IMG/VR virus record: IMGVR_UViG_3300025087_000094 | Span: 1-51,394 of that record | DNA length: 51,394 bases | Reading direction: 5' to 3' (one strand) | From: a virus | Shown: positions 1 to 51,394 of the stretch, in pieces | Position numbering within the stretch: the stretch's first letter is position 1 | How the letters are laid out: each line of letters starts with the position of its first letter | Position numbers and translations under genes: made by a program | Notes under the pieces: model-generated | What the model was told of the DNA's origin: nothing | The model's database searches: none | The model's input: only the letters and a program-made list of their open reading frames with translations

Positions 1-21
1 ATGTTCATGACTACTCTCCAA

Positions 22-1632
22 TCAATCCCACCTGTCAATGATGTATCGAATCCGCACGCCGCCGGACGTAACTCGCACCGTCTCGGCTATGTTCACTCCC
101 CTAGACATCATCACACCGCATGCCGATTGCTCGCGTCCAGGCAGCGTGCTTTTCTTCACATGAGCCTCGATGACACTTCGCACCGGGTGAAGTTCGCTGC
201 GAAGGCATTCCACGAACAGTCCTCCTCCCGGGCCAACGTGCGTCTCGTGGCAGCCCAGCAGAATCAATGCCACGTGCTCGCCCTGGTTCGCGTGCGTTCG
301 TCCGTGCCACATGTGCGGAGCGAGTGACACGGCTTCCACGTCTACCCAAATTCCAGAACTAAGCCCGAACTCGGAAGGGAACGAGCCATTCGCATGCAGG
401 TACCAACTCACTTGATTCCTGTGCTCGGGAGAATCCCATTGCAGCACCGGAGGCGCGTCGGCATGCACGGCAGTAACATGCACGACGAATGGCGTTTTTG
501 CGTTACGTGTCTGGTACTCAATCCGTTCGGCGTTCGGTAGCACGTCTCGCGCGAACTTGTGCCATGTGATGGTGCGACTTGGGCCGTCCAACGTTGCGAC
601 CTGATTCGAACGCTTCAGGTGCGAGAACACTCCTACTCCAGTCGATTCACTCTTCGGCTTGTACTCCCACACCTTCTCTAGTTCGTCCACCAGAGCGAAC
701 CTGCGTTCAAGCGCGCTGGCAATCCCCATTCGTTCGACAAGTTTCTCTGCCTCCGCAATCTGTCCGTTCGTTGGCGCTGCGGTAGGGCGCTGGTATTGCA
801 GCGGGTGCATTTTTTCGCTGAACTTCCGAGACACAACATCGAACGGAAGACCCGCTACGATGTCCTCTAGCAAAGTGCCAATCATGCTAGAGCGAACATG
901 ACAGAACCCAGCGGGAGCTTCGGCTACAGCGCGCCACAGGATAGCCGCTCTCTTGCGACTATCCACCACACCTTCAAGTCGCCCCTGAAGGTCTAGCAGC
1001 CACGTAGCAACGCCCAAGACTTTCTCGCTTCGGTACAGTGCATCGGATTCAAGCAGCGTCTTTGCCTGTCGAACCACGTGCGCAGGGAACTCCGCGAGCG
1101 CGCGTTTGAGAGTCTTCATGTCTTGCAGTTTCGCCGCTTCTGCTTGGAACTCGGACTGCACTGGAGAACTGAACACCAACGAACTCGGAAGCGATGCGTG
1201 CATGTGCTTCCACTCGCCTGTTTCGGGAGTACCGAGAACGGACGCGCGGGAGTAGAACACGCCGCACACGGTGGCGTTGCGCACCAACGACTCCACTGCC
1301 TTGACGGACGCGCGGAAGAAATTGGGCGCAACCTCCGAGTCCCAGATTGCCGGCATCCTGCTGCCGTCATCATTCACAACCACAAGACTCCCGAATCTTT
1401 GCACGAACGAACTGCATGCGTGACAGGTGTAGTGCTGCCTACGCTCTTCGGGAAGCGCGGCAAGGAATGACTTGAACAGAGCGCCAGCGTTCGTGCGGAA
1501 CAGCGCCTTAGCTCCGCTTGTCCTGCGTTGAAACGTGGATACGAGAGACGCAAGGAACTCGTCGTATTGCTCATCGTCGCCCACGCTAAGCGTCGGCGCG
1601 TGACAGGTGCATTGTGAGCACGAGTGTCCCAT
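22..1632 (-). CDS. Large phage protein of unknown function
   Basis: A 536-residue protein, last gene of the leftward block, 8 bp after ssb. A GAGGT ribosome site precedes the ATG. Cysteines cluster at the N-terminus (C5, C8, C10), and a CHAC motif near residue 70 is followed by SFVQRFGSLVVV, which could be a small metal-binding knuckle. The C-terminus has a Gly-rich stretch (GPGGGLFVE) followed by ELHPVRSVIEAH. From memory, similar full-length proteins occur in unrelated tailed phages next to ssb or replication genes, without an assigned role. No enzyme motif is visible. Co-transcription with ssb suggests a DNA-metabolism or early role (inference). Confidence 0.85.
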   Translation of the reverse strand: MGHSCSQCTCHAPTLSVGDDEQYDEFLASLVSTFQRRTSGAKALFRTNAGALFKSFLAALPEERRQHYTCHACSSFVQRFGSLVVVNDDGSRMPAIWDSEVAPNFFRASVKAVESLVRNATVCGVFYSRASVLGTPETGEWKHMHASLPSSLVFSSPVQSEFQAEAAKLQDMKTLKRALAEFPAHVVRQAKTLLESDALYRSEKVLGVATWLLDLQGRLEGVVDSRKRAAILWRAVAEAPAGFCHVRSSMIGTLLEDIVAGLPFDVVSRKFSEKMHPLQYQRPTAAPTNGQIAEAEKLVERMGIASALERRFALVDELEKVWEYKPKSESTGVGVFSHLKRSNQVATLDGPSRTITWHKFARDVLPNAERIEYQTRNAKTPFVVHVTAVHADAPPVLQWDSPEHRNQVSWYLHANGSFPSEFGLSSGIWVDVEAVSLAPHMWHGRTHANQGEHVALILLGCHETHVGPGGGLFVECLRSELHPVRSVIEAHVKKSTLPGREQSACGVMMSRGVNIAETVRVTSGGVRIRYIIDRWD

Positions 1633-1640
1633 GGTGCACC

Positions 1641-2090
1641 TCAGAACGGTATATCTTCATCGTTCGGGAAATCGTTGTGCGGCTCTTCCTGCGCCGGCTG
1701 CCGTGCCGGTTGCTGCGTCCGCTCCCTCTTCGCTCCACCGTTTCCGCCACCATTCGTTCGCGCCTCCGAGTCCTCACGCGAGCTAAGCATCTGGACATCG
1801 TTCACACGAATCTCGAGCGCCACTCGGTTCTCGCCGCTGGTGGATTGGAAGATACGCGGGACCTGGAGTTCACCGTTCACGAGCACGGGCTTGCCTTTCG
1901 TGAGATGCTGACACACCTTCTCTGCGCGCGAACCGAACCACGCGCAACTCATCCACAGTGTCTCGCCGTCCTTCTTGAACGAGCTGACACCGATCCGGAA
2001 CTTGACCAGCGAGTCACCACTATCGAGCACTCTCTGTTCCGCGTCGCTTGCGAGATGTCCTGCGAACGTGCAGTTATTGTAACGAGCCAT
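1641..2090 (-). CDS. ssb: Single-stranded DNA-binding protein
   Basis: A 149-residue SSB. Residues 1-105 form the OB-fold typical of bacterial SSB (start MARYNNCTFAGHL, then WMSCAWFG, GKPVLVNGEL and ALEIRVNDVQML). A Gly/Arg/Gln-rich linker follows, and the protein ends in an acidic tail NDEDIPF. That tip matches the conserved C-terminal motif by which SSB recruits partner proteins, so it is probably functional. It coats ssDNA at replication forks. The start follows a GAGGAA ribosome site. It belongs to the leftward operon, away from the other replication genes on the plus strand. Confidence 0.97.
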   Translation of the reverse strand: MARYNNCTFAGHLASDAEQRVLDSGDSLVKFRIGVSSFKKDGETLWMSCAWFGSRAEKVCQHLTKGKPVLVNGELQVPRIFQSTSGENRVALEIRVNDVQMLSSREDSEARTNGGGNGGAKRERTQQPARQPAQEEPHNDFPNDEDIPF

Positions 2091-2142
2091 TGTATTCCTC
2101 TTTCCTCTTTCTATTCCTTGGTGCTAACTTCCGTGCTGGATG

Positions 2143-2841
2143 TTACCGCCTTACTGCCTTCCCCCTACCATCGACACCATACTTCACGTTAGGCTCTATT
2201 CCTCCCTCTCCCACGTAGAACGTGGCGATTCGGTATCGGTCACCATCCCACCATCGTAGGTTCAAAATTCCGCCGTCCCCCGCCGTAGCCGTGCCGCACT
2301 CCCCCGCCGTAGCCGTGCCGCGATTTCCCGCCGTAGCCGTGCCGGAGTACCCCGCCGTAGCCGTGCCGCGATTCCCCGCCGTAGCCGTGCCGCAGTCCCC
2401 CGCCGTAGCCGTGCCGGAGTACCCCGCCGTAGCCGTGCCGCAGTCCCCCGCCGTAGCCGTGCCGTACTCCCCCGCCGTAGCCGTGCCGCGATTCCCCGCC
2501 GTAGCCGTGCCGGAGTATCCGACAACTGCTTGTGAGGATATCACCTCCGCGAACCAGTGTTCCTCAGCGGCGCGACGCTCCAATGCCTCGCGTGCCCTGC
2601 GCTCCAACTCGGGATCTCCAGCGAACGTCCACTTCGGCAACCTGTCTTGGTCCACAGAGTAATGCCACGTAGACAGATTGTTGCGCGCATCTGGATTGGG
2701 CACAATCTCGATGCGCACCAAGTCACACCGTAGACCGTCCAGTGCCTCAAGCTTGTGTGCGGAGATGATGTCCTCATGCGAATTGGATGCGCACCAGAAC
2801 ACGTTATCCTTGGTCACAACGAACGATGCGAATTGACACAT
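2143..2841 (-). CDS. Octapeptide-repeat (xxGTATAG) protein, unknown function
   Basis: I chose the start at 2841 (MCQFASFVVTKD) because AAGGA lies just upstream. A longer version from 2898 is open but has no good ribosome site. This gives 232 residues. Residues 1-105 form a conserved-looking domain (FASFVVTKDNVFW, VRIEIVPNP, WHYSVDQDRLPKW). Ten tandem octapeptides xxGTATAG follow, then a short C-terminal domain (LNLRWWDGDRYRIATFY). The repeats should build a regular beta-solenoid-like stack with two variable residues per turn. From memory, such phage proteins are known but uncharacterised. It lies between the XRE regulator and ssb. Confidence 0.8.
   Translation of the reverse strand: MCQFASFVVTKDNVFWCASNSHEDIISAHKLEALDGLRCDLVRIEIVPNPDARNNLSTWHYSVDQDRLPKWTFAGDPELERRAREALERRAAEEHWFAEVISSQAVVGYSGTATAGNRGTATAGEYGTATAGDCGTATAGYSGTATAGDCGTATAGNRGTATAGYSGTATAGNRGTATAGECGTATAGDGGILNLRWWDGDRYRIATFYVGEGGIEPNVKYGVDGRGKAVRR
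2277..2516 (-). repeat. Ten-copy 24-bp tandem coding repeat
   Basis: Ten in-frame 24-bp units each encode GTATAG plus two variable residues. The variable pairs come from a small set (YS, NR, EY, DC, EC) reused in different order. The six-codon core is nearly invariant in DNA, so variation is confined to two codons. This pattern fits expansion and shuffling by recombination or slippage. Boundaries are approximate by a few bases. Confidence 0.9.
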
Positions 2842-2910
2842 GCTCACGTTCCTTTCCTTCAGACCGAACAACCTAACCACCTCGCTTTCGCGTGTCAACT
2901 ATTTTTTTCG

Positions 2911-3456
2911 TTATCCTGTTTTCCCCAGCGTTTTCGCGCGCATAGATGGCACGACATCGGACGCGCGCCGTGCTCGGTCGGGCGCGGAACTCCGCATCCG
3001 GTCCCTGTAATACGTCACGCGCGACCACCAATAATCGTCGCCTGGGTCGGTCGCGTGCCCGGTCTCGGATGCCAGCACGGTTGTAAGCTCGTGTTCGCCC
3101 CATCCTTCTAGTGCGGCGAGTACCGGGACGCGCGAGTGGTACGGGTCCGCTGTTGGCCCCGGTGACGTCGTGGAGCGGTCCGGTGCTGTCCCATGTCCTG
3201 ACAGCAGGTAGTCCACGGTCGTGCCCAGGACGGCGGCAATACGCGCGAGCATGCTCGGGCTCGGTCTCGCTTCCGGGTTCGCCAGCGCGCGCTTTCGCAG
3301 GACAGCTATCGCCGCACCGCTCGCACCAATCGCGCGACCAAGCGCACGCTGCGATAGCCCCGCGCGGATTCGCTCCGTTTCGATGCGGTCCCAGACGATA
3401 TTACCGCTCCCCGTCATTTCTGGCTTGCGTCCCGGTCGGTTAGTGGTTACGTTCAT
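2911..3456 (-). CDS. XRE-family helix-turn-helix regulator
   Basis: A 181-residue protein with a helix-turn-helix at about residues 22-90 (ERIRAGLSQRALGRAIGASG, then ARIAAVLGTTVDYLLSG), the Cro/CI-type XRE fold. The rest is a proline/arginine-rich extension with no recognised oligomerisation or cleavage domain. It is the first gene of the leftward block and diverges from the rightward early operon. The rightward promoter at 3425-3453 lies over its first codons, so autoregulation or a repressor role at this junction is likely (inference). A GGGA sequence precedes the ATG. No lysogeny integrase is visible in the window. Confidence 0.85.
   Translation of the reverse strand: MNVTTNRPGRKPEMTGSGNIVWDRIETERIRAGLSQRALGRAIGASGAAIAVLRKRALANPEARPSPSMLARIAAVLGTTVDYLLSGHGTAPDRSTTSPGPTADPYHSRVPVLAALEGWGEHELTTVLASETGHATDPGDDYWWSRVTYYRDRMRSSAPDRARRASDVVPSMRAKTLGKTG
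3425..3453 (+). promoter_or_regulatory. Rightward early promoter, extended -10
   Basis: TTGCGT (3425-3430), 17-bp spacer, TACGTT (3448-3453), with GTGG just before the -10 as in other promoters of this genome. It overlaps the 5' end of the divergent XRE gene. Predicted transcription starts near 3460, a few bases before an ATG at 3466. Confidence 0.6.
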
Positions 3457-3465
3457 GTCCCTACT

Positions 3466-3605
3466 ATGAATACGACGAGTGCAATCGGTTCCTGCTCAAG
3501 TGCGGGCTTCCACGGACCCTGAAGGGAACGGGCGGCAACTACGCTATTCGGTGCAAGCAGTGTCGAGACGCGGAGGCCCTTTACAGACTGGAGAACGAGT
3601 CATGA
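3466..3605 (+). pseudogene. Small Cys-rich (zinc-knuckle-like) ORF broken by a one-base frame shift at its start
   Basis: From 3471 to 3605 one frame reads a plausible 45-residue protein (YDECNRFLLKCG, then YAIRCKQCRDAEALYRLE) ending in TGA that overlaps the next ATG as ATGA, the coupling typical here. The frame has no ATG, GTG or TTG start and meets a TAG at 3441. An ATG at 3466, about 5 nt after the predicted transcription start, is out of frame by one base. One extra A (ATGAAATAC) would give MKYDECNRF. So this is either a one-base deletion (decay or assembly error) or a non-canonical start. Confidence 0.55.
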
Positions 3606-3859
3606 ACGAACACGACAATCAAGCAAGCAAGGAAGCAGCTTCGGAAGCGACCAAGGCAAGGCAAGCACTGGTCAACTGGTGGAATTCGCAGCCCTCCGTT
3701 GGAGCGAACAAGCCTTTCATCGTCACGCTCGACGGCAAGCCGTTCGCTGGATTCGATACCCAGGAACAGGCCAAGGCAGCATCCGCCATGTACGCAACGC
3801 ACAACGGAGCCAAGGCCAGCGACGCATTCAAATCGCGCAAGTGGGAGATTCGCTCGTGA
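3602..3859 (+). CDS. Small protein, unknown function
   Basis: An 85-residue protein. The ATG overlaps the stop of the preceding broken ORF (ATGA), with GGAGAACG upstream. The N-terminus is hydrophilic and Lys/Ala-rich; the rest (NKPFIVTLDGKPFAGFDTQE) looks like a small alpha/beta fold. I do not recognise a family. It is the first intact gene of the rightward early operon. Confidence 0.75.
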   Translation: MNEHDNQASKEAASEATKARQALVNWWNSQPSVGANKPFIVTLDGKPFAGFDTQEQAKAASAMYATHNGAKASDAFKSRKWEIRS

Positions 3860-3972
3860 CTCCCACCCAGCGCGCATTCTGGTTCACATTCGCGCTCATC
3901 GCGTACCACACCGGACTTCGCGAGTGGGCTAGCTCGTGGTCCGTCAACACTACAGGGGGGCTACTGTCGTGA
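3856..3972 (+). CDS. Small hydrophobic protein, possible membrane peptide
   Basis: A 38-residue GTG-start frame overlapping the previous stop (GTGA). The segment RAFWFTFALIAYHTG is hydrophobic and could be a short membrane helix. It is coupled at both ends (its own TGA overlaps the next GTG), which argues that it is translated. No family recognised. Confidence 0.5.
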   Translation: MTPTQRAFWFTFALIAYHTGLREWASSWSVNTTGGLLS

Positions 3973-4088
3973 GCAATGTTGCCTCCCCCGTACTGGGAGC
4001 AACAACCTACGGAGTGCAGTCTGATATCTGCAACCCCGAACTATATCTTACCCCGCGCGCGATGTCCGTGCGCGAGGATAGCAACTAG
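3969..4088 (+). CDS. 39-residue peptide containing the GVQSDICN motif
   Basis: GTG start overlapping the previous TGA; ends in TAG at 4086. Residues 15-22 read GVQSDICN, encoded by copy 1 of the repeated pseudoknot element. Related strings (GVQADICN, GVQSDTCN, GVQSYTCN) arise wherever that element occurs. The overlap supports translation, but the conservation may belong to the RNA rather than to the peptide. No function assigned. Confidence 0.4.
   Translation: MSNVASPVLGATTYGVQSDICNPELYLTPRAMSVREDSN
4010..4034 (+). promoter_or_regulatory. Putative pseudoknot element, copy 1 of 5
   Basis: Stem 1 pairs CGGA (4010-4013) with TCTG (4020-4023), using one G-U pair. The hairpin loop TGCAG (4015-4019) pairs with CTGCA (4028-4032), and ATAT links the two. 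This copy lies about 130 nt upstream of a tRNA and inside a possible 39-codon frame. Details of the family are in the findings. Confidence 0.6.
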
Positions 4089-4164
4089 CAACGAAAGGAA
4101 CCTGCGCGACGACGACTCCAAATAACTAAGACAAACCACGCCCGGAGTTCAGGCCGGGCACTAA

Positions 4165-4236
4165 GCCGCGCTCGTCTAGTGGTTAGGACACAGGACCCTC
4201 AATCCTGGTACACGAGTTCAATTCTCGTGCGCGGTG
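4165..4236 (+). tRNA. tRNA-Glu (anticodon CUC), unusual C33
   Basis: It folds as a cloverleaf: 7-bp acceptor (GCCGCGC with GCGCGGT, first pair G-U), D arm GTCT/GGAC with loop AGTGGTTA, anticodon stem CAGGA/TCCTG, and T arm ACGAG/CTCGT with loop TTCAATT. The loop CCCTCAA puts CUC at 34-36, reading GAG codons. Position 33 is C instead of the near-universal U. No CCA is encoded. A GCCCGG/CCGGGC hairpin lies at 4140-4159, and the next gene starts 14 nt after. Leu(CAA) was considered, but there is no long variable arm. Confidence 0.75.
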
Positions 4237-4249
4237 CTAAGGAGGACAT

Positions 4250-4462
4250 ATGCAAGACACCAATCCGCATGACTGGGTTAGCAGTAGTGGTCATTACCGC
4301 AGATACGTGTGCGGCAAGTGCGGCATGATTCGACACGATGACAGCACTCCAGGCTGGCCCTCATGGTCAACATACTACGACTCAAACGGGAACGGGCTAC
4401 CTCATACCGAGGAACCACCATGCGAGCGCTGGCAGCAACTCTCACTCCCCAACGTCAACTAA
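4250..4462 (+). CDS. Small zinc-ribbon-like protein
   Basis: A 70-residue protein behind a strong AAGGAGG ribosome site. YVCGKCGMIRHDD gives a CxxC pair and a later Cys (PPCERW), consistent with a small metal-binding protein. Aromatic-rich (YYDSNG, WPSWSTYY). Family not recognised. It sits between the tRNA and the clamp gene. Confidence 0.75.
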   Translation: MQDTNPHDWVSSSGHYRRYVCGKCGMIRHDDSTPGWPSWSTYYDSNGNGLPHTEEPPCERWQQLSLPNVN

Positions 4463-4488
4463 CCGACATCTAGGAGCCAATACACCCC

Positions 4489-5568
4489 ATGAAATTCACC
4501 ATCTCTCAGTCCGCGTTCTCCACCGCAATCAACCGCGTCGCGCGCATCGCGAATCGCAAGTCGACCATGCCAGTGCTCGCGAACGTCCTGCTCGTGGCAT
4601 CCGCGGACGGCGTATCGTTCACCACGAGCGACCTTCGCATGTACGCGCGCGCAACCGCTCCCGCGACCGTCGCCGCACCCGGAACCATCGCCGTCTCAGC
4701 CGCGGACCTTGCCGCGCGCGTGGCTCAACTCACGGGCGACGTCTCGGTCGTGCTGGACAAATCTCACCTCACACTCAAGGCCGGAACTCGTAAGTTCAAG
4801 CTCCAGACCATCGACGCGGAACACTTCCCGCCCTTCGCTACCATCGACGCAGCGGAGTCTTTCACGGTCGAATCCAAGCGCCTTGTCGGGCTCATCCGCG
4901 GCGCAATTTATGCGTCTTCTCTGGACGAAGCGCGCGCCTATCTCTCGCTTGTGCAGATTGAGAGCAAGGGCACGGGCGAACTCCTGGCGATGGCAACGGA
5001 CGGACACCGAATCGCCATGCGCTCGCTGCCTGTCACCACACCCGCCGTGAGCATCCCTATCCCGCGCAATGCCGCGCTTGAAGTCGTGCGTGTGCTGGAT
5101 TCTCTCGCGGGCTCAGTATCAGTCATGAGCGACGGCAAGCGCCTGCAACTCGACGGCGAAAACATCACATTCACCATGCAGCTTTCGGACGCGGTTCTGC
5201 CCGACGTTGCGGCAGTGCTATCCCAAGCCAAGGAAGGCGCGGCCGAAGTTCGAATCCCACGCGCGTCGCTGCTTTCGGCAATCAAGGCCGTGTCCGTGGC
5301 GAGCGATATCAAGAGCCCGGCCGTGTCACTCTCGTTCTCGGCGGGCACACTCCTCGTTAGCACCAAAGATGACGCTGGCAAGGACGAAGTCCCGTGCGAG
5401 TACGTTGGCGACGAGTTCAAGTTCTCGGTCAACCCACAATACTTCATCGAAACACTCAGCGCGTGCGAGGACGAAGAGGTGAGCATGCGAACGAACGCGC
5501 AAGGGTTGATGCCGGTATGGATGTCCGGCGATGGGTGGGAAGCGGTTGTGATGCCGCTTAGAAGCTAG
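4489..5568 (+). CDS. dnaN: DNA polymerase III beta subunit (sliding clamp)
   Basis: A 359-residue full-length beta clamp (bacterial clamps are about 365-380). It starts MKFTISQSAF and has the three-domain pattern: PVLANVLLVA in domain 1, the ATDGHRIA signature near residue 167, and a C-terminal VVMPLRS matching the usual PMRL-like end. It encircles DNA and tethers the replicative polymerase. No polymerase gene is visible in the window, so it may load a host or off-window polymerase (inference). GGAG precedes the ATG. Confidence 0.96.
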   Translation: MKFTISQSAFSTAINRVARIANRKSTMPVLANVLLVASADGVSFTTSDLRMYARATAPATVAAPGTIAVSAADLAARVAQLTGDVSVVLDKSHLTLKAGTRKFKLQTIDAEHFPPFATIDAAESFTVESKRLVGLIRGAIYASSLDEARAYLSLVQIESKGTGELLAMATDGHRIAMRSLPVTTPAVSIPIPRNAALEVVRVLDSLAGSVSVMSDGKRLQLDGENITFTMQLSDAVLPDVAAVLSQAKEGAAEVRIPRASLLSAIKAVSVASDIKSPAVSLSFSAGTLLVSTKDDAGKDEVPCEYVGDEFKFSVNPQYFIETLSACEDEEVSMRTNAQGLMPVWMSGDGWEAVVMPLRS

Positions 5569-5608
5569 TAGTAATAGGAGCAGGGATAGGACTAATAGGA
5601 GTAGGAAC

Positions 5609-5815
5609 ATGAACGTCGTAAAGATGCCCGTTTCGAATCACTCGTGGAGATGCATCGACACCGACGGCAAGCGATGCCCGCAACTTCGCACGTCTCACTT
5701 TGGAACTAGGTATATGTGTCACCCGTTCCACCCGGCAGCGTTGTTGCACGAACGCGATGGGTGCCTAGAGCGATGGCCTGAACGTGTATCGGGAGCTACG
5801 GAGGAGACCGAGTAG
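5609..5815 (+). CDS. Small Cys/His-containing protein, unknown
   Basis: A 68-residue protein with GGAGTAGGA upstream of the ATG. Cys and His residues are spaced through it (WRCIDTDGKRCPQL, YMCHPFHP, GCLERW), so metal binding is possible. Its TAG overlaps the GTG of the helicase by one base. Function unknown; it may be a helicase partner by position only. Confidence 0.65.
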   Translation: MNVVKMPVSNHSWRCIDTDGKRCPQLRTSHFGTRYMCHPFHPAALLHERDGCLERWPERVSGATEETE

Positions 5816-7215
5816 TGACCCAACCCCTCTACCCCATGCAGCAAGCCTGCGTTGACGCCGTTATCCGAGCGGCCAACGCGGGCAAGCGTGCGCCTCTCAT
5901 CGTAGCCCCGCCAGCGTTTGGGAAGACCAGAGTGGGGGTAGAGTTCCTTCACCGCACGGAAGCCAAAGGCAACCGCGGACTATGGGTCTGTCCCAGGCGC
6001 GAGCTAGCAGACCAGACGGTCGAATCGCTGTATCGCAACGGAGCCGAGCGAGTGTCCGTGCTACGCGGTAACGACTCTCGAGTTGACCCCGATGCGAGAA
6101 TCATCGTCGCGTCAATCCAAACTCTGCGCTCGCGCAAGATTCACCCAGACGCCAACGTAGTGGTATTCGACGAGGCTAGGCACTACGTAGCAAACGACTG
6201 GTTCACCATCGCGGACCACTACCGCAACGCCTACCGAATCGGGCTCGACGCTACCCCGCAGTCAACTACGGGCGCGGCAATGGGCAACCTATTCGATACC
6301 ATCATCGTTGGCGCGCTACCACAGCAACTCATCGCAGAAGGAAAGCTCGTTCCGTGTCGAGTCTTCGCGCCGCCAACTGCACAGAAACAACTCGCTAGTG
6401 ACCCAGCCGAAGCGTACTTGAGACTCGCACCGAATAGGCACGCTGTCATCTTCGCTGCGAGTGTGCAACACGCTGAGAACATCGCTGAGACTCTTCGTGT
6501 GCTAGGAGTGTCCGCGCGATGCATCACGGCTAAGACCAAGGAAGATGACCGTCGAGTCTGGACTGAAGAATTCAGGTCGGGTGCGGTCCGTGTCTTGGTT
6601 GGAATGGGCGTATTCGTTGAAGGGTTCGATGCGCCAATTGCTGACTGTGTGATTCTAGCTCGCCGCGTGTCCGCGCCCGGAACGCTTATCCAGATGTGCG
6701 GACGCGGCATGCGCCTGTATCCGGGCAAGGTCGACTGCCTAGTTCTGGACCTGTGCGGAGTCACCACCGTGGACGGGCTAGACATGCACCCCGACGACGA
6801 CGTAATCTACTCCCTAGAAGGCAAGCCAATCCGTAGCGCGCGCGAGAACCAGGAAGACGAATTTCACGTCCGGCAGTGCCCTGAGTGTGGTGCGTGCGTG
6901 CCATTCGCAGAGTTCCGACTAAGCGTGTGTCCCGAGTGCGGGTATCGTCGACCGGGTAGACCGGACCCGCGCATTCGTAAAGCCGCGCTTGAGGAACGTG
7001 ACAGGAAGTTGCGCGAGTCTCGTTCGGCTAAACTCGAGAACGGTTCGGCGTGTGTCGATTACCTAGTCGGACTCTGTAGCAAGCGCGGAAGCGTTCCGGT
7101 GCGAGGTTGGGAGTTCCAAGCGTTCTCAAAGAAGTACCACCGATTCCCGTACAAGGAAGAGCGGGAAGCGGCGCAACGATTACTAGCAGTTAGGGAGGCG
7201 CCAGCATATGCCTAA
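5815..7215 (+). CDS. SF2 DNA/RNA helicase with C-terminal zinc ribbon
   Basis: A 466-residue superfamily 2 helicase with a GTG start overlapping the previous stop. Visible motifs: Walker A PPAFGKTR (32-39), motif Ia-like WVCPRRELA, Walker B VVFDEARH, motif III-like LDATPQ, motif V EGFDAPIADC and motif VI-like QMCGRGMRLY. A four-Cys zinc ribbon (CPECGACV, then CPECGYRR) follows near residues 355-375. This resembles the ResIII/DEAD helicases common in phage replication clusters, with a probable role in DNA unwinding or remodelling using ATP. Confidence 0.92.
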   Translation: MTQPLYPMQQACVDAVIRAANAGKRAPLIVAPPAFGKTRVGVEFLHRTEAKGNRGLWVCPRRELADQTVESLYRNGAERVSVLRGNDSRVDPDARIIVASIQTLRSRKIHPDANVVVFDEARHYVANDWFTIADHYRNAYRIGLDATPQSTTGAAMGNLFDTIIVGALPQQLIAEGKLVPCRVFAPPTAQKQLASDPAEAYLRLAPNRHAVIFAASVQHAENIAETLRVLGVSARCITAKTKEDDRRVWTEEFRSGAVRVLVGMGVFVEGFDAPIADCVILARRVSAPGTLIQMCGRGMRLYPGKVDCLVLDLCGVTTVDGLDMHPDDDVIYSLEGKPIRSARENQEDEFHVRQCPECGACVPFAEFRLSVCPECGYRRPGRPDPRIRKAALEERDRKLRESRSAKLENGSACVDYLVGLCSKRGSVPVRGWEFQAFSKKYHRFPYKEEREAAQRLLAVREAPAYA

Positions 7216-7468
7216 TCAGCAGTCCGAGTCCACGTCACAGTCAGAATACACGTCCGAATCCACGTCCGGATTCGCGGAGTTCGTGGTCTACTGCCGACAC
7301 TCGCCCGAATTCATGCGCGAGTATGACCGGCTACGCGGTAGTTCGTTCACAAGCCGCGGCATGCGCGCACTAGCCGACTTGACGAGCTGCAAGCGCGAAC
7401 GTGACGAGGCCGAGCTTATGGCGTTCCTTGTGCAGTTGTGGGAGAGGGTGGGGAGGGGGAAACAATGA
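7208..7468 (+). CDS. Small hypothetical protein with Ser/Thr-rich N-terminus
   Basis: An 86-residue protein overlapping the helicase end by 8 bp, with GGGAGG upstream. The first 20 residues are Ser/Glu/Thr-rich and probably disordered. The rest is helical and charged (EYDRLRGSSF, KRERDEAELM). No family recognised. Its TGA overlaps the nuclease start as ATGA. Confidence 0.75.
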   Translation: MPNQQSESTSQSEYTSESTSGFAEFVVYCRHSPEFMREYDRLRGSSFTSRGMRALADLTSCKRERDEAELMAFLVQLWERVGRGKQ

Positions 7469-7929
7469 CTCACAATGAACTCTGCGAACGCGCTGCTAGA
7501 TGGTTGCAAAACACGCAGAAGTGCAGGCTCGTACTGCGCGAGGTAGTGTACTACGTAGTTGAGATTCCCGACGCGATTGGCTGGCGTTGGGGTTCGTCGA
7601 TTCTCGTGGAGTGCAAGACGTCTCGCACCGACTTCGCGGTAGACGCGAGGAAGCCGTTCCGTCACGCCAATGCCGGCATGGGGGAGAAGCGATACTTCAT
7701 GACCGAGCCTGGACTCGTGCGACCCGAGGAGTTGCCGATTGGATGGGGGTTGCTTGAGGTACATGAGAAGGCAGTACGAGTCGTGCGTGAAGCGGAATCA
7801 CGCACGCTGGAACCAACGTACTACCGAAACGAGTTGATGCTCATGACCCGCGGGCTCCGCATGGCGAACGGGCAGGATGAGCAGCCGGTCAAGAGGAGTG
7901 CGGCGTACGTGGGAGAGGCGGAACAATGA
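7465..7929 (+). CDS. MmcB-like PD-(D/E)XK nuclease-fold protein
   Basis: A 154-residue protein. ATG start overlapping the previous stop (ATGA), preceded by GGGGGA. The core reads IPDAIGWRW, then SILVECKTSRTDF, the PD...ECK layout of the PD-(D/E)XK fold, followed by GEKRYFMTEPGLV. This matches phage proteins usually annotated MmcB-like DNA repair nucleases. It probably cleaves or binds branched or damaged DNA. It is coupled to a second nuclease-fold gene downstream. Confidence 0.8.
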   Translation: MTHNELCERAARWLQNTQKCRLVLREVVYYVVEIPDAIGWRWGSSILVECKTSRTDFAVDARKPFRHANAGMGEKRYFMTEPGLVRPEELPIGWGLLEVHEKAVRVVREAESRTLEPTYYRNELMLMTRGLRMANGQDEQPVKRSAAYVGEAEQ

Positions 7930-8429
7930 CCCCCGAAACAAGAATCCTCAACGAGATACGCGCCGACCTTGGACGAGAGAAGGACCTCGTGCTATGGCGC
8001 CTGAATCAAGGCGCGGGCGTCATGGTCCCGCGCGACGCTCTTGACAGGCTCGCAAGTGTGCTTACACTAGCAAGCGCCTTGGCCGGAGGGAAACTGGCAT
8101 CGTTGCTGGACGAAGCGGGTGGAATATTACGTGATATTACCGAACGCAACTACAACCGATTCGGTCTGCCCAAGGGTGCGCCCGACCTTGTTGGCATTAT
8201 CGGCGCACAAGACACGACCGGTAGCGTGTGCGTGCCAGCCACGGGCATCGCGAGTGGTACGGGTCGCTGGGTTGGTATCGAGGTCAAGTCGGCAACTGGC
8301 AGACTCTCACCCGAGCAATCGCAATTCGGGCGCGTCATCGAATCCCGTGGTGGGTTCTGGACCATGGCGCGCTCGGTGACTCAGGCGCGCGAGTTCGTGG
8401 AGCGTTGCAGAGCAATCATTAGGAGGTAG
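7926..8429 (+). CDS. VRR-NUC-type nuclease
   Basis: A 167-residue protein, ATGA-coupled to the MmcB-like gene. The second half carries FGLPKGAPDLVGII, then GRWVGIEVKSATGRLSPEQ and a final FWTMARS. That is the G-x-PDL ... E-x-K ... Q arrangement of VRR-NUC nucleases, a family used by phages as structure-specific or Holliday-junction-like endonucleases. An insertion at about residues 40-75 (ASVLTLASALAGGKLAS) is not part of the core. Likely works with the adjacent helicases in recombination or repair. Confidence 0.85.
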   Translation: MTPETRILNEIRADLGREKDLVLWRLNQGAGVMVPRDALDRLASVLTLASALAGGKLASLLDEAGGILRDITERNYNRFGLPKGAPDLVGIIGAQDTTGSVCVPATGIASGTGRWVGIEVKSATGRLSPEQSQFGRVIESRGGFWTMARSVTQAREFVERCRAIIRR

Positions 8430-8430
8430 C

Positions 8431-9963
8431 GTGGAATCCGAAACTAGACGAGCGTATCAAGAATACCTGAACAGCAAGGCCCCGATTGTGCCGGACACAG
8501 GAATGCGTCCGGGCGCTGTGCGTGAATGCCTGTTCCCCTTTCAGCGCGACATCGTGCAATGGGCCTTGCAACGCGGCAGGGCAGCGTTGTTCGCGGACAC
8601 GGGACTTGGTAAGACCATCTCTCAGCTCGAATGGGCCTCGCAAGTATCCGGGCACACTCAGGCTCCAGTGCTGATTCTTGCCCCTCTCGCAGTCGGACAA
8701 CAGACCGCACGCGAGGCTCGTAAGTTCGGAATTGGTGGCGTGAAGTACTGCCGCGAGCAAACTGACATCGATTCGAACACTAGCATCGTGGTTACCAACT
8801 ACGAGCGATTGCATAAGTTCAATCAGGCAGAATTCAGGGGAATCGTGCTGGACGAATCCAGCGTACTGAAGTCCTTTATGGGCAAAACCAAGCGCACTCT
8901 AGTCTCGACGTTCAAGGGCATGCGGTTCAAGTTGGCGTGCACAGCTACACCCGCTCCCAATGACCATCTTGAACTCGGCAATCACGCGGAGTTCCTTGAC
9001 GTAATGGCATCCAACGAGATGATTGCCCGCTGGTTCATCAATGACACTTCCACCTTTGGCACATACCGTCTGAAGGGACACGCCGTTCGCTCGTACTGGG
9101 ACTGGGTGTCGACTTGGGCTCGCATGCTCGGGCTTCCGTCTGACATGGGCTACTCCGATGAGGGATTCGTCCTGCCCGAACTGCGCATGCGCAAGCACGT
9201 GGTCGAAGTTGACATCACACAGAACAGAGGCGATAAACTGTTCCGCATCCCAGAACTTTCCGCCACCAGCTACCACAAGGAAAAGCGCCTTACTGCCGAT
9301 TCGCGTTCGCGCAAGATTGCCGACTGCGTGGAGGCGGAACCGAATGAACGTTGGCTCATCTGGTGCGAGACAGACTACGAGGCGGATGCTCTCACGGCCG
9401 TCATTCCTAACGCCATTGAGGTGCGCGGCTCTGACAGCACGGAGCGCAAGGAACTGGCCGCGTTGTGGTTCGCCGGTGACGTCTGCGAGGAGTGTTCCGA
9501 AGAGTGCGCAAAGCTCGTGAGGGGCAAGACGTCCGCTGCCAATCCGGAGTTGGGGGTGTGCTCGAATTGCGGCAAGACCCTGCACCCGGCCATCATGGTT
9601 AGCAAGTCCGGAATCTTTGGGCTCGGACTCAACTTCCAAAAGTGCGCGCGCGTGGCATTCGTTGGCGCTGGGTACTCATACGAATCGTACTACCAGTCAA
9701 TACGGCGTTGCTGGCGGTTCGGGCAGACGCGACCCGTTGACGTGCATATCGCACTGGCATCCACGGAGCGCGAAGTATGGGACGTTCTCATGCGCAAGGC
9801 GGCAGACCATGAGCGTATGAAGTCCGCCATGTTCGAAGCCATGCGACGGGCTCAAGGCGTGGACAGGAAACGTCGAGTACTATACAACCCACAACAAGTC
9901 ATGCGCCTGCCTGAATGGCTTTTCGACCACGGCACTGATGACAGCACAGAGGAGGAATCTTGA
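8431..9963 (+). CDS. SNF2-like SF2 helicase/ATPase
   Basis: A 510-residue protein, GTG start with AGGAGG just upstream. Motifs: Walker A DTGLGKT (56-62), TNYERLHKF, Walker B VLDESS, TATPAPND and the C-terminal SIRRCWRFGQTRPV motif VI typical of SNF2/DEAD phage helicases. A Cys cluster (CEECSEEC, then CSNCGK) is inserted between motifs IV and V and may bind zinc. Probable dsDNA translocase acting with the nucleases and methyltransferase next to it. Confidence 0.93.
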   Translation: MESETRRAYQEYLNSKAPIVPDTGMRPGAVRECLFPFQRDIVQWALQRGRAALFADTGLGKTISQLEWASQVSGHTQAPVLILAPLAVGQQTAREARKFGIGGVKYCREQTDIDSNTSIVVTNYERLHKFNQAEFRGIVLDESSVLKSFMGKTKRTLVSTFKGMRFKLACTATPAPNDHLELGNHAEFLDVMASNEMIARWFINDTSTFGTYRLKGHAVRSYWDWVSTWARMLGLPSDMGYSDEGFVLPELRMRKHVVEVDITQNRGDKLFRIPELSATSYHKEKRLTADSRSRKIADCVEAEPNERWLIWCETDYEADALTAVIPNAIEVRGSDSTERKELAALWFAGDVCEECSEECAKLVRGKTSAANPELGVCSNCGKTLHPAIMVSKSGIFGLGLNFQKCARVAFVGAGYSYESYYQSIRRCWRFGQTRPVDVHIALASTEREVWDVLMRKAADHERMKSAMFEAMRRAQGVDRKRRVLYNPQQVMRLPEWLFDHGTDDSTEEES

Positions 9964-10964
9964 ACACCATTCCCAACCTAGACACTACCGATACCACCGA
10001 CACTGCCGACACTACAGACACCACCGACACCATCCCAGCGGCTGGAGTGCAGTGCATGAAGGCAGAACACGGCAACGGGTGGATTCTGTACCATGGCGAC
10101 TGCGTGGAAGTGGCAAGACAGCTACCTAGCAACTCTGTCGACTTGGCCGTGTTTTCTCCTCCGTTCTCGAATCTGTATATCTACTCAGACTCCGAACGCG
10201 ACATGGGCAACTGCGTGGACGATTCCGAGTTCTTCGAAGGGTATGCCCATCTCTTGAACGAGCTATTCCGCATCATGAGACCCGGCCGTATCGTGTCCGT
10301 GCACTGCAAGGACTTGGTGAACTACAAGAACCGAGACGGCGCGGCGGGACTTAGGGACTTCCCCGGCGAGATTATCCGCGCGCACCTTGACGCTGGATTC
10401 ACCTACCACTCGCGCGTCACCATCTGGAAAGACCCCGTACTCGAGATGCAGCGCACGAAGGCGCACGGACTGCTGTATAAGCAACTGCGAAAGGACTCCT
10501 CGTTCTCGCGCCAGGGACTTGCCGAATACGTCGTATCGTTTCGCAAGTGGGCAGATGAGGAGGGAACGGACGTCGAACCCGTCACGCACTCGAAAGACGA
10601 CTTCCCGCTTGACCGGTGGCAGCAATGGGCATCCCCTGTTTGGATGGATTCGTGTCAGACCAAGGTGCTAAACGTGCAAAAGGCAAGAGAGGACAAAGAT
10701 GAGAAGCACCTTTGCCCCCTCAGCCTGGACATCATCGAGCGCTGCGTCGGACTGTGGTCTAACCCTGACGAGGTAGTCTTCTCCCCCTTCGCTGGCATCG
10801 GCTCGGAAGGATATGGCGCACTCCAAGCCGGACGCAAGTTCGTGGGAGTCGAACTCAAGGAAAGTTACTTCAACGATGCAGTCAAGAACCTGCGCCTAGT
10901 CGAGCCCGGAGCACGCAATCAACAACTCTCCCTTTTCGAATCCACACCAGGAGGCAACCAGTGA
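9960..10964 (+). CDS. Site-specific DNA methyltransferase (N6-adenine or N4-cytosine type)
   Basis: A 334-residue protein. A TTG start at 9960 has AGGAGG four bases upstream and overlaps the helicase stop. A Thr/Asp-repeat leader (TTDTTDT) precedes the catalytic domain; an ATG at 10056 is an alternative start. Catalytic motif IV is FSPPFS (66-69). Motif I, FAGIGSEG, is at 277-284, near the end: the order of a beta-class amino-methyltransferase. It transfers methyl from SAM to DNA, perhaps protecting phage DNA from host restriction. No cognate endonuclease is visible. Confidence 0.93.
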   Translation: MNTIPNLDTTDTTDTADTTDTTDTIPAAGVQCMKAEHGNGWILYHGDCVEVARQLPSNSVDLAVFSPPFSNLYIYSDSERDMGNCVDDSEFFEGYAHLLNELFRIMRPGRIVSVHCKDLVNYKNRDGAAGLRDFPGEIIRAHLDAGFTYHSRVTIWKDPVLEMQRTKAHGLLYKQLRKDSSFSRQGLAEYVVSFRKWADEEGTDVEPVTHSKDDFPLDRWQQWASPVWMDSCQTKVLNVQKAREDKDEKHLCPLSLDIIERCVGLWSNPDEVVFSPFAGIGSEGYGALQAGRKFVGVELKESYFNDAVKNLRLVEPGARNQQLSLFESTPGGNQ

Positions 10965-11386
10965 CAGAATCCGCTACAGACCACTACCTGAACCGCCTAG
11001 CGACCGAAGCGCACGCCATCTCCGTCGAAAAGGGATGGTACGAACGTTCGCGCGACGTGCCCGAACTAATCGCGCTCGCACACTCGGAACTGAGCGAAGC
11101 CCTGGAGTGCTACCGCGATAACCCGGACCCGTGCGGAGAGTCGTCTATTCGCGTCTCCGAATCCGGCAAGCCGGAAGGACTCGCCATCGAACTAGCGGAC
11201 ACGGTTATCCGAATCGCGGACATCTTCGGGTACTACGGCTTGGACATGCAGCGCGCGGTGGACATCAAGATGGCGTACAACCGCACGCGACCGCATCGGC
11301 ACGGAGGTAAGCGGGCATGGGCGCCGTACTGTGTGACTACCCTCCCTACGCATCGCACGTTGGAGCATGCAAGGTGTCGCTTATGA
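10961..11386 (+). CDS. MazG-like nucleotide pyrophosphohydrolase
   Basis: A 141-residue protein, GTG start overlapping the methyltransferase stop. AHSELSEALECYR and ELADTVIRIAD supply the ExxE...ExxD metal-binding residues of the all-alpha NTP pyrophosphohydrolase fold. KMAYNRTRPHRHGGKR is the usual end of the phage MazG-like family; about 25 further residues are extra here. It hydrolyses (d)NTPs or alarmones; in phages it is thought to adjust nucleotide pools or the ppGpp response. Confidence 0.9.
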   Translation: MTESATDHYLNRLATEAHAISVEKGWYERSRDVPELIALAHSELSEALECYRDNPDPCGESSIRVSESGKPEGLAIELADTVIRIADIFGYYGLDMQRAVDIKMAYNRTRPHRHGGKRAWAPYCVTTLPTHRTLEHARCRL

Positions 11387-11781
11387 CGCGACAACCGACA
11401 GACCAGCACGGGGTGGGAATCGTGTACCTCGCCAGCCCGTACACGAGCACAGACCCGGCAATCGTCGAGGTTCGCTTCCACACAGTATGCCGTATCACCG
11501 GGCAACTGCTGAATCAAGGCTACCACGTCCTGTCACCCATCGTGCACTCGCACCCCGTCGCAGTCGCGTGTGAACTGCCCAAGCACTTCGAGTTCTGGCG
11601 CGATTACGACCATGCGCTTATCCAGGTGTGTTCCGAGGTATGGGTGTGCACTATCCCAGGCTGGCGTGATTCGGTCGGGGTAACGGATGAGAAGGCGTTC
11701 GCACGCAGTCTTGGAATTCCCGTGCGCTACGTCGTAGACCTCGTGGAGAGCGTTAGTGTGCAGGATGGGGAACCATCATGA
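11383..11781 (+). CDS. DUF1937 family protein
   Basis: A 132-residue protein, ATGA overlap with the MazG gene. VYLASPYTS at the start, SPIVHSH in the middle, then WRDYDHALIQVCSEVWV and PGWRDSVGV match DUF1937, a small Rossmann-like fold related to nucleoside deoxyribosyltransferases. Exact reaction unknown. Position after MazG suggests nucleotide metabolism (inference). Confidence 0.88.
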   Translation: MTRQPTDQHGVGIVYLASPYTSTDPAIVEVRFHTVCRITGQLLNQGYHVLSPIVHSHPVAVACELPKHFEFWRDYDHALIQVCSEVWVCTIPGWRDSVGVTDEKAFARSLGIPVRYVVDLVESVSVQDGEPS

Positions 11782-11939
11782 CCAAGAAAAGACTAGCTCG
11801 TGTCAGAGCGCTAGGCACGAAGGAACACCCCATAACCACACAGTGGCCCATCGAGATTGACGTTGGGGACACGGTTCACTTCGTTACTCTCAAATGGGCT
11901 ACGAGGCTTAGGGATGACCTAATCTCGGCAATTAGATAG
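11778..11939 (+). CDS. Small hypothetical protein (53 residues)
   Basis: ATG at 11778 overlaps the DUF1937 stop (ATGA); ends at TAG 11937. Basic N-terminus (MTKKRLARVRALG), then IEIDVGDTVHFVTLKW, which looks like a beta-rich core. Family unknown. The stop-start coupling is the main reason to call it. Confidence 0.6.
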   Translation: MTKKRLARVRALGTKEHPITTQWPIEIDVGDTVHFVTLKWATRLRDDLISAIR

Positions 11940-11985
11940 TATCACCTGGAACATCTTCAGGCATCTATATCCAAGGCTGCCAGCG

Positions 11986-12333
11986 ATGCCCACTAAACCC
12001 ACCTTCACCCCACCCGAACGAGTCCGCTACGAGGTCATCATCCACGATACCAAGGCGTCACTCCTGCGTACGTTTCAAGCCATCCTAGAGTGCGGCGCGC
12101 GCCTTCGTGACCAGTACAAGTTAGACGTATGGGTGCTGCTAATCGAACTCGAACCTGGACGGGAGGAAGATTTTCGCAGGCGTGTCAAGCCATTCCAGAT
12201 GCGGTACTACTCCCCTACGTGGTTCGACAACGGCACGCTTAGGCCACTGTACGCCAGCCCTGACGCGGAGATTGCCGAGCGGGTGAGGAAACGGGAGGAG
12301 GCAAACAGCGCGTGGTTAGGCGGCAACACATGA
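11986..12333 (+). CDS. Hypothetical protein
   Basis: A 115-residue protein with an alpha/beta pattern (RYEVIIHDTK, VWVLLIELEPGRE). AAGG lies 9 bases before the ATG. Not recognised. Its last codons overlap the next gene by ATGA. Confidence 0.7.
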   Translation: MPTKPTFTPPERVRYEVIIHDTKASLLRTFQAILECGARLRDQYKLDVWVLLIELEPGREEDFRRRVKPFQMRYYSPTWFDNGTLRPLYASPDAEIAERVRKREEANSAWLGGNT

Positions 12334-12578
12334 CCCCCCGCCAGCAAGACATCGTCAACCTAGAAAACACCATCCGTCGCTCGAGTGCGCGCCCAGCACA
12401 CTACCACAAGATATACTGCCCACCCAAGCACTGCTGCCCATCGTGCGCGCTCGGACTCGAGTTCACTTCGCTCGTGGAAAAATACGAGCGCCAGATTACG
12501 TGGCTACTAGTCCTTCTGCACAAGGAAGGGCGACACCGCGACATCGAATACTGGACTTGGCAGCGCAACTACGGGTGA
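12330..12578 (+). CDS. Hypothetical Cys-rich protein
   Basis: An 82-residue protein; the ATGA overlap with the previous stop decided the start. A central Cys cluster (IYCPPKHCCPSCALG) could bind a metal, followed by a hydrophobic helix (ITWLLVLLHKEG). Family not recognised. The stop falls at the first base of the palindromic repeat array. Confidence 0.65.
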   Translation: MTPRQQDIVNLENTIRRSSARPAHYHKIYCPPKHCCPSCALGLEFTSLVEKYERQITWLLVLLHKEGRHRDIEYWTWQRNYG

Positions 12579-12637
12579 GTGGTTACGCTCCACTAGTGGT
12601 TACGCTCCACTAGTGGTTACGCTCCACTAGTGGTTAC
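12578..12637 (+). repeat. Palindromic 17-bp tandem repeats upstream of the replication initiator
   Basis: Three exact copies of AGTGGTTACGCTCCACT (12578, 12595, 12612) and a fourth partial copy from 12629. Each unit is an inverted repeat AGTGG/CCACT around TTACGCT and contains GTGGTTACGCT, like the extended -10 of this phage's promoters. The array lies in the roughly 150-bp gap before the replication initiator. It may be an iteron or operator cluster. Confidence 0.9.
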
Positions 12638-12728
12638 AACCGCTTACGTTTTCCCTTGCCTTCCGCTTACACATGTGAGGTGGAAATTTGACCTACCACG
12701 TCTTCCCAACAATACAGAGGAGTGCACA

Positions 12729-13622
12729 ATGCCCTGGTTCAAACTAGACGATAAGGGGTGGTGTCACCCGAAGGTCATGGCGGTCGGCAACCGAGCCTTC
12801 GGGGCATGGTGCCGCGCAGGACAATGGGCATCACAACAGATGTCGGATGGGTTCGTGACACGATCCATATGCCATGCGATAGACCAAGCACCTTCAGTTT
12901 GGAGGGCCTTGGTAGAAGCTGGTTTGCTACACCCGTGCGAGGGCGGATATGTCATCCACGACTATCTGGTTTACAACCCTTCGCGTGAAGAATGTATCGC
13001 AAAACAGGCTGCACAGCGAGAGGGCGGCAGGTCTGGAGCCCGTGCCAGATGGGATAGGTCAACCCATGGGTCAACCTATAGGTCAACCCATAGGTCAACT
13101 AATGGGTTGCCGCATGACCAACCCATGACGAAAAAAATGCCCCGACCCGACCCCTATAGATCCCTCTCTTCGAGAGGGGGAAAACCTGACGATGCGTCAC
13201 CTTCGGTGCCGGATGCCGAATCGGCATCCCCGCCCCCTGATTCAGATAGGTCCAGAAGAGCGTGGCAACTCTGGAAGTCCACCTATCTCGGGAGCAAGAA
13301 ACGGAAGTATGGCCCGTACGTGTCAAGCGATAGGTGTGCATCGGCCATCGCTAAGGTTGCCGAACGTGCAAGGCAAAGTGCGGCGGAAGTGCCTAGTTTA
13401 TCTGGCGCTGGAAACGCTTGGGAACTCGAGGGCAAGATTCTAGACCACTGGTTCAAGAACTACATGCGCGACGACGGGCACGATGGCTTTCTCGTGGAAC
13501 AGCGACACGCTGTGCACTACATACTACAATCGCTACCGAAGTACGGGCTTCCCAGTAATCTAGACGTGTCGAGTACCGATGAGACACATATACATTGTGC
13601 CACTCCCGGAGGTGTGAATTGA
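12729..13622 (+). CDS. Replication initiator / replisome organiser-like protein
   Basis: A 297-residue protein; GAGGAG precedes the ATG at 12729. The N-terminal 100 residues (MPWFKLDDKGWCHPKV, then a winged-helix-like region to YVIHDYLVYNPSREE) match the N-terminal domain of phage replication organisers, the type found directly upstream of DnaB. A low-complexity linker (RSTHGSTYRSTHRSTNG) is encoded by 12-bp iterons. The C-terminal domain (RRAWQLWKSTYLG, GNAWELEGKILDHWFKNYM) may recruit helicase. It probably binds the origin and loads DnaB. Confidence 0.8.
   Translation: MPWFKLDDKGWCHPKVMAVGNRAFGAWCRAGQWASQQMSDGFVTRSICHAIDQAPSVWRALVEAGLLHPCEGGYVIHDYLVYNPSREECIAKQAAQREGGRSGARARWDRSTHGSTYRSTHRSTNGLPHDQPMTKKMPRPDPYRSLSSRGGKPDDASPSVPDAESASPPPDSDRSRRAWQLWKSTYLGSKKRKYGPYVSSDRCASAIAKVAERARQSAAEVPSLSGAGNAWELEGKILDHWFKNYMRDDGHDGFLVEQRHAVHYILQSLPKYGLPSNLDVSSTDETHIHCATPGGVN
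13057..13104 (+). repeat. Four 12-bp iterons inside the initiator gene (candidate origin)
   Basis: Four head-to-tail units GGTCAACCCATG, GGTCAACCTATA, GGTCAACCCATA and GGTCAACTAATG, exactly 12 bp apart, encode the flexible linker. Just downstream an inverted form occurs (GACCAACCCATG, about 13117-13128), then an A run. Iterons within the initiator gene, beside an A/T stretch, are the layout of the lambda O-gene origin, so this is a good origin candidate. Confidence 0.7.
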
Positions 13623-14986
13623 GCGGAGATTGGAAGGGTAGTTCATCCGATGACCGCGTGCCTCCGAATGACATTAACGCGGAAGCCGCCGTGCTTTCTG
13701 CCGTGCTTATCGACCCGACCGTTCTTGACATCGCCCTTGTGGTACTTGAACCTGGACAGTTCTACAGTGACGCGAACCGTAAAATCTTCGAAGCATTCCT
13801 TGACCTGTCTGCGAACGGTCGACCGATTGACATCCTGACCGTGCGCAGTTGGCTAGCGGACCGTGACTTGCTAGAGCGCGCTGGAGGCTCGACATACCTT
13901 GCGCAGATTCTAGACTCGGTTCCGGCAGTGTCGAACATCGAGGAATATGCTCGCATTGTGCGGTCGAAGTGGCGGGCGCGCCAGATGATATCTACGTGCC
14001 AGCGAGTATCCGCAGAAGGCTACGGAGCATTCGACGTTCAAGACTACTTGGACAGGGCCGAATCGGACGTGTGTTCGATATCCGAAGAGCGCGAAACTAG
14101 GCAACCCGAACCGATTGGCGATGTCATCCGGGATAGGTTCAAGTCGCTACAGGCCAGACTCGAGGCCGGTACCGAGAACATGATTCGTACCGGGCTTGAT
14201 GACTTGGACCAAGTTGTTGTAGGCTTTTCTGGTCCTGACCTAGTGTGCATTGCCGCCCGTCCTGGTATGGGGAAAACCGCGTTTGCGATAAACAACGTGG
14301 TAGTGGACACGGCCGAGAGAGGAATTGGTGTTGGAGTGTTCTCGCTTGAGATGAGCCGAGAGCAACTTACGGACAGGGCTATATGCTCCGCCGCTCTCGT
14401 GGACTCGCGCAAGATTCCACGTGGCACTCTTAGCCGAGAAGAGTGGGGGAAAATCACGGAGCAAGCGTCAAGAATATCCAAGTTGCCAATCATCGTGGAC
14501 GACGAGGGGGCGATTCAACTTTCGGTCTTGCGTTCGAAGGCTAGGAGAATGGCCTCGGACTTGCGAAAGCGCGGCAACCCGTTAGGCGTAATCGTAGTTG
14601 ACTACCTGCAACTCATGGGCACTTCTTCTGGCAAGGAAAGCCGTGACGAAAAGGTGGGGGCAAACAGCCGCGGACTGAAGGCGCTTGCGAAGGAACTTGG
14701 AGTCGTGGTAATCATGCTAGCGCAACTCAACCGAGACGTGGAGAGGCGCGGCAAGTCGGCTAAACCGCAACTGTCAGACCTTCGTGAGTCTGGCAGCATC
14801 GAAGCTGATTGCGACGTAATCATGTTCATTCACGGGCCAAAGGAGCAGGATGGCACTTCCGAGATTGTGGTCGGTAAGCATCGGCAGTTCGGGACTGGAG
14901 TGTGCACGGTAGCGTGGCGTCCGCAGTTCACGCGGTTCGACAACCTGGAACCGGGGCAGAAACAGGACGAGGAAGAGGGGTGGTAG
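13619..14986 (+). CDS. dnaB: Replicative DNA helicase, DnaB family
   Basis: A 455-residue protein. The TTG at 13619 overlaps the initiator stop and has GGAGGTG upstream. Full-length DnaB layout: N-terminal domain (NDINAEAAVLSAVLIDP, FYSDANRKIFEAF), linker, then RecA-like ATPase with Walker A ARPGMGKTAF, SLEMSREQL, Walker B VIVVDYLQLM, AQLNRDVERR, SDLRESGSIE and VGKHRQFGTG. It is a hexameric 5'-3' fork helicase, loaded by the upstream initiator. Confidence 0.97.
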   Translation: MSGDWKGSSSDDRVPPNDINAEAAVLSAVLIDPTVLDIALVVLEPGQFYSDANRKIFEAFLDLSANGRPIDILTVRSWLADRDLLERAGGSTYLAQILDSVPAVSNIEEYARIVRSKWRARQMISTCQRVSAEGYGAFDVQDYLDRAESDVCSISEERETRQPEPIGDVIRDRFKSLQARLEAGTENMIRTGLDDLDQVVVGFSGPDLVCIAARPGMGKTAFAINNVVVDTAERGIGVGVFSLEMSREQLTDRAICSAALVDSRKIPRGTLSREEWGKITEQASRISKLPIIVDDEGAIQLSVLRSKARRMASDLRKRGNPLGVIVVDYLQLMGTSSGKESRDEKVGANSRGLKALAKELGVVVIMLAQLNRDVERRGKSAKPQLSDLRESGSIEADCDVIMFIHGPKEQDGTSEIVVGKHRQFGTGVCTVAWRPQFTRFDNLEPGQKQDEEEGW

Positions 14987-15199
14987 CGCTATGTGGTATA
15001 GTTGTCATAATTACAACATGGTTACGCTACGTCACTTTTTGCCATCGCTCCCGTGCGTGGCACCTAGGACGAATCCTGTAACCGCCCCCACCCTAAACCA
15101 TGTACGACCCGTCCCGATTCGTTCTAGGGCCATCCTCGTGCCAGTAAACGGGTGTCCTGTGGGTTGGGTCGGGTGAGGACTGGTTGCGGGCGAAAGCGG

Positions 15200-15227
15200 T
15201 TGACAACACGAGCGGGGTGGTTACACT
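15200..15227 (+). promoter_or_regulatory. Promoter, leaderless-type
   Basis: TTGACA (15200-15205), 16-bp spacer, TACACT (15222-15227) preceded by GTGGT. An ATG lies 7 nt after the -10 (15235), so a transcript would start at or beside it; that frame is only 9 codons and ends over the ATGATG before the next gene. The preceding gap from 14987 has an inverted repeat GTTGT/ACAAC (15001-15017) and a weaker TACGCT box; no gene seen there. Confidence 0.65.
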
Positions 15228-15281
15228 GGCGAGCATGAGATTGGGAGTGGGCGGATTCCTATGATGGGGAGGAGCAAGGCG

Positions 15282-15671
15282 ATGGCTAGCAAACTCACGA
15301 CAGACGACTGCCCCGTGAAGGTTGGGGACAAGGTAGGAGTTATTCGCAAGCACGGGTGGGGAGACGACCGAGTGCATGGTCCGTACGAGGTCAAGCGCGT
15401 ACTCTTACGTCCGCGCGTGTGTGTTCTTGTGGACGGCAAGGGTACAGAGATTCGCGAGGAGTGGAACTGTTCTTCCTGGGCACCGTACCCCATGCTCTGG
15501 ACAGACGAACTCCGCGCCCGGATGCTTCGCGAGCGTGCGGTAGACGCACTGACTCGTCTTGCCGATTCGGTGCACCAGCGCGGGATTGAGCCGGAAGCGA
15601 GCACGGAGGATATCACGGCCGCGCATCTGGCGCTTCTGGCAGTGGTTCGGAAGGCGGAAGAAAAAGGTTGA
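15282..15671 (+). CDS. Hypothetical protein
   Basis: A 129-residue protein; GGAGG nine bases before the ATG at 15282 decided the start (15261 is an alternative). The first half is beta-rich (VKVGDKVGVIRKHGWG, YEVKRVLLRPRVCVLVDG), like a small barrel. The second half is helical (ARMLRERAVDALTRLAD). Unknown function. First gene of the accessory region after dnaB. Confidence 0.7.
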   Translation: MASKLTTDDCPVKVGDKVGVIRKHGWGDDRVHGPYEVKRVLLRPRVCVLVDGKGTEIREEWNCSSWAPYPMLWTDELRARMLRERAVDALTRLADSVHQRGIEPEASTEDITAAHLALLAVVRKAEEKG

Positions 15672-15679
15672 CGTATAGG

Positions 15680-15707
15680 TTGGCACGGGTTAGCGGGTGG
15701 TTACTGT
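15680..15707 (+). promoter_or_regulatory. Promoter, extended -10
   Basis: TTGGCA (15680-15685), 16-bp spacer, TACTGT (15702-15707) preceded by GTGGT. A short leader then carries AAAGG before the ATG at 15736. Confidence 0.5.
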
Positions 15708-15735
15708 GAGTAGAAAGCGAAAGGTATAGTGTAAC

Positions 15736-15960
15736 ATGTATGACGGAACGCTAATCAGGTGGAAACACTTCGGGGCCAAGGGCAGGAAGGCGAGCTGCTA
15801 CGCTTCTATCGGCTCACGATACTGGAATGCAATGGTGCACACACGTGACCATGAGGAACAGCACGAAGACGGCGTAACGGACGCTGGCGGGTGGGGGACG
15901 ACGGCGGATACCGCGATTCGGCAGGCGATGCGTTGGGCGTCGTGGATGGTGAGCCGATGA
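15736..15960 (+). CDS. Hypothetical protein
   Basis: A 74-residue protein with a compact, aromatic-rich sequence (IRWKHFGAKGRKASCYASIG, SRYWNAMVHTRD) suggestive of a small beta-sheet fold, ending in a helix (TAIRQAMRWASWMV). Not recognised. Own promoter directly upstream; TGA overlaps the next ATG. Confidence 0.65.
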   Translation: MYDGTLIRWKHFGAKGRKASCYASIGSRYWNAMVHTRDHEEQHEDGVTDAGGWGTTADTAIRQAMRWASWMVSR

Positions 15961-16067
15961 ACGCCTCAGACCTAGCCCGATGCCGCGAAGCACTGGCGCT
16001 TTGGCGCGACGTGCTCGGGCCAGCGTGCGCGTGCGTGTTCGCACGCGGCGTGTCAGGAAAAGGTTAG
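15957..16067 (+). CDS. Very small ORF (36 residues)
   Basis: ATGA overlap with the previous gene. It reads MNASDLARCREALALWRDVL, then a Cys-containing end. The amphipathic helix and the coupling are the only support; function unknown. Confidence 0.4.
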   Translation: MNASDLARCREALALWRDVLGPACACVFARGVSGKG

Positions 16068-16076
16068 GAGCGAGTC

Positions 16077-16187
16077 ATGACAACCGTATTCCTAGCCGTG
16101 TGCGCGCTGGCAATACTATGGGAACTATCGGACATCAGCGCCTTGCTCAAGGAAGCAAACCAAATTACCAGGAGTAGGAAGCCATGA
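16077..16187 (+). CDS. Small single-span membrane peptide
   Basis: A 36-residue frame with GGAG upstream. FLAVCALAILWEL is a hydrophobic helix near the N-terminus; the rest is hydrophilic with a basic end (RSRKP). Probable inner-membrane peptide. Its TGA overlaps the next ATG. Confidence 0.5.
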   Translation: MTTVFLAVCALAILWELSDISALLKEANQITRSRKP

Positions 16188-16381
16188 AGTTATCCGACGT
16201 CGAAGTTGGCAAAGTGTACCTCGCGAAAGTCTCTGGCAACACCGTGCGCGTGCGCGTGATTGGCACACGAGCGGACGGGTTCAGTGGGCGCATGAAGTGT
16301 GTGTGCGAGCGCGAGGATAACGGTAAGCGGCTCGATAAGCTGCGGAGTGCGAGTGCGCTTACTCCGGTGCGCGAGTCATGA
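16184..16381 (+). CDS. Hypothetical protein, small beta-barrel-like
   Basis: A 65-residue protein, ATGA-coupled. KLSDVEVGKVYLAKVSGNTV, then RVRVIG and MKCVCERED resemble a small SH3- or KOW-like barrel. Not assigned to a family. Confidence 0.6.
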   Translation: MKLSDVEVGKVYLAKVSGNTVRVRVIGTRADGFSGRMKCVCEREDNGKRLDKLRSASALTPVRES

Positions 16382-16614
16382 GATGGGCGGACTACAAGCG
16401 CTACCGCGACCTTGCTGGCCCGACTGCCCTGGCGGTGTACCACTTCCCGGATCGCGGAGTGATCGTGCGCCGCCGGAGCGGGTGGTACGCGGCCAACGAC
16501 ACGCGATGGCAACTGGTTGGCGAGGCCCCGAACAGCGCACTGTGTCAGCCCGCCAGCGGACCGCACGCAACACGCACTGATGCGGCGATAGCGCTTCTTG
16601 GGGAACTGCCATGA
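16378..16614 (+). CDS. Hypothetical protein
   Basis: A 78-residue protein, ATGA overlap at both ends. YHFPDRGVIVRRRSGWYAA is beta-like. No recognised family. Confidence 0.6.
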   Translation: MRWADYKRYRDLAGPTALAVYHFPDRGVIVRRRSGWYAANDTRWQLVGEAPNSALCQPASGPHATRTDAAIALLGELP

Positions 16615-16789
16615 CCCTCGCCGTCTACACCGCGCGCATTACCTACGCCGGCCGGACAAGTTCGACATTACACGCTCGACTGCGCACAACTCGGGCGACG
16701 TGATGGGACTGCCGTGCCCTGGCGCGAGTCGTCGGGAGAATAATTCCGCTCGGGTGTTGATGCTGGTTAGCACGGTGGTTACAATGTGA
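16611..16789 (+). pseudogene. Frameshifted, truncated DUF488-like remnant
   Basis: The ATG at 16611 overlaps the previous stop and reads MTLAVYTARITYAG. One base later, the second frame continues PDKFDITRSTAHNSGD. Joined, they resemble the start of DUF488 proteins (an xxYTARxxYxGPDxxDITxK pattern recalled from that family). The junction at 16650-16655 (GGCCGG) lacks one C. The rest of DUF488 is missing and the tail overlaps the tRNA promoter, so the gene is dead rather than merely misread. Confidence 0.55.
16757..16785 (+). promoter_or_regulatory. Promoter of the tRNA segment
   Basis: TTGATG (16757-16762), 17-bp spacer, TACAAT (16780-16785) with GTGGT before it: the best -10 in the set. Downstream to 16992 there is no convincing gene. 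A GC hairpin with CTTT after it (about 16817-16850) may be a weak terminator or leader structure. Confidence 0.65.
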
Positions 16790-16992
16790 ATCGGAAGCGC
16801 GATTGACGCTTCCACCGCCCCGCACCCTTCGATGGGCCGGGGCTTTCGAGGTGCCATGACACGGCTTAGCCACGAGGTGACCCATGCGCCGCACGCACAC
16901 AGCGATAAGGGCGCAGTCTATCACGCTTCCCGTCGGCAAAGACCGAATGGCGGGACCGGGCGAGGTGCCGAGCACCACCGGGATGATGTTGT

Positions 16993-17066
16993 GCCCCCTG
17001 AGCACGACGGCAGTGCACGCGGCCTGTACCCGCGTGGAGCCGGTCCAATTCCGGCAGGGGGCTCCA
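16993..17066 (+). tRNA. tRNA-Thr-like gene (anticodon UGU), divergent
   Basis: 7-bp acceptor GCCCCCT/AGGGGGC, D arm GCAC/GTGC, anticodon stem CGCGG/CCGCG with loop CCTGTAC, T arm GCCGG/CCGGC with loop TCCAATT, and encoded CCA. The anticodon UGU would read ACA. Odd bases: G8 and G14 instead of U8 and A14, C33 instead of U33, C55 instead of U55. All stems are perfect, so it is either a recoded tRNA or a tRNA-like RNA. Confidence 0.6.
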
Positions 17067-17116
17067 TGCAAACGCGGCAGCTGACCAATCGCGTGACAGC
17101 CGGAGAGACGGCAACT

Positions 17117-17197
17117 GCACGAGTGGCGGAATGGCAGACGTACCCGGCTTAGAACCGGGCGGGTAAAACCGTAAGGGTTCAAGTCCCTTCTCGTGCA
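17117..17197 (+). tRNA. tRNA-Leu (anticodon UAG)
   Basis: Class II tRNA: acceptor GCACGAG/CTCGTGC, anticodon stem CCCGG/CCGGG with loop CTTAGAA (UAG, reads CUA), a long variable arm, T arm AAGGG/CCCTT with loop TTCAAGT, discriminator A, no CCA. The usual U33 is present. CUA is a frequent Leu codon in the phage genes but presumably rare in a GC-rich host, which would explain carrying it (inference). Confidence 0.93.
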
Positions 17198-17199
17198 CT

Positions 17200-17265
17200 G
17201 AGACTCGATGGCTAATACCCTGCGGACCATCCCAAGCAACGTGAACAGGTCACGTATCGAGTCTC
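17200..17265 (+). ncRNA. Three-way-junction RNA-like element after tRNA-Leu
   Basis: A perfect 10-bp stem GAGACTCGAT/ATCGAGTCTC (17200-17209 with 17256-17265) encloses a second hairpin ACGTGA/TCACGT (17239-17244 with 17250-17255) stacked directly on its 3' strand, plus a weaker TGG/CCA stem. No T run follows, so it is not a standard terminator. It may be a processing or protective structure on the tRNA transcript or a small RNA; function unknown. Confidence 0.5.
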
Positions 17266-17298
17266 GCTATTCACTGACACACAGGAGAGTCTATCACA

Positions 17299-17523
17299 AT
17301 GAACTGCAAAAACCGCTACTCCGAATCCGAAGCGCGCGAGATTTATCGCCACCACGTCATCCGCCCGGACGATGGCGAGAACCCCGACCTGTTCGACCGC
17401 AAGATGCGTAACGTTCTCATCTATCGGCGGAAGTTCGGTCAAGCGGAGTACGCACTTGTCGGTCGCGGTCAGCAGTTCGGCACGAGCGCGGAAGTCACGC
17501 GCGAGGAGGTGATTCATGCTTAG
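17299..17523 (+). CDS. Hypothetical protein
   Basis: A 74-residue protein, CAGGAGAG upstream. Helical N-terminus (RYSESEAREIYRHHVI) and NVLIYRRKFGQAEYALVGRG; perhaps a small DNA-binding protein, but no motif is decisive. Confidence 0.7.
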   Translation: MNCKNRYSESEAREIYRHHVIRPDDGENPDLFDRKMRNVLIYRRKFGQAEYALVGRGQQFGTSAEVTREEVIHA

Positions 17524-17719
17524 CCCTGGCGTGGTTGTGGAAGGCAACGTCGCAAGTGTGTGCACAGGGTCGCACGTGCATGCTCGTGTGTGGCTCGCGC
17601 ACGAACGCTGCCAGACGATTCAGGATGAGCAGTCGCAGGCTGTGCAGCGGTTCCTTCGTGACGTTGTGCGCGACTCGGACAGAGCACAGGACCGCGCACG
17701 CGAGAGGGCAGGGACGTGA
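17516..17719 (+). CDS. Hypothetical protein
   Basis: A 67-residue protein starting with GAGGAGG upstream and overlapping the preceding stop by 8 bp. Basic, helical C-terminus (RDSDRAQDRARERAGT). Family unknown. Confidence 0.6.
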   Translation: MLSPGVVVEGNVASVCTGSHVHARVWLAHERCQTIQDEQSQAVQRFLRDVVRDSDRAQDRARERAGT

Positions 17720-17768
17720 CCTGGTCACTCGCACTCGCCGCGTGGTTACACATTGTGGCGCGCGTGGG

Positions 17769-17796
17769 TTGACTTGGGTGCGTGGGTGGTTACCAT
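17769..17796 (+). promoter_or_regulatory. Promoter, extended -10
   Basis: TTGACT (17769-17774), 16-bp spacer, TACCAT (17791-17796) preceded by GTGGT. It serves the GC-richer cassette starting at 17836, whose first gene has a full AAGGAGG. A second GTGGTTACAC box at 17742 lacks a good -35. Confidence 0.65.
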
Positions 17797-17835
17797 TGAA
17801 CTTGACACCGCCCGCGGGCGCCAAGGAGGATGAGG

Positions 17836-18165
17836 ATGATTACTTGGATGCTGGTATGGGAAGACGAGCCAGGGAACCCAGAGTCTGCGTGGAGCGACGG
17901 CGGGCTCTACACGGATGAAGACCTTGCCCACAAGGCGGCGGAATTGTCTCGCAGGGTAGCAGCCAACCCCCCCGTGTGTGTCGCACAAGTGGACTACGGC
18001 GAGCCCGTCGAGGAACGTCGCAACTTCCTCATCGCCACCGCCGTCCGGCACCTGATCGACGTTCTCCCGCCCGGTTGCGTCCCCATGTTCGGGATGGGCG
18101 CCGGGATGACGGAGCCGAACGACGCCTGGACCGCTCTCGTCGCCGCCGTGAAAGGCAAGTCATGA
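17836..18165 (+). CDS. Hypothetical protein, first gene of GC-rich cassette
   Basis: A 109-residue protein; AAGGAGG with proper spacing selects the ATG at 17836 over the one at 17830. Reads MITWMLVWEDEPGNP, then helical segments. A Gly/Met-rich MFGMGAGMTEPND precedes the end. GC content and codon choice are visibly higher than in neighbours, hinting at a separate origin. Confidence 0.7.
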   Translation: MITWMLVWEDEPGNPESAWSDGGLYTDEDLAHKAAELSRRVAANPPVCVAQVDYGEPVEERRNFLIATAVRHLIDVLPPGCVPMFGMGAGMTEPNDAWTALVAAVKGKS

Positions 18166-18335
18166 GCTTCGACGCCAACGCATCCGACGAAGCGTGCCGC
18201 TGTCCGCGCTGCGGATCGTACCGGCCGTGCTACCCGTTCGGCTCCGATGACCCCTGCCTGGAGTGTCGGGATCGAGCGCGACGAACAGTGGACGTGCTCG
18301 CGCGTGAGCGGGCTCGTGACGAGGAGGAGAAGTAG
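18162..18335 (+). CDS. Small zinc-finger-like protein
   Basis: A 57-residue protein, ATGA-coupled. Two Cys pairs, CRCPRCGSYRPC and CLECRDRA, followed by a charged helix. Likely a treble-clef or ribbon zinc protein; partner unknown. Confidence 0.65.
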   Translation: MSFDANASDEACRCPRCGSYRPCYPFGSDDPCLECRDRARRTVDVLARERARDEEEK

Positions 18336-19166
18336 ATGCACTACCAGACATGCATACGGACCACGCTGTTTGCCCGTGACGAGGACGCCGAGACCGGGGA
18401 ACCGATCGAAGAGCGCGATGCAAACGACGGCGATTTTCGGAAGGTTGGGTTCGTGCCTGCGGCTGAAGCTGGTGCGCTGATCGCCGGGCTGGAGTCCCAG
18501 CGCGACGCGGCACGCGCGGAGGCTGGACTGGCCGACGCCAGGATCCGCCGGGTGTCGCAGATCTTGATCGAGGAGATCGGTGCCGATGGGCCCGAGTCGG
18601 CGGAGACGACGGCGGCCCGAGCGGTGGACGCACTCCGGTCAGCCCGCGCGGCCCTAGAGCGGGTGAAGGAGCAGTGGGACGTGTTCGCCGACGAACGGGA
18701 AGAGAACGCCAACGTCCGCGCCGAGTGCGAGCGGCTCCGTGCGGACGTGGACGGGGCGACGACGGAACGCGATGCGCTGAAGGTGGCAATCCGGGATGCG
18801 CTCGCCACGCACGCCCACGTGATAGAGCCGGGGGCATGCACGGAGGCGTATTGCGCCGCCGCGCGCGCAGAGCTTGCCCACCGCGACACCAAGCCCGCTC
18901 CCCTCCCCGACGGCGTGCCGGGGGAAATATGGATCCCGCACGACGGGCACGGGCTGGCGTCCTACTGGTATGTCACCCAGGGCGTGCGGTCGAGCGAGAC
19001 GTACCTCCACGCCTCCCTCGTCGCCGCCCGCGTGACCGAAGCGGTGGAGCGGTGCGCGAAGGTGGCAATGTCCGAAGCGTGCTGCACTCACGACCCGTGT
19101 GAAGGCGAGGAATGTCAGGCCGCACACAGGATCGCCGACCGCATCCGGGCGGAGGTAAAGCCTTGA
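18336..19166 (+). CDS. Coiled-coil protein with C-terminal Cys cluster
   Basis: A 276-residue protein starting right after the previous stop with GAGGAGG upstream. Residues 45-150 are heptad-like Ala/Arg/Glu-rich helix (LIAGLESQRDAARAEAG, CERLRADVDGATTERDAL), a long coiled coil. The end carries CCTHDPCEGEECQ. The build recalls Ea22-like early phage proteins, but I cannot assign a family. Confidence 0.7.
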   Translation: MHYQTCIRTTLFARDEDAETGEPIEERDANDGDFRKVGFVPAAEAGALIAGLESQRDAARAEAGLADARIRRVSQILIEEIGADGPESAETTAARAVDALRSARAALERVKEQWDVFADEREENANVRAECERLRADVDGATTERDALKVAIRDALATHAHVIEPGACTEAYCAAARAELAHRDTKPAPLPDGVPGEIWIPHDGHGLASYWYVTQGVRSSETYLHASLVAARVTEAVERCAKVAMSEACCTHDPCEGEECQAAHRIADRIRAEVKP

Positions 19167-19546
19167 CCCCCGCCGACCTGGACAAGTTGGAGCGACTGAT
19201 CGCAGCGGTGCCCACTGGCGAACCACCAGCGTGCGACTGCGGAAACGTGAGTGAATCCGAGCGTTGTCCGCACACGTGCGCGCAGTCCCATTGGTACTAC
19301 GAGCGAGACCGCGCGCGGGTTGCGCTCCGTGACTGGATGATGGATCGCGCCCCCGCCCTCCTCACCCTAGCCCGCCGCGGCCTGCGCGCGGAGCGGGAGG
19401 TTTGCGGGAGGTGTGCGGAATGGAAGGCTATCACGTTCGACAACACGCACGCCTGTATGGTCCGGCTGAACCACGCGACAGGCTCGTACGAGCGCACCAC
19501 CGCAACCGACTTCTGCGCCTGCTGGCGCGCGAAGGGAGGCGAGTGA
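19163..19546 (+). CDS. Hypothetical Cys-rich protein
   Basis: A 127-residue protein with a TTG start at 19163 overlapping the previous TGA, GGAGG eight bases upstream (an ATG at 19112 is open but lacks this). N-terminal helix TPADLDKLERLIAAVP, a motif also seen in Ead/Ea22-like phage proteins, then CDCGNV, CPHTC, CGRC, CAC clusters suggesting metal binding. Role unknown. Confidence 0.65.
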   Translation: MTPADLDKLERLIAAVPTGEPPACDCGNVSESERCPHTCAQSHWYYERDRARVALRDWMMDRAPALLTLARRGLRAEREVCGRCAEWKAITFDNTHACMVRLNHATGSYERTTATDFCACWRAKGGE

Positions 19547-19908
19547 TGGGAGACGACACAATCCGCGGAGCATTCGAGCCGTTCGGGCAGCCGTACGACT
19601 CCCACATCCCGACCGACGAACGCGAGGCAATCGACCGGCAGTTGTTCGCAGCAGAACAAGCCATCTGGAAGCGCGACGAGCAGATCGCCCGGCTGGAGCG
19701 CACAAGAAACGAGGCGAACGCCGCCGTGGAGCGCCTGATGGAATCGCTTGCACGCGAAGGACTCGAACACGCTGCCACGAGGGACGCTCTCCGCGACCTC
19801 GACGCCCGGCTGGCGAGGGTGGCGCAAGCAATGGGCGAGAATGCCCCCGCAATCGCACGTCTCATACTGGTAGATGCCGCTCTCGACGGCTGGGAGCCTG
19901 CGCGATGA
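19546..19908 (+). CDS. Coiled-coil protein, unknown
   Basis: A 120-residue protein; TGATG overlap with the previous stop and AGGGAGG upstream fix the start. After a short N-terminus it is a continuous charged helix (LFAAEQAIWKRDEQIARLER to ARLARVAQAMGE). Same compositional cassette as its neighbours. Confidence 0.7.
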   Translation: MGDDTIRGAFEPFGQPYDSHIPTDEREAIDRQLFAAEQAIWKRDEQIARLERTRNEANAAVERLMESLAREGLEHAATRDALRDLDARLARVAQAMGENAPAIARLILVDAALDGWEPAR

Positions 19909-20339
19909 GCCGGAACCTTTGCTGTGCCGAGTGCCCTCACTGCGGAGGTATCCCCACACATGAGGAGGAGTCACGACCAATCACCCAGGCCGACGCTGGG
20001 GTGTACTTCCCCGAATACGAGGGGATGCTTGTTGCCAACGCACGGTGCAGGTGCGGTGCGAAGTACCTCGCATGGGTCGACGACCGCGAACGCAAAGGCG
20101 AGACGTCGCCGCGCTACTGCGACTGGCAGCCGCACTTCGACCTGTCGTATCGTAGTACGTTCAACGACAAGCCTGGAATAGACGACACATGCGATGTCGT
20201 GGACTATGACGAATTGCGCGAAGCACTAGAGACCGCGTGGGGCAAGGCCGTTGAGGAAGACGGACCGTGCCCACTATGCGGCTCACGCGAAACACTATGC
20301 GATTACCCATGCGTAGCACGTAGGCTAGGGTTCGCATGA
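19905..20339 (+). CDS. Zinc-binding-like hypothetical protein
   Basis: A 144-residue protein, ATGA-coupled. Cys pairs at the start (CCAECPHCGG), middle (CRCGAKYLAW) and end (CPLCGSRETLC) suggest two zinc ribbons. GC content falls back towards the genome average within this gene, marking the right edge of the GC-rich cassette. Confidence 0.7.
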   Translation: MSRNLCCAECPHCGGIPTHEEESRPITQADAGVYFPEYEGMLVANARCRCGAKYLAWVDDRERKGETSPRYCDWQPHFDLSYRSTFNDKPGIDDTCDVVDYDELREALETAWGKAVEEDGPCPLCGSRETLCDYPCVARRLGFA

Positions 20340-20359
20340 TAACAACCCAAGGAGGAACC

Positions 20360-20611
20360 ATGACCACAACCGAACTACTCTCGAACGCAGAAGAACTCAG
20401 AGCCCGCGCACTGTCCAATCTCAGCGCGGACAAGGGAATGAGCATGCGCCAGATTCTCGCATCGCTCGATATCGAGCCCACACCCAAGGCCACGGAAGCG
20501 GTGCGAAAGGCGCTTACGGGACACGTTGACTACGAGGGAAAGACTCGAGCGCGGGTGTATTACGCGCGGCGTGCGGGACAGGGAGCGACGACGACCACGA
20601 GTCTCGAATGA
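20360..20611 (+). CDS. Hypothetical protein
   Basis: An 83-residue protein behind AAGGAGG. The middle (MSMRQILASLDIEPTPKATE, then RKALTGHVD) looks like a small winged-helix or HTH, perhaps DNA-binding. Not assigned. Confidence 0.65.
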   Translation: MTTTELLSNAEELRARALSNLSADKGMSMRQILASLDIEPTPKATEAVRKALTGHVDYEGKTRARVYYARRAGQGATTTTSLE

Positions 20612-20808
20612 CACCGGACCACGTTGCGGGACTTATCGAGGCCGAACGCGACCGAGACGCAGCGCTCGATATTATCCGCGAAGCCGTGACCATGTGCTCG
20701 CGAGGTAGACAGCGCCTAAACGGACTGGGCTCGTGGTTCGAATCGTTGCGCGGGTGGGAGGATAGGGCGCGAACGTTCCTGTCTAGGGTGGACGCCGCTA
20801 ACACTTGA
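20608..20808 (+). CDS. Hypothetical helical protein
   Basis: A 66-residue protein, ATGA-coupled; helical (AGLIEAERDRDAALDIIREA). Its last codons contain the -35 of the next promoter. The end ...AANT and its DNA are the same as the end of the gene finishing at 21908. Confidence 0.6.
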   Translation: MTPDHVAGLIEAERDRDAALDIIREAVTMCSRGRQRLNGLGSWFESLRGWEDRARTFLSRVDAANT

Positions 20809-20833
20809 CACCGGCCCTTTGCGTGGTTATGTT
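20805..20833 (+). promoter_or_regulatory. Leaderless-type promoter
   Basis: Consensus TTGACA (20805-20810), 17-bp spacer, TATGTT (20828-20833) with GTGGT before. The ATG at 20841 is 7 nt after the -10, so transcription should begin at the start codon. No ribosome site is present, which fits a leaderless mRNA. Confidence 0.75.
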
Positions 20834-20840
20834 ATCACGC

Positions 20841-21218
20841 ATGCAACCAACAGAACAGCCCACACATCGAGTGCTGGTGTGCGGCGCCAGAGACTATTCA
20901 GACAGTGGATTCCTGCAATTCATTCTGGATTCTCTCTATGCATCCACCCAGTTTACCACGCTGATTCAAGGCGGCGCTACCGGAGCGGATGCGCTTGCTA
21001 AGGAATGGGCAGACGCGAATGGTGTTTCGTGCGTGTCATTCCCAGCACAGTGGAGAGTCAACGGTAAACTCGACCGTAGCGCTGGACCAAAGCGCAACCA
21101 ACGCGTGATTGACGAGGGCAAGTCGGACTTGGTTGTGGCGTTCCCCGGTGGGAAGGGTACAGCGGATATGGTGCGCAGAGCACGCAAGGCGCATATCAGC
21201 GTGGCGGAGGTGGAATGA
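20841..21218 (+). CDS. SLOG/DprA-like protein of the YspA (DUF2493) type
   Basis: A 125-residue protein. HRVLVCGARDYSD opens the Rossmann-like fold, IQGGATGADALAKEWA is the GGAxGAD nucleotide-binding motif of DUF2493/SLOG proteins, and KRNQRVIDEGKSDLVVAFPG completes it. These proteins are thought to bind nucleotides or nucleotide-derived signals; in phages the role is unknown. It has its own leaderless promoter. Confidence 0.88.
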   Translation: MQPTEQPTHRVLVCGARDYSDSGFLQFILDSLYASTQFTTLIQGGATGADALAKEWADANGVSCVSFPAQWRVNGKLDRSAGPKRNQRVIDEGKSDLVVAFPGGKGTADMVRRARKAHISVAEVE

Positions 21219-21583
21219 TAACCATCGTCGACTGCACTGCTGGACACCGCATGGCAAAGGCTTTCGAGGCGAGAGAGGATGTCGAGGTTGTCCCGCATGA
21301 ATGGGTGGAGTGGACGCTACCAGTAGATTCTATTCTGCCTAGACCCAACCGACACCAAAGACGGGCAGCGGTAGCACAGGCACGTCGAGTCGGAGGCGTT
21401 CAACGTCGCATGGGGAGAGACGACCGCGCTACGCCCCCACCCCGTTCCGAACCAGGAGACACGCTGCACCAGGACGAGAACGGGGTAGTCTGGACACTTC
21501 GCGCGGACGGGACTCCGGTGGTAGCCATGTCCGAGCGCGCGAACGAACGAATCATTGGAGGCGGTAACCATGCCCTCGACTGA
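21215..21583 (+). CDS. Hypothetical protein
   Basis: A 122-residue protein, ATGA-coupled to the SLOG gene. N-terminus ITIVDCTAGHRMAKAFEARE, a basic middle (NRHQRRAAVAQARRVGG), and an acidic/aromatic segment (DENGVVWTLRADGTP). Unassigned; coupling suggests a link with the SLOG protein. Confidence 0.65.
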   Translation: MITIVDCTAGHRMAKAFEAREDVEVVPHEWVEWTLPVDSILPRPNRHQRRAAVAQARRVGGVQRRMGRDDRATPPPRSEPGDTLHQDENGVVWTLRADGTPVVAMSERANERIIGGGNHALD

Positions 21584-21908
21584 CTGGATTATCCCCGCAG
21601 CCAACACCGTACCACGCAACGAGCTAATCGAGGCAGAGGTGTTGCGGGACTTGGCGGAGTTGCAGTCGCGCGCGACCGATAACATCCCAGCGCTATACAC
21701 TCAAGCATTCCTAGAAGCCGCGAGTATTCAGCAACTACAGGAACTCACAGCGGCAAAGGAGTTGGAGTCGGACCGGGCATATAAGCGCGAATACGACCGA
21801 AGATGGCGAGCTACGCACCCGCGCACGGAAGACACCCGAGCCAAGGACGCGCGAAGAGCGAAGCGGTATCGGGCAAGGAAGCGGGCAACGGTTGCCGCTA
21901 ACACTTGA
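21570..21908 (+). CDS. Hypothetical protein with basic C-terminus
   Basis: A 112-residue protein; GGAGG before the ATG at 21570, overlapping the previous gene by 14 bp. The C-terminal 45 residues are strongly basic (YKREYDRRWRATHPR, AKRYRARKRA), a likely nucleic-acid-binding tail. Family unknown. Confidence 0.65.
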   Translation: MPSTDWIIPAANTVPRNELIEAEVLRDLAELQSRATDNIPALYTQAFLEAASIQQLQELTAAKELESDRAYKREYDRRWRATHPRTEDTRAKDARRAKRYRARKRATVAANT

Positions 21909-21933
21909 CAGCGGGTGGCTTGGTGATTACGAT
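21905..21933 (+). promoter_or_regulatory. Promoter with duplicated upstream sequence
   Basis: TTGACA (21905-21910), 17-bp spacer, TACGAT (21928-21933). The 17 bases GCCGCTAACACTTGACA are identical to those at the 20805 promoter, including the stop codon of the upstream gene. A leader with AAGGA precedes the ATG at 21960. Confidence 0.65.
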
Positions 21934-21959
21934 GTCTGGCACCGAAAGGAACACGACGA

Positions 21960-22394
21960 ATGAATGTTTTCGACCTACAAGCGCTGGCGACGCGCATCCG
22001 AGAAGTGAAGAAGCACGGCGATTCGTGGCCGTTCCTTGTGTGCGGCGACGTCTTAGCGCTATCCGACCACTGGCACGACCCGGCCCTTCGTTCGACCGTG
22101 GGGAAACGCAGCATCAACGCTTGGCTTCGCGACGAGTGCAGTTGCGGGACTTGGGGGCTCGCTCGGTTCCGCAAGATGCAGGCAATCGTCGACCGACTTG
22201 GCCCGTCTATGCGGCGCGAAGGTTGGGACTGGAGAGCGGCGCAGTGGGTGCACAATAACCTGCCCAAGACCGAACTGGACGCCGTGCTGGCCCTGTATCC
22301 GTCATGGGTCAAGCAAAGCAAGTCGTGCCTCACCGAACACCAAATCAAGGCGCGCGTGTCCGAGATGCGGGAGGTCATGAAGAAGGCGGCGTAG
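21960..22394 (+). CDS. Hypothetical protein
   Basis: A 144-residue protein with AAGGA upstream and its own promoter. Trp-rich (HGDSWPFLVCGD, REGWDWRAAQWVHNNLP), with TWGLARFRKMQAIV; no recognised domain. Last gene before the repeat array. Confidence 0.7.
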   Translation: MNVFDLQALATRIREVKKHGDSWPFLVCGDVLALSDHWHDPALRSTVGKRSINAWLRDECSCGTWGLARFRKMQAIVDRLGPSMRREGWDWRAAQWVHNNLPKTELDAVLALYPSWVKQSKSCLTEHQIKARVSEMREVMKKAA

Positions 22395-22518
22395 AGCGTC
22401 GGTGTCGTGTGTTCGCTCTTGGAAGCCGCAATACGTGATGTATCCGGTTCCGGGAAGTTCCTGGGCGTGTCACGGGTTGCGCCTCCCGAGTGCGAGCGCA
22501 CCGGAGCGATGGGCTCGA

Positions 22519-22695
22519 ATGACAACGATTGTCGCGGAGCGAGCGAAACTAGTGAATGACAACGAGGGTGTCAGAGCGAGCGAATGTAATCAATGACAAC
22601 GAACGTGGGAGAGCGAGCGAGGAGCGCGAATGACAACGAGCGTCTAAGAGCGAGCGAAACGGAATGATGACAACGACTACTATTGAGCGGAAGGA
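22519..22695 (+). repeat. Five-unit 37-bp direct repeat array
   Basis: ATGACAACGA occurs at 22519, 22556, 22593, 22630 and 22667, exactly 37 bp apart. A second box GAGCGAGCGA follows at 22537, 22574, 22611 and 22648; in the fifth unit, at 22685, it degenerates to GAGCGGAAGGA and becomes the ribosome site of the next gene. A half box (GAGCGA at 22504) hints at a sixth. The gap 22395-22518 has no gene. 37 is not a multiple of 3, so it is non-coding. Confidence 0.95.
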
Positions 22696-22698
22696 ACA

Positions 22699-23805
22699 AT
22701 GACGATGCTAAACGACGAACAGATTGGACAGATGACGGAAGACGAGGCGAAGGCGCTGGTGCGGAAACTCAAGCGCCGCCTCGGGAAGGCAAGCCCTTCC
22801 AAGTTGCGCAAGATTGTTCCCGCGTTCGATGACCCGCGCGAGGAACTTCGCAGCCTTGCCAAGCTCCACGCGGACATTATTCGACGCAGCGTGGCGCTGT
22901 CCAACGGCGCGTGTGACAAGACTCTGCGAGACGGGCCGCGCAAGGGAGAGACAATCGAGTGCACGCTACCGAACGACTTGCAGCGCGCGCAGCAAGCCAT
23001 GGCCGACGAGTTCAAGGAGAACGCCAAGAGCTACGAGCTGACGATGGCAAAGACTTTGGAGAAGTTCGAAGTCTATCGCATCTTCTTGGACAAGGTGTTC
23101 GGGTGTGGCGTGGTCACGTCCGCTTACCTGCTTGGGCTCATTGACATCCGGCGGGAAGGACTGAAGCCGTCCGGTGTCCGTCGCTACTGCGGGTATGCCG
23201 TGGTCGATGGCAAGGCAGAACGCCGCGGCAAGCGCGATGGTTGGCTACCTGCTTGGGTGTGCAAGAATCGCGATCCTCACCCTCTCAAGAAGCCGACAGA
23301 CCCGGAAGACATCCGCGTTGTCGATGGGCAGGAACAGTGGTTCGTCGCGCTCCCTATGGCATACAACGCTGCACTAAAAACACGGCTCTGGCAGATGATG
23401 TCCGCCATGTTGAAGAACGCGGCGAAGTGCACGAGCGATGCCCCCTACGGCGTTACGAACAAGTATCTCGACAGGTGGTACGACGCCAAGCATGCAGCCT
23501 TGACGGTCCAGGGGATGAAGCCGGGCAAGGCACAGTCCAAGGGCATGCGCAAGGCCATTGACCTGTTCTTGCTGGACCTCTACACAATCTGGCGCGCCAT
23601 CGAAGGGCTGCCGATCTGGCCGTCCTACTACGAGCAGCAGCGCGGCTACATGCACGGCGGCGCACCTGCTGACCAGGGTTCGCGCACTTACACGGTAGCC
23701 GCCGCACTTCAATTCGTCGGCAACTTCAAAACTGTTCCGTTGCAGACTGCGCGCGAGTGGGGAGCGGCTGCCATGCTGGACACTCCCGACGACTCGGACT
23801 CCTGA
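22699..23805 (+). CDS. IS110 C-terminal-domain-like DNA-binding protein
   Basis: A 368-residue protein. FGCGVVTSAYLLGLIDIRRE, then PSGVRRYCGYAVVDGK and a later helix (YNAALKTRLWQMMSAMLKN) resemble the helix-hairpin-helix Transposase_20 domain of IS110/IS116 transposases. The N-terminal DEDD (RuvC-like) half and the conserved Ser of that family are not visible, so transposition is unlikely. N-terminal 150 residues are helical. It may be a structure-specific DNA-binding protein used in recombination or packaging. The 37-bp array is directly upstream. The following 164 bp (23806-23969) hold no gene I can see. Confidence 0.6.
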   Translation: MTMLNDEQIGQMTEDEAKALVRKLKRRLGKASPSKLRKIVPAFDDPREELRSLAKLHADIIRRSVALSNGACDKTLRDGPRKGETIECTLPNDLQRAQQAMADEFKENAKSYELTMAKTLEKFEVYRIFLDKVFGCGVVTSAYLLGLIDIRREGLKPSGVRRYCGYAVVDGKAERRGKRDGWLPAWVCKNRDPHPLKKPTDPEDIRVVDGQEQWFVALPMAYNAALKTRLWQMMSAMLKNAAKCTSDAPYGVTNKYLDRWYDAKHAALTVQGMKPGKAQSKGMRKAIDLFLLDLYTIWRAIEGLPIWPSYYEQQRGYMHGGAPADQGSRTYTVAAALQFVGNFKTVPLQTAREWGAAAMLDTPDDSDS

Positions 23806-23969
23806 CGTCACGCGAAGGGTAAAGGTAGAGGGCAGTGCGTCCGCGTAACCCCAACACCGCACGCGAGTACCACACCACACCCGACCGCACAAGGTCGTGC
23901 CGCGCTCCCCGGCCTAGCTAAGCGCCTGCTGGCTGCCCTCCCCCAAACGGCGCAGGGAGCCTACTCTAC

Positions 23970-24452
23970 ATGGCATTGTCCGCGAAACTCACAAGCCTAC
24001 TCGTGTTGCAGTATGCGACGGAGTCTCACGCGGCAGTAGCCTATCGCTCGTTCGCTATGCAGCTTCGTGCGCTTGGGATGCATGCCACGGCTAAGCATCT
24101 TCGCCACGAGAGCAAGGGCGAGCGCGGACACGCGGAACTCGTAGCCTCGTACCTAGAGCACCGCGGCGCTGACGTCACGCTACCTGCCACGGAAGCCGCT
24201 CAGCGCGTGTCCGGTCCCAAGGATGCGGCCGAGCGTGTACTGTCGCTTGAAGAGTCGGTTACGGCCAAGCTAGGGGCAATCCTCATGGCAGCGCAGTCCG
24301 AGGGTGACGTGCTCACGTGCGAGTTCGTGCGCCCGATGATTGCCGAACAGATTGAGGAAGAAGACGTCGCTCGTTTACTATTGGCTATCGTGTCCGCGAG
24401 CGACGACATCCTGAGCGTGGACCAGGAAATTGCCATCAAGTTTGGCGAATAG
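23970..24452 (+). CDS. Ferritin-like iron-storage protein
   Basis: A 160-residue four-helix protein. The ferroxidase set of bacterial ferritin is present in register: E18 (YATESHAAVAY), E51 and H54 (ESKGERGHAEL), E94/E95 (SLEESVT), Q127 and E130 (EQIEEED). Length and spacing match non-haem ferritins such as FtnA. It could oxidise and store Fe2+ or limit oxidative damage. The setting, three bases ahead of the terminase small subunit, is unusual; it may be a virion or metabolic gene. Confidence 0.88.
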   Translation: MALSAKLTSLLVLQYATESHAAVAYRSFAMQLRALGMHATAKHLRHESKGERGHAELVASYLEHRGADVTLPATEAAQRVSGPKDAAERVLSLEESVTAKLGAILMAAQSEGDVLTCEFVRPMIAEQIEEEDVARLLLAIVSASDDILSVDQEIAIKFGE

Positions 24453-24454
24453 CC

Positions 24455-24913
24455 ATGTCTCGTAAGCCCACACCTCCCGGCACGAAAGGCTCTCACGTAT
24501 TCGGGGACGACCGAATCAAACGAGCCCTTGAGATGCGCGCGGAAGGTAAGAAGTTCCGAGAAATTGCGGTGGCGTGCGGATACTCGGACAAGGCGTCCGC
24601 GTTTAGAGCCATCCAAGCGGCAATGCGAGTCAAGCCCGTTGACATCGACAGCTCGATTGAAGCCGTGCGACAGGAGATGGTCGAGTCCCTGTATATGCAG
24701 ATCGAGGCACTATGGTCTGCGGCAATGGCTGGCGACACCAAGGCCAACGATACGCTGTTGCGCGTCTACTCTAGGATGTCGTCGCTGCTTGGGCTAGATG
24801 CTCCGGTTAGACAGGAAGTGACTGGTAAGGACGGTGGACCGCTCGCAATCGATGACGCTCGCGCAGTTCTCGCCGAGACTATTGCGAGAGTCGCTGGCAA
24901 GCCTAACGAATGA
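24455..24913 (+). CDS. Terminase small subunit
   Basis: A 152-residue protein directly before the large subunit. The N-terminal helix-turn-helix (RALEMRAEGKKFREIAVACG, then DKASAFRAIQAAM) would bind the packaging site. The coiled helices (SLYMQIEALWSAAMAGDTKA, LLRVYSRMSSLLGL) are typical for oligomerisation. It selects phage DNA and regulates the large subunit. Confidence 0.85.
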   Translation: MSRKPTPPGTKGSHVFGDDRIKRALEMRAEGKKFREIAVACGYSDKASAFRAIQAAMRVKPVDIDSSIEAVRQEMVESLYMQIEALWSAAMAGDTKANDTLLRVYSRMSSLLGLDAPVRQEVTGKDGGPLAIDDARAVLAETIARVAGKPNE

Positions 24914-26207
24914 CCAGCGCGCTGAAGTCCTGTCCAAACTACCAGATTCCGTTGCAGCGTCAATAGCGTACGACTGGGGAATCTGGGCGCTAGACAAGCA
25001 AGTAGAACCGTCCGGTAGTTGGCTAATCTGGCTGGTCCTAGCCGGGCGCGGATTCGGTAAGACACGTATCGGAGCCGAGTGGATTCGTAGGCGAGTTGAT
25101 TCAGGCGAGGCACGTAGAATCATCCTAGCTGGCGCTACAGCTGATGACCTTCGGGACATCATGATTGAAGGCGAGTCGGGGATTCTAGCCAAGTCGCCCC
25201 CTTGGAATAGACCGCGCTACATAGCGAACAAGAATCGGCTAGAGTGGGCTAACGGGGCCGTCGCGCTGTGCATTACTGGCGAGGAGCCGGATAGGTTCCG
25301 AGGCAAGCAGTGCGACACGTTTTGGGCCGACGAATTGGCAGCGTGGCGCTACGTGGAAGACTCGTGGCCCATGCTTCAGATGGGCTTCCGCCTGGGTACT
25401 AAGCCGCAGGGTCTAGTAACCACAACGCCACGGCCAATCAAGATAGTCAAGGAACTTCTTGCGCGGGAAGACGTAGCTGTCACTCGCGGTAGCACGTACG
25501 ATAACCGTTCCAATCTAGCCAAGGCGTTCTTCGAACAAGTCGTTAGGCAGTACGAAGGCACGCGACTGGGGCGGCAGGAACTATACGCCGAAGTCCTAGA
25601 CGACAATCCTGGTTCGTTGTGGAATCGCACACAACTGGATGACTTGCGTGTCAAGGCATGTCCAGAACTGGCGCGGATTGTTGTCGCCATCGACCCGGCC
25701 GTTAGCGCGAACGAACACAGCGACGAGACTGGAATCGTCGTGGCTGGCATCGGGCGCGACGGAATCGGATACGTGCTAGAGGACCTGTCTGGAATCTACA
25801 CCCCCAACGAATGGGGCAATAAGGCAGTCGGCGCGTATCACAGGTGGCGAGCGGATAGGATTGTGGCAGAGGTCAACAATGGTGGCGACCTAGTGCAAGC
25901 CAATATTCGAACCGCTGACTCGAATGTTAGCTACCGAGAAGTACGTGCGACTCGTGGCAAGGCGTTGCGAGCGGAGCCCATATCTGCGTTGTATGAGCAG
26001 AGCAGGATAAGGCACGTTGGTATGCATGCGAAACTTGAAGACCAGATGTGTGACTGGAATCCAGCAGCATCCAAGCGTTCGCCGGATAGGGTCGACGCTC
26101 TAGTGTGGGCACTGACAGACCTAATGCTAGGCCCTGTTCAGTCTGGAGTAAAGGCACCCATCATTCCAGCTCGGCAATCTGTACTGAACGATAACGAGGG
26201 CTGGTAA
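24852..26207 (+). CDS. Terminase large subunit (packaging ATPase/nuclease)
   Basis: About 451 residues from the ATG at 24852; GTG at 24834 or TTG at 24882 are possible starts, all overlapping the small subunit. Walker A LAGRGFGKTRIGAEW, Walker B-like CDTFWADELAAW, coupling motif VTTTPRP, and a C-terminal RNase H-like nuclease with IVVAIDPAVSANE and RVDALVWALTDL. It translocates DNA into the prohead and cuts it. Confidence 0.96.
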   Translation: MTLAQFSPRLLRESLASLTNDQRAEVLSKLPDSVAASIAYDWGIWALDKQVEPSGSWLIWLVLAGRGFGKTRIGAEWIRRRVDSGEARRIILAGATADDLRDIMIEGESGILAKSPPWNRPRYIANKNRLEWANGAVALCITGEEPDRFRGKQCDTFWADELAAWRYVEDSWPMLQMGFRLGTKPQGLVTTTPRPIKIVKELLAREDVAVTRGSTYDNRSNLAKAFFEQVVRQYEGTRLGRQELYAEVLDDNPGSLWNRTQLDDLRVKACPELARIVVAIDPAVSANEHSDETGIVVAGIGRDGIGYVLEDLSGIYTPNEWGNKAVGAYHRWRADRIVAEVNNGGDLVQANIRTADSNVSYREVRATRGKALRAEPISALYEQSRIRHVGMHAKLEDQMCDWNPAASKRSPDRVDALVWALTDLMLGPVQSGVKAPIIPARQSVLNDNEGW

Positions 26208-26243
26208 CGCACACCAGCGTGGCCCTTACAGGTAAGGAACACG

Positions 26244-27791
26244 ATGGCAGCGACCGCAACTTCGAATAGCGCGCAAGTCCAATTCTACGGAGTTGGCGCT
26301 ATGGCTGGCAGAATCAAGCCCGGCCCGGGCGTTCTCACGGGTCCGCAGCTTGCGTATCCTACCGTCCTAGAGCACTACCCATCACACTGGGGAGCCGCGC
26401 TTACGGTCGCGGCGGTCACGAGCATACTACGATACTCTGAGCTTGGGTATCGTAGAATTCTCGTGGACATGCTTGACGAATTGCTTGAAGGCGACCTTCA
26501 CGCGCATGGCGTGCTCCGGAAGGTGTATGGCGGAATCGCGAATCGCGCGTGGACGATTGAGCCTGCAAAAGTCGACGACGATAACGAGCGAGACGCAGAG
26601 ACGGCAGAGTTTATCGCGGAGGACGTACACAACGCGATTGCCTCTATCCCGTCGTGGTCGACGCACGTTAGTGCGATGCTCTGGGCGCACTACTACGGCA
26701 CGACCGGCCGTGAGATTATGTGGCGTCGGGATAAGAACGGTTGGAGTATCGACCGGCTAGAGCGCGTGCACTCGCGGCGCATTAGTTACGACTGGGACTT
26801 CAAGCCGTTTATCCACGAAGCGGACTATGCCACTACGGGTCTGTACACGTCCGACTTCCCGGGCAAATTTGTTATCTTCGAACCGCAAGTCGTCGAGAAC
26901 TATCCGACGCGGCAGGGAATCGGTCGCTCGCTTGCGTATTGGATGGCGTTCAAGCGCTTTACCGTGCGCGAGTGGCTGAATGTCTCAGAGCGATTTGGTA
27001 AGCCGTTCCCGATAATCAAGTTCTCGACACGCAACGACGGACAGCCTAGACTTGCGACGGACGATGATATCAATGTTGGTAAGGACCTCGTAGTCAAGAT
27101 TGGCAAGGGCTCAGCTCCGGGCGCGATTGTCCCCGATGCACTTGACCTGCAAGTGGTCAAGGATATGGCGCATGGTGAGGGCGGCAAGTCGATTCAGTCC
27201 GCGTTCATCGACTTGTGCAACAGCGAAGAGTCGAAGGCGATTCTGGCGAACACGCTTACCACGCAGGTGGGCAGCACGGGCGGTAACCGCGCGCTTGGCG
27301 AGGTTATGGAGCGCGGTGAGGCACAACTCACGCGCGACCTTGCTAGCCAGTTCGACGACTGCGTTACGACGCAGATTATCCGTTGGTATGTCACGCTGAA
27401 CTATGGCGAGGATAAGGCTCGTCGGTTCTGCCCGAAGTACGTAACGGACGTCAATGACCCGCGTGACCTTGAGCCCGATGCCAAGGTGCTAAAGATTCTG
27501 GTAGACCTAGGGCTGAAGGTCCCCGTCTCGGAAGTGCATGAGCGTTTCGGCTGGCGTGAGGCGATTGGCGACGAACCGGTTCTAGGCGCGTCCGATATGC
27601 CAGCCCCCCCCGAGACCGAGACAGAGCCAGAACCCGAGCCGGAAGGCACGGGTAAGACAGGCGAGCAAGACGGAATCCGGCCCGAGAAACAGACCGAGGC
27701 GGATAGGCGCAAGGGCAGTTCGGAAACACCACCTGGCGCAAAGCAGAAGCAAACACCAGCTCCTCCGAGCGAGGCAGCGACTAAGCAGTAA
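26244..27791 (+). CDS. Portal protein, Mu gp29-like (DUF935)
   Basis: A 515-residue protein with AAGGAA upstream. LDELLEGDLHAHGVLRKVYG, WTIEPAKVDDD and NVSERFGKPFPIIKFS match DUF935 portals of Mu-like phages. The C-terminal 60 residues are a Pro/Glu/Lys-rich disordered tail. It forms the dodecameric vertex for DNA entry and tail joining. Confidence 0.93.
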   Translation: MAATATSNSAQVQFYGVGAMAGRIKPGPGVLTGPQLAYPTVLEHYPSHWGAALTVAAVTSILRYSELGYRRILVDMLDELLEGDLHAHGVLRKVYGGIANRAWTIEPAKVDDDNERDAETAEFIAEDVHNAIASIPSWSTHVSAMLWAHYYGTTGREIMWRRDKNGWSIDRLERVHSRRISYDWDFKPFIHEADYATTGLYTSDFPGKFVIFEPQVVENYPTRQGIGRSLAYWMAFKRFTVREWLNVSERFGKPFPIIKFSTRNDGQPRLATDDDINVGKDLVVKIGKGSAPGAIVPDALDLQVVKDMAHGEGGKSIQSAFIDLCNSEESKAILANTLTTQVGSTGGNRALGEVMERGEAQLTRDLASQFDDCVTTQIIRWYVTLNYGEDKARRFCPKYVTDVNDPRDLEPDAKVLKILVDLGLKVPVSEVHERFGWREAIGDEPVLGASDMPAPPETETEPEPEPEGTGKTGEQDGIRPEKQTEADRRKGSSETPPGAKQKQTPAPPSEAATKQ

Positions 27792-27836
27792 ACGAGGCGT
27801 GCGGGCCAATCCGCAACGCGCGAAGGAGATTAGAAC

Positions 27837-28259
27837 ATGGCCGCACGTACTACCGCGTATCCTACCGCTTTCGATTCGTTCCCTGGTGTCCCCGACGTTG
27901 GGAACCATGACCCCATCAACGCCGTTGCCCAGGCCACTGTCGCACTCGAGAAGGTGGTTGGACTGGTACCCGCCACTGCTAGCACCGCGCTGACTCTTGC
28001 CACTGCTACCACGGTGTACCCGTCTGGCGGTTCGGTGCGCACGATTAGCTCGGTGAATATCGCCGCTGGTGTGACCATTACCGTGACTGCCGCGGGTGCG
28101 ACTCCTGGACAGTATCTTACGATTGCCAAGACCGCGACCGGCGCGACTGGCACCGTGACGATTGACGGGCACGCCTTCACCACGCACAAGAAGTTCAACG
28201 CGCAGCTTCGGTTCATCAATACCGCGTGGAAGATGATCGGCTACTACGAGTACGCTTGA
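27837..28259 (+). CDS. Structural protein, beta-rich (head-associated)
   Basis: A 140-residue protein with AAGGAG upstream. N-terminus FDSFPGVPDVGNHDPINAVA resembles the N-terminal stretch of some phage fibre proteins. The rest is Ala/Thr/Gly-rich beta (GVTITVTAAGATPGQYLTI) ending WKMIGYYEYA, a capsid-decoration or fibre-like barrel. Position between portal and MuF gene suggests a head surface protein (inference). Confidence 0.65.
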   Translation: MAARTTAYPTAFDSFPGVPDVGNHDPINAVAQATVALEKVVGLVPATASTALTLATATTVYPSGGSVRTISSVNIAAGVTITVTAAGATPGQYLTIAKTATGATGTVTIDGHAFTTHKKFNAQLRFINTAWKMIGYYEYA

Positions 28260-28268
28260 TTCAAAACA

Positions 28269-28293
28269 CGGAGTGCAGTCCGATACCTGCAAT
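28269..28293 (+). promoter_or_regulatory. Putative pseudoknot element, copy 2 of 5
   Basis: Stem 1 CGGA/TCCG (28269-28272 with 28279-28282), stem 2 TGCAG/CTGCA (28274-28278 with 28287-28291), linker ATAC. It ends 19 nt before the start of the MuF-protease-scaffold gene and takes up most of that intergenic gap. Confidence 0.65.
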
Positions 28294-28312
28294 ATAGACA
28301 GCGGATATCCGA

Positions 28313-30235
28313 ATGACCCTAAACACGCGCCTCGCTAAGCTAGGCGAGAAGCACGCGCGTGAACTCGACGACGTAATCGAGCACTACGACGCTGAGATAA
28401 CCAAGGCGTATGAACGAGCCGCGTCGCATTCGGGCGAGGCTCGGTTCACGCACCTTCGCGATTCGCTCACGGCCACGGTCCAAGCGGCGCGCACGGTCGC
28501 GAACGAACTCGGTTCGCAGCACCTCATGGCAGAGATTCGCGAAGTGCTTGGTACGCACACGCACCTTCTCGCGATTGACCTTGGCGCGCATCCTCGCAAG
28601 TCGGATATCACGCAGTACGTAACGGACGCGGTTGAACTAGCCAAGTCGAAAGCAGATTCGGAAGGCATCGAGTCGACCGCGTATCGGGGACAGACGATAG
28701 TCGAATCCGAAGCGGTTCTGTCGTACGACTCGGCTCGTAAGGATGGCGAACGTACGCTGTCCAAGATGTCCGACGAGCGTGCTAGGCGTCTTGGATTCCA
28801 GGCGGCACGCTCGGTACCCAGGGGAGTCAAGCGCGACGCTGTGGGGCTATCCACACGCGACGACGGCGGCTTTATCCCGGTTCTCGGGAAGGTTTGGAGC
28901 GCGATAAACGACAAGCGCACGTGTCAGATATGCGCGGATAAGGACGGCGAGCTTGGACTGCTCGCTCTTGATTTCGGTGGCGACTCTCCTCCGGTGCATG
29001 CGCGCTGTCGATGCGTCACGCACTTGTGGGCTGTTGCCTGGGTGAAAGGCGAGCGGGACATGCCGATTCCTACGAGAGATAAACCATACAGCTACGACGT
29101 CTCGCTGGACGTGCGCGAGGCCGAAGTAGACTCGTACCAGCGATGCATCCGTGGGTGTGTGGCTAGCGACGAGTCTCTTGACTCGCATGGCACTGTGTTG
29201 CTCGCGTCCGGTTGGGACCTGTCGCGGTATGCGAAAAACCCGGTACTGAAGTGGGGACACCACTGTTTCGGGAACCCCGCGCAGCCTGAAGACATCATGG
29301 GTACCGCGCCAAGTCGTGTTGACGGCTCGCGTCTTGTGACTGACCTTCAGTTCTCGCCCAAGGGACTGAACCCGAAAGCTGACATGGTATTCGACCAAGT
29401 GTCGTCGGGAATCGTCAGGGGGCTTAGCGTCGAGTTCAAGCCTCTCGAGTACCATATCGAAAAGGACGAGAAGGGCGACGAGACGGTAATCGTAGACCGC
29501 GCGATGCTGGCGGCTATCAGCATCGTGCCGGTACCGTCGAATCCGAACGCGCTTACTCGGGCTATGCTTGAGGGCGAAGGGGAACAGGACGACGTGCGTA
29601 AAACACCAAGTAAGGCTCTAGTTGTTGAGCCAGAGGATACCCGCGCAACGCATGATGCGGGCGCAAACGAAGGCGCGGCACGGCCGGCCAAGGAGAAAAC
29701 CATGTCTGACCAGGATACCACCGTTGGTCTGCCCGCCTCGATTGCTGCATTGCTCGGGGTAGACAATGAGGAGGCCGCTCGCGGAGCGATTAGCACCCTC
29801 ATGCTCAAGATTGACAACGCTGAGAAGCGTGCAATCGAATCCGAGACTCGCGCGGTCAAGGCCGAAAGCGACCTGAAGGCGCGCGTTGACGCGGAAGTGA
29901 CCGCGGAAGTCGATGGGCTTATCAAGTCCAAACGCATCGATGAGAGCAAGCGCGAGGCCGCGCTGACGCTGGCGCGCGTGAACATCGGAGCGTTTCGCGA
30001 GATGTATCCCGCGCAGGCTCCCGCCGCTGCCGAAGGCCCGAAGACGGAAGTGCTGGAGCGGCATATCTCCAAGTCTCCCAACCCGCGTGTGACGGAGAAG
30101 CCCAGTCGTCCTATCGCTGAGATGCAGCGCGAGATGCAGGACAAGATTGCTGAGTTGAAGAAGGCCGGACTCAACCACGAAGAGGCGCATATCCGCGCTC
30201 TTGAGTATTTCATGACTCGCCCCGAGGCGAAGTAA
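28313..30235 (+). CDS. MuF minor head protein fused to HK97-type protease and scaffold
   Basis: A 640-residue polyprotein. Residues 1-180 are helical; KVWSAINDKRTCQICADKDG to PPVHARCRCV (about 195-245) is the MuF-type Cys/His motif. Residues 265-430 resemble the S78 prohead protease: GCVASDESLDSHGTVLLASG, KWGHH (H316/H317) and RGLSVEF (S372) as likely catalytic His and Ser. The C-terminal part from 464 is a charged coiled-coil scaffold. The protease would mature the head and cleave itself free. The start lacks a clear ribosome site; the pseudoknot lies just upstream. Confidence 0.88.
   Translation: MTLNTRLAKLGEKHARELDDVIEHYDAEITKAYERAASHSGEARFTHLRDSLTATVQAARTVANELGSQHLMAEIREVLGTHTHLLAIDLGAHPRKSDITQYVTDAVELAKSKADSEGIESTAYRGQTIVESEAVLSYDSARKDGERTLSKMSDERARRLGFQAARSVPRGVKRDAVGLSTRDDGGFIPVLGKVWSAINDKRTCQICADKDGELGLLALDFGGDSPPVHARCRCVTHLWAVAWVKGERDMPIPTRDKPYSYDVSLDVREAEVDSYQRCIRGCVASDESLDSHGTVLLASGWDLSRYAKNPVLKWGHHCFGNPAQPEDIMGTAPSRVDGSRLVTDLQFSPKGLNPKADMVFDQVSSGIVRGLSVEFKPLEYHIEKDEKGDETVIVDRAMLAAISIVPVPSNPNALTRAMLEGEGEQDDVRKTPSKALVVEPEDTRATHDAGANEGAARPAKEKTMSDQDTTVGLPASIAALLGVDNEEAARGAISTLMLKIDNAEKRAIESETRAVKAESDLKARVDAEVTAEVDGLIKSKRIDESKREAALTLARVNIGAFREMYPAQAPAAAEGPKTEVLERHISKSPNPRVTEKPSRPIAEMQREMQDKIAELKKAGLNHEEAHIRALEYFMTRPEAK
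29702..30235 (+). CDS. Nested scaffold protein from an internal start
   Basis: In frame within the 640-residue gene. AAGGAG sits seven bases before the ATG at 29702, giving a 177-residue product (MSDQDTTVGLPASIAALLG, then helical AVKAESDLKARVDAEVTAEV). This is the arrangement of lambda C/Nu3 and similar protease-scaffold pairs, where most scaffold comes from the internal start. It would guide capsid assembly and be degraded. Confidence 0.65.
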   Translation: MSDQDTTVGLPASIAALLGVDNEEAARGAISTLMLKIDNAEKRAIESETRAVKAESDLKARVDAEVTAEVDGLIKSKRIDESKREAALTLARVNIGAFREMYPAQAPAAAEGPKTEVLERHISKSPNPRVTEKPSRPIAEMQREMQDKIAELKKAGLNHEEAHIRALEYFMTRPEAK

Positions 30236-30246
30236 GGAGCAACCAG

Positions 30247-30705
30247 ATGAGCACGAACGTTGCTGTTGACTCCGCTGAGAGGCGGAGCACTGTTACCTGC
30301 TACAACGTCGGGACCAACGGAGCCATCAAGAATGGCGACTCTGTCCAGTTCCGAGTTACTGGCGGAACCAATCCGCTTATCATCGCCGCGAATCTCGCTG
30401 GCGCAACGGCTGGCACTGTCACCTATGCGGGTGGCGTCGCCCTCGCCTCTGCTGCCACTGGCGGCACGTTTGCGTGCGTGGTTCTGGGCGCTGCGCGCGT
30501 GACTGCGAATGCCACGTTTGCTCACCTGCGTACCCCGCTGGGTCTGACTGTTGGCACTGCCGGTATTCGCGGCAGAGTCACGGCGATTACTCCCGCGGCT
30601 ACGGCCGGGACTATCGCCTACACGCACTTGGGGTACAACCTCACGTGCACGACTGCCGCTGGGCAGGAAATGCTCATCATGGTCAATCCGTCTCCGCTTC
30701 GGTAA
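30247..30705 (+). CDS. Capsid decoration-like protein
   Basis: A 152-residue protein with AAGGAGC upstream. Nearly all beta and small residues (AKNGDSVQFRVTGG-like opening, GTFACVVLGAARVTANATFA, GIRGRVTAITPAATAGT). It resembles head-decoration or DUF2190-type proteins that precede the capsid gene. It probably stabilises the head after maturation (inference by position). Confidence 0.65.
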   Translation: MSTNVAVDSAERRSTVTCYNVGTNGAIKNGDSVQFRVTGGTNPLIIAANLAGATAGTVTYAGGVALASAATGGTFACVVLGAARVTANATFAHLRTPLGLTVGTAGIRGRVTAITPAATAGTIAYTHLGYNLTCTTAAGQEMLIMVNPSPLR

Positions 30706-30732
30706 CCGGAAGACCACAGAAAGGATACTGCA

Positions 30733-31881
30733 ATGGATTCCGATTTGGTCAAGGTTCAGGATGTCGGCGGCGGTGGCGCGTACACTATCGATGAGTACAA
30801 CCACACAGTCCGCTATCACAACGGCAAGGTCGTGGACTTCCGCGAGGTGGACTGGTCTCTGATTCAGGACCAGCTTGACCCGTGGGCGAAGCGAGATATC
30901 ACTGTCAGCAACGTGCACGTGAATACCGCGCTGGCGAACTTCCTTGTCGGCTACGGCTCGCAGATGCAGGACGCGATTGCGGACATCGTGTGCCCGCCGT
31001 TCCTGGTTGACAAGGCCAGCAACACATTCTTCACCGTCAGTGCGAACGATAAGTTCCGCGATGTCGACTCGACGCTTGCGAGCGAGAGCGACCCGGTGAA
31101 GGAAGTCGGCCCGAACATGTCGACTGACACGTACAACACCGTTGCATACGGTCTTGGTACGTTCATTCCGCAGGGCGTTGTCGCGAACGCCGACGCGGTT
31201 GTCATGCCCATGGTTCGCGCTCTGTCGCGTGTCATGAACGCCATGACGATTGCTCGCGAGAAGCGTGTCTATTCGGCGCTCACGAACTCGACCACGTTTA
31301 CTGGGTACACCACCACGCTTACGTCGTCGAACTTCTGGGATACCTACGCTGGTACCCCGACCGCTTCGGACCCGGTTGCGAACATCTACACCGCAATGGA
31401 GTCTGCCCTCAAGCCTATCACGCATATCGCCATGAGCGAGAAGACGTGGCACAGGTTCGTTGGCAACCCGAACGTTGCGAAGTACTCCATCTACGGTTCG
31501 ACCGACGCGCAGGCGTTGGCGCGCGACCCGCAGGAACTGGCGCGACGGCTCGGTTTGGACGGCGTTCAGTTCGTCATCTCCAAGATGCGTACTGAGGCAA
31601 CCACGGCGGGCGTTACCACGAAGTCCTATCTATGGGCTGACTACTGCACCTTGCTGTCGATTCCGCCCGGTGCTGACACGAACGGTGAGCAAGTTCCGAC
31701 CGCACGCACCTTCCGGTGGGACAAGAACGGAGCCGCGCGTCAGTTCGGCGGATTCCGTATCCGCGAGTGGGAAGACCCGAGCCGCGGTCAGGACGGTGGG
31801 CGCAAGCTCGCCGTGCTGTGCAATGACCACGAAAAGGTGGTTGCCGCTCCGACCGGTCACGTCATCATCAACTGCTGGTGA
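30733..31881 (+). CDS. Major capsid protein
   Basis: A 382-residue protein, AAAGG upstream. Features of HK97-fold capsids: N-terminal arm, YGSQMQDAIADIVCPPFLVD, TIAREKRVYSALTNSTTFTG, then SEKTWHRFVGNPNVAKYSIY and LGLDGVQFVISK, ending AAPTGHVIINCW. It directly follows scaffold and decoration genes and precedes a strong terminator, as expected for the most abundant virion protein. Confidence 0.88.
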   Translation: MDSDLVKVQDVGGGGAYTIDEYNHTVRYHNGKVVDFREVDWSLIQDQLDPWAKRDITVSNVHVNTALANFLVGYGSQMQDAIADIVCPPFLVDKASNTFFTVSANDKFRDVDSTLASESDPVKEVGPNMSTDTYNTVAYGLGTFIPQGVVANADAVVMPMVRALSRVMNAMTIAREKRVYSALTNSTTFTGYTTTLTSSNFWDTYAGTPTASDPVANIYTAMESALKPITHIAMSEKTWHRFVGNPNVAKYSIYGSTDAQALARDPQELARRLGLDGVQFVISKMRTEATTAGVTTKSYLWADYCTLLSIPPGADTNGEQVPTARTFRWDKNGAARQFGGFRIREWEDPSRGQDGGRKLAVLCNDHEKVVAAPTGHVIINCW

Positions 31882-31899
31882 TACTAGCACGGATAGACT

Positions 31900-31962
31900 C
31901 GCTAGCCCGTAGCATATATGGCTGCTTTCGTAGCCTATAGTGCCACGGGCTAGCGTTTCTTC
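31900..31962 (+). terminator. Terminator after the capsid gene
   Basis: An 11-bp stem CGCTAGCCCGT/ACGGGCTAGCG (31900-31910 with 31945-31955) followed by TTTCTT. Between the arms a second hairpin GGCTGC/GTAGCC is nested. Probably partial, limiting read-through so that the capsid gene is made in excess of later genes. Confidence 0.8.
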
Positions 31963-31976
31963 CGCATCTAGACCAA

Positions 31977-32001
31977 CGGCGTGCAGGCCGATATCTGCAA
32001 C
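31977..32001 (+). promoter_or_regulatory. Putative pseudoknot element, copy 3 of 5
   Basis: Stem 1 CGGC/GCCG (31977-31980 with 31987-31990), stem 2 TGCAG/CTGCA (31982-31986 with 31995-31999), linker ATAT. It lies 15 nt after the terminator, at the predicted 5' region of the next transcript, 30 nt before the first ATG with a ribosome site. Confidence 0.65.
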
Positions 32002-32031
32002 CGTATCTCACGCATGGGAGGGAGAGGCACA

Positions 32032-32418
32032 ATGGCACGACACTCATACGGCAGGCCCGCATATTCTGCGAGTATCGAAACTGCCGATACACAGGAGGGA
32101 AGCGACATGGGTCAGGATACCACCAAGATTCCGAACACGATTCCTGAGCAGGCAGAGGCGCCTAAGCCCGCGCCCGCTCCTAGTCACCTTCGCTACGTTG
32201 CTGTCCGCGGCTGCAACTACGTTACCAACGTGGGGCAGAACAAGCACGCGGAACGTGGCGAGGAGATGAAGGATATTAAGCCCAGTGACGCAAAGGAACT
32301 GTGCGAACTTCATGCAGCGCTTGCTTGTGAACCTCGAGTGATTGAGGCGCTTCACACGCTTAGCAGCCTCCCTCCCGAGGACGTGGCTATCGTCAAGTCC
32401 GCGATGGGTCTGCTCTAA
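32032..32418 (+). CDS. Hypothetical head-region protein
   Basis: Two in-frame starts have ribosome sites: ATG 32032 (GGAGAGG) and ATG 32107 (GGAGGG, 103 residues). I give the longer, 128 residues, without strong preference. Conserved-looking core HLRYVAVRGCNYVTNVGQNK, then helical C-terminus (DAKELCELHAALACEPRVIEAL). The location right after the capsid gene suggests a minor head protein. Not recognised. Confidence 0.65.
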   Translation: MARHSYGRPAYSASIETADTQEGSDMGQDTTKIPNTIPEQAEAPKPAPAPSHLRYVAVRGCNYVTNVGQNKHAERGEEMKDIKPSDAKELCELHAALACEPRVIEALHTLSSLPPEDVAIVKSAMGLL

Positions 32419-32472
32419 TCCGAATAACGTGCAGTCGGGTGTGGTCCACGCTCTGTCGTGGAAGGGGTCACG

Positions 32473-32952
32473 ATGGGTAGCATCATCTCACAGGCTGGCG
32501 GGTCGGGTGCAACGGGCGACCTAACACTCGCCTTGGGCAATACCCAGCTCGCCATTCTGTGCGGTGAGGCTACGGGCGGAACCATCTCTTCGTCAGTCGT
32601 TACGTGGGTGATTCAGAACGCAGAAGCGGAAGCGTGGTCCTTGCTAGGACCGGGATTCACTGTCCCGTTCGCCACTGCCGCTACCGAGCGAATCGTCAAG
32701 GGCGCGACGACGGATATCGCGGTGCAATGGCTGTATAAGCGCAAGCCAGACTTTCGCACTCAGACCGGCGACACTCCAGTCCAGAAGCAATACGATGCGG
32801 CAGTCAAGGTGCTACAGGACATTCGCTCGGGCGAGCGTTCGATGGACGACGACTCGCAAAGCGCGCTATCCGGTGGAGTGGTGTACTCGACCATAACGAA
32901 CTTCATCACAGACGATAACGAGGGCTCGAGTTCGCCTAGTGGCGGGTTCTAA
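32473..32952 (+). CDS. Head-completion protein, Mu gp36-like (DUF1320)
   Basis: A 159-residue protein; AAGGGG before the ATG. VVTWVIQNAEAEAWSLLG, ATTDIAVQWLYKRKPDF and YDAAVKVLQDIRSGE follow the pattern of DUF1320 (Mu gp36), an adaptor on the portal to which the neck binds. Acidic, Ser-rich C-terminus. Its TAA overlaps the next ATG (TAATG). Confidence 0.82.
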   Translation: MGSIISQAGGSGATGDLTLALGNTQLAILCGEATGGTISSSVVTWVIQNAEAEAWSLLGPGFTVPFATAATERIVKGATTDIAVQWLYKRKPDFRTQTGDTPVQKQYDAAVKVLQDIRSGERSMDDDSQSALSGGVVYSTITNFITDDNEGSSSPSGGF

Positions 32953-32999
32953 TGCACCATATTACCACAGTCGGCGTGCAGGCCGATATCTGCAACTAA
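32952..32999 (+). CDS. 15-residue micro-ORF carrying GVQADICN
   Basis: ATG overlaps the upstream stop (TAATG) and its own TAA overlaps the next gene's ATG (TAATG). It reads MHHITTVGVQADICN and spans pseudoknot copy 4. Such double coupling implies ribosomes cross it to reach the next gene, which has no ribosome site of its own. Peptide function unknown; it may serve only to open the structure. Confidence 0.4.
   Translation: MHHITTVGVQADICN
32972..32996 (+). promoter_or_regulatory. Putative pseudoknot element, copy 4 of 5
   Basis: Stem 1 CGGC/GCCG (32972-32975 with 32982-32985), stem 2 TGCAG/CTGCA (32977-32981 with 32990-32994), linker ATAT. It ends two bases before the next start codon, inside the 15-codon micro-ORF. 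The 25 bases are identical to copy 3. Confidence 0.65.
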
Positions 33000-33463
33000 T
33001 GCTGGTCAGGATAGAGGCTAACAAGTTCCTCGAATCGCTCAAACAGACGAGAGAGAATATTGACTCCTACGGTCTTGTAGCGTGGAATCGCGCGCTAGAG
33101 GATTCGAAGGAAGCCATGCACCAGCACGGCTACCAGAACAAGACCGGGAAACTGACGGCCTCGATGAAGTCGAAGTCCTCATCGAAAAAGCAGTTTGCGT
33201 GGACTGGCACCATCACAATCAGCGCCACGTACGCGCAGTGGGTGGACCAAGGCACCGGTATCTACGGCCCGCTTCACATGCCAATCCGCCCGCGGGTTGC
33301 GCCCTTCCTTCGTTTCTTTTGGGACAAGACCGGGCGCATCGAATACATGCGTAGCGTGCGCGGGATGAAGCCTGCCAAGTTCTCGCAGATGGCAATCGAG
33401 CGGTTCCTAGCCGTGGCGCATTCCTACGTTCAGGCGGCAGTGGATTCGGCTTCTCGAAGCTAA
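32999..33463 (+). CDS. Neck / head-tail connector protein (gp10-like)
   Basis: A 154-residue protein from the ATG at 32999. The HK97-gp10/Mu gpG-like pattern is visible: helical N-terminus, TGKLTASMKSKSSSKKQF, ISATYAQWVDQGTGIYGP and a C-terminal helix (MAIERFLAVAHSYVQAAV). It links head to tail at completion. No Shine-Dalgarno sequence precedes it; translation may be coupled through the micro-ORF. Confidence 0.8.
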   Translation: MLVRIEANKFLESLKQTRENIDSYGLVAWNRALEDSKEAMHQHGYQNKTGKLTASMKSKSSSKKQFAWTGTITISATYAQWVDQGTGIYGPLHMPIRPRVAPFLRFFWDKTGRIEYMRSVRGMKPAKFSQMAIERFLAVAHSYVQAAVDSASRS

Positions 33464-33476
33464 CAGGAGATAACCC

Positions 33477-34250
33477 GTGACCTATCGCTACGATAAGATG
33501 GGCGCGGTGACTGTCCCTGCCACGGGCTCGGTCGCAACGGGTGGCACGCTAATCACGCTGCTAGACCCTACGATTGAATACCTGCTAGCCGCGTTCAAAG
33601 ACGTAATCAACGGCAAACTCGGTAGCGTGTGGGCGGCTGGTGCGTCGCAGATATCGCGCACGGGTTCGCCTGTCGTTGGGACGTACAATCAAGAGCCGCT
33701 TCCGATGCTGGCAAAGCGCACGTGGCAGTGGCCTGCGCTGTTCATGTGGCGTCAGAAAGAGCGTCTGTTCAAGCGCACACAGGTCTATCGCTGTGCGGAG
33801 TCGGAAGGTAAACTACTGTATGTCTTGCCTCCGCTACCGTATGAGACAGCGAAGCGCCTGCACCCGATTCGTGTTGGCGTGCGAACGGCTCTAGACCTGT
33901 TCATCGAGCAGTATGGCGACCCTGGCGTGAACAGCGGCGCTGACCCGATGGCGGCAAAGAACATCGAGTCATTCGAGTTCGTGTCAGACGAATACGCTTG
34001 GCTAGCGGGCGACGCAATCGAGTCGCCGCACGCTATGCTAGAGTTCACGTGGCGCATGCGTGAGCGGCAGTCCTTCGTGGATGCGAACTACTCCCCGCTG
34101 GAGTACGTGATTACCACGGTAGAAGCCGCAGACGAGCGACCGGCTACGAGCGCAACGTCTGGCGTGGACGTGTCTACTATGTACTTCCCTATTCCTGGTA
34201 GCACTGCGGCTAGCGGGTTCACTCCTGGGTTTAGCGCTGGATTCCACTAG
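33477..34250 (+). CDS. Head-tail or tail-completion protein, unassigned
   Basis: A 257-residue protein, GTG start with AGGAGA upstream. Segments such as EYLLAAFKDVINGKLGSVWA, QWPALFMWRQKERLFKRTQ and PPLPYETAKRLHPIRVGV are not from a family I can name. Position between neck and sheath suggests tail terminator or neck. Confidence 0.65.
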   Translation: MTYRYDKMGAVTVPATGSVATGGTLITLLDPTIEYLLAAFKDVINGKLGSVWAAGASQISRTGSPVVGTYNQEPLPMLAKRTWQWPALFMWRQKERLFKRTQVYRCAESEGKLLYVLPPLPYETAKRLHPIRVGVRTALDLFIEQYGDPGVNSGADPMAAKNIESFEFVSDEYAWLAGDAIESPHAMLEFTWRMRERQSFVDANYSPLEYVITTVEAADERPATSATSGVDVSTMYFPIPGSTAASGFTPGFSAGFH

Positions 34251-34259
34251 GTGCCATAA

Positions 34260-34284
34260 AGGAGTGCAGTCCTATACCTGCAAC
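34260..34284 (+). promoter_or_regulatory. Putative pseudoknot element, copy 5 of 5
   Basis: Stem 1 AGGA/TCCT (34260-34263 with 34270-34273): here the outer pair is A-T where the others have C-G, a compensatory change. Stem 2 TGCAG/CTGCA (34265-34269 with 34278-34282), linker ATAC. It fills the gap between genes and ends 8 nt before the ATG at 34293. AAAGGAG overlaps stem 1, so the only SD-like sequence is inside the structure. Confidence 0.65.
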
Positions 34285-34292
34285 CACTAACC

Positions 34293-34967
34293 ATGACTGA
34301 CACCGCACGCACCGAATCCCAACTCCTGGCGCTATGCCCCGACAATACCAGCGGAGCGATTAGCCCGCAGGACTTGCGCGACCTGATTGCATCCGTGCAG
34401 ATTCACGGTCCGGGAGTGTATCGGGACCAGCTAGGTGACGCTGTTGCATCGTCTAGGGGAGTTGGAGCGATTGTCACTGAGAAGTATAGGAACACCGCGT
34501 TTGAGTTGCCGTTCATGCGAAACAACGCGGATACGTGGATTCAAGCGGAGTACCAGTTCAATCACGACTGGTGCGCGAGTGGTAGCGTGTACCCGCATAT
34601 CCACTATATCCCGTGCGGCACTTCGGGGACGGTGAAGTTTCGCGTTACGACTCAGTGGGCGATTCACGGTCAGGCGTTCGCGTCGGCCGGTTCCGCTACT
34701 GTGTCCACGTATGCTCTAACGCTAACCGCTGGGACGAAGTACATCGACTCCGTGTATGCGTTCAATGCCGCAGCTGTTCCGACTGCCGCCAACGTGTCTA
34801 GCAAGTTGTTCGTCAAGATTGAGCGACTTGGTGCAAGCGATGTGGCGGACACCTATCAGGGCAGCAAAGACCACGGCACCGCACAAGCAAACTTCGGTGT
34901 GACCTACACGGACACGCACTACATCATCTCGCGCGCTGGCACTGAGACGCAGGGCGGGTACGGATAA
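34293..34967 (+). CDS. Virion structural protein, fibre/jelly-roll-like
   Basis: A 224-residue protein. The opening ESQLLALCPDNTSGAISPQD followed by LRDLIASV is a recurrent N-terminal motif of phage fibre or head-fibre proteins. The beta-rich body includes YPHIHYIPCGTSG. It lies between neck and sheath genes, so it may decorate neck or tail. Preceded by pseudoknot copy 5. Confidence 0.7.
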   Translation: MTDTARTESQLLALCPDNTSGAISPQDLRDLIASVQIHGPGVYRDQLGDAVASSRGVGAIVTEKYRNTAFELPFMRNNADTWIQAEYQFNHDWCASGSVYPHIHYIPCGTSGTVKFRVTTQWAIHGQAFASAGSATVSTYALTLTAGTKYIDSVYAFNAAAVPTAANVSSKLFVKIERLGASDVADTYQGSKDHGTAQANFGVTYTDTHYIISRAGTETQGGYG

Positions 34968-34996
34968 CAGTCAGCGCACCATAGGAAGGGCAAACA

Positions 34997-35362
34997 ATGA
35001 CACTCCAAGCACTGCGGGTATTGCCCGCATCGGACAAGCTCGTACTCAATATCGAGCACGCGCAAGCCACTGGACAGCGTAGATACGTCGGGCGCAATGC
35101 GATTCCCGCATGGGAACTCAGCGACCTTCCGCAAGACTGCCCTCGACATGAGGCTAGCGCGGACTTGCTGAATCCCGGCGACCGCAAGATGCCGCACTAC
35201 GCATTCCCCGAGAGTGGTTCGCCTGAAGTGGTCCCCAACATTCCGTACTACAGAAAGTGCGTGGCTAAGGGCGACCTGATTCCAGCGGACGAAGCGACGG
35301 CGCGCGAGTGCGGAGTGGCATTCATCAGTGCGCCGACCAAGACAGCAAAAAACCAGAAGTGA
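34997..35362 (+). CDS. Small tail-region protein (DUF2635-like?)
   Basis: A 121-residue protein with GGAAGGG upstream. The segment NIPYYRKCVAKGDLIPAD resembles the conserved end of DUF2635, the small protein encoded before the sheath in Mu-like phages, but it is longer here. Tentative. Probably a tail assembly factor. Confidence 0.55.
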   Translation: MTLQALRVLPASDKLVLNIEHAQATGQRRYVGRNAIPAWELSDLPQDCPRHEASADLLNPGDRKMPHYAFPESGSPEVVPNIPYYRKCVAKGDLIPADEATARECGVAFISAPTKTAKNQK

Positions 35363-35407
35363 CCGGGACAACGTTACCGGCAACGCCACAACCGATAGGA
35401 GCAAAGC

Positions 35408-36928
35408 ATGGGGACTCTCAACTTGGCAGTCACAGGACTAGCCAGTAACGACCCGGTTCCTGGTTCGTACATCGAAGTTCTTTTCGGGCAAGGCGAGAGT
35501 GCCGGTAACCCGAACACGCCGCGCGTGTTGTTCATCGGACCCAAGACCAGCGCCGGCTCTGCTACTCCTGGGTCACAGGTGTATCAGCTGGGTTCGGTGC
35601 AGGACGCGATTACGTACTTCGGTACGGGGTCGAAGATTCACCGAATGATGCGCCGGTTCGTGGAGCAGTGCAAGAGCGCGCTGTGCTACGGTATCGCCCC
35701 CACCGAGAGCGCTGGCGCGGCTGCCACTGGTAGCGTGCACTTCACTACCACGTCCACGGGCGCTGGGTTCGTTCAGTTCACGTTGTGCGGCGAGTCTGTT
35801 CAGACGTCGATTGCCAAGTCTACGACTGTGACCGCGGCTGCTACGGCACTGAAGAACGATATCAATCTGATGACGCACTGGCCCGTTGTGGCTACCAGTT
35901 CCGCCGCAACGCTGAAACTGGCGGCGCGAACGAAGGGCACGGATGGCAACGCGATTCGATACCGAGCCAGCGTGTCTAGCGGACTAGGCATGTCTGCTAC
36001 GGCTGCGGCGGCTGCAATGAGCGGCGGCGCGACCGACGAAGTCTTCACTACCGCTTGCTCCACGATTGAGCCTGACCAGTACGATTACCTCGTTCCCGGC
36101 GCGAACGTGCTACTCGCCACTAGCGCGCGCGTGCTTGCGCTCAAGACGCAGGTAACGACTCAGGCGCAGCCGCTCACGGGTATCCGCCAGCAGATTGTGA
36201 TTGCACACGGTGGCTCGCAGTCCACTGCTGTTTCGTTCGCGGCAGGCACCGCTGTAGGCAATAGCCCGCGCGTGTCGATTGTGTGGCAAGAGAATCCCGA
36301 ATGGGAGCCTATGGAGATTGCCGCGCACGTGGCTGGACTCCGGTACGCTAAGGAGATTGCCAATCCGGTTGTGAACTACGACGGATACGGCAAGGGCGTC
36401 AACGATGCTCTGAATATCCCGAAGCAGTACTCGACGGCAGACTGGCCGACTCGCAGCGAGATTAGCGCGGCTATCAGTGGTGGTATGTCACCGATTGCCG
36501 TTGCCGGTGGTTCTCGCACGTATATCGTTCGTATGTGCACGGCGTCCACGGACGTGCGTGTGCGCGATACGGCGAAGGTAACGTGCGCGGATAAGTTCGC
36601 TGCGGACCTCGGCGCTCGCTATCAGTCGCAGTGGACGGCAGCGAACGTGCAGGATGACCCGTCGAACGATAACGTGCAACTTGCCCCGAACGTGTGCACG
36701 CCAAAGCGCTTGAAGGACTTGACTATCAAGCCGTTGTATCTGTTGTACTCAAGCAACGGATGGCTTGACAGCGCTCGCACGCTCGACGCAACCACTGGCG
36801 ACCTAAGCGCGTGCACGACCGGAATCGACCCGCAGAACGCCACGCGAATCAACGCGCGTGTGCCTATCCACGTGATGCCTCTGCTGCACCAGTTTGCGGC
36901 GGTTGTGTCGGAGAATAGCGCGGCCTGA
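35408..36928 (+). CDS. Contractile tail sheath protein (Mu gpL-like)
   Basis: A 506-residue protein with AGGAGC upstream. NDPVPGSYIEVLFGQG, PRVLFIGPKTSAGSA, GSVQDAITYFGTGSKIHRM, a beta-rich inserted domain with DGNAIRYR, and C-terminal GGSRTYIVRMCTASTD with LTIKPLYLLYSSNGW fit the Mu-type sheath. It contracts on infection to drive the tube through the envelope. This identifies the phage as a myovirus. Confidence 0.93.
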   Translation: MGTLNLAVTGLASNDPVPGSYIEVLFGQGESAGNPNTPRVLFIGPKTSAGSATPGSQVYQLGSVQDAITYFGTGSKIHRMMRRFVEQCKSALCYGIAPTESAGAAATGSVHFTTTSTGAGFVQFTLCGESVQTSIAKSTTVTAAATALKNDINLMTHWPVVATSSAATLKLAARTKGTDGNAIRYRASVSSGLGMSATAAAAAMSGGATDEVFTTACSTIEPDQYDYLVPGANVLLATSARVLALKTQVTTQAQPLTGIRQQIVIAHGGSQSTAVSFAAGTAVGNSPRVSIVWQENPEWEPMEIAAHVAGLRYAKEIANPVVNYDGYGKGVNDALNIPKQYSTADWPTRSEISAAISGGMSPIAVAGGSRTYIVRMCTASTDVRVRDTAKVTCADKFAADLGARYQSQWTAANVQDDPSNDNVQLAPNVCTPKRLKDLTIKPLYLLYSSNGWLDSARTLDATTGDLSACTTGIDPQNATRINARVPIHVMPLLHQFAAVVSENSAA

Positions 36929-36946
36929 CCGCAGGAGTGACCCACC

Positions 36947-37318
36947 ATGGCAACTGACCAGTATGCGGTTGGATTCGTGTTTATCGACAGTCAACTCCTA
37001 GCCGAAGAGTTGACTTGCGACCTTGAGTACGACCCGAAGAACAATGTCGTGGTCACTCAGCAAAAGGGATTCGCTGGTATCACGATGGGCGCGGGAGTCT
37101 TCACGGCTACAGTGTCGAATGCGATTCCGCGCGCGGGACTTGAGGTTGACTTCTACAAGCTAGCAGCCGACCGAACTCCTGTCGAGTTCATCGTGCACGC
37201 CGCTGGTAAGAAGCGAATCAGCAAGGGGTTCATCGGACCCGTGCGCGAGAAGTTCGGCACGGACCAGTCCAGCACGCTTGACTTCACGTTCACGGGCGAA
37301 GAGCCTACCGTATCGTAA
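36947..37318 (+). CDS. Tail tube protein (Mu gpM-like)
   Basis: A 123-residue protein with AGGAG upstream, directly after the sheath. Beta-rich: LAEELTCDLEYDPKNNVVVT, GITMGAGVFTATVSNAIPRA and LDFTFTGEEPTVS. Size and position match the inner tube protein of contractile tails. Confidence 0.85.
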   Translation: MATDQYAVGFVFIDSQLLAEELTCDLEYDPKNNVVVTQQKGFAGITMGAGVFTATVSNAIPRAGLEVDFYKLAADRTPVEFIVHAAGKKRISKGFIGPVREKFGTDQSSTLDFTFTGEEPTVS

Positions 37319-37705
37319 TCTCGATACGGATATCGGCATGTCGATAGAATGTAACCTATGTGTTTATTCCGCCACGGGTTTTCTAAACACATAAGATAAG
37401 GGTTGCCTAAACTCACGCGGTTGCACACAGCTCGCACCTGTTTCAGTTTAGACAACACTCCACCCGTTCGGCTTCGGTCGCGCGGTTCGGCGGGGTTGTT
37501 CCTGCCTGCTTGCCTGTACGTTGCTAGCGACGTGCAGGTGTTTGCCTCTGGGCGAAAATCGCTCTGCCGGTCTGTACCCGGCCGAACACGGGGCGGTACC
37601 GTGCGGGGGCTCCACTACATGATAGCACGCTCGGGGCTATAACCGAGCAACGTTCGCGCATCATCGCGCGAGCATGGCATGCACGTATGTCCCATGGGAG
37701 GAAAC
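37319..37705 (+). ncRNA. Hairpin-rich non-coding gap between tail tube and chaperone genes
   Basis: No convincing gene in about 386 bp. Stems seen: TATGTGTTTA/TAAACACATA (37357-37366 with 37384-37393); a 12-bp stem with one mismatch, GTTGCCTAAACT/AGTTTAGACAAC (37402-37413 with 37445-37456); CCTGTACGT/ACGTGCAGG (37513-37521 with 37530-37538, one mismatch); GCTCGG/CCGAGC (37629-37634 with 37643-37648); TCGCGC/GCGCGA (37654-37659 with 37666-37671). The density suggests a folded RNA or composite terminator/leader. A tRNA was tested and rejected. Confidence 0.5.
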
Positions 37706-38413
37706 GTGGACGTAGAACGCATGCTCACAGCCCGCCCGCAAGTTGGCGACCAGTCCCCATCACCCGAAGTGTCTCCTAGTGAGACGCTTAGGATTCTTGC
37801 CGCGACTGAACCGCCTAGCGAGGTGCTACCGTTCCCGCGTCGCAATGACAAGGGAGAGCCCGCGTTCGAGTACCGAATGCGTGTTCTGACACAGTACGAG
37901 ATTGACTTGTGCTGTGCTAATTCGGAGCAGTACTCGCGCAAGCTACTCCAGGGACAACTCAAGATTACGGACGAGCAAGTCAAGCACGTCCGAAACGAAA
38001 CGTGGCGAGACGTGTACGAGAACGCGAAGCTGATTGAGCTTCTGTTCACGGCATGTCGCGACAAGGACGACCCCAAGCGCAAGCTATTCGACGCTCCGGG
38101 GCAACTCCGAAAACTGCTCACTGCCGACGAATGTGCTGCGCTGTTTCAGGCATACCAACTCGTGCAGGGAAAGTATGGCCCGCTGTGGTCGCAACTTTCG
38201 GACGAGCAGATTGAAGAGTGGATTGACCGCATTGTGAAGGGCGCGGACTTGCACCCTTTATCGCAATTGGAACCCGTAGCGCTAGCGATGCTGGTAGTTG
38301 GTATGGCATACCGAATTCGCGCCTTGAGGACCGGCACTGGCTCGTCTGGTTCGGACTCAAGCGATGGTGCGCTCGTGAGTTCCCCGAGTCCAAGTGAGAC
38401 CGTAAGCGAGTAG
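37706..38413 (+). CDS. Probable tail assembly chaperone
   Basis: A 235-residue protein; GGGAGG four bases before the GTG at 37706 selects it over ATG 37679. Mostly helical with charged residues (YEIDLCCANSEQYSRKLLQG, KLIELLFTACRDKDD, CAALFQAYQLVQGKYGPLWS). It lies between the tube and tape-measure genes, where tail assembly chaperones are encoded. The C-terminus is Ser/Gly-rich. No slippery frameshift site was recognised. Confidence 0.65.
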   Translation: MDVERMLTARPQVGDQSPSPEVSPSETLRILAATEPPSEVLPFPRRNDKGEPAFEYRMRVLTQYEIDLCCANSEQYSRKLLQGQLKITDEQVKHVRNETWRDVYENAKLIELLFTACRDKDDPKRKLFDAPGQLRKLLTADECAALFQAYQLVQGKYGPLWSQLSDEQIEEWIDRIVKGADLHPLSQLEPVALAMLVVGMAYRIRALRTGTGSSGSDSSDGALVSSPSPSETVSE

Positions 38414-38420
38414 ACGCTAG

Positions 38421-40544
38421 ATGCCAGAGCCTATCAAAATCTCGTTCATGACCGTGGGCGAGAACGAAGCCGCGCGCGCATTCGACACCGTGGAGAAGCG
38501 TGTGCGCAAGCTACAGGAAACGGAGAATAGGCTCACTCGGTCAAGGCAGACGTCTAGGCGTGTCGGTGCCGCAGTGGATACCAAGTCGGAGGAGGCTGCG
38601 GCTAGTAGGCTGAATAAGATTCGCGAGCGGTCTGCACTCATGGCTGGCAAGATAGCAGAGCAACAGGCGCGTAAGGAGATTCGAGAGGCGGAGAGAGCGG
38701 CGAAGGAGATTGCCCGCATTCAGAAGCGAGAGGCGCAGAAGACAGCGAACGAAGTAGCCTCGATAAAGAAGCGTTCGGATAAGCAGATGTCACTCGTGGC
38801 TGGCGCTGGTGCGCGCGGAGTTCGCGCTGGTATCGGGTCGCTTGCAAATATCGGAGCCGGTTTAGTTGCCACGGGCGGCGGCGCTATGATTGGCAATGCT
38901 GTAATTAGCAATCTGCAGTTGCGCAGGCAAGCCGCATTGCTGGTGAACTCCAGCCGCGACGTGGACACTGGTAACGCAACACAGAGCGCCACCGGTCTAG
39001 TGTCTACTGCGCAGGGTGTGGCAGGCAAGTACGGATTTGGTGCGAACGAAGTCATGCAGAGCATGGCTAACGTGTCAGCGCGTGGCGGTGGTGCTCCGTC
39101 TCTAAAAGCATACAAGGAAGACCTTGACGATATCGCTGCTAGCGCCAAGGCGTTTGGCGTAACGATGGAGGACACTGGTTCGGTTTATGCGGCTATGATG
39201 AATGCCGGTGTCAAGCCGGGGAAAGAGGCGCGCGACCTGTTTACTGACCTAATCGCGCAGGGCAAGATGGGCGCAATTGAGATGGCGGACCTTGCCGGTG
39301 AAGCCGCGAAGCTATCGGGCAAGGCTGGCATGACGAACATCAGCGCTCGTGACCGTGTGGCGCAGTCCGTGGCATTCGCTCAGATTGCTGCCCGCGCACA
39401 GGTGTCTCCGGAAGAGTCGCGCACCGCATTATCGGACGTGATTCGGGATATGTACACTGGCGGTAGCAAGTTTGAGTCTGCTGGCACGAAGGTGTTTGAC
39501 CAGTCCGGTATGGTTGGCAATCTTGCGGACATACTGCCAACCATCATCGATACCGCTAACACGAAGGGATACGGCGGTCAAAAGGGCCTGAAGAGCATCC
39601 TTGGGAGAGGTAAATTCTCCGGCACGTCCACTGCCATCATTACCGAACTGAACAAGCTCTACATGGGGGCGGGCGGTGGTGAGGCTGGAAAGAAGCGAGT
39701 GCAGAAAGAGATTGCTACTTTCTCGGGAGCGCACTTGGCTGGCGGCGAACGCGACAAGGCGCTGGCCGAGGTCATGGGCACGGACTTGGAAAAGACCAAC
39801 GTGGCCCTAGAGCAATTCAAGACTAAGATTGGCGAACTGACACCCAAGATTGCCGAACTATTGCCCGGCATGCTGAATGTCACTAAGGCATTCGCAAACT
39901 TCGCTGTGTGGGCTGGGCAGAATCCTTGGCAGGGAGCGGGTGTTGTGCTGTCTGCTAGTATCGCCAAGGAAGTAGCCAATGCTGGGCTTGACGCTGCATT
40001 GAAGACTGGCGTTGGTAAGGCATTCGGCTCAATAGGCACAATCGCCATGGTGGCGACGGCCGTGTACCTAACTGGTCAGATGATTATTGACAAGTCGTTC
40101 GAAGAGAACGACAAGAGAATTTTCGATACCGCATCGGCGGGCAATAGTCAAGACCGCGCTAGGCAGATGCTTGCCAGGGGTAGTAAGGTGAACCCTGAGT
40201 CGGCGCTTGAACTCGCCGGACAACTAGATGTCCAATCTGCGGAAGCGTCCAAGCGCGCCGGTGCTGGCACCAGTGTGCTGAAACAGATGTTCGGCGGGTT
40301 GGCTGCGGGGTATGGCGCTGTAACTGGCAACAAGGATATCCAGGAGACAGTCCAACAGGACGTGAAACGAGAGGCGAGAACTCAGGTTGAGAATGAGGCG
40401 ACGGCTGCGTCTGCAAAGGAACTGGCCGATGCCTTGCGCGCGGCGGCTGCGGCTGCTAAGGAGTTCAATCCGGGCAGCGGCGGTCCCAACCGCTCCGGTG
40501 CTCCCGCCGCAACCTCCCCCTCCGCTCGGTCGGGTATTCAGTGA
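38421..40544 (+). CDS. Tape measure protein
   Basis: A 707-residue protein. Long coiled coil at about 20-120 (KRVRKLQETENRLTRSRQTS to RIQKREAQKTANEVASIKK), a Gly-rich hydrophobic stretch (GIGSLANIGAGLVATGGGAM), a TMP-type domain (GFGANEVMQSMANVSARGGG), a later hydrophobic segment (FGSIGTIAMVATAVYLTGQM) and a helical Ala-rich C-terminus. It sets tail length and is expelled with DNA. Confidence 0.92.
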   Translation: MPEPIKISFMTVGENEAARAFDTVEKRVRKLQETENRLTRSRQTSRRVGAAVDTKSEEAAASRLNKIRERSALMAGKIAEQQARKEIREAERAAKEIARIQKREAQKTANEVASIKKRSDKQMSLVAGAGARGVRAGIGSLANIGAGLVATGGGAMIGNAVISNLQLRRQAALLVNSSRDVDTGNATQSATGLVSTAQGVAGKYGFGANEVMQSMANVSARGGGAPSLKAYKEDLDDIAASAKAFGVTMEDTGSVYAAMMNAGVKPGKEARDLFTDLIAQGKMGAIEMADLAGEAAKLSGKAGMTNISARDRVAQSVAFAQIAARAQVSPEESRTALSDVIRDMYTGGSKFESAGTKVFDQSGMVGNLADILPTIIDTANTKGYGGQKGLKSILGRGKFSGTSTAIITELNKLYMGAGGGEAGKKRVQKEIATFSGAHLAGGERDKALAEVMGTDLEKTNVALEQFKTKIGELTPKIAELLPGMLNVTKAFANFAVWAGQNPWQGAGVVLSASIAKEVANAGLDAALKTGVGKAFGSIGTIAMVATAVYLTGQMIIDKSFEENDKRIFDTASAGNSQDRARQMLARGSKVNPESALELAGQLDVQSAEASKRAGAGTSVLKQMFGGLAAGYGAVTGNKDIQETVQQDVKREARTQVENEATAASAKELADALRAAAAAAKEFNPGSGGPNRSGAPAATSPSARSGIQ

Positions 40545-40831
40545 CCGACCCGTCCCAGCCCCGCTAGCAGCCTGGAAACGAACCCGCGCGCAGGCTGGCG
40601 ATAGCTAGTGGCAGGTTCGGTCCTGACGCCATCTAGGAGCCGTTGCGCATCGGCAAGGGCCATCTGTAGTTCGTGCGTGTCTCGCATGGGGACCAGAATA
40701 GGGTCGCGGTCGTCGCGTGGGTAGGCCATGAGATACAGTGTCGCGCCATGGTCTGAGACGTGGACAGTCACGGTTAGCCGCGTGCTGTACAGTCCGTTCA
40801 CGGACGCTACGTTTGCGTCTAGTTCGCGCAC
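40538..40831 (-). CDS. Reverse-strand cassette gene 2, unknown
   Basis: A 97-residue protein. GTG start at 40831 with GAGG upstream, overlapping the end of cassette gene 1 by 13 bp; its 3' end meets the tape-measure gene tail to tail with a 7-bp overlap. Reads NGLYSTRLTVTVHVSDHGAT, then LYLMAYPRDDRDPILVPM, a beta-rich core with a helical end. Unknown function; probably co-expressed with gene 1. Confidence 0.65.
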   Translation of the reverse strand: MRELDANVASVNGLYSTRLTVTVHVSDHGATLYLMAYPRDDRDPILVPMRDTHELQMALADAQRLLDGVRTEPATSYRQPARGFVSRLLAGLGRVGH

Positions 40832-41142
40832 GGCTGCCTCGTTTTACCCCCGTCGATAACGCGCAGGAATGGGGCCATCGTGGCCCGATACTGTTCCTTC
40901 GCTTCCTCGGTACCGGCGAACACAATGGGCCTGTCTCGCTTCGGTTTTGGAAGCGCATCCACTGCCGACTGAATCTCGGACAGTGCCGCGATTAGTTCGA
41001 CCGCGCTAGCGAACGAGACAACGACGGGAGAGCGACCGTTGGTGAACGCCGCAAGGTCCACGCACGCGGCTCCGTCGAATTCAACGCGCAGGCTAACAGA
41101 CACGTGAGAACCGCCAAGCCCCGGAATTTCGATAGTGCTCAT
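40819..41142 (-). CDS. Reverse-strand cassette gene 1, unknown
   Basis: A 107-residue protein from the ATG at 41142, six bases after a -10 box, so probably leaderless. SVSLRVEFDGAACVDLAAF and RSPVVVSFASAVELIAALSE suggest an alpha/beta fold related in layout to gene 2 (beta core followed by a helix). Opposite in strand to all surrounding late genes and independently promoted, as in prophage-expressed morons. No family recognised. Confidence 0.72.
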   Translation of the reverse strand: MSTIEIPGLGGSHVSVSLRVEFDGAACVDLAAFTNGRSPVVVSFASAVELIAALSEIQSAVDALPKPKRDRPIVFAGTEEAKEQYRATMAPFLRVIDGGKTRQPCAN

Positions 41143-41148
41143 ACGGGC

Positions 41149-41177
41149 AAGATAACCACGAGATAGCATGCCGTCAA
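41149..41177 (-). promoter_or_regulatory. Leaderless promoter of the reverse cassette
   Basis: On the minus strand: TTGACG (41177-41172), 17-bp spacer, TATCTT (41154-41149) preceded by GTGGT. The ATG follows after six bases. It overlaps the start of the divergent baseplate gene at 41168. Confidence 0.75.
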
Positions 41178-42076
41178 GTCCCTACGATATCATGTCCGGG
41201 CTCCTAGACCTTTCCTTCCGAGGGGTCAGTGTGCCGTGTCAGCTTCATACGTTGGACTTCTCGCATGCGCAAGTGGAGCATAACCAGCCTGGAGTGGACG
41301 GCGGGAACGTTGAGGACATGGCTCGCAAGTCCGCGAAGATGTCTTTCCGCGTGCCGTTCCACAACCTGATAAGCTGGCCTAAGAAGCTATATCCGGACGT
41401 GTTCCGAGACTTCTGGAATGCATGCCTAGACCGTAGCGTCGGGCCGTTCGTGCATCCTGAGTTCGGTGAATTGGATGCCAAGGTCGAGAACTTCAAGGTA
41501 ACGTTCGATCCGAATCTACGCGACGGATACGACGTAGATGTGTCGTTTATCGAGTCCACGGAAAACGGAGTCACTGTATCGGACAACCCGATTGGACCAG
41601 TCACGTCCGCGTTGGCACTCATGCAGGACTTCCTAGCAATCTCGGGGAACATCGACCCGACTCCTACGTACGATGACGGCTCCGGTGATGACCCACTAAC
41701 CGCTCTGAAGAAACTACAGGGAGCGCTACTACTTGCGCAACTCAGCGTGCAGGACAAGTTGCTTCAGGTCTCACGTGTGACCGGCGCAATCAATAGCATG
41801 CTAGACACGGTCGACTCTGCTACTAGCGCGGATGCCTGGCTTGGTCGTGATATCCTCGCCACCATCGCGGGCAACCTGCAAGACACGGCGGACAGTCTTG
41901 GTGTGACGCAATCGAAAAAGAAGATTGACTACGTGGTAGCAGCGCAGGATATCATCCCACGCGACGCCGCTTCCCGTGCGGGCATGAGTGTCGAGGCGTT
42001 CTACAAGCTCAATCCGCGCGCCGCGTCTAAGCCTATCATCGCGGCCGGTAGCGAATACTTCATCGAGGTCGGCTAG
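41168..42076 (+). CDS. Mu gpN-like tail/DNA-circularisation protein with LysM-like end
   Basis: A 302-residue protein. LSFRGVSVPCQLHTLDFSHA, then DGGNVEDMARKSAKMSFRV and WPKKLYPDVFRDFWNACLDR fit the N-terminal domain of the Mu gpN (DNA circularisation protein N) family, a baseplate/hub component. The last 45 residues (YVVAAQDIIPRDAASRAGMS to IAAGSEYFIEVG) look like a LysM repeat, which may bind the cell wall or the tube. Confidence 0.85.
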   Translation: MPSSPYDIMSGLLDLSFRGVSVPCQLHTLDFSHAQVEHNQPGVDGGNVEDMARKSAKMSFRVPFHNLISWPKKLYPDVFRDFWNACLDRSVGPFVHPEFGELDAKVENFKVTFDPNLRDGYDVDVSFIESTENGVTVSDNPIGPVTSALALMQDFLAISGNIDPTPTYDDGSGDDPLTALKKLQGALLLAQLSVQDKLLQVSRVTGAINSMLDTVDSATSADAWLGRDILATIAGNLQDTADSLGVTQSKKKIDYVVAAQDIIPRDAASRAGMSVEAFYKLNPRAASKPIIAAGSEYFIEVG

Positions 42077-43251
42077 TGGTCCTAGAGCTAGCCAAGTTCG
42101 TGCTCGAGGATGGCACCGAACTATCTGGGTGGGATTCCTACTCTATCGCATCGGACTTCCTTACCCCGACCGATGGCTGGTCTGTGCAGGTGTGCGGGCG
42201 CAACAAAATTGACCAGTTCTTGTCTCTGCTACAGCCCGATACGAAGGTGCAAGCGTGGGTTGACGGGCAGCGCGTGCTCACCGGCTTCGTGGATAGCACG
42301 TCAATCCAAAGCGACATGAGTGGCACGCGCCTGACTGTGCAAGGTCGCGACATCCTGAAGCCGCTGTGTAAGGCGAACATTCACCCGTCGTTTCGCGTCA
42401 AGGGAATCACGCTGGCCGATATGGTCGCGAAGGTCATTGACGCATACTACATGCAAGACAAGCCCGACCTGTACTACGACAACGAAGCGAACAGACAAGT
42501 CCTAGACCTGAAGCCGGGCAAGGGCAAAGACCGTAGCGCGCAGCAAAAGAAGGTAATCGACTACTGCCAAGCGCACCCGAACGAGGGCGCATTCGAGTTC
42601 GTGTCCCGCAACCTACGCCGGTTCGGACTTTGGATATGGGCTACAGCGGACGGGAACATCGTTATCGGCGGGCCCGATTACGCGCAAGAACCAAGTTACG
42701 AGATTCAACGGCACACGGACCAGACTGGCACGGGGTACATATCAGCCACGTACGGGCGGAACCTATCCAACGTCCCTACCTATCTTGAAGTGCGCGGCAA
42801 GTCTACCCAGAAAGAATGGGACAAGAAGACCGTGGCAGGCTGGGCGCAACCGTGGCTAACCCAGTATGGCGAAGTCGTTGTGAGCGGTCGAAAGCCAGAC
42901 TACGCACTATACAACCAACGTTCTAAGTGGTATATCGAGCCAGCGTACATTCAGCACGACCAAGCCGAGACATCGGAGCAGGCGCAGGACTTTGCGTTCC
43001 AAGAGATGACTCGACTGCGGCAGGATGAAGAGTCGTACACGGTAACCGCGATTGGTCACAGGGACAGAGCGACTGGCAATCTGTTCGCGGTCGATACCAC
43101 GGCAAACGTAAGCGACCAATACTGCAACGTGGAAAAGAAGATGTGGGTATCGTCCCGCACATTCCGCGGCTCGGTGGATGGCGGTACCACGACTGAACTA
43201 ACGCTGCAACCGCTGTATTCGATTCAACTCTCGGACATCGACGTGCCCTAA
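42076..43251 (+). CDS. Baseplate hub protein, Mu gpP-like
   Basis: A 391-residue protein with a GTG start overlapping the previous TAG by one base. TVQGRDILKPLCKANIHPSF, FEFVSRNLRRFGLWIWATAD and GNIVIGGPDY match the gpP/gp44 hub family, structurally like T4 gp27. It forms the cup that holds the spike and starts the tube. Confidence 0.88.
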   Translation: MVLELAKFVLEDGTELSGWDSYSIASDFLTPTDGWSVQVCGRNKIDQFLSLLQPDTKVQAWVDGQRVLTGFVDSTSIQSDMSGTRLTVQGRDILKPLCKANIHPSFRVKGITLADMVAKVIDAYYMQDKPDLYYDNEANRQVLDLKPGKGKDRSAQQKKVIDYCQAHPNEGAFEFVSRNLRRFGLWIWATADGNIVIGGPDYAQEPSYEIQRHTDQTGTGYISATYGRNLSNVPTYLEVRGKSTQKEWDKKTVAGWAQPWLTQYGEVVVSGRKPDYALYNQRSKWYIEPAYIQHDQAETSEQAQDFAFQEMTRLRQDEESYTVTAIGHRDRATGNLFAVDTTANVSDQYCNVEKKMWVSSRTFRGSVDGGTTTELTLQPLYSIQLSDIDVP

Positions 43252-43255
43252 GCAC

Positions 43256-43897
43256 ATGAGCGCCTATGACCTCGCCGGACTAGTTGACATTCTGCCAGTC
43301 AAGCGAAGCGACTTGATTGGCGACAATCAGTCCACGATTGGCGTATTCCTGTCCGAGCCCGAGCGCAGTCCAGATGACCCTATCAAGCCGGACTCCGACG
43401 AGAGCGCGCCTATCGATTGGTGGCAGCACTACGGGTTCCTGTCGCGCCCACCGGCCAACGCGGAAGTGCTAGCGCTGCGCGTTGGCGCTCAGGTGTTCGG
43501 AATCGCATCGCGCGCGTTGGCTAGCGTGGCAGCGTTCGGAAAGATGGGCGAGGGCGATGTTGCCCTGTACTCGATTGGCGGGAACCTGATTCGGTTACAG
43601 GCTAACGGGGCTATCAACGTGCTTGTCCCAACGAAGAACGGAAAGCAACTAGTCGTGCGTCTAGACCCTAAAGGCGCTGGCGAAATCAAGATAGTCAACG
43701 GCGCTGGGATGGCAATCGAGTTCTCCGAAGAGAATGGACTAGTGGTCAACGCTGGGCAGAAGGACGTAACGTTCGCCTGCCGCAACTTCCAAGTGATTGG
43801 CGCGGCTACGAACTTGAACACGGCATCGGTGAAACTCGGGGTGAGTGGAGCTAAGCCATTGGTCGGAACGGCAGCTAGCCCACAGGTATTCGGTTGA
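43256..43897 (+). CDS. Baseplate spike protein, Mu gp45-like
   Basis: A 213-residue protein. An OB-like N-terminal region (DWWQHYGFLSRPPANAEVLA) is followed by repeated short beta strands (GEIKIVNGAGMAIEFSEENG, DVTFACRNFQVIGAA), as in trimeric beta-helical spikes of the gp45 family. It would be the membrane-piercing tip. Confidence 0.8.
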   Translation: MSAYDLAGLVDILPVKRSDLIGDNQSTIGVFLSEPERSPDDPIKPDSDESAPIDWWQHYGFLSRPPANAEVLALRVGAQVFGIASRALASVAAFGKMGEGDVALYSIGGNLIRLQANGAINVLVPTKNGKQLVVRLDPKGAGEIKIVNGAGMAIEFSEENGLVVNAGQKDVTFACRNFQVIGAATNLNTASVKLGVSGAKPLVGTAASPQVFG

Positions 43898-44205
43898 GCC
43901 TATGCAAGTTCGCATTCCCCTTTGCCATCCGTCTGCCGTCTCTGAATATCAGTCTGCCCGCACTCAAACTTCCGTCGTTTTCACTGGAGATACCGGAACT
44001 CAATATCAGCATTCATATCTCGATACCACTCCCGAGCCTTTCAATCGAGTTGCCGGTACTCAAACTCCCGTGGTTCTCGCTGAAGATTCCGGAGTTGAAC
44101 ATCGATATCTCAATCAGCATCCCGCTGCCATCGTTGGCAATCTCGCTTCCCACGCTGAAACTGCCGTGGATATCTCTACCACCTTGCCCGCTCGACGCCC
44201 TGTGA
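43894..44205 (+). CDS. Hydrophobic Leu/Pro/Ser-repeat protein
   Basis: A 103-residue protein; TTG start overlapping the spike stop. Three related blocks (SISIPLPSLAISLPTLKLPW and earlier versions) give alternating hydrophobic strands broken by prolines, ending PPCPLDAL. Similar short repeat proteins lie after the spike gene in other Mu-like phages (from memory). Role unknown; perhaps spike tip or a membrane-active component. Confidence 0.65.
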   Translation: MSLCKFAFPFAIRLPSLNISLPALKLPSFSLEIPELNISIHISIPLPSLSIELPVLKLPWFSLKIPELNIDISISIPLPSLAISLPTLKLPWISLPPCPLDAL

Positions 44206-44211
44206 GATGAC

Positions 44212-44682
44212 ATGACTACTGGCGCAGGATTCGAACCACTAGGAACTTCGCCTGCCGGAATCGGAGAACCTATCATCTCCGCCGCGCTGGTCATTACCGG
44301 ATACCAACGCAGTACGCTAGGCACTGTTTCCAGCGTGCTAATCAATGGCCTTACGAAGGACTACGAGTACGACTCCGCTGGTAACGAGGAGGGCATGGGC
44401 GACACAAGGCAGCGAGTATACATGCTAATGGCCGAAGAGTTTGGTTCGCGCCAGTGCTCGCCTAAGAGCGGATTCTCTCGCCCGCCCACGATTGGCGGAA
44501 ACTTCCGCCAGGATATCGAAACACGAGCACGCGCCGCATTGGCTCCGGTGCTATCCGATGGCTCTGTAAGACTGGACCGAGTAGACACTGAATCCGCAGC
44601 AAACTCGGGGCTGGCTTACATCGTTTGGACGAACCTGCGCACGGGCGTTCAGGACCGTGTATCTGCACCCCTGAGGCAATAG
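44212..44682 (+). CDS. Baseplate wedge protein, Mu gp46 / gp25-like
   Basis: A 156-residue protein. Key section: MGDTRQRVYMLMAEEFGSRQ, then FRQDIETRARAALAPVLSDG and VRLDRVDTES, the arrangement of gp46/GPW_gp25 wedge proteins, which carry a lysozyme-like inactive fold. An N-terminal extension of about 55 residues is unusual. It lies directly before the J-like gene as expected. Confidence 0.75.
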   Translation: MTTGAGFEPLGTSPAGIGEPIISAALVITGYQRSTLGTVSSVLINGLTKDYEYDSAGNEEGMGDTRQRVYMLMAEEFGSRQCSPKSGFSRPPTIGGNFRQDIETRARAALAPVLSDGSVRLDRVDTESAANSGLAYIVWTNLRTGVQDRVSAPLRQ

Positions 44683-44695
44683 TCGAGGCAATAGG

Positions 44696-46186
44696 ATGAC
44701 CATCACACGAGTCGTGCTACCATCGCTCGCGGACCTTCGCGGGAAGATTCTAAACGACATTCGACGGCTCAAGATTCGTGCGGGTGTGGCGCGTCCTAAC
44801 ATCGCTCCCGGTAGCGAGTCATACGTAAAGGCCGAAGCCGTTGGTGCTACTGCATTGGAGATTCATGCGAAGGTCGGTGCGCTTCAAGATGCGACGATGC
44901 CTGACTCAGCGGAAGCCGACGACCTGGAAAGACTCGCGTCTGTTTGGAAGGGAATCTCTAAGCGCTCGGGGGCAGGTGCGACAGGTAACGTAAAGGTCCA
45001 GTGCACTGGCTCTGTTACGTATCTGTCTGGCTCGGAAGGCACTACGCCAGACGGTCTTAGGTACACGGTAGTGGCTAACACTGTCGCAACGAACGGCTCT
45101 CTTGTGGCCGTGCGTGGTAAGGACGTTGGGAAGCGCACGAACAAGGACTACGGGACGGCGTTCACCTGGACGTCTCCCCCGTCCGGTTCTGCCGTTGCCG
45201 CTACCGTCGACCTTGGTGGACTCACGGGAGGCACTGACCCGGACACGGATGCAACGCTGCGCGCTCGACTTCAGGACGCACTACGGCACCCCGCCGCGGC
45301 TGGCTCATGGGCGCACTATGCGCAGTGGGCGGAGGAATCTGGCGCTGGTGTAGAAAAGGCGTTTGTGTACCCGGCTGCACAGGGGCCGGCTACCGTGCAC
45401 GTTGCCCTCACGCGCGAGGCAATCGCGGACACGTACTACACACGAGAATTGACCGCTGCGGCTATCAATGTGGCCGCGCTCGCCATGGTGGGGCAGTCAC
45501 CGGAGCACGTTGACCTGACGACGACGACGGTAGCAGACGTGGACACCACGCTTGTGCTCAAGTTGTCCCTGCCGTTGCACAAGATTGACGGAGGTCCTGG
45601 AGGCGGGTGGAAGGACGCGCTGTCGGTACGCTGGCCCTCGGTTGGGACTACCCCATACGCGACCTACCTAGCAGCGACACCGTCTGTTGCTAACATACTG
45701 CGCATCACCGGATACACCGCGCCGGTTGCGAACGCGCAGATTGCCGTATGGTCGAATAGCCGCAAGAAGTTCGTGCACGGGAAGATAAAGTCTAGCACGC
45801 TCGTGTCCGGAACCACGTATGACGTGACGCTGTTTGCTGCGGTGGATATCTCAATCCTAGCGTCCGGCGATTACGTGTCACCCGACGCCGAGAAGTTGGA
45901 CGATTATGGTAAGACCGTGGCAGAAACATTCGCGGCACTTGGTCCGGGAGAACTTACGACGAATGCAACCATACTCCCTCGCGCATACCGTCGTCCGCGC
46001 ACGTTTGAGTCCTGGCCTGCGCAGTATACGAGCCGAGATTTGGGTGCACTGTCTAACGCACACCCCGAAGTGGCACACTGCTCTGTTGCCAACACGACGC
46101 TGCCAATCACGCCAGCCGTTGCCACGCTCGTAACTGACCCTCCGAACGTGCTTGTGATTGGCAAGTTCGCAGTATACCCGCTCTGA
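44696..46186 (+). CDS. Baseplate J-like protein (Mu gp47-like)
   Basis: A 496-residue protein. PGSESYVKAEAVGATALEIH, SAEADDLERLASVWKGISKR, GGTDPDTDATLRARLQDALR, ESGAGVEKAFVYPAAQGPAT and NVAALAMVGQSPEHVDLTTT follow the baseplate J family step by step. It links wedges around the hub and triggers sheath contraction. Confidence 0.93.
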   Translation: MTITRVVLPSLADLRGKILNDIRRLKIRAGVARPNIAPGSESYVKAEAVGATALEIHAKVGALQDATMPDSAEADDLERLASVWKGISKRSGAGATGNVKVQCTGSVTYLSGSEGTTPDGLRYTVVANTVATNGSLVAVRGKDVGKRTNKDYGTAFTWTSPPSGSAVAATVDLGGLTGGTDPDTDATLRARLQDALRHPAAAGSWAHYAQWAEESGAGVEKAFVYPAAQGPATVHVALTREAIADTYYTRELTAAAINVAALAMVGQSPEHVDLTTTTVADVDTTLVLKLSLPLHKIDGGPGGGWKDALSVRWPSVGTTPYATYLAATPSVANILRITGYTAPVANAQIAVWSNSRKKFVHGKIKSSTLVSGTTYDVTLFAAVDISILASGDYVSPDAEKLDDYGKTVAETFAALGPGELTTNATILPRAYRRPRTFESWPAQYTSRDLGALSNAHPEVAHCSVANTTLPITPAVATLVTDPPNVLVIGKFAVYPL

Positions 46187-46204
46187 GAATAGCTCGAGGA
46201 AACT

Positions 46205-46693
46205 ATGGGACTACCTACCACGCTTGACCCGACCGCGGACTTCGGGCTGCCGTATACCGATTATGCTCCGCAGGCTAATCCTGAAACGGACCTACTTGCG
46301 GAGAAGTACGAGAACCTGTGTATCGCAGTCGCGGCCATGACGCACACGGCACCCCGCGCGTGGGTTGTGGTATCTGGTGCGGCGGCTGCGGGGACTGGTT
46401 CTAGCATGGTTGTCGACCACGCGGCAATGTGGGGAGATACGTCCAGCGTAAGGCCTGCCGTTGTGCGTTCGGCAACGGGGGCTTACACTATCACGTGGGC
46501 ATCGTCGTATGCCGACCTAAACCCCACCACGGCCCGGCAAGTAACAGCGGCAGTATCACTGCGCACGGCCAAGTTGCAAGCACATGAGGCTGGCAAGGGA
46601 TTCGTTACCGTGAGTGGCAACGTCGCTACCGTCACGACGTATACAACGGCAGGAACAGCGTCGAACCTCAAGCACACAGTTTGGGTTTACTAA
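46205..46693 (+). CDS. Baseplate/tail structural protein, unassigned
   Basis: A 162-residue protein with CGAGGAA upstream. Beta-rich (GSSMVVDHAAMWGDTSSVRP, FVTVSGNVATVTTYTTAGTA). It sits between the J-like and gp48-like genes, where no Mu gene exists, so it may be an added wedge or fibre adaptor. Not recognised. Confidence 0.6.
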   Translation: MGLPTTLDPTADFGLPYTDYAPQANPETDLLAEKYENLCIAVAAMTHTAPRAWVVVSGAAAAGTGSSMVVDHAAMWGDTSSVRPAVVRSATGAYTITWASSYADLNPTTARQVTAAVSLRTAKLQAHEAGKGFVTVSGNVATVTTYTTAGTASNLKHTVWVY

Positions 46694-46694
46694 C

Positions 46695-47387
46695 ATGGGC
46701 TCTTTCGGTTGGAAGTCGCCATTCCCCTTGCGCCTAGGCGGAAGTGGACACGCTTCCGTCGAGAACCTGTATAACTCAATCCGAGCAAACACGGGTACAG
46801 CGCTAAGCGATGAAGAGGACACTGCTACTGTTGCAGAGGACAAGGCTTTTGCTCGCGCGCTGCACCATGCAGACATGGCGATTGAGCGATATCGTGAGCA
46901 GTCGGACCCGCGCAACTTCACGCAGATACTAGAGCGGTGGGAAGCAATCTTGGGACTCGGCGTGTCGTCGACCATGACTGACTCCGACAGGCGCTCACAA
47001 GTTGCCGCGAGACTGCTAGCAAACACGGCCGCAACATCGGAAGGTGTAAACAAGATTGCGCTTCAATCGTTCTATCCGTGGCAGGCGTGGAGCGTGCTTA
47101 CGGACCTGTCTAGCGCGGTCCTGTGCTGGCCCGGTGGTACGACGCTCACCGGCTATCCGTGGTACTCGACTATAGCCAACGTGTGTATCGAATACGTCCG
47201 TCCGGCTGCCGCAACGCAGGACGAAGTAGACACGCGCAGGTCGGCTTGCGCCGCGTCACTTGAGGAATGGTTGCCAGCATGGGCTACGTACACACTGAGC
47301 GAGACGCAATCCGCGGGGGCGCATGCGCTATCGTTTGGATTCTACCTTGACCAGCCGAATCTTGATGTTTCGGCGTTTGGAGTGTAA
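46695..47387 (+). CDS. Baseplate protein, Mu gp48-like (DUF2313)
   Basis: A 230-residue protein starting 4 bases after the previous stop codon. YREQSDPRNFTQILERWEAI, LGLGVSSTMTDSDRRSQVAA and CIEYVRPAAATQDEVDTRRS resemble DUF2313 proteins encoded after the J-like gene. In Mu this position precedes the fibres. Confidence 0.75.
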   Translation: MGSFGWKSPFPLRLGGSGHASVENLYNSIRANTGTALSDEEDTATVAEDKAFARALHHADMAIERYREQSDPRNFTQILERWEAILGLGVSSTMTDSDRRSQVAARLLANTAATSEGVNKIALQSFYPWQAWSVLTDLSSAVLCWPGGTTLTGYPWYSTIANVCIEYVRPAAATQDEVDTRRSACAASLEEWLPAWATYTLSETQSAGAHALSFGFYLDQPNLDVSAFGV

Positions 47388-47390
47388 CAG

Positions 47391-48014
47391 ATGGCAGCAC
47401 TACAGAGAGCCAAGTCGGCCGGGTTTGGGGCCAATGAAGTCCTGACATCGACACAGGCTAATACGATTGACACCAACGCAGCGGCTGGAGTTGCACGGGC
47501 GTCTACGGTGAGCGGAGCCAAGGCGATGCCGTTGGCGTTCGCCGGATTCTACGGCAGCTCCGCGACCGTGTATCAGGTGCTCAACGGTCAGGCATACATG
47601 AATATCACGACGGCAACCGCGACGTCTAGATATGTCAGCTTCGACCTGATTGGATTGCCGAAGGGGCACGAGCTGTATCAGACCATCGTTCGACTGAAGG
47701 CTGCTGTGGGACACGCGGGCCAGCCTGCGATATTGCCCCACGCAACGGTCTACTCAATTGGTACATACGGAACGTCGTCCGTAGTTGGAACGGCATCGTG
47801 GACGTGGACGACGACGGCTGCATATGAGGCTACCGGAGGCATCTCGCTATCCGTTGATACCATTGGGCACACCATCACGTCGAACGTGTACCGCGTACAG
47901 TTGCGCGGAGAGACTGGCGCGAACGCGGCAGGACCGCTGTATATCAAGTCGCTTATCTGCGCTGTCAACGTGGACAAGGCTTCGGGCGGAACAGACTTCA
48001 CGTTCTGGAAGTGA
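47391..48014 (+). CDS. Tail fibre-like protein
   Basis: A 207-residue protein. A helical start (AKSAGFGANEVLTSTQANTI) precedes a beta-sandwich-like region (SRYVSFDLIGLPKGHELYQT, IVRLKAAVGHAG). Likely a fibre or adaptor by position and composition; receptor unknown. Confidence 0.6.
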   Translation: MAALQRAKSAGFGANEVLTSTQANTIDTNAAAGVARASTVSGAKAMPLAFAGFYGSSATVYQVLNGQAYMNITTATATSRYVSFDLIGLPKGHELYQTIVRLKAAVGHAGQPAILPHATVYSIGTYGTSSVVGTASWTWTTTAAYEATGGISLSVDTIGHTITSNVYRVQLRGETGANAAGPLYIKSLICAVNVDKASGGTDFTFWK

Positions 48015-48026
48015 CCTGGAATATAC

Positions 48027-49670
48027 ATGGTAAGCATAGTCAGAAACACACAGTGGCCGTTCGCTGGCGACCGCGTGACGTTGACGGCAACAGGCATGAC
48101 CGGCAATCGTGCGCGCTTTGCACTGCTGTCCAAGCCGCCGGCCAGTGTATTGGAGCTGTATGACAGCGACGCGCAAGCACCGTACTTGGCTGGCACCGAG
48201 AAGACAGCGGATATCACTCCAGATGTCGATGGCACGTATTCAATCGGCGTAGGCGACTTCACCGTGTCGGCCAATCCGCCAAACTACAACGGCGATGGCA
48301 GCACAGGTGCCAGCATCGGCATCGAGACAGTAAGCACGAATGCGACCGCGAACTACGTACTCCGGGTGGGGCGCGTGATGCAGAGGCAAATCGGGTTCGC
48401 GCCGAACGCATGCACGGTCACAGTCAAAGCCCACGGAGATTCGGCGCTATCCACAACTTCCGGCATCATGACGTACAAGGCTGGGGCATCCTACGCTCCG
48501 ACGCTCACTGGCGCGACGACGGACGCGGCAAAACAGGCGCTTCGTGCTAGCGCGGTAACGGCGCAGATGGCTGCGTTTGGCGCAAGCGGATATGCTGGCA
48601 CGAGTGCGCTTGTCTCGTGGTCTACGCTGCTTGGGACGTCGGACAGTCTCAAGCACATGTCCTGGTTGGGTTTGCGCTTGGATTCGCACATAGCCTCTCC
48701 GTTCTGGCCTGTGCATCGTTTGCGGGATACGGCGACGGCATCGACAGTGTCCACGGCGGCAATCGGAACAAACTTGGCGTCGTGCATTACTCGGCTGAAC
48801 GACTGTCGCATTGCGCAACTCAACCACTACACGGACACAGTCTCGCACTCGGTGACTGCCACGGCAGGAGTGCCAGCGGTACTAGGCGGGGGCTCGTTCG
48901 CGTCTGCGGCAACTCAAGTGCGACTGCTCGCCGCGGCGCACAACACACACACAAGCACAACTTGGACGGCGCTCGGCACGGAAAGCTACGTGCACTATCC
49001 GCCTGGTGCAGCGTGGCAGACAGTCGTGACGTCGTCGGTTGCAAACACTGGAGCGCTTGCCACGCGAACGCGAACGCTTTGCCAGGGGCACACGCGGCAC
49101 GTGTTGCGATACTGGTCTACCGGTGCGTCAAACATCGTGAATCTGGGGTATCACTTGGGCGGCACTGCCACCGGCACGGCTACTGCTGCACGAACCAACG
49201 AATGGGGGACCGCTGGCAATCGTGTTGGATACTTCCCCGCCACTTATGCGGACGTGCCCAGGTTCGTCAATGACTGCCTTGATGTACTCGGCGCGCACGC
49301 TGGAAACAAGACAATGGCCGGAGTCGTTACCAACGCTCATGGTGTTGCGGACGCTGCGGCAAAGACCGACGACATCCCACGCGCAAGCGATCAAGAGTCC
49401 GCAGTGCTCGCGTTCGAGGCGTTGGAGAAGCGTTTTCTGGCGCACATTTCGCGAGAAGCGGTGTCGTACACGACTCAGGTTCACGCGACGCTGAATGCCG
49501 CTTCGGGGGCAACCCACGCGAATGCGGCGTGGCAATATACGCTAGATGGTCTATCGTTGCTTCATTCGACGTACACAGACGCGCTAGTTGACACCGCTGC
49601 AACCGTTCCACCCAACGAAAACCTAGCAGCCTCGAAACTCGTAAAGCTAGGCGGATTCAGGAAGGTCTAA
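48027..49670 (+). CDS. Large tail fibre protein, Ala/Thr/Ser-rich
   Basis: A 547-residue protein. N-terminal Ig-like region (NTQWPFAGDRVTLTATGMTG to DGTYSIGVGDFTV) is followed by long Ala/Thr-rich segments with many His residues (THTSTTWTALGTESYVHYPP). No enzymatic motif. Probable host-range structural protein. Confidence 0.65.
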   Translation: MVSIVRNTQWPFAGDRVTLTATGMTGNRARFALLSKPPASVLELYDSDAQAPYLAGTEKTADITPDVDGTYSIGVGDFTVSANPPNYNGDGSTGASIGIETVSTNATANYVLRVGRVMQRQIGFAPNACTVTVKAHGDSALSTTSGIMTYKAGASYAPTLTGATTDAAKQALRASAVTAQMAAFGASGYAGTSALVSWSTLLGTSDSLKHMSWLGLRLDSHIASPFWPVHRLRDTATASTVSTAAIGTNLASCITRLNDCRIAQLNHYTDTVSHSVTATAGVPAVLGGGSFASAATQVRLLAAAHNTHTSTTWTALGTESYVHYPPGAAWQTVVTSSVANTGALATRTRTLCQGHTRHVLRYWSTGASNIVNLGYHLGGTATGTATAARTNEWGTAGNRVGYFPATYADVPRFVNDCLDVLGAHAGNKTMAGVVTNAHGVADAAAKTDDIPRASDQESAVLAFEALEKRFLAHISREAVSYTTQVHATLNAASGATHANAAWQYTLDGLSLLHSTYTDALVDTAATVPPNENLAASKLVKLGGFRKV

Positions 49671-49671
49671 C

Positions 49672-50457
49672 ATGGCAAGCGCACGATTCCGAATCGGCAC
49701 GGCTGCAACCAATTCCGCAGGCACGTCCTGGTCCTGGCGCAGTTACGATGCACCCGCGGACGTTCAAGCTGGTAGCTACTGCAAGGTGTCGCTCGAATCT
49801 AACGATGTGTCTACGATTCAGGTAACGATTCCGTCAACGGATGAGCTTAGCACTGCTCCAACTGTAACCACGAATCAGTCGGCTAAGACGGCCACGTTTC
49901 GGGCGACTGCTACCACCGGGCACACGTATCTGGTGCGAGTAGTGGTCAATTCTGGCGTGGATTCGAATGGCGACGACGTGGCGGATTACACGAAGCAACT
50001 TGGCGTGCATGTACTCACGAGCGGTGGTAAACGACTCCTGGCGATTGGTGAGCGAGACGAGGCGGATAGGACTTGGGGATACTTGCCCAAACTGAACCAG
50101 TCTATCCGGGACGTGGCGACACAGACCTGGGGTGTGTCGGCCACAAACGATGTAGCGACCAGCGCGTCTATTGTGGTGACGCCGGGGTATGCTGCGCGTG
50201 TGATTGCCACTGTGGTTGTAAGCCTCACGTCGGGATCGGGAGTCTACAGCTACACCGCGGCGGCCAACGCGCAGTGCACGACGGCCGGGACCGCATCGGT
50301 CATCGCGTCATCAACTGCGGCGAATGTCATCGGGACAGCCCACGGCTCGCACCAGTGGGCAGCTAGCGCCGGTTCTGTGCATCTGCGTTATCGAGCGACT
50401 GGGACGACATCGGTCAACGTAGGAATCCGTTTGGACAAGGTATCTGCGGTGCTCTGA
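49672..50457 (+). CDS. Tail fibre / surface structural protein
   Basis: A 261-residue protein. Ig-like strands (SLESNDVSTIQVTIPSTDEL, HTYLVRVVVNSGVDSNGDDV), then a Gly/Ser/Thr-rich domain. Starts one base after the previous stop codon. Same compositional class as the fibre before it. Confidence 0.6.
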   Translation: MASARFRIGTAATNSAGTSWSWRSYDAPADVQAGSYCKVSLESNDVSTIQVTIPSTDELSTAPTVTTNQSAKTATFRATATTGHTYLVRVVVNSGVDSNGDDVADYTKQLGVHVLTSGGKRLLAIGERDEADRTWGYLPKLNQSIRDVATQTWGVSATNDVATSASIVVTPGYAARVIATVVVSLTSGSGVYSYTAAANAQCTTAGTASVIASSTAANVIGTAHGSHQWAASAGSVHLRYRATGTTSVNVGIRLDKVSAVL

Positions 50458-50486
50458 AGCACCAATAACACTAGTAAGGAATCCTC

Positions 50487-50777
50487 ATGGCTACTACCAA
50501 TTACGTTTGGGAGCGCATCATGGCGCTCGTCGGTCCTATCCGCAGTTTCCAGAACGCCACAAGCGGGCTAGGAGCTACTGCGGGTGCGGCTGCACTCACG
50601 CACGAGTCGCGTGCGATTATCGTGCATGGGAACGCCGGGAAACTGAAGGTCAAGTTTGCGGACGTGACTGCGGCTGTGACTATCCCTAGCGTGTCAGCGA
50701 ATACTATCTATCCGTTTTGCGTGACTCACGTCTACACGGTAACGGGCGGCGCGACTCAAATCTACGCTTACTGGTGA
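50487..50777 (+). CDS. Small beta-rich structural protein
   Basis: A 96-residue protein with AAGGAA upstream. SRAIIVHGNAGKLKVKFADV and IPSVSANTIYPFCVTHVYTV have the pattern of small phage head/fibre decoration domains. Function by analogy only. Confidence 0.6.
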   Translation: MATTNYVWERIMALVGPIRSFQNATSGLGATAGAAALTHESRAIIVHGNAGKLKVKFADVTAAVTIPSVSANTIYPFCVTHVYTVTGGATQIYAYW

Positions 50778-50823
50778 GTGCTAACTAGAGGCGAAACGTA
50801 ACAAGCGGAAGACAAGGAGTAGC

Positions 50824-51394
50824 ATGCGCCGGTTTATCTACATACCACGTCCCAGAGCAACGATAATCGATTACGATGGGAAGTGTGCCGAATACGACTA
50901 TAACCGCGGGCTATGCGACTCTGCACTAGCTGTCGGGATTGGTGTGGGTCTGACTTGGTGTGGTGGTGGTGGTATCGCCCCCGCCACGTTCACGACCACA
51001 AAACAGCTCCAATCGTGGGTAATCAAGGCCACATCCGGCACGGTCTACACGTTTTTGTGGGGCGACGGGACCAGCACGGTAACGACCGCCACGGGGGCGG
51101 ACCAGACTATCACGCACAATTACGGCAGTGCGGGGACGCGCGCGATTACGTTTCAGCCGAGCGACCCCACCAGGGTCCTCGCGCTCAACTGCGCGTCGAA
51201 TGGGCTGATCGGCGCATTTCCAAGCGTTCGTGCGCTGACGAGCCTGACGCAGCTGCATTGCCACACCAACCAACTCACAGTGCTGGACGTGAGCGCGCTG
51301 ACGAGCCTGACGTATCTGCATTGCGCCGTCAACCAACTCACAGTGCTGGACGTGAGCGCGCTGACGAGCCTGACGCAGCTGTATTGCCACACCA
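50824..51394 (+). CDS. PKD plus leucine-rich-repeat protein (partial, runs off the window)
   Basis: AAGGAG precedes the ATG at 50824; no stop before the window end (190 codons visible). After a short N-terminus, residues 60-115 form a PKD/Ig-like domain (FLWGDGTSTVTTATGADQTI). Then 21-residue leucine-rich repeats start, LTSLTQLHCHTNQLTVLDVS, of the bacterial LxCxxNxLxxLDVSxLTxL kind. LRRs of this kind bind surface proteins or glycans. Likely a receptor-binding tail protein. Confidence 0.8.
   Translation, partial: MRRFIYIPRPRATIIDYDGKCAEYDYNRGLCDSALAVGIGVGLTWCGGGGIAPATFTTTKQLQSWVIKATSGTVYTFLWGDGTSTVTTATGADQTITHNYGSAGTRAITFQPSDPTRVLALNCASNGLIGAFPSVRALTSLTQLHCHTNQLTVLDVSALTSLTYLHCAVNQLTVLDVSALTSLTQLYCHT
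51235..51394 (+). repeat. 63-bp tandem repeats encoding leucine-rich repeats
   Basis: Units begin at 51235, 51298 and 51361 (the last cut by the window end). Units 1 and 2 differ in only a few codons (QLHCHT versus YLHCAV), a sign of recent tandem duplication with variation on the exposed face. Confidence 0.88.

Follow-up and report, generated by a model that had tools for sequence, protein, structure and literature searches.

The five 25-nt elements dispersed through the window, a 51,394-nt stretch of viral DNA (IMG/VR record IMGVR_UViG_3300025087_000094), are very probably, with a probability of about 95%, solitary copies of the crRNA handle that makes up the 3' end of a type V CRISPR repeat. 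The same 25 nt constitute the 3' part of the 36-nt repeats in CRISPR arrays on other phage contigs. The sequence-only reading of this DNA had found no described family that fits, a statement that no longer stands, since RNAs of this kind, type V crRNA handles, have been described. By analogy with the Racrs (RNA anti-CRISPRs), we give slightly better than even odds to the possibility that the units act as decoy RNA aimed at the Cas12-like effectors of other phages.

The five copies listed in the earlier reading were all confirmed, each on the + strand and with the core GTGCAG-N4-ATAY-CTGCA intact (Table 1). Allowing up to two mismatches, the core had five matches in the window, a number reached in none of 100 dinucleotide shuffles (mean 0.20). 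A covariance model based on 22 copies, the five window units among them, returned exactly these five from the window, with E values of 8e-12 to 7e-10, and no sixth copy, the next best match having an E value of about 1. Among all stretches of the window with the same pseudoknot geometry, TGCAG was the only stem 2 that stood out (five occurrences). The units were at least 995 nt apart, overlapped no predicted gene and were thus intergenic, and lay outside any array; a conserved peptide was ruled out as the cause of the conservation, because the units sit between genes. The 5' flank of unit 3, GACCAA, resembles the AACCAA of the full repeats.

Table 1. The five units and the genes that follow them in the window
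Feature	Positions	Strand	Sequence	Description
Unit 1	4010..4034	+	CGGA-G-TGCAG-TCTG-ATAT-CTGCA-AC	predicted hairpin before, tRNA-Glu after (130 nt downstream); no ORF start adjoining
tRNA-Glu (ctc)	4165..4237	+		3' of unit 1
Unit 2	28269..28293	+	CGGA-G-TGCAG-TCCG-ATAC-CTGCA-AT	19 nt 5' of head morphogenesis/protease ORF
ORF after unit 2	28313..30235	+		head morphogenesis / prohead protease-like
Unit 3	31977..32001	+	CGGC-G-TGCAG-GCCG-ATAT-CTGCA-AC	30 nt 5' of ORF 32032
ORF after unit 3	32032..32418	+		128 aa; no PHROG match
Unit 4	32972..32996	+	CGGC-G-TGCAG-GCCG-ATAT-CTGCA-AC	2 nt 5' of ATG at 32999
ORF after unit 4	32999..33463	+		154 aa; no PHROG match
Unit 5	34260..34284	+	AGGA-G-TGCAG-TCCT-ATAC-CTGCA-AC	8 nt 5' of ATG at 34293
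ORF after unit 5	34293..34967	+		224 aa; no PHROG match

The element consists of the 5' strand of stem 1, one nucleotide, the 5' strand of stem 2 (the pseudoknot helix), the 3' strand of stem 1, a 4-nt loop, the 3' strand of stem 2 and a terminal AC. Counted back from the repeat end, stem 1 occupies positions -25 to -22 and -15 to -12, the single G is at -21, stem 2 occupies -20 to -16 and -7 to -3, the loop extends from -11 to -8, and A and C are at -2 and -1. Stem 1 was paired in all five window units, in the variants originally described (CGGA/TCTG with a G-U pair, CGGA/TCCG, CGGC/GCCG twice and AGGA/TCCT), with the outer pair changing from C-G to A-T and the inner pair from A-T to C-G. Over the 22 distinct copies, 98.9% of the stem 1 cells were paired and there were 11 double changes, a result obtained in 0 of 500 shuffles; the inner pair occurred as A-U, C-G, U-A, G-C and U-G, and the pairing was lost when the partners were slid. 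Loci L017, L018, L019 and L022, as well as L025 and L026, are copies of the same viruses and hence not independent.

The first search pattern fixed stem 2, so a second scan was carried out in which stem 2 was left free. Two contigs, L155 and L247, had TGCGG/CCGCA instead of TGCAG/CTGCA, a compensatory change, with stem 1 paired as well, and both matched a covariance model built without them (E about 5e-7). The scan was expected to give 0.28 chance matches with both helices paired, and a chance origin of exactly TGCGG/CCGCA twice is far less likely than that. The covariation of stem 1, the compensatory pair in stem 2 and the covariance model together bear out the proposal that an H-type pseudoknot has been selected as RNA. 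These observations also bear on the idea that the interrupted palindrome TGCAG-N8-CTGCA is a DNA operator or a promoter for a phage RNA polymerase; the dyad does lie 5' of late genes, but a DNA dyad has no need of two interlocked helices that covary, and elsewhere this sequence is organized in CRISPR arrays adjoining cas12-like genes, which leaves this explanation extremely improbable. The element is like the pseudoknot operators and riboswitches in Rfam in being a small H-type pseudoknot near start codons and unlike them in also having copies away from start codons; a riboswitch or other known Rfam pseudoknot family was rejected, as the tRNA family gave the only Rfam matches in the window.

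When IMG/VR was scanned with the pattern of the element, matches came from unrelated viral contigs. Regular arrays were present on four of them, with 10 copies of the repeat in G001, four in G014, three in G011 and four in G015. The repeats were 36 nt long, for example CCAACAACCAACGGAGTGCAGTCCGTCACCTGCAAC or GAAACCATCAACGGCGTGCAGGCCGTCAACTGCAAC, and were separated by differing spacers of approximately 34-41 nt, one of which occurred twice in G015. A fifth contig, G003, had five looser copies, two of them 5' and three 3' of a single gene, the cas12-like gene. Immediately 5' of the repeats, and in the same orientation, G001, G003 and G014 had a Cas12/TnpB-like gene and G011 a fragment of one. 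The G015 array begins at the contig edge, so that every array with its upstream flank present adjoins an effector gene. Regular repeats, unique spacers and a cas12-type neighbor, the marks of a type V repeat, were thus found together in G001, G014 and G011, and loosely in G003. Moreover, the pseudoknot scaffold terminates the repeat and adjoins the guide; its topology is that published for Cas12m2, and both stems covary. In G001, the final spacer of the array agrees with the neighboring gene at 27 of 28 positions, and in G003 the second spacer is similar to the leader of a gene in that phage.

A pattern in which the linker was partly fixed, applied to the genomes of 84,980 species, turned up no bacterial array of this repeat, and phages are thus the only known source of the matching system. 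The four bacterial matches (L013-L016) were single, without an array and with stem 1 broken in three of them, and were dismissed as chance, as were L012 and L020, which scored weakly with the covariance model. Annotated phages and plasmids gave only partial chance matches to the repeat. A search of the main texts of papers for the core letters brought up no CRISPR-system paper with a description of the repeat. Comparison of the spacers with annotated phages, and of the spacers and unit flanks with the collected loci, disclosed no convincing outside target.

The effector genes upstream of the arrays encode a Cas12f/TnpB zinc-ribbon domain. Full effectors are encoded on three contigs, G001, G003 and G014; the three lengths are 434, 447 and 466 aa, and the identity to the first effector is 38-46%. 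A profile-guided scan of IMG/VR gave no further member of this close group, the remaining 74 matches being TnpB-like proteins of low identity. An AlphaFold model of the effector (pLDDT 79.5) matched Cas12f, TnpB and Cas12m structures with a probability of 1.00. By sequence as well as by fold, the effectors are assigned to the Cas12/TnpB superfamily, with Cas12f, Cas12u4 and TnpB as the closest matches. Inspection of the alignment showed that all three RuvC acidic residues are kept in G001 and G003, while in G014 the first and last are replaced by S and R, respectively, so that one effector of the group appears to lack a working nuclease site. Membership in Cas12m (V-U1) was rejected, the PADLOC Cas12u1 model giving E values of only 0.025, 4e-5 and 4e-4, far poorer than the scores of the Cas12f, Cas12u4 and TnpB models. 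A TnpB of the IS200/IS605 type, whose omegaRNA guide is encoded once, at the right end of the transposon, was likewise rejected from the layout 3' of the gene, where arrays of 36-nt repeats and spacers follow.

The closest structural parallel considered was Cas12m2 of type V-M (PMC10442227), which also has a 36-nt repeat with an H-type pseudoknot beside a stem and a 4-nt loop. In the Cas12m2 scaffold, G(-23) pairs with A(-2), C(-22) to C(-17) pair with G(-8) to G(-3) to form the pseudoknot, which is stacked on the stem, and A(-24) is flipped out (PMC10442227); from the text of that paper we infer the placement of the stem strands and of the loop at -12 to -9. The two scaffolds share a G opposite A(-2) and a pseudoknot 3' strand that ends at -3. 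They differ in that the pseudoknot of the element has 5 bp rather than 6 and has no flipped-out A before the G, and Cas12m (Cas12u1) models give the effectors weak scores (E no better than 4e-5).

Single units with no array and no detected effector were found in the window and in at least seven other viruses, judged from the contigs as sequenced (the contigs without a detected effector are G000, G002, G004, G005, G009, G012, G016 and G017, with G016 and G017 searched with two models only). In the window, tblastn and HMM searches for an effector gave nothing above chance, and a gene may lie beyond the window ends; the ORF at 22699-23805, considered as a candidate, is IS110-like and not Cas12/TnpB. 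The units were on the strand of the neighboring genes in all contigs covered by this check (those other than G016 and G017). Three units lie in tRNA clusters or beside a tRNA: window unit 1, L007 (tRNA-Lys) and L008 (21 tRNA genes; G003). The remaining units are mostly in short gaps 5' of ORFs. It could be argued that the single units are relics, the leftover repeats of lost arrays whose function is gone, since these phages between them have arrays, mini-arrays and single units. This is very unlikely given that the five dispersed window copies have stem 1 paired in each despite their base differences and that there is no degenerate sixth copy.

A location 2 to 30 nt before gene starts, as first reported for four of the copies, was verified for units 2-5 (Table 1) and, together with the similar location of most solitary units elsewhere, raises the possibility of a cis-acting operator. 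A Cas12-like effector, encoded by the phage itself, a co-infecting phage or the host, would bind the pseudoknot in the mRNA leader and block or tune translation or stability, as RNA-binding proteins do when controlling ligand-like mRNAs. Two repeats in G003 precede the cas12-like gene itself, as might be expected of an operator. The earlier claim that some of these genes lack a normal ribosome site was correct insofar as three of the four ORFs have no Shine-Dalgarno sequence, but the bias relative to the other ORF starts of the window (12 of 47 without one) did not reach significance (Fisher p = 0.07). In several cases a good Shine-Dalgarno sequence lies between unit and start codon, the units in tRNA clusters (window unit 1 and L007) have no ORF start, no effector was found in the window, and the nearness to start codons is largely a consequence of gene gaps of 42-53 nt. 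We consider the operator unlikely. For the same reasons (the tRNA-cluster copies, L008 included, the intact Shine-Dalgarno sequences and the short gaps), translation control, one of the roles suggested at the outset, is unsupported as a general role, while another, the binding of a phage protein, agrees with recognition by an effector.

For an RNA of this shape, these phages suggest a single ligand, the Cas12-like effector. If the units are decoys, as we favor, they would be transcribed within phage mRNAs and tRNA transcripts, and the transcribed unit would fold into the crRNA pseudoknot and be bound by the effector. An effector so bound would carry as its guide only the adjacent sequence of the phage itself and no selected spacer. 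Since this sequence, like every array spacer, is preceded by the repeat end CTGCAAC, the phage genome should escape attack. The units would then titrate the Cas12-like effectors that rival phages, prophages or the host supply, and the late mRNAs and tRNA transcripts would be abundant carriers of the decoy. One contig with an effector (G003) and one with only a unit (G004) come from the same metagenome and have a 25-mer in common, CGGAGTGCAGTCCGATACCTGCAAC, a co-occurrence that fits, and does not prove, competition within one community. Two observations count against the decoy reading: four of the five window units are directly 5' of start codons, a position that a decoy does not need, and G003 has both an effector and a lone unit.

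Alternatively, each unit could serve as a guide-bearing mini-crRNA, its transcript being processed by an effector acting in trans that uses the approximately 20 nt after the unit against related phages having the same gene start, no repeat and possibly a valid PAM, thereby excluding competitors. The match of the last G001 spacer to the neighboring gene, as if it came from a relative, is in accord with this scheme. On the other hand, none of the window flanks had a target in the collected loci, and a search of IMG/VR with the major capsid protein found no relatives of the window phage; comparison of the window loci with annotated phages also gave no DNA match. A role of this kind is quite unlikely.

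The decoys that we propose would resemble the Racrs (Camara-Wilpert et al. 2023, PMC10651486), which are single, intergenic CRISPR repeats of phages with no array or cas genes and are effective against several CRISPR types, V-A included. The search for Racrs began from 17,823 known repeats (PMC10651486), and would overlook any repeat outside that set. The window phage differs in having five copies, most of them directly 5' of ORFs or in tRNA clusters, and in that only other phages are known to carry the matching system and the inhibition is putative. A landfill survey (PMC12607003) includes, in the part considered here, a TnpB/Cas12-like protein of 400-480 aa beside an array on a viral contig; the repeat and its solitary copies are not described in that part, and the comparison is one of descriptions only. 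Solitary repeat units, Racrs and compact Cas12-like systems on phages were thus already known, the last from two reports (PMC11656645, PMC12607003). Novel, as far as could be checked, are this repeat itself, its association with the effector group, its dispersal in five copies through one genome and what appears to be its restriction to phages.

Taken a step further, and tentatively, the units may belong to an RNA arms race between phages, in which repeat decoys in late mRNAs and tRNA transcripts answer miniature Cas12-like systems borne by other phages, the messages doubling as CRISPR sponges and perhaps being controlled by Cas12; the repeat and the effectors would then make up a compact type V group, so far undescribed in combination with dispersed decoys. 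An unexplained small pseudoknot has become a testable case of CRISPR repeat mimicry against phage-carried CRISPR systems, and the pattern and covariance model provide a means of finding, by sequence, a group of miniature Cas12-like effectors carried by phages. The dispersed units embedded in mRNAs differ from the published Racrs and raise the question of whether ordinary phage messages may act as anti-CRISPR RNAs.

The last spacer of the L045 array, carried by phage contig G001 with a Cas12/TnpB-like effector gene, matched the adjoining P-loop ATPase gene of the same phage over 28 nt with one mismatch. This array lies upstream of the ATPase gene, just as a solitary unit, a single CRISPR-repeat handle without an array, lies upstream of the Sak4-like gene of L018. 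Another solitary unit is located amid the 21 tRNA genes that L008, on a 149-kb phage contig, carries within 7.5 kb.

In the window, a hairpin of very high stability with a T-rich tail was found 3' of the major capsid gene, and unit 3 follows shortly downstream. A Shine-Dalgarno sequence was absent before three ORFs that follow units (starts 28313, 32999 and 34293) and present before most window ORFs (p = 0.07). Apart from the main finding, the window encodes a 368-aa relative of IS110-type transposases, matching PDB 9mty (E 2.6e-4) and PHROG 4285.

Coordinates of the features
Feature	Location	Position
Array spacer and ATPase gene match	L045, 3300044608_002757	392-419, 593-632
Solitary unit and Sak4-like annealing protein gene	L018	1365-2333
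tRNA genes	L008, 3300009149_000012	225-7682
Hairpin	window	31901-31955 (+)
IS110-like ORF	window	22699-23805 (+)
Cas12-like effector	L053, 3300014494_000009	3995-5392

Two of the three RuvC catalytic positions of the L053 effector, a G014 protein, are substituted (S and R), and because of these replacements its sequence suggests a binding-only effector resembling Cas12m.
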